Under the pieces are notes generated by a model. It had not been told where the DNA came from. It saw only the letters and a program-made list of their open reading frames with translations, and searched no databases. The translations under genes were made by a program, and so were the position numbers. Of a stretch of DNA of 64,000 nucleotides, positions 1-64,000 are shown in pieces; the first letter of the stretch is position 1, and each line of letters starts with the position of its first letter. The stretch is from Stercorarius parasiticus (Eukaryota > Chordata > Aves > Charadriiformes > Stercorariidae): positions 1,488,001 to 1,552,000 of the forward strand of contig VWZL01000728.1 in the NCBI GenBank assembly GCA_013396915.1, given 5' to 3'.

Positions 1-2130
1 CCCCCCTGCAGTAAGCAGGGACATCTTTAATGAGATCAGATTGCTCAGGGTCTCATCACAGTGCTCAGGGATTGCACGTGGGACTCCTTCAAGTGCAGCT
101 GGGACCCTGTGGGTTGCAAAGCCAGCAGAGCAGAGTAGGGAGTTGCAGTTCAGTGAGGAGGTTCATGCTTTGGAGCGGAGCAATTTGCTGACAAATTCCT
201 GATTGACAGAAGTGGTGAAGAAGCTCACAGAGTACTAAGCAGAGACTCAGAAAAGCACCCCTATGTTTAAGATAATTTCTGTAAATCGGAAGTGCAAGCA
301 GGGGTCTGTACTGAAGCTGTTCATGAGGCATCGGTGTCAATGCAGAGATGTCTCTGATTCATCAGGTGCAGTCAAGGGCAGAACCTAATCAATTTAGCGG
401 TGTTTTTGCAAACTGAGTTAACATCGGAGCCATGCACCTGGGTCTTGATGCATTTGGTATTTTTAAGGGTGTGTTAAGAAAACCAGTGGGACTTGCTGAG
501 CTGCTATCCTCAGCCAGGTGTTTTGAGAGAGGTGAAGGACAAACCAGGAAAACACTGTGTGAGGGACGGAGAGGAAAATGCCAAATGGGAAGAAATTAGA
601 AAGCGAAGCAGTAAAGGACTAAGTAAAAAGATAACAGGGAAAAATTCTTTCGAAGGACTAAGGTGAGTTTAATGATCAAAGTTTTGTCTTGCAGGGAGTG
701 TATCTTATCCACCTGGAGCAGAAATTATTTCACAAGCTTTTTGTTTTATCTGGCTAATCTCTGGCTTTTGACAGCCCAGCGAGTTGGGATGTTTTGGTGT
801 CTCTGTGGTCTGGGGAGCTTTGAAATCCAAGTCTGGGCTTGTCCTGGTCACTGCAGTGATGTGCTGCTGCTGCCTTAGCAAAACTGGGGTGTGTGTCTTC
901 CTGGTGACAGGAAAATACGTTGTGGGATGGTACATGGTGAACACCTGCATCCTTGTAAGAAGTCCAGGTAGTCTTGTTGTTTCTGCTGCATTGGTGGCCA
1001 TTAGTGCAGCTTTGCAAAAACCTCTATAGCCATCTGCAATGCACGTTTTGTTACTGTGCTGAGGGTTAGAAGGTGCCAGTCTCTGACACATCTCGCTTGT
1101 ACGTGAGAGTAGGATTCAGCATTTGATGTTTCAGGAGATGGCAGAGATTTGTTTGCTGTTGGGATCTGGGAATAAGGCAGATGGCGCAGTAAAGAGTGGT
1201 GTGCTCCGCGAAGGTAGTCCCTGACTATCCTTATGCAAAGGGGGAAGTTTGCAGAAAGTGTTTCCAAAGTGGAGAGAAGCCCTGCAAAGTTTCAGGTTCC
1301 TTCGGTTGTGGGACAGCTCTGGATTATACAGCTGAGCAGGGCTGTGCTGGGGTTTGCAGGAGCATTAGGGCTGTAGGTTCCTGCTTCTTGCTTTTAAGAA
1401 ACCTCATGTCGAATCCTGTTCTGCTCTTAGGTCAAAATATACTTCATCGCCTTAACGTGGGGATGTTTTTTGTGTAATTAGGAGCTGGGAGTCTGCGGTG
1501 TGGAACAAGGAGTCGGGAACTGCTGGTGTGGCAGGAAGGTTATCTGCAAATATCCACCCATAAAATGTGGGCTATAATCAGCCCTCCTGGAGAAAGTTTA
1601 TTCATTAATGTTTGTAAAATGCTTTGAAGTCTTCGGCTGGGAGTCTTTTTAACAGAGCCAGACGATAGTTGTATTACAGTAGCTAAGCCAGACCTTAATG
1701 ACCATGTTCCCTTTCCTCCCCCCTGAGCCCCCAGCCATTTCTAATAGGGTTTGGTGAAGAAGTGAAACATCAGCAGAGTGACCAAAGAGAAGTGAACGGC
1801 TCAGCAGAAATATAAATACTGCTTTTCTTTCTTGGGATTATGTCCTGGTCTCGTGGACTTTTGCTGCCAGGAGTGGAGTTTGTAGAAGGGATGAAGAGTT
1901 TATTTGCAGGCTTGTACCATATTATCCCAGTTGGTAATTGGTTTAGGGTCCCCTTACATTAATACTCACTGGTGCCCTTTGGGTGATTAAAGTCATGACA
2001 GCTTGTCTCGATGGGAAGCCACTGTAGCAAGACTGGCATGCTGGGATGGGAGGAAGCCATGGCTGTCAACGGGGTGCACGGCAAGCAGGGGAAAGACTTC
2101 GCTGGGGTGAAACAAGGAGGCCCCAGAGCA

Positions 2131-2884
2131 TAGACAAGTGTACTCTTACCCGGGTTAAAAACTGGCTGGATGGCCGTGCCCAGAGAGTTGTGATTAATGG
2201 GGTGAAATCCTCTTGGAGGCCGGTCACCAGCGGTGTCCCTCAGGGCTCAGTTTTGGAGCCAGTTTTATTCAATATCTTTATCAATGATCTGGATGAGGGG
2301 ACTGAGTGCACCCTCAGTAAGTTTGCAGATGACACCAAACTAGGTGGGAGTGTTGATCTGCTTGAGGGTAGAAAGGCTCTACAGAGGGACCTGGACAGGC
2401 TGGATCGATGGGCCAAGGCCAATTGTATGAGGTTTAATAAGGCCAAGTGCCGGGTCCTGCATTTCGGTCACGACAACCCCAAGCAACGCTACAGGCTTGG
2501 GGAAGAGTGGCTAGAAAGCTGCCCGGCAGAAAAGGACCTGGGGGTGCTGGTGGACGGCCAGCTTAACATGAGCCAGCAGTGTGCCCAGGTGGCCNNNNNN
2601 NNNNNNNNNNNNNNNNNNNNNNNNNNNNNNNNNNNNNNNNNNNNNNNNNNNNNNNNNNNNNNNNNNNNNNNNNNNNNNNNNNNNNNNNNNNNNNNNNNNN
2701 NNNNNNNNNNNNNNNNNNNNNNNNNNNNNNNNNNNNNNNNNNNNNNNNNNNNNNNNNNNNNNNNNNNNNNNNNNNNNNNNNNNNNNNNNNNNNNNNNNNN
2801 NNNNNNNNNNNNNTTTTTTTTCTTTTGTGTGTATGGTTGGACTCGATGATCTCGAAGGTCCTTTCCAACCATGAAGATTCTATG
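2131..2884 (+). mobile_element. Young 5'-truncated CR1 LINE, interrupted by an assembly gap
   Basis: This is a chicken-repeat-1 non-LTR retrotransposon. An open frame runs from about 2131 to the gap at 2594 and reads as the reverse transcriptase part of CR1 ORF2. It carries the [11 protein letters not shown] stretch, the SGVPQGS box (about 2226-2249), the FADD catalytic box (2322-2333) and an [10 protein letters not shown] stretch (about 2527-2556). After 219 Ns, the 3' untranslated tail resumes at 2814 and ends with the typical CR1 end: GGACTCGATGATCT, then CTTTCCAACC, then ATTCTATG. The tail differs from the copy at 51396 by one visible base, so the subfamily is young. The 5' end is truncated, as usual for CR1, and no target-site duplication is seen. 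One oddity is a Glu in the stretch after SGVPQGS where CR1 proteins usually have Gly. It is not a host gene. Confidence 0.95.
2595..2813. other. Assembly gap (219 N)
   Basis: This is an unresolved run of N lying wholly inside a CR1 element. The equivalent interval in the second young CR1 is about 329 bp longer, so the N count should not be read as true length. Confidence 0.99.
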
Positions 2885-5153
2885 GTGGAGGGGAGAGCTT
2901 GTTTGACAGGGCGCCCAGCTCTGACTGCCCGTAAGTGCCCCTTGCTCCATGCCTATCCATTTCCTACAGCATTGCCTATCCCTTATTGATAAGGGAATAG
3001 TATTTGCCTTTTGATTTGCTTGATTTCTGGTGTCAGGAGGTGAGGCTTGGTGATGGCGTTGGTGGCAGCAAGGGTTGTTTTCTTCCATCTGAAGGAAGTG
3101 GGGTGGGTTCAGTCTATGCTGTGTCCCCAGAGTACCTGTGGGTGGGATCGCACCGTGGAGGCAAGCAGGTAACTGGGTGTGCCAGGAGTCGTGGTGTGAG
3201 GACATGTCCCAGAGAGGGAGCTGCTGTTACGAAATTGTTCTCCAGGCTTGCACCCATTTGCTCTGCGTGGCAACTAGGAACATCTCATTAGTGTGGCCTG
3301 ATGTGTCATGTGTTCAGACATGGCCGATAACCTTCCCGGCCACCTCTGATGCCCTGGCTCATTGTGCATCCGTTCTCTGGCCTCGCCCAGGGTTAGGCTG
3401 GGATGGCTCCTGCCTCGGGAACTGCATTGCTAATCATTGCCTGAAGATTTGAGTTGCCCACACATGCCTTGGCATGGGGGAGGCTGCTCTGCGTTGGGAT
3501 GATGGGTCTCATCTGGGTGAGAAAGGAGATGTCTCCAGCCCAGAGGCAGAGCATGCTATGTTGCATGCACCCTGTCATAAGCAAGGATGCCGGGAACGTG
3601 CCTTGGCAAAACAGAGAGGAGCCAGCGTCTTCCCCAGAAACCTGACTTTTCTAGTGACCTGTCCTTCGAAAGCACCCTCTCATCGTGGAGCTCGCAGCCA
3701 AAGACTGACCCAGCCCTCGCCTCTAAGCTCATCTTTCCTCTTCAAGTCCAGTCCCTGGAAAGATGCAGCTCTCCAAGAAGACATTCCAGGGGGGTTTAAT
3801 CACTGCGCTTGCTGCAGCCCTGCTGCGCTTGTGGTCTAAGCACCTGATGTTTCATTTAATTAGCAACAAATGGGAGGCGTGGGTTGGGGGGAAGAGAGAG
3901 CAGCACCCTGGTGAAGTATTTGCTGCGATGTGATGTATTTTATTTTGGGTTTGCAATGGAGGCCATGAGGAACATTTTCCAGAGGGCTCCATAAACCACC
4001 TCCATTCACAGGGTGATTATTTGAGGAGGGAGGGGGGTGTGGATTCAAATCGGTGCCACTAATTTCTGCAAACAACCACATTATTTTTAATTTATACTCC
4101 AGGCTTCCTCCACCCGTGGCTTGATGTTAGGAGCTGTGAATTTTCCACATCATAACAAAGTCCCCCTATACAAGAGTGCCCTTAAATGTATTTTTAAAAA
4201 TTGATTTCAGATACATCAGGCTCTCAAGTAAGTTGGTCTTCAGAATGGAAAACTACTTCCCTCATGGTGACCTGTTAATTTATTTGTATTTCAGTAGCAC
4301 ATACCAGCTCTGAGCAGAGGTAGGTCTCTGGTGTTAGGGGCTGGAAAACGCATGAGAAGCCACAAGTCCTGATGAATATCTTGAAAGAAATAATGCCTTT
4401 GTTCATCGTGATTAGTTAAGCTCAGGAGCTCTCTGTTGAGATAAAAGCGTTACATTGCCAGCAGCGTTTTACCGATGCAGGGAATAGCAACGGGGACGAC
4501 TGGGGTGAGACCTCAGGATTGGGCCACTTGTGCTGGGCACTGGCTGTGCCCCTGCCCTTGGGAGATGAGCAGCCAGAGCTTCCTGCAGGGAAGGTTACAG
4601 TTGCAGCTCCCATGTGCTCCAGCGCACCAGCACCGGGGGCTGTTTTTTTCCATGGGGGTGGCAAGTTTGACAGTGATCTCTCATACTTTTGGTGCAAACC
4701 ATAATTCATAGTCTAAATACACATAAAGTGTATTGGCCTTCTGTCTTATTTTCTTAGGATGATTAAAGCACCACAAGGGCTGCAAGGAAGAACACTGTTT
4801 TGTTGGGGTTTTTTTTGCCCTGCCCTGAGTAAAGCAGAAAAGTTGAGTTTTAGAGATTTGGGGTTTTGTTTCCCCATTCTGTAAGAGCTTTCATCTCCCA
4901 TGGATTTTGAGAGGGTAAATTCATTTGTGGCCATCAGGCGCTTAAGATGTAGCTGTGACTGGGGTTGTGATGAAAACTCAGGCTGATCTTTTTGTTCTCA
5001 TGCAGAGTTTTAAATTCAGTCCTGAGTATTCAGTTCTGATCCAGTGACATTAAAAGTTCACAGAAAATTCTCATCTTATGGGCCTGTCATCATCTTGAAC
5101 ACCAGAAATATTGAAATCCTTGCTGTATGTCTATCCTACAGGCCTTCAGTATT

Positions 5154-5360
5154 AGAATAGAATAGAATATTTCAGTTGGAAGAGACCTACAATGATCATC
5201 TAGTCCAACTGCCTGACCACTTCAGGACTGACCAAAAGTTAAAGTATGTTATTGAAGGCATTGTCCAAATGCCTCTTAACACTGACAGGCTTGGGTCATT
5301 GCCCACCTTTCTAGGAAGCCTGTTCCAGTGTTTGACCACCCTCTCGGTAAAGAATATAAT
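5154..5360 (-). mobile_element. Older CR1 LINE 3' end, antisense
   Basis: Read on the minus strand this is a CR1 tail. The plus strand opens with the reverse complement of the CR1 terminal repeat (AGAATAGAATAGAAT). It continues with the diagnostic TTGGAAGAGACCTACAATGA and TAGTCCAACTGCCTGACC, and ends near 5360 in a divergent copy of the ORF2 C-terminal region (CCTGTTCCAGTGTTTGACCA). It is opposite in orientation to the host gene and more diverged than the copies at 2131 and 51396. The 108-residue frame starting at 5176 is antisense to the element and not a gene. Confidence 0.92.
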
Positions 5361-8300
5361 CCAGTTTGTAGTTATTCATTGCCTATGCAGTCCTTGTGTG
5401 CTCACTGCTTTCAGTAGCACAGTAATAACTCCTGGAGACATCCCAGTTCCAAAGGCAAATGTAAGAGAGGTTTCCCTGGGAAGGGAATTTGGTTGTACCT
5501 GAAAATCCAGTGTCATTGTGGAAAAAAGAATCACCTTTGCATGAAGTGCCCAAGCTTGGAAAAGTGGTCCTTCTTCAACCTAGAAATAACAGATTTTGCA
5601 GAAATCAGCTCTTCTTGCTTTTCTGAGTTGTTTCATTGTTTTTTGTCTACTTGCAGGCACACAGGGCACATCTGGGCCTGGTGGACTCCTACAAGTCAGC
5701 GTTAATGCTGAGAATCAACCCCATAACCCCCCAGCAGTGTCTCTTCCTCATTTTATTTTCCCTCTTTTCTCCATATTCCTATCTGATGTTAGAAATAAGT
5801 CTTTCTGTGTGGATAAAATCTGGAAGCAATACCTCAAGGGACACATTCAGACTCAGGATACAAAGTTTGGAGTTCTTTTTCCACCTTTTTCTTTGACATT
5901 TGGGAGATGCTTTTAAGTAGATGAGATACTATTACAGTGTCAGCCTGTCTGTCGTTGGAAGCATTGATGTTTGAATCGTATTATTCTGCTTAGTTTTAAC
6001 AAAAAGGCAAGAGAAGCTGTCTGGCGGTTTGCCTTGTTGCATGCCTCAATATGGCTAAGAAGGGAAATTTGTTTTCTTTTTCAAGCTTCTGTTGTATTTG
6101 CGCTGTTTAATGCTGTTCAGTCCCAGCTCTTGCTGCCTGTAATGGAGAACAGCCCCTTTACTTGCCCCTTCACCTGCCAGTACTTGCTTTCGAAATATGA
6201 GCATCTTCCTCCAGCTTCAAATTCTTCTCCACGTTGATACTAATCTGCAAGGTTCAAAGCAGGGGTGAGATTTCAAAGCTTCCTTAACCATGTTAGATCT
6301 GCAGTGTGACGCTCAGGCGGTGTTGAAAGCCCGTGTGTTGAAGCACATATAATCACATCTCTGCACCTGTTAGAGCAGGGAAAATTTCTTCTGAGTTTTG
6401 TTTCTGTTTTTCTTAAGCTGCTCTCAGGTTTTCCTCCATTCCTGGCCAGCGTGATGTTCTCCTGCATCTGACCTCATGGAGAGACATGCACCAGCCCCAG
6501 ATGAAGGGCTAGAAACAATCATCTGCACCTGGCTGAGCAAAATAGGTTATTTGTGTGTATGCGTGTGTGTCTGGTAGTGTAATTTATTTGTTCAGTTACT
6601 TGAGCCAAGGTTTCCCCCCAAAGGAAGCCCTAATTAAGCGAGATAACTTTGCATCTGGCTTGCTGGCAAAGAGCAGCTCACTGTGCTTGCATGCATGCTG
6701 GCCACAGGTGTGCGGTTCCTGCCCTCCCATGCACTTTTCTATCACTGTTTGATAATGAAGGGAGGTGAGCAGTAGCTGGCAGTGGGTGAGGCTGGTGTCT
6801 TGCTTTCTGATGGAAAACAGGCCATTCTGTGCTCAAAAGTAGTGTCTTACCCTGAGCAGGGTACATATGTGGAATCTAATTTTTGAAGTTGCTTGTGTCC
6901 TAGTAGAAAGCAGTTGGTGTGTCATTTCTCCTCCCACCTCCTCCCCACTCCACTTCATTTTTGTTGGGTTTTTGGTTTTTTTTTTTTAAATTGAAGTTTT
7001 AGGGCTGGGTTCTGCAGATGGCTGAAGAGGCAGTTCCCTAGAGAAGCTGTACCCTGATCTCTTACAGCCATAATGCTGAGGCACTGAAGGGTGATCAATA
7101 AATAACCCTGTGGAGCACACAAGGATCACATGGACTCGCAAAACCAGCAGCCAAGTCTAGATACCGCAGTGCCATCAGACAGCTTGGCTGCTGCTGGGAA
7201 AGGGAATTACAGGGCCTGGACATGGCCAGAATCTCATTAATGCAAGTTACTGTGTTCCTGTTCCTTTCTGTGACAAAGCATCACCAAGTAATTTCTGGAG
7301 GAGTCTGTGAAATGTTCATTCCCTGCCTGAGCCAGGGGCTAGGGCAGAAGAGAGCTGTGTGGTACCTGCAGCTTGTTGGTTAGACTTGGACTTTCCAACA
7401 TATCTGTGGGGATGTTTCCACAGTCTGGGCATCCTTCTGATGTCTCTTTATTGTGGATTTGTGTGATGGAGAGGAGGACAGAACAGACGTGTGCAAACCC
7501 ACAGGGAGGATGAGAAATAGCCCTGGATGCCTGCACAGTGCCCAGCAGGGTCAGTGCAAGATGACTGTTACACTTGTCTGGCCTGCCAGTCTGCCCCATC
7601 CAGCTTCTAAAGCTGGTCACATGACATAGAAAGGCATAGAAATCTGCATCCTCACTGGTCTTGTCCTGGTTGGACATCAGCATGGCCACCAAAGCAACCT
7701 GTAGGTCAGCACCTTCCCCTCAGAAATGTTTGGGAACGAGCTGCTGGATGCGATGAGTTATGGTTGCCTATTCCTTGCAGCTTGCACTCCCCAGGACCCT
7801 TTCCTTGCATCACCCAAGAACATCAGCATCATATAATTAGCGTATACTTCACCTGGCCAGAGTGGATTGCATGTGTGGCCAGACAGGCTGGAGAAAACTT
7901 GTGTTTTCATTTTACGGCAGAGTAAGTGCCCAGTAATGTACAGACAGTCCCTGGTGTTGCACCTCCCCTGTATCACTCACTGGAAGAGCATCTGCCAGAG
8001 GAGAGCAGGCATGGATGCTCACTGGCAAGGTGGACATGTAGCCAGCAGCCTACGAAGCAAGGGGTGCTGGTGTGCAGCCCACATGGCTCTGCGGACACCC
8101 TTAGCTTAAAGCTCAGGAAGCTGCTGTCCTGGTGGGGATGGGAGAAGCATCTCCTGCATGGGCACAACAGCTCCGGCCTTCAAGGCAGCGCCGTGCTGCC
8201 CATGGCGGATAGCAGCGTGCCTGGTCCTGCTGGCCACAGTCCCACCATCAGGTCTCACAGAAGCCACCAGGCAGGGATAGAGGCTGGGAACCTCCTGATG

Positions 8301-11300
8301 GGAGGATGGAGCTGGAAGGAGTCCCTCTTCTCCTGGATGCGGGCGTTGGCCTCCGTGTGCAGTTTGTCCCTCACAACTTGTAGCAGTTTTATCATATGCG
8401 AGTTTGGAAAAGTCACAGCCCTGACAGTATTTCTTGACAATGTGCCTGCGCCACTTAAAAGCTACTGAGATTAAAAAAGACCAAAAAAACCTCCACTGTT
8501 GTCAAAGACCTCCATCGATGCTTTTAATACCCTGCCAAATATTACATGTGATTAGTTGGTATAATACACAGAATACCATCTGGTCCATGAGCGGTGCATC
8601 CAGGGATGGATGATTATTATCTGAATGAAAATCCTGGAATAACACACGAGCACACAGAGTGTAATGTGGAGGCCCCATAAACGCTCACTGTGCCCACCCT
8701 GCTCTGAGCAGCACATGCAGCCACCATGGCCATCGTCCAAACCCATCTCTACTTTCCCAGGGTTTGCTTTCATTCTTAATTAAATTAACAAAGCTGCTCA
8801 GGCAGACTTGTACTTACAAAAATAAGGTTTTAGTCCTAGACTTCCTTCTCGGGGGCCTGGGTTAGATTTGTCCTGCGGGATGTGTTGTTCCTCCTTCCAG
8901 TGCAGTCTCGTGTCATGGTGTGGTCCATCTGCAAGGTCCTTTGAGACGCCTGCATGGGTCCCCTGGGATCCCTCTTCTGGGCATGGGCTTTAAGGACTTA
9001 GATGTTACCCAAATCCCCATTTTTTTCTTCAAAGAGAGAACAGTGCCTGTGCTGCACATCAGGGCAGCGATTACAAGGAGCTGGTGTGGGTTTGAGTGCT
9101 TGTATCGTGTGGTTGTGCTAGTGACAGGAGTTTTCTTTGAAACAGCTTTTCTGATACCCAGAGACTTCGTCTCCCCTACCCAGAAGTAAATCTGCAGAGA
9201 GAAGCTCATCCATGAGGTGCCATTGCCATAGGCACTGGTAAGAAGGACAGACTGTTGCAAGCCTAGGTTTGTTCTTGTATTCCAGCCCCTAAATCCTTCC
9301 CTTCCTCCCTCTATTACAAGCCCAAGTGGGCATCCACAGCTTGGAGTCTGCCCTTCCTGTGTGCTGAACACCTTTGCTGTCCCTATGTGCCAGATGAGCA
9401 TCCTGGGGAGATGCCGGCACCCAGGGCCGAGCAGTGCCTGAGACGAAGGGCCTAAGCTGGGGCAGGGAGCATAAAGGCTGGCAGCTGGCTCTGGACTGTT
9501 GGAAGCCGCCTGTCCTGTGGGCTGCTGTCTTACCTCCCTCGAGGCCCAGAGCAAGGTATCTGTTACATGTGCAGCTCCGTTTGCCTGCTCGGGCAGTGGA
9601 ATTTGTTGTCTGTACTCCTTTCTAAATCCCCCCAAAGACAGGAGACACATGTGTTTGGAACCAGATACTCAGGCAAAACATCTCGGGGTTTGGAGGTGGG
9701 GAGAGAGGGAGAAAAGAAGACAAAGGAGTCTCTTCCCAGCACGGAGTTAAAACCTGTGGTTGTGTTTTGCTTGGCACGGTTTCTTCATTGTACTGAGCTG
9801 GGCGGTCGCTCTCCCCTGTCTCCCCAGAGCTACAAGCAGCGTCCTACGGAGATGAGTAGATACCATTTCAGATGGAGTTTCTGAAGTAAAATGTGCCATT
9901 GTGTTCGGAGCTATTGTTTCTGTTTTCAATATTGAAGTTACTCGTGGTTTCCAGGGGACAATATATCAAGCAGAGCTAACAGGCTGTAGAGAAGATGTAG
10001 ATTATGAAAACAGAGGGATTAAGTTTCATACATTTGGAGCTAAAGTCTCATCTCTGTCACAGTAGTGTAAGGAGGGGAGTAGTCTTGCAGGTTCACGAAA
10101 CTACCAATTTAACTAAGGGTGTGTTTTTAAGCAGGTTTAGTTAAAACTGTGCTCACCACTGTGTGAGCAGCAGAAGTCTCTCTAAGGATGGATTCTGTGG
10201 GGGCAAGATCAATGACTGATGTATAAATCAGGGTTCAGAGCGTTCCTGCAGCAGGCTTTGCACTAGTTCAAACAAAATCAGTTTGCAGAGATGGGGGTTG
10301 ACTGGCTGGGTAGTCCCTGCCTAAAACACATATGAAATCAGTAATTACATCTTTATGAGAGGAATAAGTAAGGGTAGAAGAGGGCATTGTGTGACAGATG
10401 TGATTCTCCAGCCCTTGACACCCCTATTGCTTTGGGGGACCAGCTGGACCCAGGAGGAGTCAGGCTGGTGCACGAGGAGACCCTTAAATGAAGAACTAGC
10501 CCCTCCTGCAAGATGCCATCCTAAATCTGTGGTGTTGTGGAGCAGGTCAGGAGTTTTTTTCCCTGGATAATCTGATAGCACTGGACAAAACAGACCAGGG
10601 CAAAACCAAACCAGCCTGCGAATCAAGCTGACCTTAATATTTGGTAACAGCAATGTTTGATAACAGATGGCAACAGCTAATGCTTGATAACAGCAGCTAT
10701 GTAATTAATAGGAGCACTCTGCTGATGGCTCTGTGCTACTTTCAGGATGCACCCTCCAGCACCTTGCTTGCAGCTGCAATGCAGTGTTTGCCACTACTGT
10801 TGGGGGTTTCCCAAGGACTGGAAGGTTTGAAGCCCTGAAGCTTCCCACCGACCCGTCCAGCCTTTTCGCTGGGCAGAGCTGCTGCTGCCTGCACAGTCTG
10901 TCCTGGGCAGGATTTAGGCACTTGCAGTTTTGGCATTGTGAGCCTTTTTGGGGTGCCTCAGTAAGGCTAATGCACCAGTAAAACCAAAAAGCTCAGTGGG
11001 GCTACACTGTATTTCAATGGTTGGCTTGAAAGGATTGAAATTTAAAGGAGGATGGAAGGTAAATATTTTTTTAAAATTCCTAAGGGATGCAGGAAGCAGT
11101 GATGAACAGAAGTGACCTTGGTGCTTTGTTCCCTTTCAGTGAAGCTCTTAGAGTTGTCATGGTATTTAAAAATGGGACCTTTGCTCTGACAGTGCTGTCA
11201 CATGTAGTTCTGCTGCTGTCCGGAGGCCAGTGTTATGGGAGAGCTTGGTCCTGCTCCCCTTAATGTCCAAGGGCAGTTGTCACCATTGCTGCAGTGTGCG

Positions 11301-12344
11301 TCACCGGAGCATGTTGGGCTCTTGCTGCTTACGTCCAGTCTGAAGGGACCCTTCAAGGCCTGTGATTTTTCTAAGGGTAAAAAATTGCAGGAGGTAAAGA
11401 AGGATGCTCTACAGTTGAGGTCAGCTCTTCTCCCCAGCCAGGATTTTTGCTGTGATCTGCAGTGAGCCTTTTAGGACATGCTCAGGTTGAAAAATCTGAG
11501 CATGTTGCTGGGCTCTGGATGTGCTAGCTCTGGAAAAAAGGCAAAATGCTTGCACCCCCTCCCAGCATTGTAAGCCTTCCTCAGAAGCTTGGCTAACTGA
11601 CCTGATGGGCATGGCATCAGCGTGGCTCTGACATCTCTGCATGACCCTCCTGTGCCACTTAACTGCAGCATTCTTCTCTCCATGCCTCTCTGAAACAGGC
11701 ATTATGGTATGACCTTACTTTGCAGGGATGCTGTCAGGACAAATCCACTGCAGATACTGGAGTAACAAGGGACGTATAATCACTGTGGAGAAGTGGAAAA
11801 GTATGAAGTAGCCTTTGTCCAAGCGTCTTCCAGTGTGGTTAAGTCGGATGAGGCCAGTCTAATTTAGTACTGGGGAAAGAAAATGCTTCTGGCAGGGGAC
11901 ATCAATAGCTGCTCTGTGAAAGGACAGTGTGGGCTTTCTGAGAAGCTCTTCAGAGATGCACCAAATGCCTCTGTTATCCCAAACCAGCACCTCAGAATGT
12001 TTTGCCAGTCTGTGTTAGCCACAAACGCTGGGCTCGTTTTGTGGAGCCTTTAGAGAAAGCTGCATTTCTGTATGAAAAATGGCAAATGTCTCGGCTGGGA
12101 ACCAGCATTCCCTCTTTTGATGGATCATGCTGGGGAAAGACCCCCAGTCCCTACTCCCCCCTTCTCCTCCCCTGGCTGTTTTAGTTGGATACTGAGAGGT
12201 TTGTAAGATTTCCAAGATTTCTGGTGGAAATTTTCAGACCTGTGAGAGGCATTTCCCTTTGGGGATTACACCATGCTGTAAATGTCTGTTCTCTTTATTT
12301 TATATGCGTTTTCCTGCTTTTGTTTGACTTTCTCATGGATTGCA

Positions 12345-12500
12345 CTATATTTAATTCAGAACATATCCTATAATGCTGTAATTGTCAGGCATGTCAGCCT
12401 GGTCAGCCTGTTACCCGGACGGGTTTTGCTTTAATTTTTTTTTCCTTTCAAATAAAAGGAAAGCCAGTTGCTGCTGCTTCTCAGGGATTGAATTAATGCA
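12345..12500. repeat. Degenerate direct repeat, copy A
   Basis: It shares with 13600-13735, in the same order and orientation, a TATAATGCTGTAATTGTCAG-like block, a GTCAGC block, a block of CTTTCAAAT and AAAGGAAA, and a long TTGCTGCTGCTTCTCAGGG match (12468-12486), followed by a TTAAT block. The spacing between copies drifts from 1257 to 1227 bp, which means internal indels. It could be an ancient local duplication or two copies of an unrecognised old repeat. No coding content is visible. Confidence 0.55.
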
Positions 12501-13370
12501 CTTCTCTTGCATGCTGTGGCATCATGTAACACCAGGAGAGAGTCAGTGTCACTGGCTGCCTGATACAATTATTCCTGCTGCACTGTGGAACCGGTTACTG
12601 CTTTAGGAAGAGATGGAGTTTCACCTCCTTCTGCTGCATAAGATGTCAGTTATACATGTGAGCAGCTAACAGATGGGCTGTGCTGCGCTCAGTCTGTTTC
12701 ATGCCCTCACCCAAAGATCTCCAAGTCTTTTGCAAACTCTTCCTAATTGATATCATGTTCAGGAACAGCTCTGTTTTCACTAATTTTGAAGGGGTGTGAG
12801 TTAGGCAGACCTCCTGTTGTCTTGTGTCTGTGAGAGCAAACTGATCAGTTGTTCCTGGGAGAGGGTGAAGTAGAGGAGGAATAAAAAGAAGCTCAATGTG
12901 ACCCACATCCAGGAGAAATCCTGCAACAGCTGTATCCTGCAGAGGGATCTGCCTCTAGGGTAGCGGTTTTGTTCCCCATCATGCATGAATTTCTGTCATT
13001 GATCTCAGCAGGTACAGTCCTGGGCTGGGGTAAATCAGGTCCTTTCACTTATGAAACCATTGAGGAAGTGATTTTTTCTGAACAGGCATATAACAGGTGA
13101 ATCTGTAGAGACAGGCTCTCATGTTCTCTACTCTCTTGCTTGTTCTCACCTGCTGCCGTTTAAATGCTGATATGTTACCTAATAGCATGAGATCCATTTG
13201 ATGGAAATGGTGGCTAACCATTTTCCTTAAGTGAGAGATCCCCTTGCATGCTCTAGTTAACTGGGATTTGCAATATGCTACAGATGGAGAAGCCCACAAA
13301 TAGGAGGATAAACATACCTGAAAACCACTGATAATACTTTTTCCATTTGCTTCTGTCTTGCTGATTTTAG

Positions 13371-13376
13371 GTGAGT
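13371..13376 (+). promoter_or_regulatory. Candidate recursive splice site (ratchet point)
   Basis: A branch-point-like CTGATAA near 13328, about 40 nt of pyrimidine-rich sequence without an AG, and TTTTAG (acceptor ends at 13370) are followed at once by GTGAGT, a strong 5' splice site. An acceptor fused to a donor with no exon between is the ratchet-point arrangement used to remove long introns in steps. It lies about 6.8 kb upstream of the exon at 20168. Whether it is used cannot be told from sequence alone. Confidence 0.4.
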
Positions 13377-13599
13377 ACAGTTCCTGTAGATGAATTTAGT
13401 CCCTGACTCCTGCTCTGCAGCATAAGGCTCAAAGTGTTTGATGGCTCTTGATTAAATCTCATGCCACCTTCCTGAGGTCTTTCTTGCATTTTGCAGGTGC
13501 AAAAGTGGAGACAGGGCCAGAGAGGTTTATCCATGGGAAAACTCTGGCAGACGACCCGAATTCAACCCGATTCTGGCCTTTCCCTTTCTTGCAGATCAC

Positions 13600-13735
13600 A
13601 CTGTTTATAACTCAGAATATAGCTGATGATGCTGTAACCATCAGTCACGTCAGCGAGCAGCACAGCTGGTTTTCAACTTCAAAATGAAAGGAAATTGCTG
13701 CTGCTCCTCAGGGTTTTAATTAATAACCCTTCTAC
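13600..13735. repeat. Degenerate direct repeat, copy B
   Basis: This is the partner of 12345-12500. The shared blocks are the CTCAGAATAT-like start, GATGCTGTAACCATCAG, GTCAGC, TTTCAACTTCAAAATGAAAGG and TTGCTGCTGCTCCTCAGGG (13695-13713), then TTAATTAATAACC. Copy B lacks the T-rich insert seen in copy A near 12431-12450. Confidence 0.55.
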
Positions 13736-16433
13736 TATTCTGGTATCTTACCTCCCCTTCTCATCTAAGCTTTTGTAACCTACATCAGGGACTTTCAACC
13801 TTTTCTGATTTGCAGATGTGCCGAACCCCTCCTGTTGAGGGCATGAGTTCCATCATCACCAGTTTCAGATCCCTGGTAGGACCTTCGCTTTTCTTCCAGT
13901 TTCTTTGGCAGCCTTCTCTTAAAAGTGTGCACAAAACGCCATACGTGTACAGATGCCTCCTCTCCTCTGCCCCATCTCTCAGTTGTCTGTAGCCCCTCTT
14001 TCCTCCTTAGGACTCTGAGATCAGATCAGCCTCATGAGAAGGGATCACCAAGAGCTGGGATCACCGTGTGCCTGGTGCCTAACCGTCCTCGTGTACTTTA
14101 CCTTTCAAGTCCAGCAGTGGCTAAAGTAAAGTTATTATTATGAGGCTTGCCTCATTTTTGATGAAAAAATGCATTTGCTAATGAGCACTTGGAAAATGGG
14201 AAGCTAATATGTGTCTTGGCATTTAGTGTAGGAAGAGTTGGAGCTTTTGGACAATTTGAGTGACCGAAAGTAAGGTGGCAAACTTGCTGGGATTTCTGGG
14301 GGTGCCTTGCCAAAAATCTGCTGCTCTCAATCTCTTGGTCATGGTTTGATTTTCATCCGTTGTTTCTCTGGGACAAAAGTAAATTAGACACTACAGAAAG
14401 GGAGCGAGGCCCCATCTCTCTCTGCAAAAGATCGGAGTCCTGCATCCATCTGCAGTGGTGGATGTTGTTTCACTTGCCAAAGTAAGGGGTTTGGATGAAA
14501 GTCATCCTCAGGGTCTTTGTGTGTTAAAATAAATCTCCCATGATTGCAGTGCTGACCTCCTGTGGGGCTTTGATTTTTATCGGTGCACATGGCAAACCTA
14601 CATCCACTTCAAAAGGAACCAGCAAGATATGCACGCTGATAAGAGGTTATGTGGGTGTCCTAATTTGCTCGTTTTCAGAGGTGTGGAGAACTTCACTGTT
14701 CTGACTGGGGGAGAGTTGAAACTGCTGCAAGGAAGGAAGGGGAGGAATTAACAGCCCAGCAGGAGTCTCCAACTAGAGTCTGTGCTGTAAGGCATAGGTG
14801 GAGGTCAGGTAAATGGCTAAGTAGATTAATTTCAGGGAGTTAGATTTGGTCACAAACTTCCAAAACCTCGAGACAAAATCAGGAACTATGTTCCCACTGG
14901 CAAATGCCACAGTATCAGGCCATTGAACAGTTTATATGTTCATGTTCCCTGGCTTGGTTGTCTTACAGCAGAGTAAAAGCCTTTCTTGCAGGAGAGATGT
15001 CACTCCTTAGTATCAGGTGCTATAAGTCCTTATATCTAAAACAGAAAGAAATGTTGTTTTATGAAAGTCTAACCAAGATAAATAAAATGTAGTAAGTAAA
15101 TAATTATCAGGAAGATGCTTAGCTTCTCGTCCTCAGAGATGCTACTTGTAGCATCTCAAAGGGTGCTTGGTTTTCTTTGTTAAGATTTTTAGTCAGTCGC
15201 AAGACAGACAGGGGCTGAATCTTATTTTCACAGCAGACTGATGTGAAGTGACCGCAAATACAATCAGCTGGCAATTGCTGAGCCCGAACAGTCCTTGTGT
15301 GCAGGAGCATCTCTTTCTTCATGGCATATTCGCATTCTTGGGTAAAGGTGGCCTGAAGCAGAAGTGATGAGAAGGAAGTAACAGCTTAGCTGTAAGTGAG
15401 GACACTGGCTACACCTCTTGTTTGCCATTTATGTGCCTGAGGCAGCTTCCAGAGCTCCCTACATTTGTATCAGAAGTGTGGCGACTCTACGTTATTTGCC
15501 TGTCAGTTTCTAGACTTTGAAGGATGAATTTGGGTCATGTTTGCAAATTCATGCCTTGCACCATAGAAGCTAGAGTTATTTTTGTTTGGTTGATTTTTAC
15601 AGTGAATGCTAATTCTCAAACAGTTGTTCAGCTCCAGGAGCTGGGACTTCAACAAAAAAGCCAGTTATTGAGAGAGTTGATACCGCTGAAATCTTCCTAT
15701 GCTATTCATGCAAGTCAAGTGATCTCACAGTTATGTGCAAGTAGTAAGGAGTGGAGTGGGCCAGCACTCTGAGCCTGCTCTCATTTTAATGAGCAGCCAC
15801 TTGCAGAAGTAATTCCCTTGATTTTTAATGGGATTAATTGCATGATTATGTGCTGACCGCTGTAAGAAAGTCATAATCTGGACCACAAGGTTTATAGCAG
15901 ATCTTCTAAATGAGTTTAGCACAGAAGCAAGAAGGAAGCTGCTCGGAGCAGAAGGCAGGACTCCGTGCAGGGCTTATGTAGGAAAGCTGTTGGCAAACGC
16001 AGAGCAGTTTGGAGAGACAAAGCCTGGGGAGGTGACTTTGGTGGCGAGTTATTTGTGGATGTGCATCTGTTGTGCCAGAAGCAGGAGTGGGATGTGTTTG
16101 TTCAGCCTGACTCCAGACATACTGCCCAAATGGGTGGAAGCTCACTTCCTGGTTTCCATATACCCTCCCTGTTTCCAAACGGATCCCCCACCCTGTGGTA
16201 CAGTGACATGGTAATGGATTTCTTTCTGCTCATCACACTCATCATACAACTGGAGGCTCCCCCATGGTGGGATTCACATACTAACGCCTGTAACCAGGTA
16301 AACTGAGTATGAACTCCCCCAGGTTTGACAAAATGCATTGTCTGCTTGTGTTTTCTTGCCTGCCCAAAGCCAGCTACCGCCCTAACTCCATCCTTTGGGA
16401 CTTCACATCCAGGCTTCCCTTCTTTCCCTTCAT

Positions 16434-16475
16434 GCTGGGACAGTTTTGCTGGGACAGTTTTACTTGGACAGTTTT
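16434..16475. repeat. Tandem repeat, 3 x 14 bp
   Basis: There are three head-to-tail units: GCTGGGACAGTTTT twice exactly, then ACTTGGACAGTTTT. The low copy number suggests a small slippage minisatellite. Confidence 0.9.
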
Positions 16476-16641
16476 ACTCTAGGTGATGGGAGGACTTTCT
16501 CATTCAGCAAATCGTGTCCTGAAGTTAAATGTCATATATCAAAGATGTGAGCAACAACTTGTGGAGAACACCCATGTCTGAGCAGAATAATCTGGGACAT
16601 TAAGTGAAGGATTTTTTTTCATCAATCATATGCATATTTGC

Positions 16642-16659
16642 AATAATAACAATAATAAT
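16642..16659. repeat. AAT-rich microsatellite
   Basis: A short imperfect AAT/AAC trinucleotide run directly follows a T-rich stretch. No function is inferred. Confidence 0.8.
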
Positions 16660-19600
16660 TTCCTTTCATCGAAAAACATTTGTCACAGGCTAAAGAGTTT
16701 TTGACTTTCAGATGCTCTGCAGACATCTATTTAAGTGAACTGAAAATCTCTTTATTGGTCTTTGGTTGTTAATCATGCACATGGGGAAAGTGGTGACTAC
16801 CACTTTCTGTGGTTCAGCCCTTAGATCCCTCCATTCCCAGCTGCTCTGTTTATCTCCATGGTTAGTGTCTCCTCTTATCAGAACTGGGCTGAGTAGGACT
16901 GTTAGGTTTTGGCCCAGGATACCCCATCACCTCTGGGAGACTTGGGATGTTTCATTCAGGTCCATTGCTGTTTTTTTCCCCTGAATTCATCTCTTCCTCA
17001 TCTTCTGCTTCTCATCCTTCTCCGTGGATGGGACGATAACAGAATCTTGCTTTTCTAGGATTTTAGATCTAACTTACACTGGCTTTGAATGGCAGAACTG
17101 GGTGCAGGGAAGGGCTGAGGAAGGCTCCGTGTTTCTGCTGCTCTTTGTCTTTAACATCCTGAAGGGTTTCCTGCGCTGCAGAGATGAAGGGCAGTCATTA
17201 CCTTCCAGTCTGTGTTGCACGTTCTCCGTGGCACTAATACTTACCTGTACAGACATAATCATGCTGGGAATGCTTTTTTAGGCGTTAATGAGAACAGCTG
17301 GGCATAGAGGCAGGGGCAAAGTTTCTGGGCTGCAGTTATGTCTTTGCTCAAATCCGTTTTAGGTCTGTTGGGTTTCCCATGTCATGCCTGACATTCAGCC
17401 AGTAGTTTTCTCCTGAACCTCCTGCCCAGCTGCCCAGCACCGGCCCATCTCTTGCTGGGGCAGCACAAATGCCAGGCCCAGCTCGTTGGTCCAGGGGCTG
17501 ATCCACAAGCCAGCAGCAAGTGTCATCTGGGGTCAGGGGCTGGGAGAGGGACTGTCACACTCCTCCATGGGTGCCCAACCTTGTATGGGCTTTTAGAGGA
17601 GCAGCAACTTCACTCCTTGTCTTCTGTTTCACACAAACGCGTGCATGTTGCCCATCAGGGTACTGTCTCGTGTGTGGAAGAAAATGAGAAATCTTCCATG
17701 CTTCCCGGGGACTTTGCCTTGGGACAAGCTATGTCCCCATGAATTGGACTAGTGGCCTCCCGAGCACCTCTGCCTCCCCAGCTCCCTGTCATCCAGACCC
17801 TCCCAGCAGAGGCAAGAGCTGGGGCAGAAAGTGTAGTCTAGGAGAGTTTAGCAAAACTCTTCCAGGTGCAGTTTATTGTATCTATTTTGCTGATATCCAG
17901 CCTTTAGATAAATAGTGCTAAGTTATACACGTTGTGACTCTCTTGATGTGGTTAAAAAGGCTTGTATTAGCCAAGCTAATCTAACTCCAAGAATAACCAT
18001 GGGAATTTGACTGTAACGGTTCCAGCTTGAATCAGTCACTGTGTAGTAAAGTGAGAATCGCCTTCCTGGCTAAAAGTGTAGCAACAGGGAAACTTCAAGT
18101 CAGTCAGTGGGGATTCCCTCCCCCTCTTTCTTTTTTTTCTTTGAACAAAACTCCTGCCTGCCCATGCCTGACCTCAGACACCCAGAGCTCTACCTACAAG
18201 AAAACAAAATTTCCCATTTTCAATAAAAACCACGTCTCTGTAGGCAGAAAAGTGAGTTAGCTAACAATCCGCAAAGCTACGGTCTATTTATTTACCAAGC
18301 TGACTCCCTGATGGGGAAACATGTGGGATCTTTTAACTTTTTCTCCTGCACAGATGTTCCTTCTACTCCCGAGTTTCCTCTTGATCTTTGGTTTGCTGTA
18401 CCATATGGTGAAAATGCTGGAGATGTTGTGTGCAGTGGAAGAGGAGAAGGATTCTGTGTGCTTGAAACAAAAACAGTAAAAAAAAATTAATAATCTGGCT
18501 GTCTTTTCCCCATGTTAGCAAAAAAATATTTTTTAAAGGAAATCTGTTGAGGTAGCAAAACTGCTGTTAACTCACACACCCTCACTGCTGGACATGTAGC
18601 ATTGCTGAGATTAAATGCTGATTGACAAGCTCCCCCCCCTGCAGCTTTTGCTGCCACTTTAGGTATTTGTATTGAGCTGTAGACGCAGTTCAGGTGAGGA
18701 GACAGGGATCCTGCAAGGTCAAGTAACAGGACCACTTGCTTTCCTTCCTTACCTTCCTCAGAGGCAACAGGGCCTGTGGGTTGAAAGACCTGGTCTGTTG
18801 GAAATGAATCACTGGACTAGCAGAGGCTTTGGTGTTCCCCCAGCCCAAGGGAGCTAGGGCTTTTGTGTAGGATTATCAGGGACATAGAACATTGTATTGC
18901 ACATTTGAAATATGGGAGGAAATTAAATAGAATAAGAAGATTTGGGTATTTATCTTGGTAGCACCATGGGCTGAATGACAGCGAAAGGGTGCAGAGGATG
19001 AATGGGAGGGGTGAGAGGCTCTGTCAGTTTTCAGGGCTGTGGATGGTCCCTCTTGGGCAGGTCCATGAAGGTGCCACTGGAGCAGGTGCTTCATTCCTTT
19101 CTGGCTGAGGTTGTTCGTGGCATTTTTGACTGGTGTTCAGCCTCAGTGGCACTGGTCCACTGGTCCATCCAGGTTCATCACCCAAAGAGAAATTGTAGGG
19201 CTCACCAGGTCAGCGTACTGCTTTCTTAGGCTTGCTACCATAGAAAGTCACTGGTGGTCAGCAGTCTGCTCCACTGTGCAAGCTGGCCATAGCCATCAGT
19301 ACCCCTTTGAGCTCCTCAGGTTGAAGGCTGGTTGCGACTCAGCAGTACAACAGGATCCTGAGCCTGGTTGGCCCTCAGGGCTGTGTTAGAAACAGGTGGT
19401 TGTGGTGGGCAGGGTTTAGGAGCTGGTGGGGCAAGATCTTAACTGATGTGGGTGAAACTCTGGCTGAGGTGGTCCATAACCATGTCCTAAAGAGTGCTTG
19501 CCGTGAGCTGATAGCACACCCACTGTGAGCTGTTCCTTCTGGCGATTCATGGTGGCGGTGTCCTCTGGGATGCTCTGCTCTCTGCCTCCCTCCCTGCTGC

Positions 19601-20167
19601 CCTTTCCTGCTGTCCTCCATGTAGGGACTGCAGTGGAAGATATTCCCCCAAAACCCATCTCTCTCTCCCTGGGAAAGCAGGAGTGCTCTTACTGCACGGG
19701 GCAGTGGGCAGTGCCTTGCCAGCAAAGAAGGCAGAGCGGCTGTTTTATTAAGTACGCTTTAATCCTGTTGCTTGAACAGCATTTTTAGCCAGGCGGGTGG
19801 TCTGTTGCAGGGACAGGTAAAAACTGTATCTCCACAAAGTGGGTAGGCTGTGGATTAGAGACAAGGCGTGTGTTTTGTAATGAAGAATGAGCGCCTAATT
19901 TTAGAACGTCAGCAAGGCCAGGCTCAGATGTCTGCCTGGGCCCTGTCCCAGCTCCTCTGTGCTGCCAGAAACTTGCCCTCCTTTTCTTGGAGTGAACTGT
20001 ATCGTACCTTTTTCTGTACACACTCCCCTGTAAGGAAGTAGAGTAATTCCTGCAGTTGCTTTGCTTTGCTAATCCTCTTTCAAACCACACACAGACCAAG
20101 AGGTCCCCTGGTCCCTATGCAGCCAGTCTGTTTTCCCCCTAAGACGTTTGTTCTGTTTCCTTTGCAG

Positions 20168-20243
20168 ATGCAGCTTCTGGACAAGTTCCCTATCGAAGGA
20201 GGCCAGAAAGACCCCAAGCAAAGAATTATCCCTTTTCTGCCAG
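20168..20243 (+). CDS. SH3PXD2A: SH3PXD2A (TKS5) PX-domain exon, about residues 52-77
   Basis: This is an internal coding exon of the scaffold protein TKS5/FISH, a Src substrate that binds phosphoinositides through its PX domain and builds podosomes and invadopodia. The 25 full codons read [12 protein letters not shown], then [13 protein letters not shown], then the first base of a glycine codon. This matches TKS5; the paralogue SH3PXD2B, as I remember it, has MQMLDKFPMEGG here. The acceptor is pyrimidine-rich and ends TTTGCAG at 20167. The donor is CAG followed by GTAATG, weak because position +5 is T. The first ATG is an internal Met codon, not a translation start: the sequence joins in frame (phase 0) to an upstream exon outside the window. 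It ends in phase 1, compatible with 51223. Encoded features are the PX helix after the YRRYSKFFDLQ strand and the proline-containing loop. Assignment to SH3PXD2A is very likely; the exon limits are set by splice consensus and protein match. Confidence 0.95.
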
Positions 20244-23200
20244 GTAATGCTGTGGGTAAAACCCTAAATAAGATAGGTGAGAGCAGTTGGGGACTGCAGT
20301 TCCCCAGCCACCGTCTCTAGTACTTTTTGTGGTCACTCTTACAAATGCCTTTTCCCTGGGAGCTCGTACATGAAGCCTTGTGATACCAGACCTCCGCCGC
20401 CTCCTAAAATAACTGGCATGGTGTTTAGGGCTCCCAGGGGATCTTGCATCAGCTGTTCAGGTTCAGGTTGGCTCGTGCCCTACCATGCAAAGGGATTCAA
20501 TGGCTTTCGGGGGACTGTGCCTGTGGGGTGCAGCCAGACAGCCTGAGCTTGGGCCGCCAACTATGAGGCCACTGGAGAGCAGAGACACCGTTGTCTTAAT
20601 TTCTGGATGCTGTAGCTCTGCAGACAGTGTTACTGTACAATAAGGAATGAATAATTAGAGTTGCCACTGGGATATAAAGGAAAATGAAAGAAGGTTAAAG
20701 CAAACAGGGATTTCTGCAGTGCTGGCCAAAAAGATAAGTCTGGCCTGAACCACTGTCCCTCTGACAGCTTTCAGAGAGGGCCTGGACATGATGAATATCC
20801 TCTCCCCAGGGTAATGGCACACACTTTCACACAGCTTCTTCCAGCAGTGACTGCAGGGATGGCACGGGGGACATGAGCCAGACCGCAGCGTTGCTCTTGG
20901 AAATGTATGCTCAGGCCAGCTTCCTATTGTCTGACTGCACGATTCTGGCTCTTGGTTTAAAGTTTGGCTCGCTGCACTGCCTGCCAGAATAAATGGAGTA
21001 TTTTCAGCCTGTTAAAAGGTCTGTTCTGTCTTTAACTATAAAAAGGAGATCCTAGCTCTTCCCCAAAGGTCTGTAAAGAGAACCTGAGATGGGAGGGCTT
21101 AGTCCTCTCCGGGAGCATGCTGCAGTCCCCAACACCGTTTGCAGGCAGAGCAGCTGCTATATGTGTGGTGAGCACAGCTCCAGGGCTAGCGGGGAAGCTG
21201 GGACTTGGAAACCAGCAGTGCAAATACGTGACACAAGCATTGGAACTGTAGCAGGGCAGCATGGCAGCCTGACAGCCCCAGGATGGGGGTTTGCTCTCTG
21301 CAGTGCTCTGTGCTGCATCCAGACCCTCTGCAGCCAGGGGGAGGTGGTGTTGCCCTCCATTTCCAGTCTGGGATGAGGAGAGGAGTCTAAGTGTGGGCTC
21401 TCTTTCCAGCTGTGCCAACAACAAACTCATAGACAAGTCACTTTGTGAAACCTCTGTATGATGAGGAGGGATACTGCTGGCCTGCCTTTCTTGCTGGAAA
21501 GCATTTTGAGACCCTTGAAACGCACTGTCCAGGAGCGCAAATGACTTTGGGTGAGGTGCTGTAGGATCTCTGTCTGCAGGCAGCAGTTGTTCCTCCTGTA
21601 TTGACCGTCAATGGCCCATTTCTTTTACTTTGTCCTAGAAGAATATTGGCTGAATGCAGGTGACTGATGTGCAGCCTGTGTGCAGTTCTTAAGGATGGAT
21701 GTCCCAATATATGGGTGGGTGATATTTGCGGAGGATGAGATATATTCCATATGCCCATTACAACACTCCCTACCCTTCCCACCCTCCAAGAACATGAGGG
21801 AGATGGTACTGCTGCGTGTCCTTAAGGGGAAGAGTTATATCTGGAGAACATTTGGGTTGACTTAGTGTCCCAGAGAGAGAAGCTGCCAGAATAGAATAGA
21901 TCTCAGCTGTATTTAATTTAAAATTTCTGTGATAGACATTCTACTTTTGATATCGAATCTCTGCCTCTTTCTTGTTGAACTGCTGAAAAGCCCTTGTTGC
22001 TTTACCCAGGAACAAGGTGACTCAGCTAAATGTCAAACAATGTCAAACTCTGTTAAATAAACTAGCTGCCTTAATTAGAATACGCATGGCATTTCTGCAG
22101 CGGAGCCGTGGATTACTGAAATGAATACCTAGCTATAAACTGTCTTAATTAAAAAACAGCAGGGCAGATGTTTGTACTTAAATCCTACTTTTATGAAGAT
22201 GTTATGATCTTGCTTGCTTATTATGGGCCTGATTCAGCCAAGCTGGAGTGATTCTGCATGCTGGGTTCTGAGTGCCCAGGGTTCGCCTGTGCTGCTTGCA
22301 GGCTTGGGCGACTTCCCCCCATCAGGTCTGGTTTAGAAAGTCAATGCATGCCAGCCCGTGATTCCTGCTTGTTAGCAATGCCATGGTGCTCTCCTGAAAT
22401 AAAGGCATGATCTGAGCCTGGGAATTGAGGAACCACCTTTGCAGGTCACTTTGCCATGGCAGGGGATGCATATGGGACTGGTGGGCAGGTCACCCGTAGC
22501 ATGGTGGAGTCGCAGCAGCAGCCACTGCAGCCACTGCTCCGTAGGCAGAAGCAGACGGTGGTGGTACCCAAATCTGCTGCTGCAGCGAAGGGCTGGAAGG
22601 AAAGAATTAAAGGGATGGCCACAGCAAGTTGCACCAAAGGGCCACCCAGTCCTGGTGGTTGCCTATTGTGGGTCCCAAAGGAGGAGCGTAATCTCTCCCT
22701 TCCTACACCCTGGCTGTTTAGTCACAGCAGGGTTTGGGGGATCCAGGACGCTGGATCTGTTTCTGGCCTGGAGAGGGAGAAGGGAAGATGTCTAAACCAA
22801 GAGATGAATGGCCTCTGGAACACCCTCCTGGTCTATTCATGATCATCTGGATGGCAGACAGGGCATGCAGAGGGTCTCACTGGGTGAAAGCAAGCTCCCC
22901 CATCTCCTTCCCACAGGGAAAGGGCTAGTGTGTGCTCCGCTGTCACCTCAGTAGGATCAGGAGCATCAGTTGGCTATGCATCTGGAGCAAGAGGCTGGAC
23001 AGTCCACGTCCTGTTGCTTGGGCACAGTCATGCTATGTCTCAGCTTTTTGCTTCACACACAGATAATAGCCCCCTTTGCACTCACTGCTGCTGGTTTGGG
23101 GTGATTATATGGTTGCAAATTACCGGGCAAGGTGCCTCCCTGTTGGGGCAATCAGGCTTTGGTATTTGACTGTGCTGGAAGCCTTTTACCTGTAAAAACC

Positions 23201-25140
23201 AAGGAAAGCGTAACAGAGTTCAGAGCCTTGCCCTCCAGTGAGAGACCATACTGGGTTCAACAGCAGGAAAGTGCAGTTTTTCTTTCCCCTGGACAACTTT
23301 ATCTTATTTTTATCAATTTCTTTCTTCGTATGTATTTTTCCTCCACTTCCCTCTTACATGGGTAAGGACTATGTTGCTTTCAGTGCCATGAAGAGGAGCA
23401 AGGAAATAATAAGCAGTGTCCGCTAGTCCTGTAAAAGATGTCCTGTGGATTAGTTTGTACTTTTGTTTAACTTTTTGAGAGTCATTCTCCTGCCTTCAAT
23501 TTTTCTGTGAGGTTTGGCTTTTTTTTTACCATACCAAGAGGGCAAAACTTATATTTTTCCTTCCCTTTCCCCATTTTATCTTGTTCCCTTGAGTTTTTCC
23601 TTTCATCTCTCTGATTTCCCTTGTTACTGTTGGAAAAGTTTGCATCAGGGGAGGTGAGGCAAAAAGAAAACCACATAAGAAAACCTGCTTGTGGGGTGGA
23701 CAGAGAGCATTTTTTTTAGTTGGTGGTAAGAAATTTTTGTTTGAGAAGATGGAGGGAGATTGTGGAAGAGTGAGAATAAAATTTGCTGCTAAACCCCCTT
23801 TCTAGACCAAATACAGTTTGTCACTGTAAGAAAACACAGATGAAAAACACTGTTTGGCTGTACTAGTAGGACTGTTGGTTAAGTGCATTTGCAGTGCACT
23901 GATTTCTCCATCACTTCTACCACTCCATATCTGAAGAGCAATCTTTGGAGTGTGGACTCAAAGCTTTGCTACTTTTATATCTGCACCAGCAGACAGAAGA
24001 GGTTATGGATCTGGGCTCCCTTATTTCAGGGATCTTGAGGTAATTAATAAAGGAACTTCAGCTGGAAGGAGAAGAATGGTCTGTTGTGCTTCTGGAGAAC
24101 ACAGTGGCAAATACAAATGACAGAGATGGGGCGATGCAACCCTGGGATTAACAGTTTTGCAGTGGTTGACCCAAGACTCCAGGGCTTGCATTGTTTTTCG
24201 TTTCTCTTGGCGCTAAATGGAAGAGCCATCTGGAGACAAAGCTGAAGTTGGAGGGATGTCAGCTCCTCTTGCTCCACTGTGTCTTCCAAAGCATGGCCTT
24301 GGGGAAAACGCACTGCACAGCATGAAATCATCCCATCACGCTTGCTACTGGGCTGCAGATCCCTGCCATGGAGAGAAGCTTGGGCTTCCCACGGCACGGA
24401 GGGCTGGGCATTTGATGATGGCAGCCCCTTGCACTTTCTGCCCAGGTTCCAGCTTGGTCTCTGCCTGGACTTCAAACCAGTTTTGAGCCCTGCTGAAAAA
24501 ATTGGAGTTTTTGGCATAGACTGTGCTGGAAGGGGAAGATCGTTGTGGAGTGCCTGCTCTGCAGCTTCTGTGCTGCCTGGAGAGGGAGACATCCTGCTCT
24601 AGGAGACTGCTTTATGTGCCTGGTTTTCCTTGCCCTTGGGAAGCTGGGTGCTATCCCAGGGAACCAGGGGGGTCGGTGCAGGCTGCCCTACCAGCTTGGT
24701 CAGGCAGCTGCAGAAGCAGCACCCAGGCCTGGCTTCAGTCCCTGCCTCCAGTGCTTGGGAGTCTCTGCCAGAGACACCTTCTCTCTTCCTTTCTTTCCCA
24801 CTCACATTTTCTTCCTCCCTTGATTAGGCTGAGGAAAGAGGTAACCAAACTTTTCAGAGTGCATGCTGCCAGTGGAACTTGGTGGTTGTGTCCTCGGGCA
24901 CCAGGAGGGAAGCTGACGTGGTGGATGAGATGTCATCAGCCGTTGTCTGGCGACCTGCTTTCCCCCTGAGAAGAGAAACGCCCTGGCACCATCTCAGAAG
25001 GGGCTCTGGGACTTTCTCCTTCCTGGACCCCAAGGCAGTGGGAACACACAGTGTGCCAGCCAAGGCATTTTAAGGACAGGCAGCAAATACAGGGCAGCAG
25101 GAAGATCCCTTCAGGTAGCGCAGGTTTGGCCCTGTTTTTT

Positions 25141-25620
25141 CCTCCCGAGCTGCGGCACGTGGTTCATGCCAGCGACGGCGGGTGGGGAGCGGGGTGAGCT
25201 GCTCCGAGCTGGGAGGGCTTCACCTGCCTAATTAATCTCTGGGCAGGGCTCCCGATTCCCCAGAGAAGCCCCAGCCTCTCCTCCTCCCCTGGCCCGAGGT
25301 TTGCTGGGGGCTGTTCCCCTGGCAAAGCGGGAGCCAGGGGTGCGAGCCCCAGCCGAGCCCAGTCCCATGTGTGAGTCAGGAGGGCGCGGGAGGCCATCCC
25401 AGCACCGCCCAGATACCTGGGGCCGGTGAGGGGTGCTGGCAGGCGGGGAGCACAGCGGGAGCCTCCCCATTTTGCACAATGCAGGAGGACAGGGAATAAC
25501 CTCTCGCCAAACGCCGGCCGGGACCTTCCTCGCCTCCATTTCTGCCGCTCGCGGCCTGCAGTGGGGAAGGAGATCTCCTGCCGATGAACTGCATCCCAGG
25601 TGGATATGTCTGCTTTTCGG
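25141..25620. promoter_or_regulatory. Intronic CpG-island-like patch
   Basis: By hand count it holds about 29 CpG in 480 bp at roughly 60-65% GC. That gives an observed/expected ratio near 0.6, far above the AT-richer, CpG-poor intron around it. It contains GC-box-like GGCGGG and GGGCGCGGG strings. A CpG-rich patch inside a gene with known short isoforms lacking the PX domain could be an internal promoter or an enhancer. No first exon can be called, and the open frames across it (up to 191 residues on the minus strand) look like by-products of GC richness. Confidence 0.5.
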
Positions 25621-26423
25621 TTTCGGTTTAGTGTGTTGGGTTTTTTTTTTCCCCCCTGCCCTTTCCAGTGCTGTCTTTGGGGAAGAGGAAGCTGAGGAGA
25701 AAGGCTTGAGCACGTTTGTGACAGCAGGATTTGGTCCATGGTGATGAGAGCAGCTCTTTTTTCTCTCAGTTGTGCATATTCCAGCTTTGCTCCTTTTGTT
25801 TTGCTCTGGGCTGGAGGAGAAACAGCGTTTTGTTCAGAGATCTTGGGTGGTTATTCTTGTGCTGAAGCAGAGATGACTGGCTCATCCTAACAACCAGCAC
25901 CACGCTGACCTCTGGATCCAGCGGTTCATGTTCCACCTGTGTAAATTGAGACCAGGATCAGCAAAATTAGGATGTGGCCATGTGCAATTTTGTCAAAGGT
26001 GCAGCATTTCAGTGGTGGTCTCTGCATGCCAGATGCTTTCAACGTTTATTCTGCCCACCTCAGGAGACAGAGGGCACGGGGACTGTAAGGAGCATGCTGG
26101 CCGAGGAGGACCCTTAGAAATCTCATTGATATTCTTACTGTAGCCTATTTTTTCCTTTGGAGAGGTGGTTGCTAGCTGGGCATTTAAAAGGAAATGCATT
26201 CCCTGTCCTAATATTTAGCTGGATTTTATGTGCAAAAATATATTTAATTTCAGACTTGTTTTCCATTTTTGATTGTCCTCTCCTGCAGTGCTCTGAGCCA
26301 GGGCAACAAGGTGTTTGTAAGTGATTTTAACTTTTCTTTGGAGTCATTTTGAATTCCTGACCTACATGGAAATGAGCAGTGTTGCAGCAGTTCAGAACCA
26401 GTCAAAAAAGTAACTTAAAGGTT

Positions 26424-26439
26424 AAAAAAAAAAAAAAAA
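26424..26439. repeat. A16 homopolymer
   Basis: A run of sixteen A. No retrocopy or SINE body was recognised directly upstream, so it is more likely a simple repeat than a retroposon tail. Confidence 0.9.
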
Positions 26440-27120
26440 GGAGAGATCAGATAAAATTCTTTTTACCTAGTCATATCTTACATTTTATATTAAAATATGA
26501 ATTAAATTATCCTAATGGCATTCCTTTACTATACAGGGGTAGTCTTGCAGGCATGATAGGTGCACATACGCAGAGAAAGAAGAGTCTCAGACATCTGGTT
26601 TGCTGAGCCTCACCTGTGTAACACAAATAACTGAGATACTCTGTGGTGCCTTCTTGAATATGGGGCAGCAAACTGTCTCGGATGGAGAAAGAGGTGCTCT
26701 GCCCCCCATCGCCGTCCACCCACCTGCAGTAAATCAGCATCACAGTCCTCTGTCCCCACATCAGAGGAGCTGCCAAGGGGTGGGGAGGTGACCCATGGCA
26801 CTGCGGCACGGGATGCTGGGGGCTTGAACAGCTATGGAGAGCTTTTTGGGGACTGCTCCATAATGCAATATAATTTCCTTTTAATATACATATTTTCAGT
26901 TTTCCTGCCTGTTCTTTGAAAGGGGAGAGTGACACCAGGTTTAAAATGAACTTATATTTGAGACAGGGCAGCGTGTTAGCAAGACAGCTAACAGGTCCTT
27001 GGCTTGTTTCCACTCCAGCTTATTTAGGACTTGGGTGATGCCGAGCTTCTGCTGAGCCACTCTTCAGGAGCTCCTATTGTTTGAGAAAGCAGTTTCTATT
27101 GTTTCTTTCTATTTTCTGCC

Positions 27121-27480
27121 TTGCCAGGAGAGGTATTGCGGAAAATCCATCTCCTGTCTCTCACAAGAGGAGAATGGATTTCCTGTCGGCTCCGAGCTTG
27201 AAGGGAAAGCAAGGGCTGCCGGGAGGAAGCGGCCGTTCCTCGGCCGGGCGGCAGGAGGATTGATGATTTCGAGGGGGGTAGGCAGGCGTATTATTTTCTT
27301 CGGGCTCCGTGGAGATATTTTTAGGGCTTAAGTCTTTTCTGTTTGAAAGATGAAATCATCAAGCGTGAGGTCATAGGATGCCCTTAGGCTGCTTCCTATT
27401 GAAGAAGCTGCGGAAAAGGCAGCCACCAGCGACCGCCGGCTTTCAGAGCCCCACCGAGGAAGGGGCTGTGACGAGCCCCA
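27121..27480. promoter_or_regulatory. Second intronic CpG cluster
   Basis: About 12 CpG fall within 135 bp around 27185-27320 and another 6 around 27410-27475, against a CpG-poor background. The sequence includes CCTCGGCCGGGCGGC. It lies about 1.5 kb from the patch at 25141-25620, so the two may form one regulatory region. Only base composition supports this. Confidence 0.4.
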
Positions 27481-29557
27481 TGTAATGGAGTGCAGGGGGC
27501 TTTTGGCTTTGCGTGCTGACCCTGTTTCACAGGCATCATCAGGCCTTCTGGAGGACTTTGGGCATTAATAGGACCTGAGACAAAGGCCTCATTTGATTAC
27601 AAAAGGAAGAAAACATGGGGGGAAAAAAAAAAAGATACTGGCATCTGCCCAAGTACCTGGTCCTCTCCCTTTCAGTCCTTTCTCAGCATACAAAACCAAT
27701 ATCCACCATTTGTCAGATGAAATGAGGGACTGGAATAGGAAGAATCTACAGAATATTTTTCTGGGCCTTTTACCTGCTCCTCTCATGCGGGTTAAGAGCT
27801 GGTATTTTGCTCAACCAGAAACCACCTCTGGGCAGAAATCAGCATATGCAGAACATGACGCGCCTCTCATTAGACCATTTGAGTCTCCTGATGAGAGTTT
27901 TGTAATGATCAAGCCACAGTTTCAAGGGAAAACAAAGAATGGAAAGGGGCATTTGGTTTGGGTTTGCTTGAAGTCAGAGCTAATGGGGTTTATCTGGTTT
28001 TTTTTTTTCAGCGCTGGATGCTAGACTGAAACGGCCAGGGCAGGTTTTCAGTGCAGTATAGCTGCTTGGACTCCTTGGGGAAATATACAGACATTTTTCC
28101 TCAGAAATTAGTTGGATTTTGATTCTTGTTTTTAAAGGCAATAAATAAACACGATTATAGACTTGAAAAGCAGTTTGAACTGCGTTGGGCTCGTCGTTTC
28201 CTCAGGCAGCCGTTCCAGATGAGTGTGCCCTCTACTACTATAATTATTTTTTAAAAATAACTCTGCAAGTCTGTAATCTAAAGTGGGTGGTATGTAGCAA
28301 GTCTGAGAGCATTCTGCATTCAACCCACAGGCTGGGGAGAGGGTGACTTTATATAAGGGTTTGCTTGTCTTCATCTCTGGGTTGAAATCTACTTTTTCCC
28401 ACAATCCATCAACAAATGGCCCATATAATGAAAGTGCTTTTTAACACGGGAATCAAGCTTGCCAGGCACTAGGATGGCTTTGCAGCCGCACGGGCTCTAG
28501 ATATTCCCTCTGGTTGTTGCTTCTCTGCCTGATCTTGTCTTCTGTTCTATTCAGTTTTAAGCTGCCTGAGCGTTAGAGGAGAGCAGAGCCCAGCTGAGAT
28601 TCACACCTAAGTAATAGTCTAGACCTCTGTTTGAGTCTGTTTTCAGCTCGCTTTGCCTTTTTGCTGGGCCAGCTGATTTATTTGTATACTCACATGCTTA
28701 AAATAGGTTGTGATTATTTTTTTTCCTGTAGATTGGAAACAATGAACCTGGGAATTTGATGCTTGATCGCAAGTGATTTCTCCTACCTTTTTTTCACTAT
28801 CTATTAAGCTTTTTGTGTGCTGATGTTCTTAAGTGTGGTGTGTTTGCAGACCTCCCTACTCCACAACGCAGCTATTTTCAGGCTCTCATGAGCACGTTTG
28901 TCCTTACTCATAAGGGGATCTTTATACTCAGGAGCTGGGTGAGAGCATACTGTGGCAGGGATTTGCCAAACTGAATCTATTTCCACTACAATGAAATAAC
29001 CCATGGCAGCGTCTGCCCCCCTGTGATATTTTTTAGAGTTGTAGTCCTGTTTAATGGGAAAGCTGAGGTGGAGAGAGGGAAATAACGTGGGAATTAGAAA
29101 GAAGAAACCAAGGGTAGGTAGAGGAGGAAAAGAAAGTATGTCCTAGAAGTGGGAAATTCAATCCTCTTGAGCTTCTCCGATTCAGAGAGGTGCTAATACA
29201 GGCCCCAGGCTTGTACTCAGGATGGAGGTAATTAATGTTTGCTCTCAGATTTCCTTGGGTCTGAACTTAAACACTTTCACCATGTCATTTTCTATCAGGG
29301 TTTTGCCACCTCTAAATAAAGAGCAGAAAATTACATTCCTTCTGCTTTTACATCCTAAGTATCGGCAAGTTCAGACTTGCAGGTTCCTTCTCATATTCAG
29401 GGCTCTGAACAGCACAGGGCTGACCCGGAATAAGCAAAACATTTGCAATCTGATTTGGCCTTTGATAGGGTTTTATTGGAGGTGTTCGGGCTGGTGGACA
29501 GACTTCTCTTTTTCACTGAGTGCACTGTTAGATGTGATGCCCACCAAATTCTTCCAG

Positions 29558-29581
29558 CTCTTTTTCCAACTCTTTTTCCAT
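29558..29581. repeat. Tandem repeat, 2 x 12 bp
   Basis: CTCTTTTTCCAA is followed by CTCTTTTTCCAT, a pyrimidine-rich duplicate. Confidence 0.85.
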
Positions 29582-32500
29582 CTCTTCCCACCAAACACAG
29601 GATAGGTTGGTACCCTCTCAGGCAAGCAGTAAAACCATCAGACCAGAGTACAGGGTAAAGGCATTTGTGCCTATTCCCACTAGGCAGTGTCGTCACTGCT
29701 GGTCTATTTAAATCATTAGATGCGGAGAGCAGAAGGGAAAATACTCCTATCTTAATCTTGGCTCCTACAAAACAGAGCAAATGCAGAATTGTGTGTTTAG
29801 CAGATTTCCTCTGGGGAAGAGAAGTCTCCTATAGATAATAATCCTTTTAGCAACATCTCCAGTGAACGAGGCTTTGTCCGAAGAACAAAGAAAAAGTCGA
29901 AGCTTGAAATATGCCTGAATTTCCTGAGTCCGCTCACCACTGTGTGCAGGCAGGAAACTGTGTTAGTCTGGTTTGGATGTTTGCTCTGAAGTGGCATAAA
30001 CAGAGTGTCGGGTCTCTCGGGATCCTGATCTGATCCGTGAACCAGGGGACAGGGGTTTCTCTAAGCTGCAGCTATGAGAAGGGCTACCATAGTCATGCAG
30101 CTCTGTGCCCATGTCTCTGGCTGTCCCGTCCTCCCTCTGGCCAAATCCATCCTCTGAAGATCCTGGGTGGATGCAGGAGCCAGCGTCAGAGATGAACGGT
30201 GTAGCCACAGTAGACCCAGCACATGCGGGTGTTAAGCTGCCAGCCAGCAGGGAACTCATTTCCTGCACAATTATGAAAACAGCTGATCTGTGATATTTTA
30301 AGAAGGTGGGGAAAATACAGGGCAGGGGAAGGAAGGCCCCGGCTACGTAAATATTTACTTTTGCACGATGTCCTAGCCACCCCCTTCTCCCAGGGGCTGG
30401 GAGAAGAAGGGGTTGCTTGCTGCTGGCTCTGGTATGTGGTGACAGGGGACAGGAGAGCCACCAGTGGGCTGCCCACATCTGGAAGGAGCACACTCTCTGC
30501 CCAGCAAAAGCTGCTGTGCTGGAGTGTGATACTGCGCTGCTGCATCCCACAGCCAGGGATGTGCTGCTGGACCACCTGCCTGGGCCTCTCTTCCTCCTCC
30601 TTGGTCTTGCTCTAACAAAGCCAAGCTAGTGAGGTACCTCTGCTAGTAAGGTATATTCCTGCTGCTTCCCAGAGAACAGCCTTGGGAAGGGGGTTGGGGA
30701 AATGAAGGCTTGAATCTCTCAGGGTAGTGCTGCTGCAGGCAGATGCGGTGTCCGGGATCTGGATACTGCAGCATCTCATGTGATGCCGCCACCACCACAT
30801 CACAGGTCCATCGCCAGCCAGGTCGGGAGCAGACGTGAGCCACATTGTGTGCAGAGGAGGCACTTGCTAGATCTGATTGAAAAAGACCCTTGGACACAGG
30901 TCAAAAAAGTCCCTCCGAGATGGGGAAAAGAATTTTTTCGATCATGGCATTGTTCAACCTGATATAATCCCAGTTTTCAATTTCTTTCCCTCACCCTAGA
31001 CAAAAATGTTATTTTTTCCAGCCCTGTCAACACGAGGGTGAATTGACGCTCTCTGGTCTATAAATGCTGCTCAGTTGTCCTTTCATTAGCCCTTCTGGGC
31101 CGGGGTGGCTGGTCCATCGCCATTCAGATGCTGTGTACATTTGACACAGTATCTGACCGCTGGGGCAGCTCCGAAGTCCCTCCTGTGTGTACTCAGCGGG
31201 TGGAGGGAAGGCTGTGACGTGCTTTGCCTGAGGTCCAGTTAGTCTGTGTTTGTAGCCAGGATTGCACCATTTAAGCCATATTTCTGCAGTATGGCAGTCT
31301 GCGATGGTTGTGTCAACACGGGGTGACCTGTGTGTAAGGAGATTCAGTGAATCCCAGTAACACTGACATTGATCCACTGGTGGGTCTCAGCATATTCTGC
31401 TCTCCTGGTGGTGTCTATGAAACCAGAAGAGTTGGAATAGGTGGGATTCAGAGTGGTTGATGTGGTAACAGAGGTACCTCCAGCCCGTTCCCCTCCTCCC
31501 CTTTCATCAAGGAAAGTTCACTCCCCAGGGCATGCACCATCACTCAGTGAATAAACACAAGGGATTTGTGTCGTGGGTTAATTCTGCTGCTAGAAATCAA
31601 ACCCCGTCCGTGGTCAGATGACATCTTTTTTCTTGGAAAGGGACCAAGGTTAAGAAGACAAGGAAGGCAGGTTAGTTAAAATATGTCGAAGTCTCTTGGG
31701 TATCAGTAAAGACTATAAATAAAAGCCTTTTAACTTGGAAAAGAACTTTAGAGTGATATGATCAGGTTCAGTTTAGTCCAAATATTGCTTTATGCCATTA
31801 AGCTGTTATCAAGTTTTGGTTCAATTGCAATAGTTTTATGGCTTAAGTGCAGTGGGAACGGTTGCAGCCTTTATGCAAGTAAAGCATTTCCCCCAAAATG
31901 TTTGCAGTGAAGACTGCTGTATTGTGCAGGAACCTGGGAGTAAAACTGCCTGGAAACAAATAGCTAGGGAGGTGACCTTCTGTAGCTCTTTTCTTTCTCC
32001 ATTCCAGAGTAACTACACAATCTAAGGATTTATATTGTGAACAATGAGGGGATTTAAATGAGGTTTAGTTTTACATTCTCGTTAATGAATCCTCAAATTC
32101 AGTAATAAAAGCTGAACATTTTTACTTATTTCCTCTTAAGCTGCAAGCATGTCTGATTCAGCAGCGTCTTGAGATGATTTGTCAGGATGAGAAAATAAGT
32201 CACATCCCTCTTCCTCTTGGGATTAATAGGGAACTAGAATAATCTTGTACCCATAATATTATTTCAGTTGGGTTTGCATAATAGCCTGGAAATGGTTATA
32301 CTCGATGCAATGCTTTGTAATGATGATGTTTCATCCTTTGAAGTTAGGTTAATTCATGTCACAGTGTCAGATCTGCGCAAATAATAAAACACTTTCTTTT
32401 TTCCTCACAGTTTTTCTTAACTAGCCCTCATTTTCTGATCCAAGTTTTACTATGGTCTATCAGAAGTGAGTGGATTTTAATGCTGTTTCTGCAAATATCC

Positions 32501-33864
32501 AGCACTATCACAGACAGAAAAGTCCTGTTTCACATTTGGTGTATTTACATGTCAGTGTGGCTGTGGGTTTAGAAAGATCCTGGTGTTTCTAAGGAGTCTT
32601 GCTGTGTGCATGCCTGTGCTCGTAAGCTCTGCCGAGCATGAGTAACTCCACCAAAATCACTGGAGCTGACCCTCTCCATGAGCCAAGGTTTTCCACATGC
32701 ATCTGGACCCTTATTCCTGGCTTACATTAGAGAAAGTGAGAGAAATTACTTACAAGCTGTGAGCTAGGCACATAGGTAAATATTTTCAGGGTCACAACTT
32801 AGCTCTTTATTTTTAATATACTTTGTTATTAGTAATCGTTTCTGAAGAGAGAGAAAATCCCACCCATAAGTTTCTGTAGCGTGAAGCCCATTCAGCCTTG
32901 ACCTCTGCTCCTGGTGGTATTGTTGGATTTACCGTTGACTTCAGCAGGAGCAGTCACGGTGGGTGTGAGTGCTTTTGAAAGCCCCTTCCCTGTGTTTTCC
33001 TCTATAAAGCCCATCACTGTAGCTGCCAGATTATAAGACACTAGGGTTTAAAATGACTTAAGAGTGAAATCAAACTGATAAGAAGACTAAGATGTAATAA
33101 AGCTAAGCAAAGTAAATTTGCTTTCTTTCTAAGAAAAAGTGACCTTCACAAGGTTTTAATTTTCTCTGGCCCAAGTGGAAAAACAATCGAGTTTGGTTCA
33201 TTCCACGCGTGCATGCTGGGCATGTATCAATACTGCTCCTGTGAAGCCCCGGAGATGATGTCCTGCACCCACCACCATGCTTGGGCTTACCCTGGGCATG
33301 TGGGAGCCGGTGAGGGGGCCTGGTTGGGGCTCGGTTTCAGTTTCTCTCTCTGTCCCCCAACTACAGGGTGCGATCTTGGGAATCATCAGCTAAGGCTATG
33401 TTCAGTCATTAATTCTGCCCAAGTCTTCTCCCTATTTTCCCCCCTGCCAGAGATGCTTTACAAATAGGAAACAGAAGATGTGGGGACTCAGGTGGGATAT
33501 AGAGTGTCCAAGTCTACCCCCAGACTCTCTGTACTTCTTTTATTGGTGAAAAAGAGAGACAAACTAGAATTACCGTGTCTCCCTGTGGTGTTAAAAGAAT
33601 AAATCCACAAAACATTGTGTAGCACTCAAATACTGCAGCATTAAGTCCTTCCTTAATTACCTATGCCCAACTGGTGCCTATATTGCCATGCTTAAAGCCT
33701 CCGTGCTCACATCTGTTTGCAGATGTCCTCTGGAGCAGAGTGGTCTCTTGCTGTAACAGTGACAATAAATACTTTGCTCTTACAGATTAGATTATTCCTC
33801 ACCAACTGGTTCTCTGTTTCGCTAGAGGTCAGCTATACTCATCATCTGTTAGGATTTTCTCCCT

Positions 33865-33879
33865 TTTTTTTTTTTTTTT
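33865..33879. repeat. T15 homopolymer
   Basis: A run of fifteen T within intron. No adjoining antisense retrocopy was recognised. Confidence 0.9.
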
Positions 33880-36877
33880 GTAATTAAACCAGACCCTTTG
33901 TTCTGTGGTGTCAGGAGATAGGAACATTTCTCCAGGCAGCCGTGAAGACAAAACCGTGGGTGCAAGGGTGTTGCCTCTCTCTGCAGCTTTCTGCTCTTCT
34001 TCTCCCATTGCCAGCTCCCTGCACACAATGCTCGCTCTGAGAGGTGGTTGTGTCCTCTCCATACCATCCACTCCCCAGTTCACCTCCCCTTGAAAAGAGA
34101 GTCCAGATGTTATAATCCTCTGGTAAGCCCTAAAATTGGCAGGATTTTTGTGTTTGTTTCCCTCCTCCTGTTTTATTTTCGTAAGCCTATAGATTGACTT
34201 TTTTTCTCTTAAAGGTTTCTAGGCTGGGAGACTGCTATTCATCCGCTTTTAATTAAAGCAATATAGGGAATTAGGCCTTTCACAGGGGTGGTTCTGGTGA
34301 TGGCTATGAATGTTTTTGTTAGTTTTCCTCCCTTCTGAGCAAATGCTTGGAAGTGTGAGTTGGAACTCTAAGCTTTTTAATTACCAGGGAGTAAAATTAC
34401 TACATTATGGTGGAGTGATTTCTTTGCAAAGGAAAAACTGTTTCTTGGCTGCTGCTGTGTGCAATAGTGTAACTAAGAGAGGATGGTTCACCGCTGCATC
34501 CTCAGAGGACAGGAAGGTGGTGGGTGCAAGGAGAGAATCTGAATTTGGGCATCTGATGGCTGAGGCAGGTGGTGGGGCGGTGCAGAGTGACCTGCAGCTT
34601 TTGCAGTACAGCGTGAAGGGGGGGAGGTGGTGGGAGCCCCGTCCCTCCTCCTGGCAGTGCCTGGCTGTTTCCCACAAGAGTCTGGTTTAGATTAAGCTGC
34701 CCAAGGCACAGTTTCTCTTGATGTTGGTACCACACTGAAGGAGCGTGGTGTAGGGCTGAGAGCATGAGGGAGAGCAAAGTACTGCTCTTCCCAGGCGATT
34801 TACAGTCTCTCACTCCCATTTTGTCCTCCTTCAGAGCAATGCTCTCAGGCTCATAAAACACAGCCTAATGCAAACAGAGGCAGGGTGTGGGAACCTCCCA
34901 TTGGCATATGGGGATCACAGACTGGGCTTTTTCTGGATCTTGGGGAAGGCAGTGAAAGCCTCCTTCCCAAGAAGGTGATTATTCTGGGTGAGCAAGCGAA
35001 GGATCTCAAGAGCAGTCTCAGGCTGACCTAGGGAAGCAGCTGGCTTTTCCGCCTGGAGCACTTGAATTATTTCAGGATAGTTTTACAGTGTGAAAGGCTC
35101 CAGCAGGAAATTTTCAGAAGAGTCCAAGTGTCATCTGACCCTGGCTCCTGTTTTCTGAAGTGTCAATGTGTTCCTGGTGTGTGTTTGTGTGTTTGTGTTT
35201 GGAAATTTGTCTTCTGTTTCAAATTGGTTAGCTATTTTGATACAGTGGAAGGAAAGCTATTACCCTGAAAGTCAAGAGCATCAGTATGCTTGCAGGAAAA
35301 CCTGTATTTACCCGTGGGTCCTTGGGGAGAAGGGATAATCCTCTTCAGTCTCATTAACTGCTGTCTCTTGCTTCTGTTCTTCTTGCACGTTGCTTGTTTC
35401 CGACACAAGGATGCAGCTTCTCTTGGCTTTCTCAGCCCCGTGAGCCACACGTAGCTCCTTGGGGTGCTTCAGAGTAGCCAGCAAGGGTGTTTGTGTCCCT
35501 TTCTGAAGTCCTTTGGGTCCATCTCAATGCCAGCACGTGATGAAGGGACTGTCTCCCCCTGACGCTCCTCTCTTTTCTTCTCTCATCTATAGCCTGAAAC
35601 AGTTTGCTGTTCCCCAGAGACACAGTGATGCTGCATATGTTTCTAATCTTGTGGCACAGCCGGGCTGGGTTCTCACTCGCAGCAATGAGACATCAGCTCC
35701 GATGTCTCTGGGTTTGGTTCTGATCTGTGCTAGTCCCAGGGCCAGACTCCGCTCTCATTGATGGCTTTTTCATTCGGAAGTGTGCGCTTCCCTTTCTGCA
35801 GCATTTCCTTATTGCAATGCCTAGAAAGGGCCAAGAAAGAATTTTTCTTTTCACCGTTTGCTGTGCCTGGGGTTTCTCGGGGGCTCTGGGTTTATTCTGT
35901 GGTTTGTTACTAATGCAGGTTTCCTGGGGGTTATAAGATGATCTAAAGCAACCTGACTTGTTGAGCTGACTCAGAAGTGACCCTCCTGAATCACTCCCAG
36001 GCGGCTGAGCTGTCTCAAGACTTGACTGCAGAGGATTGATCTGCTTGTCATTAAAAACAAAATGTTCTGTATGCCTTCAAAAATATCAGAAATAAGTTAG
36101 AGTCTTTGTTTTGTGAATATTTTCCAAAAAGGTCATTTCAGTGCCCTCTTTTTCAAGTAATAGTTATTTCGTTAAACTCCAAGGCAATATCTGAAATGCG
36201 CCTGTCTTGCCCTCTTGGCACATGAACAAAAAATAAATAAAATGTGAGTTAAAATAAACAATGTGGAAACAAGTGTCGTCCAAAGAAAAATTAAAAAAAA
36301 AACCCCGCCTGCTGAACTACAAAAGAAACACCTGTGAAAAAGACTCATCTTTCTCTGGGTAAATAACATGAAAAAGAAGGTACCTGAAAAAAGGTTTGTG
36401 CATTGGCTCAGAGTGATTTAAGGGTCTCCTTGGGATTCAGAGGGCTCTTCTTTCAGAGAAGGGAAAATAAGACGGCTGGAAAGTGCCTACTTATGAAATG
36501 CTCAAGATGTGTCTGTAAGCTCAGGCTTGACACAGCATCAGTGAGTGAATAGAAGAAGTCTTTTTCATTCCCCACACTCTGGATAAGGTCTTTAACGAGG
36601 GATCAGGCTCATTGCGCATAGTCCTTTGTCCCCTGTTGGTCTTCTCCTCACTGTGTCCCTCCCTAATCATCTCAGGTTCACCTTGGAGAGCAAAATCATT
36701 GGAACTGGTCATTACTTGAGTACTTGAGTGTGTGTTAAGGTAGATTTGCTGAAACCATAGACCAAGTGAAAGGGGGAAACACAGTGGTGAATCAGAGCTC
36801 AACTTTTCTTTGTGTCCTAAATATACTGAATGTGCATCCTCCTTACTTGTAATGCATTGCAGAGGTGATTTTGGATT

Positions 36878-37024
36878 TGGACTGCCTGAGGAGGTGAGGA
36901 GTCTCCATCTTTGGAGGTCTATAACTTCAGGTTAAACAGACTTCTTCAGTAGTGCCGTAGATAGAGCTGAATGGGTAGTGGATTTGCTCTTGAGCTCCCT
37001 TCTAGTGCTGTATTTCTGTGATTT
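36878..37024 (+). mobile_element. CR1 LINE 3'-end fragment (moderately old)
   Basis: It aligns by eye with the CR1 ORF2 end and tail. CTGCCTGAGGAGGTGAGGAGTC corresponds to the LPREVVESP region, followed by CCATCTTTGGAGGTCT (SLEVF). Then come a degraded GATTTGCTCTTGAGCTCCCTTC and a CTGTATTTCTGTGATT end. It has several frameshifts and no open frame. Sense to the host gene. Confidence 0.75.
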
Positions 37025-40000
37025 GGTTATTCAGAGACATATTGTGAAAAGATTGTGATGGAGATTAATTCAGAATGTGCAGCAATTGGACATGAAGGGT
37101 CAGTAGTTTGTGGCTGTAGGATTTTGGCCTCAGAAAGAAGAATTTTAGTCTACCCAGCAGTAGACACTTCTCAAGATCTGATGTTTTCCTAAACTACTCC
37201 AGGTTTTTAATCCAAACCTCATGATTTCTGGACAACACCCCTCTGATTTGAAAGTGGCACCAGTATAATTTTTGTCACCACAACACCAGTCCCTCAGTTC
37301 AATGTGCTCTTTGAAGTGTATACGTATGAATATTACATTCAGAAGGTCTTGTGTCACAGAGCAATCATTGTAGCAGTTACAAGAAATACTTTTTATTTCC
37401 TCCTCCTCTGCTCTGTCTGTAAGGAAAAGGGCCAGTCTTTCAAATCCATTTGCAACAACATAATTTTATGTAACACAGCAGGTAATGCTCTCTGTGTGTC
37501 TTATAAATGAGTGCAGTGGAAGGCTCTGCTGCATGGTGTGGGTTGTTGGGTGCCTGAGGAATTTCTCTGCTGGACTCCACTGGTCCCGCTTCCCGTCTCT
37601 CCCCAGCCCCATCCCTTCATACACAGGACCTTACCAGTGGTTGAATCTTACCCAACGTTGCTGTGGCAATTGCAGCATCACCAAGCTGCTGAACAGGCGG
37701 CCTTTAATGCTGCGTATTCCTTGCAGTCGGGTAGTTTTGAGGTATGACCTGGATTTTGTTTTGCACAGGTGCCCAGTGTTAATTCAGGTGCTCGGCACCT
37801 CTCTGCTATGTATTAACTTGTTCAAAAACCACAGTGGAACTGAGCGTTTTGATTGCGAACAAATTAATCTTGGGGACTGTCTTGTGTTTGTACAGTGTCT
37901 GGGATGGTGGGTTTCTGCTCTGGGAATAAATATTTTGGAAAATATCTTCAGGTTCCTTGCAGAAGGACTGCTTCTTTCCAGCCATCTCCCCCTGCCCTCA
38001 CACCGCTGGTTGGGAAGTGACATTTCCACTGTGCTGATCTTGAGAAGGGACCCACTCTTACCCTGCCCAGGGAAAAAGTGAGGGCTCATTTTGCTCAAAT
38101 CAGCACGGAAATAGATTACGTGGGGTGAGGCTGAATTCCGTTCAAACATAAATAGAGTAGCACGCCCCAGAATATCTTTTCAGTCTAAATCTTGCTCAGC
38201 AGTTGAAAGTCCCAAGTACCAATAAAGTCACTGACTAATGAGCATTACTCAGTTCCTTTGGGTGCTTGGCTAGGGGCACTCATAGTTTCCAGTCATACGA
38301 TTACTCCTTTTTACTTTAAGCCGTCCTGTTTTCCTTTAGTCTTTCAGCCTTAAAGAAACATTGAATAACTGTGTTCTGCTTCTTAATGGCAATGTCAAGG
38401 GATCCCAGAGATGTGGATCTTTTTGGTTTCCTTTCCTACTACCTGGAAACACCTTCTTTGTCTCTGGTGACAGCTGAAGTGTTAGTTTTCTGGTTTATTT
38501 TCCCTCACCCTTTCTGAGTCTCTCTTTATTGCTTCTTTTCCATTGGAACTAAAAACAAAATTGGGATTTTCCAAGCAGAAGTGTGTCTCTCAGATACACA
38601 GTGGAGATGAATCGGCACCAGGACATGTGCTCTGCACCCCACGTATTTGATGAGGAGAGAGGAAGGGATTAAAATCCGAACCTGAACTGAAATTGGGCAA
38701 ATTATCTCAGTAAAAACCTTAGGGAAGGCCAGCCCTAATTTCTGGACAGTTCATTCTTTAGTGCCTGTGGAGATATAAGGAAGAGCTAGGCTCCAGATGA
38801 GTCTGAGCCTGGCACATGGGGAACCTTCAATTCCTTGTGGTCTCTTGCAGGAATAAACTTCTGCATTGAATACCTGAATGAGACCTGTGAGTCCTTGAGC
38901 TGTCATTGATGTCATTCAGAGTGAGTCCTGTGTCATTCAGAACTGCAGCACGGCCTCAGTGTTTAGTGGCTTTCAGCATCCAGTCATGTCTCCAGGGTCC
39001 CCGCGCCCAGTGGTGCCTCACTGGATGGGCAGTGGCTCTGCGGAGAGCTCTGGCACTCCTGTACCAAGTGGAGCTGCTGGTGTTATGATTTCAAGTGTGC
39101 AACCCCTTGCCTTAGCTAAATTCTCTCCTGTTGTACCACCAAGATACAGGTACACATCAGATTGAGGACCATGAAGGTTTTAGGTAGTTGTGCGACCCAG
39201 GAACTTGTTTCACACCTTCAAATCAGAATGTGGGTCTGTGAAATGGTGGCTTGATCTGCGTCACCGAGTGTGGTCCCGAGCAAAGCCAGATCCATCGTTT
39301 CATTCTGGCTTGGCTCCAGGTGATCTGTGTAGGTCCAGTGATGGGGAGAAACGTGTTTCCTGCGCCTAAATCTGGCCTGAGTGTTTCTTTTTCACAGAAG
39401 TAACACCAAAGTACACTTGGACTATACAGAAGCTGCAACTGAAATTTACTCAGAGGTGGTTTCTGCAATAATTATCTAAAATAACTGACATATGCCACAA
39501 TCCAATTTTGTGGCTGTGCCATGCTCATATATTTCACTTATTTCATTGTGGGCATTGCATAAAAGTATCACCCATCAGTGAAATATCTCCACCTTTGGAG
39601 TCTAACACAGTGAATTTTGGATGGCAACACTACACTTCAGATAATGAGTAGGGATAAAGAAGAATCCCACGTCCAATTGACCATGGCAAATCCAATTCAA
39701 TCTGCAGGGAGATATTTTTCCTCCCATTAGGCAGAATGTGATTAATTTCCCATGTGGAAACTTGTTCAAGACAGACGTGCTCGTAAATTATGGCATAAGA
39801 GATCCTATTACTACAAGCTCCATCAAAACCTACTGTGCCTCCCAAAATAGCAATAAGGAGATAATTATATTAACAGCCTTTCTTGTTATTTGATGTATGA
39901 CTGACATAGGCTGTAAGCTTATTTTCTGCCAGATTGGAGCCTTTATTTAAGGACGGTTGCTTTGGCATTTGTGGATATTAACAATAATCCTTGTTTCTGA

Positions 40001-40139
40001 CATTTGAAATTAAAAATGTTACAGGAAAGTTTTAAAAGAGGGGATTGAAAGCCAATAGTTGCAAATGAGCCCACAGATTAAAATGATGCATCCTCTGGGG
40101 ACGAAGAGTTAAAAACTTCATATCTGAAAAGAAACATGG

Positions 40140-41125
40140 TTTTACCAGCAAGGATTCTTGAAGGATCTGTCTAAGATCTGTGCTGTTCAACCTAGGATCT
40201 GCAATAGAGGGTGTTAGTGAAATAACTAACTTAGCTGATCATGAAATTACTTAGGATATTCAAATTTGGAGCTGACTGCAAAAAGTTGGAGGAGGAGCTA
40301 GTGGTATTGATGGTAAAAAGGCAGTTCAGTGTTGGTAAGTACAAAGCAGTTCTATGGGGGGGAAAAAAGGATCATTGCAATGATTGCAATTGAGGAAGGA
40401 GATTTCGGTAGTTGTGAGGATGTTTCCACAAAAACTACAGCTCAACAGTCAGCAGCAGTCAGAAAGCCAAAGGTGGTGTTAGAAAGAATTAAGCAAAGAA
40501 TGGGAAACAAAACCCAGAGCTTCAGCTGTGGAAATCCACGATTTCCCCACATCATGAATACCATGGGCAGGTCTGGTCATTGCCTCTCAAAAAGGGTATA
40601 TAATAAACTAAGGTGCTGAGAAGGATGACAGAGGTGATTACAGAGGTGAATTGGCTTCTGTGTGAGGGGAATAAATAGACTAAAAGTCTTCAGTCTGGAA
40701 CTGAGGTGATGGGTGGGATAGAGTAGAAGTTTGTGAAATCAAAAAGACTTTGAGAGAGTGAGGAGGACATGATTATTTTTATTTCTCAGAATGCAAAAAA
40801 CAAGTGCAGCCTGTGAAATTTGGAAAGCAAATCTAAAGTGAACAAAAGCAAGTATGTAGTCACATGCTGTGTGATTAAATTATGAAATTATTTTCTAGAG
40901 GACTCTATAGGGACCACAATATCTGTGGGTTCGAAAATGTATTAGAGTTGTCAAAAATTATTTTCTAATTCAGAAAAAAATCTAACCACTGATGTGCAGG
41001 AATGGGGAGTGGATATCAGGAGAAGGATCCCATTACACATGTCCTGTTCTTGAATTTCTTGCCTAAGTTTTACTGACCAGTCTTGCAGACAGGGAGCTGG
41101 ACTACAGAGATCTTTGACTCAATCA
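40140..41125 (+). mobile_element. Ancient CR1 (L3-like) LINE fragment, about 1 kb
   Basis: This is a heavily decayed CR1 of the old amniote type. Recognisable blocks in order: CTGTGCTGTTCAACCTA near 40180; AAAGTCTTCAGTCTGGAA near 40685; a GTTTGTGAAATCAAAAAGACTTTGAGAGAGTGA block; GCAAATCTAAAGTGAACAAAAGC; CACATGCTGTGTGATTAAATTATG; then GGGAGTGGATATCAGGAGAAGGATCCC and CATGTCCTGTTCTTGAATTTC near 41005-41060. It ends in the turtle/bird CR1-type AGACAGGGAGCTGGACTACA, then GATCTTTGACTCAATC. No reading frame survives. Family assignment is from remembered consensus, so subfamily is uncertain and the 5' boundary approximate. Confidence 0.7.
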
Positions 41126-44001
41126 AATGCAACACTCTTAAATCACTGCAACAAAGTAGACTAAGTCTTCTGTCCCTTTTTAGTGTGTTATAACTACCAG
41201 GGAAGCTTGAATTCTGGGATTGTAGCAGCTAAACGTGTAGATGGTGGTCCTCCATCTAGAAGTGGAGGAGATGGTGTCTGTCCATTCTTGACCTTCTACT
41301 TGGAGACCACAAGTCTGCAGGCTGGACCACCTCAGAGGGGTTATCTGAGGTACCCAATAGTGGGACTTTATACCTCTGGCCAGCCCTGTGTAGCACTGCA
41401 CACCAGGACACAAAGGCAAACAGCATTTGGGGAGCTGCTATTCCTGTGTGGTGGCACAGGGAGAGAAAGACCAGTTTGTTTGGTGGTGTGGATTTTGTTA
41501 GCAGTCAGTCCCGTTTGGCTGCTTAGTGTCTCCGTGGCTTCAGATGCAATTAATCAGGGCCCAAAAGGGTAATTATCAGCTCACATTCCTAATTCAGATT
41601 TCTGTGCCTAGTCATGTTACTGTTTTTTCTTTAATTTAGCAATAAAGTTTGGGTTATTTTCATGTTTTTATGCTGCTGGACCAGTGACCTTATTAAAAAT
41701 AAAAAATAACAAAACATTAGTTTCCAGTCTACATTTTTTTCTTCTCCCTGTGAAATGAAAAGGCCGTATTAACCGTGAAAGGGGTCCTAGGGTCCTGCTG
41801 TCACCTTGGCTAAAGGCACTTTTCCTTTCAAGGGGTGGGTAATTGCTTAGAACATTAATCCCTGAAAGAGGCTTTTATTCTGCAGTGGGCGAAGCTGTTG
41901 ACATCTGACAGTGCTGTTTCCTCCTTTGACTGGACATAGGCACTTTGCTGAACCCAGGAGAAGGTGGCCCTGGAAAGCTGGGGATGCTTGGCACCCTCCA
42001 CCCTGCGCACTTAACACTGTGTTTACTTGCACGTGGAGGAACTGAGAGGAATTTTTCAGGGAGATTGTCCTCAGCTGTCTTCTGGCATCAGCAGGCACTG
42101 CTGGTGCCAAGTTGCACGTGAGTGTAGTTTGGATTAGGTGGCCTGAGCTGGAAATGCCTGAAGTGCTCACACATGGAGGAGTCGGGTGTGAAGGAGGCTG
42201 GTTATCTGATAAGCCGTTATAAAATCATTTCCCTGTTCCTGTTCATCAGCTGAGCCGTGGTAACTGCTGGTGTGAGTGCTTTTATTTGTGCAGCTGAGGT
42301 GGAGCAATCTGAGGGACCTTTGCTGTCCCTGGGAGGCTGAGTGACTGGACACTGGCTCGTGTTGGTGCAGACCACATGCACCCATATGGATCACCATGTC
42401 CACTGCCTACCAAAGGAGTGGGTTAGCTGTGCATCCATCAGCTGGGAAGGGAAAATAAGGCTGGCTTCACGGTCAAGAATTAAAGAGGAGGTGCTGCTGG
42501 GTGGCCTGGCCCTAGACCTGACCCAAAGGCTGTTTTGTCAGGCGTTGTGGCCAGATCGCACATCCCAGCTGGCTTATTGCACTGCAGGCTCAGAGGAGAC
42601 AGGGGAAGGAGTGCAGGTCCAGCTTCGGAGTCAGCGCAGGGAGGTGCAAACATGTCTGCACCAGTCAGACCCCCAGCGTGTGCTGGAAATAAAAGCGCCC
42701 ATCTCTCTTCTCCTGTAACACGCAGAAATCAGCCATCCCTGCCTTAAAACACACGCTCACAAGCCTTTGAAGTCAACATTAGCTTTATTGGGGATCAGAG
42801 CAGGCAGAGAGGAAATCCCTACCAGAGGTTTTCTTAATGACACAAAAAGGTAAGACATACTAAAAAGGCATGTCTGGAACCAGAGAATGATGCCGGTGGT
42901 TTGAGATGGTGTCTTGATCTGCAGATGAGCTTTCTGCCTCGGAGGCTGGTCAGCTTTGGTCTGGTTGTCATTCAACAGCTTATGTGCCTGTCATCGTCAT
43001 CTACTGAAAATTCAGCTTAAAACCAGGCGCAGGTTTTGCTTAGAGGACTGCAGGACAGCACTTCCCTTTGGAAAGAGAAAACAGTGCTCTGTTTTGCAAA
43101 GCACAGGGGATTTGGTTTCTGAATGCTGCTCTCTGAAACCCTAGCTGGTGAAGTTCCAGCCTCTGACGAGCACAGACACCTAGTTATGTTTGCTGCCGCG
43201 TTGTTTGTTTGTTTAATTTCTGTATTAATTGGTGCCTTCCAAATACCACAACTGCTCTGAGAAGCACTGTCCCTGCCAATCTGAGTGCTGAATTTCACCT
43301 CCTGTAATGTGGGACATGTGTACCTGGCAGCTGACTTAATCGAGGTCTTCCACGGGAGAGAGTTTTGCCTCATTTGTGGCAGAAATCGAGGATTTGTTTT
43401 TGATCAGAATAAATGTTTGTACAGAAAGATTTTCTGGCCCCGGATGCCAAGGTAGACGTGTTTCCATTCTGCATGTGATCAGCAAAGGGATCTAGGGACT
43501 GGCTTTATTGTTGTCATTAGTGTGTGCTCATTTTGTGACTTTGTGAAGCCACCTTTGCATCCCTACTCCTCAATTTCTACCGGCAATGTTCCTGTAAGAG
43601 TACATGCCTTAGCACTGCGTTATTGCATGACCTACCTCCTAGTAATAATAACTTTGATCTACGTGGTGAGAGTGCAAATATTATTTTATTCACAGCTCCG
43701 GTTCTCAACCAGCTTAAGGGTGGAGTCTCCCAAGCAGTGTTATTGCCAGTCATGCCAAAGGATGTGGCTAGGACCTTACTGAGCTTTTCCAGTGTAGTTT
43801 GGCAAGGGTGTGGTGCAAATCCATCTCCATCCAGTGACCTTGCTGCAAGGTCTTCGACCTCAGTGGATGCAGCTCAAAGGTTCCCTGTCGGCAAGGCTGG
43901 TGCCGGCCTAGTGTGTGTGAGGTAGTGTCTCGGGCTTAGTGTCACACCAGCACGTACATTAATGACAAGTCTCATAAGACCTTATAAGACAGTGCAAATG
44001 G

Positions 44002-44029
44002 TTTAGTATTTGTTATTTAGTATTTGTTA
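44002..44029. repeat. Tandem repeat, 2 x 14 bp
   Basis: TTTAGTATTTGTTA occurs twice in direct succession. Just before it, ATAAGAC appears twice 11 bp apart. Confidence 0.85.
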
Positions 44030-44359
44030 AGGCTGCTGTTTTAAAAGATTGAGGTGGAATGATATGGTCATTCCTGAGGGTCCATATCACCAAGTGTCAG
44101 TAGAAAGACTCCTGTTGATTTCAACAGACCCTAGTGAGCAAGGAGGTACTTGATGTGTTTTTGGAAAGAGTAGAGGAAAAGTTCAGTTAATGTAGCTGCA
44201 AAGGCATGGTCTTGCCCTTCAGGAAGAGCATGTTTCATGGTTAAGGTGGCACAAAGACATATGAGAGGCTCTTGCCTTTTCCTGCTCTGGGGTCAGGAGC
44301 TGGAGTAGTTCTGATGATACAAGCATGTTCAGCAGCAAATATATAATACAAACAGGGGC

Positions 44360-44500
44360 TGCTGGTTCCCAAACCAACATACAGTGATCCACATCATTCC
44401 CACACTGGCCAGGGAGTGAAACTCTTGAACATAGCTCTGCAGACTGTCTGTGGACCAGTAATGATTTGGAGATCACAGGTTAGGAGCCACTAACTACCTA
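44360..44500 (-). mobile_element. Possible ancient DNA-transposon remnant
   Basis: The segment has GGTTCCCAAACC at one side and CTGTGGACCAGTAATGATTT, then GAGATCACAGGTTAGGAGCC, at the other. This resembles the 'only one best side' ends of old mammal/reptile hAT-type repeats, read here in reverse. The match is by phrase resemblance only and no transposase is visible. Confidence 0.25.
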
Positions 44501-46940
44501 GGTCGCGCTGGTGTCAGCTGATACAAGAGGAAAACAAAGTGTTTCCGCAATGACATGTAGGGTTTGATGTTTCTCTGATCAGTTAGGTATAGACTCTAGA
44601 GAGTTTGATCATTATTTAAGCCCTAATGTTTCCGCATGTTTGATGACTTGGTCCTGGAAATTTGGAAATGAATCTTTTTGGAGGTTGTTCAAAAAAGCAC
44701 AGGGTGCAGTGTATGTGTAAGTGTGCAGATTCTTATCTTAGGGGAGAAGTATGCATAGGCAAGGGTGATGCTTTGGATCTGCATAGACTTTCCTGTTTTT
44801 CTGTGCCTTTTGCTCCCAGCGTAGCAAAGACTGTATGCAAAGTGGGGGACACTCCTGCATCCTCTGTGCGAGGAAGCCGTGCTGTTTCCTAAGGCAGTGT
44901 TTCTCGGATGTTTTGAAAACGTGACCTTCTTTTGGCTCCTCGTCTCTGTGGGACTTGGAATTATCATCAGGTCAGTTCCTCTGGGTGAGGGTGTGCCATT
45001 TGCTGGTGTTGCTGTCTGCAGGTCTTAATACCATTCTCTCTCTCCCCTCGGACAAACTGACTGCTTTCTGCAATTAAAAGCAGTTGTCTGTTTGCTGGCT
45101 AATGTAGAGTTTGCAACCAGTAATTAGAAATGAGTTCACTTTCCACCTTGGGGAAGCTGAGCTGTGTAGTTCAAGGAGGCACCGGTTTCCCTGCAGAAGC
45201 TGAAGACTTTACTCACTGAATCAACACTCCCAACATTTTGCAATCACTCACAGACTGGGAAGTTCAGTTTTAAGGGATGTGGGGCCTTGTGCTCACACTG
45301 AGATCCTCTTGTGTGGGGTAGGTGCTTTACTGTGCTGTACTCCGGAGGTAAAGTTGGTTTAAGCAAGGTGGTGGATCTCTTCTGGTTTGCTGGTGCATAC
45401 AGACCAATGCACAGAGAGCCACCCACAGTAAGAAAATTGAAATGGTAATTTTGTAGCCCTTTCCAGATCAAACACCGCGTAATTTGCCTGCACTGTGATT
45501 CCTGCCTTGCTTTGGAGGGGTGGGAGATTTGCAGCTGGGGCAGCTGAAGAGATTACAGGAGCAGTAGGTTGGTTGGGTGGTAGCAGCACTACACAGAACC
45601 GCATGAACTAGCTCTTGGCTTATGCAGAACACAAACAGTAACCCAGCTGTTAGCTTGAGATTTGCACCCCGTGGCCCCCACCTGTCACTCCTGAATTTCA
45701 GCATCAGTGCTCCTGGCTTTTCTCCTTCTTCCAGCTGTGCTTGGTGCTTGGATTCCCAAAGTCTGTACTAGCAAGGCTGTTCTAGAGGTGATGCTGTTGT
45801 CCCTGGAGGATAGTAGCCACCCCTACAGACAGTGGAAGGCAGCCAGGTTCAGAGGTAGGAGCTCTTTTCTGGTGGGGAATCCAGCTTCACCTCTTGTCTG
45901 TCTTTGGTTTCCCCTTGTAATCATTCACATTAGGGCATATTCTGCTTATCAATTCTAATGGAAGAAGAAAGATTTCTTTTCCTGGTGATATTCTTTTATA
46001 GTCAAGCCATGTTATTTCCCATGCTTTATGGCTTCTTGGTGATTTTCTTTAACATTGCAGCTTATGCACATTAAAAACAGGATCCAAGTGCAGAAGGACA
46101 CCCTCCCCACCAGCCCCCACATATTGTTATTGCTTGTGTTGTCTTTCCTGACTGCCCCATCTGTCTCCATCACCTCTTGTCACCTTCCATAGTAATTCCT
46201 GCTGATTAGCAAAGGCCTTTATCAACTGAGGCTCTTTGGCAGCCAAGATCAGCCAACAGTTCTGAATCTGTCATGAGTTTCTACTTATTAAAAAAAGTCC
46301 TTCCCCCTCCCACCAGTGGAAACAGTATGAATCATTTCCCTCCCCTTTCTTTGTCAGGAGCAAATGCCATCAATGTTAGGACACTGGCACTGGCTTTCTG
46401 ACTCCAGGAAATCGTGGATGAAACAATCCATGGAAACTGGGATCCCCATGTAAAAGCAAGACATTATTTTATAAGGAACACACCTCATTTTTGCCTGCTG
46501 TCAGATTGCCATCTGGTTGACAATCACACGTACTTCCATGAGAAACATAAAATTGTTCTATCCAATAGTGCTATGCTGTTGAGTTATCTATTTTGCATTG
46601 CAAGGTGGCAGTGTGTCTTTAAATGCTCCATTTGGGAATTACATTGTATGACAGGTGCCTGAGAGTTTCATGCAATATCCTGGGTTGGATGTCACAGCTT
46701 AAATGGGTTGAGGGGAATTTGTGTCATATCTGATTGCACATCTGTGCTTCTTCAGTGTATAAAAAGAATAATAACAGCTATATGTAAGGAGTAGAAGCCT
46801 TCATAAAAATACTTGAGCAACAAAATGGGTTTAGTTTCACTGGAGGAAGCTGCTTAGCCCAAAAGGAGAAGCTGTAACTGCGTGAGGGCTAAATTCTTTT
46901 CTGTTGTCTGCTGTGACTGTTGGGGCTGTAGGGCATATGT

Positions 46941-46949
46941 CCCCCCCCC
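46941..46949. repeat. C9 homopolymer
   Basis: Nine C in a row in an otherwise mixed sequence, with no other feature. Confidence 0.9.
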
Positions 46950-48427
46950 TTGAAGAGGAAAGACTGGACTCTCCCGCTAGGCATCCCCGTAGAGACTTGT
47001 AGTGCTTCTCAGCCTGGTGATGCCTGGTGCTGTGCTGCCTCCATGCTCCACAGTGTCACCGAGCCCACCAGGAGCAGGGTTTCTTTTCTGCACGAACCAC
47101 ATCCTTCACCATTACAAAGCATTAGGCTATGGACCTTTCTGGTGTGTTCAGCACAGACTTGTAGTCTAATGGGAGGGCCAAGGAGTCTAATGTTGGGATG
47201 TTTTTAAGCCTTTATTACTCCAAGTGTGAGGTTACGCAGAAATGAAATGATATTCAGAGGATGCCTTTAAGGCTTGCAGAATCAGCAGCTGGCATAGACG
47301 GTCTTCTGCATAGCTTTATTCGTCCCACTTTGAGCACCCGCTGTGTATATAGGAGGAAACTGGGGCCTTGTGGGAAAAGGGGTGTGTGGTCGCAGAATTA
47401 AAGGCTACATCTATATATATAGACAGAGAGATGAAGGGATGACTTGAGATATCCCCTACAATGCTAAACCTGATACTTTGCCTCTTATCCACATTAATTT
47501 CCTAGGAATAATATTTTCTTTAAAGAAAAAAAGGTAAAAATAAATATTGTTATCCTGCATTAGCAGCAGGGCTGGAGCGCTGTGTCTTCCCCACATCTCT
47601 CTTTCCCAGTGCTACAGTCCTCAGAGTCCTTCCTAACATGTGACAGACCTCCCTTGGCCCAGTTTGAGCCTGGCGCATGGGTGAATGAAATACTTGCATG
47701 AGGCAGTGCTGTCCTGTGTAGCCTATAGCTTCCCATCTGAGACCGAGACAGACTTCCCCTTCACTTCCTAGCTGGGCTGCAGCATGATTAAAAAGCCTCT
47801 CATACTTCTGTAAACCAGGGCTGTAGTGCCTGAGTAGGCTTGAAAGAGCTGCAGTAAAATTCAGGAGAGAGGAAGCAGCACTGTATGTACTCACATAGAA
47901 GTAGATCCCTTCCTTAGAGACATGGGAGCTACCCAGAGGAAAAGCCAAGTGGCACATAAACCACTACTCCACCCTTGCAAGGAAATTGCCCGGGCTGTTC
48001 TGCATTTACCGGCCACCCCAGGACTTCCCTGCTTCCTGTTAGTGCTGTATTAAATGCTCCTTTCCACTGCCGTCCCGAGGGCTCCTCGCTGGCTCTTACA
48101 TGCTCTTACTGCTTGGCTCTCTGCCTGCTCTTTATTTCTTTATGGTGATAACAGGATGATCCTAACTACCTCGCTAGTCAAAGCTCTCCATTAAAGGGCT
48201 CTGTGTCCAGTGCACCCACTTGTGGAGTGTAAAGGAGTGTACAGTGTGGGTGTCTTTTGTTACCTTCCTTTTCCAGTCCCACGGGACCTCCCCTGGTAGA
48301 AATGGGGGAACTGGAGGAAGCACTAGTAACTTATATGGGATTTGCAGTGGGTCCTGCTGGTCGATGGGGACGGATTCGGATGAGCTTTTGTTGTCAGTCC
48401 CAGAGAAGGGGAGAAGCTTGGGAAGGT

Positions 48428-48459
48428 GGGCATTTGGGAAGTTGGGCATTTGGGAAGTT
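48428..48459. repeat. Tandem repeat, 2 x 16 bp
   Basis: GGGCATTTGGGAAGTT occurs twice exactly, a recent small duplication. Confidence 0.92.
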
Positions 48460-51212
48460 TTCCCTCCTTAGAGGTGCTTCGGAACCCCTGGCAATGAGGC
48501 TTCTTTGCCTGAGGACCCCAGGATTTGTGAGGAGGTCCCTCCTTGCTGCCCACCAGAACTGGATGTGGTTGCAGAGTGTCCTTGTTTCAATTCTTGTTTT
48601 TTTCCTTGTTGACTGCTACTCCATGGTGCTCTAAACTACTCAGCCTTCTCCAGATCTCAGTTTTGAATGCCATGCTGGACTGAGCAGCTACAGATCTTCC
48701 CCACAGCCCTCACTGAGCCTTTTCCAGCTTCCCATAGCAGAGGAAAAAATCTTCCTTTTTCTGAAGGGATAAAAATGGAAGCACCTTCTGGGCTTTGCTT
48801 CATCCTAACGCCACAGTCATCCTGATATTTTCCATCTCCTTTTAAGGACTGAATTAAGACTCATCATATCCTGGGGTCTTTTTTGTACTCTGTGTTTAAT
48901 ATAACATTCTTTATTATATTTATCTTGTTTCTTATGTTTGAGTCTTTCATTTATTATGTTACTTTGAAGACTGGGCCTCCTTGTCTTTTTAGGAAAGCTG
49001 AATTGCATTTACAGGAGATCTTTAATGTGTTTAAGTCTTTAGTTCCTTTATGTTTTCATATGATCACCGGTTCGACTTTCGACTAGTGGCTTGAACTGAA
49101 AACAGGAAAGCCAGAAAGTGAGAATGTTTCCAAAATGTTGCTTTCTCTATGCAGTATATTTATGAAAGTTGCAAAGAAATACCAAACTCTCCCACACCAG
49201 CATTTCTGGAGCACTGAGAAAGGAACTAGTCTTTTCTCTACACCTACCCCCACACCCCTTTCACCCAAAAAAAGCGGCTTACTGCAGTTGTGCAGTACAA
49301 ATACAGTGTGATCCTGGAGGCTATTAGAAATAATAAGAAATGGTTTGGAAGTGCGGGTAGTTCTCCCCATCTACCGGGCAGAGAAGCAGGAAAGCAGCAA
49401 TGTTTCGATGTGTCCAAAGTGGGTCAGTGCAGGGTGATGGGAGTCACACTTTCCTTCACGAGCAGCTTTTGACTAAATCGCTCAAGCTCAGATGAACATC
49501 TCAGACACCTATTGAAGATTTCCCGTGCTCTGACCACGTGGCATCACATCCTAAAGGGATGGCTGAGCACCAGCTTTGGAATGAGATAACCACAGGGAAC
49601 CCAGAGAGAGAAATTTATGGCACTAGGAAATGGCTTTACCTCACAGGACAAACTCTTTTGCTGTCAGAATTGGGGATGGAGATAAACCACTTTCTCCTGC
49701 CTGAAACAAAAGGCTTTAACACCTTCCAGATTAGCAGCTGTGGAGAAAAAGGCAACCAAAAGGGGCAGAGTCTGGGGGAGGTTAGAGCCTCTGCTACTGG
49801 TCTGTTAAAGGTTGCTGTTTCGTTAACCTCTCAGCTTGTGTAATCATGACAAAATCAAAGCCACATATTCAGATTTTGAATCTGATTTCATTTCCTAGTC
49901 CATTTTCTTATCCCATGATCTATGGATGAGTATCTCATTTGCCTGTTGGCAGAAGAAGTTTGGAGCAGGGGGTGGTATATATGTCAGTGGTTTTTTTACA
50001 CAGACATTTCGTGGACTAAATAATGCTGGCAGATAGTGTTTTCTTCCACCACAAAGAGAACATATAATTTATTCTTGTCTCATTACATTAAAAGAAATAC
50101 AGCACAAAAGAAAAGGGGAAGAAAACCACCAAAAAAGGATATGAAGATGTAATCCCTTCAAGCCAGAAAAATACCATCACATCCTTGTGTGTGGGGAAAC
50201 TCAGTTCCTAGATTATTTTGATAAACTTTGTTACAATCAGTTTCACACAAAACCCAGCTGTTTATTTAATCTTAACTGGCTTGCAGAAATGTCATCCAAC
50301 AAGGACACTGAGGTTATTATTTTTTTTACTTTCAAAAAGAGAGAGATTATTTATTTTTCTTCTATTATTTGGTTTCCCTCTGTAGATTTATAAGGGCTCT
50401 GTCACCAACAGCCTTGTGTTTGCTCATGAGCTGGCTGTGTGGTTTGCCTGCCTGCAAGGGCAGGAGCCTCTGCAGTGGGAGGCGGTTGAGGGGGCAAGCA
50501 TGGGGTGTAGATGGAGCCCGCATACCACCCCAGCGATGCTCCCAGTGCTGCCAGCACAGACGTGCCAAAGCAGCCCTGAAGTAGAAGAGAGTCGTAGCAT
50601 AGTGTTGGTCCATTCCAGGATAACGCCATCACTAAAAGGGAACCAAAACTTCTTGCGTTATCTGCAGGATGAAATCAGAAAAACTCCCTCTGCCCCGTGA
50701 GTCACTGTGGTCCCCTTTTGGTGGCTCATGCAAGCAGGGCATTGGTGGCAATCGCTGGGGTTTCACAGAGCTGCTATGCCTGTGGTAGCTGTTGGCCATG
50801 TTCTGCATCTCCCGTGCAGACTTAAGACCAGCAGCACCCAGCTGCGGGAGGTGCCATGCACACTCCCCTAAGAGCTCTTGCTCTTCCTCCATTGCCTTCC
50901 CGCAGCGTGTTTCTGTGCAGTTTGCTCCGAGGGCAGGAGCAGATCTGCTGCTCACACCTCCTCTGTGTGCCGTCCTGTCTGTCTTGTAGCAATGGTGGGC
51001 CACAGTCACACAACGCTGCTGCTGTGAGAAGCTCCCCAGTGCTGGGACTCCTCCACTGGGTCCGTAATGGGGTTGCAATGGTCAGCCACCTGCACTGCTG
51101 ACAGCCGTGGTTGGAGCCGGGGATGAAACCCTGTCTGCCGGCCTTTCTGCTTGGTGCTGTTGTGCTATCCCACATGGCAGGCGATGCCCCTAACCCTCCC
51201 CTTTCATCTGTT

Positions 51213-51228
51213 CCCTCCTCAGGTAAGA
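51213..51228 (+). promoter_or_regulatory. SH3PXD2A: Acceptor fused to a donor motif at exon start (recursive-splice-like)
   Basis: The exon acceptor has a branch-point-like CCTAAC (51189-51194), a pyrimidine tract without AG, and CTCAG ending at 51222. The exon itself begins GTAAGA. The preceding exon ends CCAG, so the spliced junction reads CCAG/GTAAGA, a near-consensus 5' splice site. Its CAG before the GT is a better match to U1 than the exon's own donor (AGG/GTAAGA). The motif is seen directly; its use is inference. Confidence 0.6.
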
Positions 51229-51299
51229 TCCTGTTCCGGAGGAGCCATGTCCGAGACGTAGCGGTGAAGAGGCTGAAGCCCATCGACGAGTACTGCAGG
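51223..51299 (+). CDS. SH3PXD2A: SH3PXD2A (TKS5) PX-domain exon, about residues 77-102
   Basis: This internal coding exon of 77 nt completes the split glycine codon (G from 20243 plus GT) and then encodes [15 protein letters not shown] and [10 protein letters not shown]. In the TKS5 PX domain, Arg93 (human numbering, here the AGG at 51270-51272) is one of the two arginines shown to be needed for phosphoinositide binding; it is kept. Val replaces the human Ile in SHIRDV. The paralogue SH3PXD2B has KRLIPIDEYCK, so Lys-Pro and the final Arg favour SH3PXD2A. The donor is AGG followed by GTAAGA, and the exon ends in phase 0, matching 61436. Skipping it would shift the frame. A young CR1 begins about 97 bp after the donor. 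The minus-strand frame of 267 residues across this exon and the CR1 is a shadow. Confidence 0.96.
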
Positions 51300-51395
51300 G
51301 TAAGAGCTGTGTGTGAGGGGCTCAGGGCCACCACCAACACCGGGCTTTCCCTGACGGATACTACTAGGAGCTTCATCTGTGTTGACACCATCATA

Positions 51396-52050
51396 GCAGC
51401 GTGCCCAGGTGGCCAAGAAGGCCAACAGCATTCTGGCTTGTATAAGGAATAGCGTGGCCAGCAGGAGTAGGGAGGTGATCGTGCCTCCGTACTCGGCACT
51501 GGGGAGGCCTCCCCTCGAGTACTGTGTTCAGTTCTGGGCCCCTCTGTACAAGAGGGACACTGAAGTGCTGGAGCGGGTCCAGAGGAGAGGTACCAAGCTG
51601 GTGAGGGGTCTGGAGACCAAGCCATATGAGGAGAGGCTGAGGGAACTGGGCATGTTTAGTTTGGAGAAGAGGAGGCTGAGGGGAGACCTCATTGTCCTCT
51701 ACACCTACCTGAAAGGAGGTTGCAGAGAGGTGGGTGTTGGCCTCTTCTCCCAGGTGAATAATGACAGGACCAGAGGAAATGGTCTGCAGTTGCAGCAGGG
51801 GAGGTTTAGAGTAGATATTAGGAAGAATTCCTTTACTGAGAGAGTGGTCAGGCACTGGAACAGCCTGCCCAGGGAGGTGGTTGAGTCACCATCCCTAGAG
51901 GTATTTAAGAAACGTGTAGATTTGGCACTTCAGGGCATGCTCTAGTGGCAGAGATTGTAGGGGGTTTTTTCTTTTGTGTGTATGGTTGGACTCGATGATC
52001 TCAAAGGTCCTTTCCAACCATGAAGATTCTATGATTCTGTGATTCTATAA
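51396..52050 (+). mobile_element. Young 5'-truncated CR1 LINE close to an exon
   Basis: A CR1 3' end in sense orientation with SH3PXD2A. The frame 51409-51945 is fully open and reads as the C-terminus of CR1 ORF2. Recognisable pieces are [68 protein letters not shown] and [20 protein letters not shown]. The untranslated tail carries GGACTCGATGATCT and CTTTCCAACC and ends in three 8-bp units (ATTCTATG, ATTCTGTG, ATTCTATA). The open frame and near-identity of its tail to that at 2814 indicate a recent insertion. Truncation starts at AGCAGCGTGCCCAGGTGGCC. No target-site duplication is visible, as is common for CR1. Confidence 0.97.
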
Positions 52051-52737
52051 GGAAGGATGGTTCCTTCCCAAGCACCACCAGGGCAGGTGAAAACAGGCCA
52101 CTGTTTGCTCCCAGCGTCCTCGCAGCATTTTCCCCTGCAAACTGTACGCACTGGATTGCTGCCTCCTTTCCCTAAGCCTCATCTGCCCGAAGTGTGGATT
52201 TTATTTCAACTTCAACCTCGATGAATGCGGGAGTTGAGGCACAACTAAGGTGGTATTTTCTTCTGTTCCCTGCCTGCCTGTCCGCAGAGCCACACGAGGG
52301 ACAGGACCGGCTGGCACAGCTCTGGGGGTGGATGGGCGGCTTCCAGGAGTGCTTCTCCTGAGGAGTGAAAGCCTGGAAATTTATTGCAGGACAGACAAGC
52401 ATGGCTGTGTTGAGAAGAAGGTTAAGTCACCTAATCTTTCCTTTCTAGCTTAGAGTTTATGATTTGATGATAATTAATCCTCCAACAGTAGGTTGAAAGT
52501 CATTTCTAAGCAAGGCGGATACCCAGTTTTTGTAGAGGTATCGAGTGTGTCAGTCAGCGCATAATTGAAACCCCAGACTTCCTCTCTTATTTCCCGTGAA
52601 GTTTTCTTTCCGTTTTTAGAAAGCCAGAGGAGCAGGTGGAGGGGAAAAAAATACATTCCCAAGAACTTCTCCAGTCAGACATTTGCTCATCCAAAATTGG
52701 GAGCAGATCGACGAAGTGCCTGAGGCGTGCTGGAGTT

Positions 52738-52747
52738 GGGGGGGGGG
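52738..52747. repeat. G10 homopolymer
   Basis: Ten G in a row; a likely length-variable site and a place for sequencing error. Confidence 0.9.
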
Positions 52748-52855
52748 CAGCGAAACCCATGCCATCTGCACCCCCCACAGGGTGAGGAAGCTGCGATTAA
52801 AGTCTTATCTCATGAGATCAGTCTTTCTTGTGCGACAATTAAGGCACTGTCTTCC

Positions 52856-53165
52856 TGCCGGCGGCCCAAATGGCTCTCTTTAAATTATGTAGGGTCTCAC
52901 TGTGTCCCCGGCCGCCCTCCTTCAGACAGGAACTGCTGGCGACGCGAGCGCAGAGGGCTGATGTCAGGGTTCACCCAGCAGATGCACAGTGGAGAAAGGG
53001 CCGACTTAGGCCAGGGGTGGGGGCAGCTGCTTCTCTGGGACCCCTTTGTCTGTGCCCCAGACAGACCCAACCTGACCCGGCCGGGCCCAGCAGTCACGGC
53101 TGAGGGTTGTATTGTGGCGTCAGCCGCTGGCATGTTCATTGAGGCCACGGCACTGTGATTGCCGC
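52856..53165. promoter_or_regulatory. Intronic CpG-rich patch
   Basis: By hand count there are about 15 CpG in 310 bp, including CCCCGGCCGCCC and GGCGACGCGAGCGCAG, against a CpG-poor background. It lies about 1.6 kb downstream of the exon at 51223. It could be an enhancer or internal promoter; only base composition supports this. Confidence 0.35.
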
Positions 53166-53337
53166 CCTCCTCCTCCGTTCCTTTTTTCTCTCCTGGAGAA
53201 GTCTGGCTCAGTTTGCTCTTGTTCAGATGATACGGGGCAGGTCTTCTGCTGCTGCTTCCCAGCTCGGACATGTGGCTGGATGCTTCCCCAAAACCAAGCT
53301 GTATCCTTGATCTATTTATTAATAGGGCTACTTTTAT

Positions 53338-53520
53338 GAGCATAGACCCAGCCATGTTGGATTAGCCCAGTTTCCCCCAGCCCGGTGTTTCCCATCTCCA
53401 GCAGCAGCCACAGTGGTGCCCAGCAACGAGTATGACAAACCTATAGTGACTTCTTCAGAATATTGCCCCAGCTTCCAGTAATCTCTGGCATGTTTTTTGT
53501 GCCTGATGTAGGTCTTTTTA
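53338..53520 (-). mobile_element. Old CR1 3'-end fragment, antisense
   Basis: It resembles the reverse complement of the old amniote CR1 tail. CATAGACCCAGCCATGTTGG and ATTAGCCCAGTTTC correspond to the 'not seen before, belongs to' type end. AGCAGCCACAGTGGTGCCCAGC and TTGCCCCAGCTTCCAGTAAT match the older internal blocks. It is strongly diverged and the limits are approximate. Confidence 0.5.
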
Positions 53521-54095
53521 TTTCATTTGCAGTTTGCTGTAATTTCTATTTACTTTGCCTCAGTACTTCCCAGTAGAAAATATTTAAATCTGGATGGCAT
53601 TGGAGAGCGAGGCTTGTAGTCACTGAAAAGCTTGAGCAGGCATTGCATCTCATGGCTGCGTGAGTGCTTCAAGAGGGCAACGTCCTCCATAGTGTCTTTC
53701 TGCATGGGGTATCAGGTCTCTAAGGAAAGAAGACCCAGGCTAACTCATCCATCCCCCTGGGAGGTATCTTCTTGGAGCGTGTATGACCATGGTTGTGCCT
53801 GAACAGTCTGGGCTGCAGGGAGGTGAGTGCTTCGGCCAGTGCTGGGAAGTAAAGCAATGCCAAGCTCTTTTTCCCATCCCCTGCACTTGACTCCAAACCC
53901 ATGCCCGGACATTAATTTGTGTCCAGTGTGGATGGCAGACAAGCTTGTGCCCACCTTTCAAAAACAGAATAGAAGTAGCCATGATGTCCTGCCTATCATC
54001 AGATCCAATTATGGGATGATTTCTTTGCTTTCTGCTACAGCTTACAGAGAGTAAATGAAGATGGTAGTTGGTCACACCATTGCCTGGCACAGGAT

Positions 54096-54127
54096 GTTGG
54101 CAACCTGTCACACAGTTGGCAACCTGT
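54096..54127. repeat. Short direct repeat, 2 x 13 bp
   Basis: GTTGGCAACCTGT occurs twice, 19 bp apart start to start. No further feature is visible. Confidence 0.85.
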
Positions 54128-56006
54128 GTAAATAAACAGAGGGACCTGAGAGTTGCAACTCATACCTCTCCCAACCTTTCTAAGTCTGCATATTTTATGA
54201 GAATAAGTTTTTCTTTTGAACGTTTATGGTTCATCCAATTTGCGTTTATTCAAATAATGTTTGTCCTATGTTATTGCTGTTCCAAACCTTTCCCAGGATA
54301 TGAAAGTCCACAAGACTGAAAATAATGATGAAAATCAGGCACTGAACTTCAAAGGTACAAAGAATTTAGGGAAACAGCTTGTAGAAGGAGAGGTCTTGGT
54401 ACAGTGAAGCCAGTGGTAGTTCTGTTACTGACCTTCATCAGGGACAGGATTTCATCTCTGGAGCTGAGCAGAGGCTTAAAATTCAGAATGGCTTTCTTGC
54501 TACCTTCACTGAAGGTCACCACTTACAAGGTTGCTGGGAACATGACCTTCAGAACCTTACTGTAATCTTTCCATCCCAATATGAAGTTAACCAGGAATAA
54601 CAGAAAGCTGTGACTTCACCACCTGCCAAGTGGTGAGTCTGAAGGAGAGTGGCCTCACTTCACCAGCCTAAACTAGACACAGGGTCTCTCTACATTCAGC
54701 TGTAACTGCAGAGGGAACCTGAGTGACTTGCTTAGCTCCAATGATAATTTCTAGAAAGCTGAAGTGAAATGCAATGAATCCCATCTTGGTGTAAGAAGGG
54801 AAAATTATTTTTTTTTCCCTTCTAATAAGATAATATTACTCACTACTGTTTCCTACTCTGTAGCAGCTACTGATGCATGTGCATGAATTAAGAGTGGGAT
54901 CATGCCCACCTCTTTGGAAGTGTTAGCTCTTTTCTGCATTTCTTCCTGTCCAGTGGATGTTTTGGCTCTTTAGAGAATCGTATAGAACTGTACAGCAAGA
55001 GCATCATTTTGAAAAGTTCAGTCCTACTTCTATAAAAGACGAGTGGAAAACTTATGGCCCATGCTAGTCCTAAAATAGGTAGCCAGACAACACACTTAAT
55101 GTTGAAAAATTTAGAGAATTATGCTGGAATGATGTGGGCGAAGTTGATGGAGAAAATCTGACATGGGATAATAAAATGAATAAATGAGACAATAGGCCTT
55201 TGTCCACTGGAATCTGTGAGGAAGCAGAGAAGGAAAGCAGGTTCAGATGCAAAGTTTGTGATAATTTTTTTGCCAGATGAGGGTTCTCCATCCATGTTAC
55301 CTGCCCTGGAAAGATGAAGCACAGATGGGCCCTAGCAAATGAGCGGTGCAAATGTTTGACCATTTGTTGTTTTGTTTTTGCAGCCTGTCTCTGACAGAGC
55401 ATGGTGATTTGCACGGCTGAGAAGCAGGTCTGACTTCTGCTGTTTGGATGTGTTGTGGTTCCTGCACCAGGCACAGGAGCAGTGACAAGCAGAGGCCGCC
55501 TGAGTTTGTGGGGAGACTTGGCAGTAAGGGGAGGTCCGCAGAATGTTCTGTGTTAGGGACATGAGCACTCTGCACCCTGCAGCATGGGCCTCCCGACCCT
55601 TCATGCCTGGGTGATTCTTGATTGCATTGTACCAGCTTAGAGAAATGCCATCACAAAGGTAATTAGGCCAGTGTTTTTGCTAAGACCACAAGAAACTTTG
55701 AAGTTGTAGTGGAAAACAGAGGAGTGGGACACACAGGGGAAGATTTCCAGGACTTTTCTCATCTGTAAACACGAAAGTGCAGGGTCTGGATGTCCTTACT
55801 GGTAACCTGAGTGAGTTACCAAACAAACTGCGTTTTGCCAGTAAATGTGTGCTGCCCACTGGAATTGGTATCTCTGGATGATTTCCCTCTTAACTGTAGG
55901 CTTGGAATTAGTTTAGTGTGATTTAAGGTCTTCTGGGCTCATTGGGCCTGGTTTTCTTAATTTGATTAAGAGTTTTTGCCAATCTGAAAGAAAGAGCAAC
56001 TTCATA

Positions 56007-56026
56007 GCCTTGCCTTGCCTTGCCAG
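56007..56026. repeat. CCTTG pentamer repeat
   Basis: Three to four tandem CCTTG units. A small microsatellite. Confidence 0.85.
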
Positions 56027-57494
56027 GGGCATTTTATTTATTAAGCTTTTGATCTCTCAAACACACCTCTGGTCTGTGCTTGTCCAGTATATGCTGTCCT
56101 GTGTTCAAGAAGGACCTCTCGGGTCGGTGGTTCCCAAAACCACTGCTCTCACTTTACACAGCTCACTGGGAAACTCAGGCCAGCATTTGCAGACTTGCAT
56201 ATTTGTGCATGTTGGTCCTAATTGAGGGAAGCAACTTTGTGCAGGGAAGGTCTTAAGATGTGAAGTTCCATTGTCATAAACAATTACCTGAATTTGTCAC
56301 ATGCCTTCATACTGTCCTGACTGGAGGTGGGTTTAAGTAGAAGCTTGCAGGCTTTTCCATAGTGAGACTTGAGAACCCAAATGCACGCCACCTAAATAAA
56401 AAATAGATGAGCGAGTCACATCAGTGCCAGGAAATATTGGTCATTTTTTTATTAATGTTCACAGTGTGAGACATCACACTTCAAAAATTTAATTACCTCC
56501 CTCTTGGTCTCTCAGTCCTGCGTCTCTTTCAAGGCTTAATTCTTGAACCTGTCAAGACAAATATACAGACGTTTCTGTCTCTATCCATTGTACAACCTAG
56601 TGCTGATTGAAGATGAAGTAATAGTGAGTCCTAGTCAAGAATGAAAGAGTTTAAGTGAAAAACTTTCAAACTTTGTCATTTTTTAATCTACATTTCAGAA
56701 TCCTGGTGGGTTTGGACCAGCTGCAGTAATGAGAGTTAATTATTTGCAATGCACCTCAGCACCTGGAGCAGAGCCTTGCTTTCCATTGCCTTACGGTCCT
56801 TCCATGCCAGAGGCCCAGAACTGTGTCCCAGTTACTTCCAAAACTCTGCACCCTCTTTCCCTCCCTCACTCAGCTCTTTATTTATTACTGCATCTCCCTA
56901 CTTCTTCTCCAGTCTGAGTCACCACTATGTGCTCTTTATCCATGTCTCTGTCTGATGTTCAGTGTTTGCCATGAGACCTCCACACTTCAGTGCTTTGGGT
57001 TCAAACTTGGAGTTATTGAGGCTCTCAAGAAAACAGAAATGGGAAGTGTTTTCACATAGGTGAAACAATTTATTTCTCTGTTCTGAGAACGGAACTATTT
57101 TAATTGCACCTTCCCCCTTGCTGGACTCATTGCCGTTCCCAAATGTCTGGCACTAATGATTAACCTTAATTAAAATGATAAACAATTGAGAGCAGGATAC
57201 TTAATATGAAAAGTCAGGGAGTCATAACCATGCAGTACTGTCAGCTGTCTCTGTGTATTTGTGTGCAGAGCTGGGATTATCCCCACTGGACATTAGGGAT
57301 CAAGGAGCAATATATCTGAACTCGCCTCAGTGGGCTGTGGCGAGAGACAATCAGTGATTCACCCCACCCAGAGCTTGATGTCCATGGTGGGGTAGACAGA
57401 GTGGCCTTTTTCTCTAGCGATTATACAAGTTGATAGGCAAGTGTGACCAGTCTCCATTTTAGACATATAAACTTCAGTGGGGTTAATATCATTC

Positions 57495-57655
57495 TGTGCA
57501 TATATACACACACACCTACGTGCATGCTGTGTATCTCTACATATACATGTCTGTGCGTCTGTTTTTATAGATGTATCTGCATAAATGCAACACACAGTGC
57601 TCAGCGCATCCTTACAAGTACCTGCATGGTTTTATACCCGCATGCATGTATTTTG
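57495..57655. repeat. Alternating purine-pyrimidine tract
   Basis: Interrupted runs of TA, CA, TG and GCATGC-type steps (ATATACACACACAC, ACGTGCATG, ACATATACATG, GCATGCATG). Such tracts are length-variable and can adopt left-handed DNA; nothing coding is visible. Confidence 0.6.
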
Positions 57656-59319
57656 TGAAGCCCTTGAGCTCTAATACAGTCCCACAGAGCCGTCTGCAGT
57701 TCATGTAACCTTAAGCCATGAAGCCCTGCCTGTGCCTGGTGCTCTGTTTGCTTCGAATGCGGTGTGCGGCATGCAGCAGCCTGCCCACAGGTGGGCTGGT
57801 GCTGCGTGAGTAGCTGGCCATCCCCAGTGCCGAGGGCTGCTTGCTCACGCCCTGCCTGACGTTACAGCTTTTCTAATAGCCTTTTGAATCATCTGCTCTG
57901 CAAGACTGTCTGAAACCTGTAATATAGAGAGACAGACATCGTTACAGGCTGAAATAACACATACAAGCATATCTCCTGAGGAGTGTGTGAGGTCTGAGCA
58001 GTGCACGTCCTCCTTTGCATGCCGAGCGAGGAAACATGCTATTACTGATAATGCTCGGCGGTTGTGCAACGCTGAATTCTGCTCGCTGGCACTTTTTATC
58101 TCTCACCTTTCCTGTGCAAATTCCTTGCTGTTTCTGGATGCCTCCTGTTTGTAGCTGTGTGCATTTACCTCTGGTTTCCACATCCCAGGAAGAATGTCAC
58201 TTCCCTGTGCTTTCCATCCTTTCACCATCTGTTTTCCTCTTTTTTTTACCCTTGTTTCCTTGACCCTGCAGTCTTTCCTTCAGGCTGTTGCAGCTCTGCC
58301 CTGAAACTATCTTGCTGGAAATGCCAGAAACTCGCAGTTTCCCCTTGCAGAGTGACAGCGGTGTCCCTCATCTCCTCAATGCGCTTTTTGTTCACTCGCT
58401 GGAATCACGTTGGACTTGGCTGGCTCCTGGGTGGATGTTGTGTGTTTGCTGAAGAGACGTTTGTTTCTCAAAAAAGCATTGCTGCTCCCTGCCACTGTCC
58501 AAAATCAATAGACTGACTCTGCCTGGTTTTACATCCATGTTTGCACTTTCTTACCCTTTTTTAGCATTTCTTACCCCTTCTTAAGGTTTTGTTCCTTAAC
58601 AAAAACAAGTAAAATTTGACTGGCTGCAGACTTACACCTGAGCCCCCCAAAAAACAGGCAATGGCAAGTTACTGCCAGGTGGATTTCATTTCACCTCCAT
58701 GCACTGGGCTGAAAATTGCAATACTTTGGGAGGTGATTCAGAAGCAGGAGAGCCTGCCCTGCCCCAGGGCTGCCATGTCTGTAGGGTGGGAAGGTGAATG
58801 ACTGGGTGTGGAAACGGCTTTGGCTGATTTTTATCCACTGCCTGCTAAAGCCCGGAGTCATGGAGGTGCTTTTAAATTGCCCCCCTTCAGCTCAACCGGA
58901 CCACAGTGCTCCTGGAAATTTCCAGGCAGGGGTCACTGACTCAGTGCAGTCAGATTTCCTAAAGCTTCTAAAGATTTAGGAACACAAATCTCCAGGGCAG
59001 CTTGGTAGGATTTGTACTCCTCCATCACTGAAAACCTACCCTGTTCACCTCAGTATTGACATCTGTAGCCTGTATTTTAGGAAGCAGGAACACCTGCGAC
59101 CTGTAGGGAAGTGGTGACTCTTTGAGAAGGCATCTCATGTCCAGGACCCCCTGTGATACGTATAACTTGGGTATTTGTGTTTCTCTAGTAATGATACGTA
59201 TCATTTGCAGTTCTTGCTCTTGCCCCATTGACTGCCTAAGATCAAGCCCTCTGAGATTTCAAAACACAGTGTAGATATTCAATATCTGAGCCTCGTAACC
59301 TTTCTGCGGATTAGCTAGG

Positions 59320-59445
59320 TGTTATTGGCCAGCATTGTAAATGGGTAACTGAAGCTATGTTCCTGCTGAATTTGATGGAAAGAGGTTAAGTAACCTGCCC
59401 AAACCAAGAAGGACATTAGTAATAGAGCCTCACTAAATCTCAGCC
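59320..59445. mobile_element. Possible MIR-like ancient SINE remnant
   Basis: The stretch AAATGGGTAACTGAAG, AGAGGTTAAGTAACCTGCCC and TAGTAATAGAGCC, then CTAAATCTCAGCC, follows the order of the MIR core (subtract, compare and 'previously accumulated' block). The family call rests on remembered consensus and the copy is decayed. Confidence 0.4.
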
Positions 59446-61435
59446 TCATCCACTGTTGGTTAGGCAGCATTGCTCCTCTGCATAAGTCTGTCTCCTGCTT
59501 GAGGTGCAGCAGAATAAAACATGCTCTGATGTGTCTTCTTCTCCTTCAACATGCCATAATTGTTTCTCTTCCCTGGCAGTTCCTGACTTCCCAGTGTTAG
59601 TCTTGATTTGCCAGCTGGATGCATGCGTTTATGCACACTAGGAATAAAGGGAGAGAGTTTACACCTTTGTTACGCAGGACGGCAAGACTAAGTGGATAGC
59701 GGTGGGGATGAGGGCATCCTCCATTCAAAATAAAGCACTTGAATTTTCCACTTGTTAAGTTTCATCCTGCATTTGTGCAGCAGCCAGCAGTGTTCTGTAC
59801 ACATGCCCCAGCACTTGGACCTGCCAGGCTATTGCCAGGCTTCGGTATCTGATGCTGCTTCCTTATTGCAAGGTTTTTTTCTGCTCTGTAGTGCAGTTGC
59901 ACATGACCAAAGGCCGGTTCCTCATTCCTCACAGGCCTGCTGGTATCAAACGGATTTTCCTTGTGTTTTTATAACGTCCCTCCACCAGGAAAAGGAGAGC
60001 TGTAGGTCTGGAAGCACTCAGCTTTGAATTTCAGGCCACCTCAAACAAGACCCCATCATGTAATACTGGAGACCTGCAGTTTCAGACCAGGATTTTTTCA
60101 TTTTTCACCTGTTTTTCTTCACATCCCCAAGCAGGAGTGGTCTTGGAAACAAATCTGGCTGCTTCTAAAGCTCGATTAAAAACAGCCATGAGGATAACCA
60201 ACTGCCCTGTTCTGCCTTCATGCTTTGGCTGGGCCTTCTGGCGTGTCTGACCAAGATCAATGAGATGTCTCATGGGTTAGTATAACCAGTTCACCCTAAT
60301 GCACCTTCATTTAGCTCCGGTGCAGTGTTTCATCCATCTTTCAAGATTGTTTGTCCTACTTTCAACTAGCAGAAGAGCCAGACAATCTCATTTTGTCAAA
60401 CAGGTTTACAGCACCTCTAAGAAGCTTGGTCTATATTTATCTTGTGGCCTATTTTCAATGTAACTTAGCACAGGAGGAGGTAAACTCCAGCCTCTTTTCC
60501 TCTCCTGCTGGTCATTTCCAGAGGCAATCTCAGGGTCATGTCACTTAGAGCTGCTGTCTCATCTCTGTGGGCTGGAGACGGCTTTTTGGCCTCTTTTGGC
60601 ACTGCCAAGCTCTAGAGTCTGAACAGCAAATTCCTAGCACGTTTCTGCCTTGTGTGCTTGCCTCATTGGTTTGAAGTGTCGCTTTCCAGTACACTTCAAC
60701 ATAATGTGGTTGCTTCCCGAATTGTACTTAACTATTGCTGAATGTGACAAGCGCTGCGCACCTGTGCCTTGCAGAGCATATGGATGTTGTTAGCCAAGAT
60801 GCATTGCAGCGAGACCTTCTTCATGCAGAAATAGCCTCTCTGCCTGTTTTTTTTCCAGTTAATCGAACTTCTTTTCCTGTCAATTTAGGAGCAAATTTTT
60901 GTGTGGTTCTTTGGGTTTTTTTAGCAAACTCTGCTTTTTCTGTTGACAGTGCTTAATGGAAAGCCTAATGAAGCACATTAATCTGTTGCATTAGTGAGTG
61001 TTGAGTCGTAGATTTTCTCTGCTTGAATTTGTGTGCATTGACATAGAGCCCATAAGCCCTAACCACATTGTTTGAGGTGCTGTGCAAACACGTGTCACGG
61101 ACACTGTCCCAACCACAGATCACTTGTCTACTCAGTGTTATGGTTTTGCACACATGGACCAAATTCTGCTCCTGTACACGTGGCAAAAAAGTTACATTGG
61201 CAACTCTAGGTACCATTGCTTGTCTAAATTCATTGGATCCTACTTGACATTTGCAGTCAAGACACGTTGTTTCCCTTCTTCTCAAGTAAGTAGCTGGGTG
61301 TGATGCTTTCCTTTTGTATTCTCTTCCCCCTGTCAGGACTGTTTTGCCTCCTCTTCCTTGGTAGTTTAGGTGTTTGAGACCATGTTTTGAACTTGACTTT
61401 TCTAAGTGCTTCTTCCTCCCTCTTTTCTTTTGCAG

Positions 61436-61527
61436 GCGCTGGTTCGGCTTCCTCCGCACATTTCACAGTGTGATGAAGTGTTCAGGTTCTTCGAGGCTCG
61501 CCCAGAAGACCTTAACCCTCCAAAAGA
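61436..61527 (+). CDS. SH3PXD2A: SH3PXD2A (TKS5) PX-domain exon, about residues 103-133
   Basis: This internal coding exon of 92 nt encodes [15 protein letters not shown], then [15 protein letters not shown], then two bases of a Glu codon. It forms the last PX helices (the RLPPHISQC and [10 protein letters not shown] segments) and the start of the linker to the first SH3 domain. The match is to TKS5; SH3PXD2B has [25 protein letters not shown]. Leu in EDLNPP is Val in human TKS5 and Leu in the paralogue. The acceptor is a long pyrimidine tract ending TTTGCAG. The donor is AGA followed by GTAAGTG, the strongest of the three. It starts in phase 0 and ends in phase 2. The next exon, expected to continue the Glu codon, was not found before 64000. 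Confidence 0.96.
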
Positions 61528-64000
61528 GTAAGTGCTTCTCAGTTCTTTTTGATTAGCTGGAAGGAAAAGATCATTTGGTTTTATTACTGCTGTAGGTGTG
61601 GGAACACATTTTGTAGCTTTCAAGCACTACCTAGAAAATGCCCAACAATTACGTACAACCACGTCTGGTGTGTGGAGGACAAGGGAGCCAAGCAACCCTC
61701 AGACACAATTTTCTGCCATCCTCCACCCACCTTTGCATTGTTTCTTGCTGATGGTTCTGATGAGGGAACCTCCCCTGGCTTGTGGGTTTTACCTGATAAT
61801 TATCACCAAGGAGTCATTTAGTTCCCAAAAGCATTGGCTCGGCAGCAGGGGGAAATCCTGCCAGTAAGCACTTGGCTCATAATTACCAGCTGCTTCTTTA
61901 AATGTACTCCTGCCCAGAGATACTTAGTTATCTGAAGGGAGCAAGACTGTGGTCCAGATCCAAAATTGTCTCTGGAGAGTCTATTCTTTCTGAGCAGGAA
62001 GCCAAGAAAAGGCTGGGAAAAGAGTTCCCATTGAACACAGAATCACAGCCTTTACCTTGGAGCAGGCAGGCTGACTCATGCTGATGCAGTCAGGGTTCAG
62101 AGGACTAATTTATCCAGGGAAAGCGTTGGCAGGATGGTATTTACAAGCAACTGTGCTGCCTCATTTGATGTTTCCTTTTCTCCTTCATACTGAACAGGAT
62201 ATATTTTATTGTGCTCCGCAGTAAGATTTTGACTTGGTCCCATTGTGTTTTGTGCTGCTTTGTTGCACGATTTGAAACTTGATTGCAGGCTGTGTTACTG
62301 TAATTTGCTTTCTCCGGTGTTTGCATAGCCCATTGGGTAAGGGGAAGTGGATATAAAGCTTTTGGGGTTTGGGCAGTTCAGCGCATGCTAACCTGTAGTT
62401 AGCAGAAAGGTTTGTATTGGCTTCATCTGTCTGTTCCCATGCTGGTGTAGACAAGAGGACCTTTGCAGTTTGGTTTCTCAAACTTAGTCTCTTGCACATA
62501 CCTGGTTTTATACAAGGGGACGTATTAGCATTTGTACTAAAGAAAACACTGCTAGCGTAGCTGAGAACGAAGTCTTTTTGTTTTTTGAATGAGAAAAAGA
62601 GCAGTTTTTAAGTCAAAGGTCTGAAAAAAAGAGCTGCTATTTTATTTTTTTTTCTAGCCATCCTTGGTTTAGAAAACTGTCTGGGATGAATAAATACAGT
62701 TGCATTTTTATTGTTAAACACATATTGCAAAATTAGAAACCATTGCAGCAGGATATGCCTACGCTCTGAGACCTGCTGACCATCACAGTTTCTACTTAGG
62801 GTCTGTAGAAAGGTTTGCAAAGGTTGCTTGATCCTACAACACCCCTCTGATGCAAGGAGACATCCCCACGTACCACGCAGAAATGGACAACCAGAAGAGG
62901 AGTGAGGTCCCCAGGGTTATGGGAGAGTTAACAAATGGACCTTGGGTGTCTACTTGAAATGCTGTTTGACACTCTTGTCTGCTTTCTATACTGTTACAGA
63001 CCCTACAATGTTAGGGCGGAGTAAAATAGAGACAGGATTGGACCCCTCCACAAGGCAGGGAATGGGGACCAAGGCCCACCCCTGGGCTGACATTAGTCAT
63101 TATGGCTTTCTTTCCCTTTTTCCTCCTACAAGTTGTTGAGGGCCTTTTGCTGAGCTCCCCGTTCTGCAGCCTTGCAGCAACTTTCAGGTTATCCGTTCGC
63201 TCTTCCCTGGAAAAACAAAAAACTAAATTTTCTCAGCCCAAGCCTTGCATCTTATTCCAACCTAGTAATAAGTGTGATTTATTTCCTTGGAATATGTAGA
63301 GCAATAACCTGATTAAATCTCACTTCACTAATGTCTGCAAGACATTAATCTAGCTGGGTTTAAACAAATCCTACCTCGTCTTCTGTAAGCAAACAGATCT
63401 TAGGGAAGGTGTCTAAGGTTTCTGCTGGGAGTGCTTCACAAAAGATGTATTGTTGAAACTGAAGATTAGTCTCTACAAAAAGATGATGTTAAAGCCAATG
63501 GAAACATCATAGTGTTTTTCTTCTGTGAGCTGAGGGGGAAGGGAGGAGATCTGCGTCTCACTGGACCACTGTGTAGGGTCTGGGGGAAGGACACCTCCAG
63601 GGTGATTCTCAGCCTCAGCAGTCACTGCAGGAAGGAGCACGATCGCCAGAGAAAAACCCCAATTTATTCCCTCGCTTTGCTACTCTGCCAAGCCCGTCCA
63701 GAGCCAGTGGTGCCCAAGCCCTATGAATTCAGTCTTCCCTGTACCACGTGATCCATTAATCTCACTGGGGGTGGTAAAGGTGTAGCCTGGGGGCGGCATC
63801 TAGACTACCCTAATTATTTTATCATTTTCTTCAGCTTCTTCTTTTAGCCCTCACTGCAGAGGTGGCTTGTATATTGATATATCAGCATAGACATGGCATT
63901 CAACTGGCTGGGTTAAAGCGGAGCAAATATTGCCAAGTGAGGGACTCAGCCACCAAGGGTGGCTTGTGCCACCTTCATGTCTTCCCTCTGTGCACAATGA
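61528..64000 (+). other. SH3PXD2A: SH3PXD2A intron, 5' part
   Basis: It begins with GTAAGTG and runs off the window. I looked for the next coding exon, which should lead into the linker and first SH3 domain, and did not see it. No repeat or gene is recognised here. The short frames at 61549-61867 and 63512-63751 show no domain. Confidence 0.85.

What the first reader, a model, noticed from the sequence alone, without database searches (positions are those of the whole stretch)
20240..51300. Splicing two SH3PXD2A exons rebuilds a strong 5' splice site at their junction
The exon at 51223 starts GTAAGA right after a pyrimidine tract and CAG. The exon before it ends CCAG. The joined RNA reads CCAG/GTAAGA, a better match to U1 than the exon's own donor (AGG/GTAAGA) and than the previous exon's donor (CAG/GTAATG). 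This is the recursive-splicing arrangement known from long vertebrate introns. A second step from the junction to 61436 would drop the 77-nt exon, including Arg93 of the PX domain. The frame would then meet TGA at the 13th codon in the exon at 61436, so the product would be a target for nonsense-mediated decay. The motif and frame are read directly; use is inferred.
Basis: partly seen in the sequence, partly recalled or inferred. Interest (0 to 1): 0.75.

Follow-up and report, generated by a model that had tools for sequence, protein, structure and literature searches.

The report
Rebuilt splice donor at an exon junction
When two exons of the bird gene SH3PXD2A are joined, the seam happens to spell a strong splice signal; this is a known, fairly common arrangement, and the few related sequences that could be read lack it, so it is most likely a tolerated accident rather than a switch.

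Summary
Exon 20168-20243 ends CCAG, exon 51223-51299 starts GTAAGA, and the joined RNA reads CAG|GTAAGA. That beats both neighbouring donors on a recalled consensus matrix and on U1 pairing. Skipping to 61436 shifts the frame and stops at 61471-61473. The gene is SH3PXD2A.

The interpretation needs correcting. This is a coding exon of the kind called annotated putative RS-exons. Blazquez et al. 2018 count 3.6% of human exons as such, 93.8% of them constitutive, with hundreds held in by the exon junction complex. It is not the cryptic ratchet exon of long introns.

Unnamed database ORFs read on the opposite strand of the orthologous exon reveal the synonymous Gly base. In 3 of 7 it is fully readable, and all 3 start GG or GC, not GT; the other 4 are T or C. 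The paralogue SH3PXD2B has GA. Given Gly-Lys, GT-AAG is expected about 16% of the time.

Most likely it is a lineage-local, exon-junction-complex-shielded bystander: a new member of a known kind. Whether it leaks into skipping in bird cells could not be tested.

The parts
20168..20243 (+). SH3PXD2A coding exon A (exon 3 by mouse numbering), 76 nt, [25 protein letters not shown] + first base of Gly
   Evidence: 100% protein identity of the A-B-C translation to predicted bird SH3PXD2A records P0001 and P0002; the mouse exon-3 qPCR primer quoted in PMC4178035 corresponds to KDPKQR, inside it (compared by eye)
20244..20249 (+). donor of exon A, GTAATG (T at +5, weak)
   Evidence: matrix 7.34
20214..20225 (+). 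expected exon junction complex deposition area, about 24 nt upstream of the A|B seam
   Evidence: position rule recalled; sequence printed; binding not tested
20244..51222 (+). 30,979-nt intron between exons A and B; no other pyrimidine-tract YAG|GTRAG site found in it
51183..51222 (+). 3' splice site region of exon B: cctaac branch-like motif (by eye) and long pyrimidine tract, ...cctcctcag
51223..51299 (+). SH3PXD2A coding exon B (exon 4), 77 nt, starts GTAAGA; with exon A's CAG it rebuilds a 5' splice site
51300..51305 (+). exon B's own donor AGG|GTAAGA
   Evidence: matrix 8.50
61436..61527 (+). SH3PXD2A coding exon C (exon 5), 92 nt; acceptor that either donor would use
61471..61473 (+). 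TGA met in frame if exon B is lost

Best explanation
Exon B is most likely an ordinary constitutive coding exon of the PX domain of SH3PXD2A. In this bird its first bases, together with the last bases of exon A, spell CAG|GTAAGA. The 31-kb intron is removed first because its acceptor is made about 10 kb before the next one (inferred). The seam then briefly carries a donor stronger than the exon's own (shown, by score). The exon junction complex left on exon A by that splicing step, with RNPS1/PNN, hides the seam (inferred from human work). The exon's own donor, 77 nt downstream, is therefore used and the exon stays in. Any leak drops exon B, stops translation in exon C and is removed by nonsense-mediated decay (frame shown, decay inferred). 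The GT at the exon start is one synonymous choice of the Gly codon that varies among relatives; it is tolerated, not maintained.
For: Seam and donor strengths, frame and stop. Human precedent: 3.6% of exons are putative RS-exons, 93.8% of those constitutive by annotation; core exon junction complex factors repress skipping of hundreds; a GC-to-GT change at the start of an RPS2 exon was enough to make it one. The proportion is similar in the deuterostomes examined there. Relatives: of 7 opposite-strand ORFs, P0125 starts GG, P0126 and P0127 start GC, and P0121-P0124 are T or C; all 7 match SH3PXD2A better than SH3PXD2B. Paralogue SH3PXD2B in the same genome starts GAAAG. Given Gly-Lys the expected chance of GT-AAG is 0.158. 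Of 13 accepted junctions of SH3PXD2A and SH3PXD2B (15 pairs tried), this is the only one scoring above 4.
Against: No RNA data for any bird were available, so constitutive inclusion is not shown. The seam outscores exon B's own donor, the condition under which some human RS-exons become sensitive or leaky. The relatives are unnamed ORF records, only 3 of them resolved; that they are birds or near kin rests on matching intron flanks. Four of seven could still carry T. The mammalian state is unknown. The matrix is recalled and MaxEnt was not run.
Confidence: 0.8

Rival explanations
1. The rebuilt donor is leaky in normal cells: a fraction of transcripts re-splices from the seam to 61436, losing exon B and being degraded, which lowers the PX-containing (Tks5 alpha/long) form.
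For: Seam score 10.99 against 8.50 for the exon's own donor. In human minigenes (aCADM2, KPNA1) a stronger RS-5ss caused skipping even with the exon junction complex present. The 10-kb following intron gives time for the seam to exist before the next acceptor is made (coordinates, inference).
Against: Most human putative RS-exons are constitutive by annotation. No skip product among the 127 proteins fetched (120 of the 138 hits plus 7), but these come mostly from genomic DNA, so this is weak. GT absent in the 3 fully readable of 7 relatives.
Confidence: 0.13
2. A conserved, regulated recursive-splicing switch in birds controls how much PX-domain Tks5 is made.
For: Arg93, a PX phosphoinositide-binding residue (recalled), lies in exon B. 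Exon loss would hit only the PX-containing form, since in mouse the PX-lacking forms start downstream of exon 5.
Against: The GT needed for it is absent in the 3 fully readable of 7 relatives and in the paralogue. A full-text search for SH3PXD2A with 'recursive' listed 5 papers, none about splicing by title and abstract start.
Confidence: 0.03
3. A zero-length ratchet or cryptic RS-exon of the long-intron type shortens the 31-kb intron.
For: Pyrimidine tract, CAG|GTAAG and a donor 77 nt downstream are the same parts.
Against: The exon is coding and present in predicted bird SH3PXD2A protein records, so removing it is not neutral; no other ratchet-like site was found in the intron.
Confidence: 0.04

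Closest known systems
Annotated (constitutive) RS-exons repressed by the exon junction complex (Blazquez et al. 2018, PMC6224609; abstract, sections 8, 10, 15 and 30 and found passages read)
   Same: Coding exon whose start plus the previous exon's end rebuilds a strong 5' splice site at the seam; own donor weaker.
   Different: SH3PXD2A is not named in that paper's main text; no splicing or knock-down data here; supplementary gene lists could not be read.
Cryptic RS-exons of long vertebrate introns (Sibley et al. 2015, recalled and as cited in PMC6224609)
   Same: Pyrimidine tract, YAG|GTRAG, a donor shortly downstream, long preceding intron.
   Different: Those exons are normally spliced out and absent from most mRNA; this one is protein-coding.
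Drosophila intronic ratchet points and the Ubx cassette exon (PMC10156609 found passages; PMC8605326 start of abstract in a listing only)
   Same: Donor rebuilt at an exon start after the first splice.
   Different: The Ubx cassette exon is dropped through it in minigene experiments; no evidence of use here.

Membership tests
Annotated putative RS-exon | Exon-exon seam scores as a valid 5' splice site (MaxEnt above the value met by 90% of real donors) | tested here: met
   Scored with a recalled frequency matrix and U1 duplex energy, not MaxEnt: higher than both neighbouring real donors
Annotated putative RS-exon | The exon is part of the annotated mRNA | tested here: met
   Predicted bird SH3PXD2A protein records contain the exon's residues joined to both neighbours (P0001-P0003); predictions, not RNA
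EJC-repressed RS-exon | Skipping rises when eIF4A3, RBM8A or MAGOH is depleted | not testable with these tools
   needs cells
EJC-repressed RS-exon | Upstream intron removed first | not testable with these tools
   needs nascent or paired-end RNA reads; intron lengths 30,979 and 10,136 nt only make it plausible
Cryptic long-intron RS-exon | Exon normally excluded from the mature mRNA | tested here: not met
   exon is coding and in predicted protein records
Functionally maintained recursive site | GT start conserved beyond what the protein requires | tested here: not met
   of 7 relatives 3 readable, 0 of 3 with GT, 4 unresolved T/C; paralogue GA. Small, unnamed sample

The most novel reading that the evidence does not exclude
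Among close relatives with the same exon and flanks, a single synonymous base toggles exon 4 of SH3PXD2A between a non-donor (GG), a weak GC donor and a strong GT donor at the seam. In lineages with GT, exon-junction-complex-sensitive re-splicing measurably lowers PX-domain Tks5, making birds a natural allelic series for the cost of a rebuilt donor.
Probability: 0.1. Interest if true: 0.45.

Novelty: new member of a known kind. Interest (0 to 1): 0.2.

Why it matters
By itself it is one more of the several percent of vertebrate exons whose seam rebuilds a donor that the exon junction complex may have to hide. Its use is as a natural test: relatives differ at one silent base, so the same exon could be compared with and without the rebuilt donor.

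Tried and rejected
Looked for orthologous DNA in viral contigs and genome contigs: 11 and 77 pattern matches, none a relative. Looked for mammalian opposite-strand ORFs with a tandem query: 2 proteins at E 10 or better of 7 candidates, both already known, so the mammalian state stays unknown; my uncertain recollection of the human exon was not used as evidence. Looked for a zero-length ratchet point elsewhere in the 31-kb intron: none found. Looked for skip products among fetched proteins: 0 of 127 (120 listed of 138 hits, plus 7), weak since most are genomic.

Looked for published recursive splicing or skipping of SH3PXD2A: 'SH3PXD2A'+'recursive' 5 papers, none on splicing by title and abstract start; 'Exon Junction Complexes Suppress'+'SH3PXD2A' 0 papers; exon-junction-complex terms, 258 papers with at least 3 of 6 terms, of which the 12 listed hold no SH3PXD2A; 'SH3PXD2A'+'exon skipping' 4 papers, listing only. 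A listing on recursive splicing in birds or chicken was looked at, not read. The main texts of PMC6224609, PMC10156609 and PMC6110456 do not name SH3PXD2A. Supplementary lists were not readable. Considered and rejected: wrong exon boundaries (the A-B-C join equals predicted bird protein records); wrong gene (paralogue found separately on another contig).

In one search, 15 exon pairs were tried. One gave no solution (SH3PXD2B 70013 to 87060). One was dropped because exons between were not located (SH3PXD2A 61527 to 137896). 13 were counted.
Full report
WHAT IS THERE. The window lies in an unnamed 1.14-Gb genome (G000, contig C353). Three coding exons were read and checked by joining them: A 20168-20243, B 51223-51299, C 61436-61527. 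The join gives [81 protein letters not shown]. This is part of a PX domain (Pfam PF00787, E 3e-7), 100% identical over the query to predicted bird records named SPD2A or SH3 and PX domain-containing protein 2A-like (P0001, P0002). The paralogue SH3PXD2B sits on another contig (C2091). By the mouse numbering in PMC4178035 (found passages read) these are exons 3, 4 and 5.

THE SEAM. Exon A ends CAG; exon B starts GTAAGA. The seam CAG|GTAAGA scores 10.99 on a donor matrix recalled from memory, against 7.34 for exon A's donor (CAG|GTAATG), 8.50 for exon B's own donor (AGG|GTAAGA) and 6.78 for exon C's donor. Energies with the U1 5' end are -11.0, -8.1, -8.9 and -6.1 kcal/mol. Loss of exon B puts exon C in a frame that stops at 61471-61473, 54 nt before the end of exon C. 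With more junctions downstream, decay is the expected fate (established rule, not tested here).

IS IT MORE THAN CHANCE? The encoded Gly-Lys at this phase forces the exon to start G-N-A-A-R. In the exon stretches located for SH3PXD2A and SH3PXD2B, 16 of 67 Gly codons are GGT and 59 of 89 Lys codons are AAG, so GT-AAG is expected with a probability of about 0.16. Of 13 accepted exon seams in the two genes, 1 scores as a donor (this one); the next best is 3.58 (15 pairs tried, 2 dropped as told in Tried and rejected). In human, 3.6% of exons (6,837) pass as putative RS-exons, and the share is similar across the deuterostomes examined (PMC6224609, sections read). So the motif is real and unremarkable in frequency.

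IS IT KEPT? No vertebrate genome collection was open to alignment. The protein collection, however, holds ORFs called on the opposite strand of this exon in unnamed organisms (source label 'lgn'). Reading such an ORF reveals the silent Gly base. In the codon-register frame, P0125 (20 member sequences) reads ...PEQDLP then C, i.e. CCC, so its exon starts GGAAG; P0127 ends ...PEQDLA, i.e. GCC, so GCAAG. In a second frame P0126 reads ...TGSCLRR, i.e. TGC, so GCAAG. In a third frame P0121-P0124 read ...RNRILP, where Leu means T or C (decoding by hand). All seven hits are accounted for: 3 resolvable, 0 of 3 with GT, 4 unresolved. All 7 match the opposite-strand frames of SH3PXD2A better than those of SH3PXD2B (bit scores 60.5-125 against 30.0-41.2). 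In most of them the flanking intron also matches the window, which suggests birds or near kin; no species name is available. The paralogue's exon starts GAAAG. With GC the seam score falls to 4.36, with GA or GG to 1.04. A second search aimed at mammals added nothing.

WHAT IT IS AND HOW IT WORKS. The class is the annotated RS-exon. In human cells such seams are hidden by the exon junction complex and RNPS1/PNN and the exon is kept. Depleting eIF4A3 lets PRPF8 load at the seam, and sensitive exons are dropped. Sensitive exons tend to have strong 3' sites, weaker own donors and early removal of the upstream intron; a GC-to-GT change at an RPS2 exon start was enough to create one. Sensitive and insensitive exons had similar seam scores, so score alone does not predict use. 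The bird exon has a good pyrimidine tract, an own donor weaker than the seam, and a next acceptor 10 kb away, so it is a fair candidate for sensitivity, but this is inference.

WHAT THE PROPOSED CHECKS WOULD SHOW. Junction reads 20243-61436 cannot tell re-splicing from ordinary skipping, and a drop in nascent RNA at 51223 is expected for any exon there. A lariat beginning at 51223 is the specific sign (reasoning).

VERDICT. Observation confirmed; interpretation partly supported; a new member of a known kind, most likely a shielded accident that drifts. No paper linking SH3PXD2A to recursive splicing was found in the searches (12 of 258 listed; listings); supplementary tables were not readable, so the human exon's status in published lists is unknown.

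Noticed in passing
window 20244-20249: The donor of exon A is GTAATG, without G at +5. Of 50 fetched ORFs reading through the homologous donor (2A and 2B, many vertebrates), 10 show Gly-Asn-Ala-Val-Gly like the window, i.e. GTAAY; one (P0076) shows Lys in the same setting; of the other 39, 13 show Lys and 9 Asn. A weak +5 seems widespread in the window's group.
   Followed up: partly
window 51397-51942: Open frame of 182 codons on the + strand about 100 nt after exon B, in the intron, beginning [60 protein letters not shown]; by recall it resembles the end of a LINE-type reverse transcriptase.
   Followed up: no
L007 (G000:C646:160442-163555): A further PX exon, resembling the neutrophil cytosol factor 1 (p47phox) kind by recall, starts CCCCGAAG after ctag, so that family member also lacks the GT start.
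   Followed up: no
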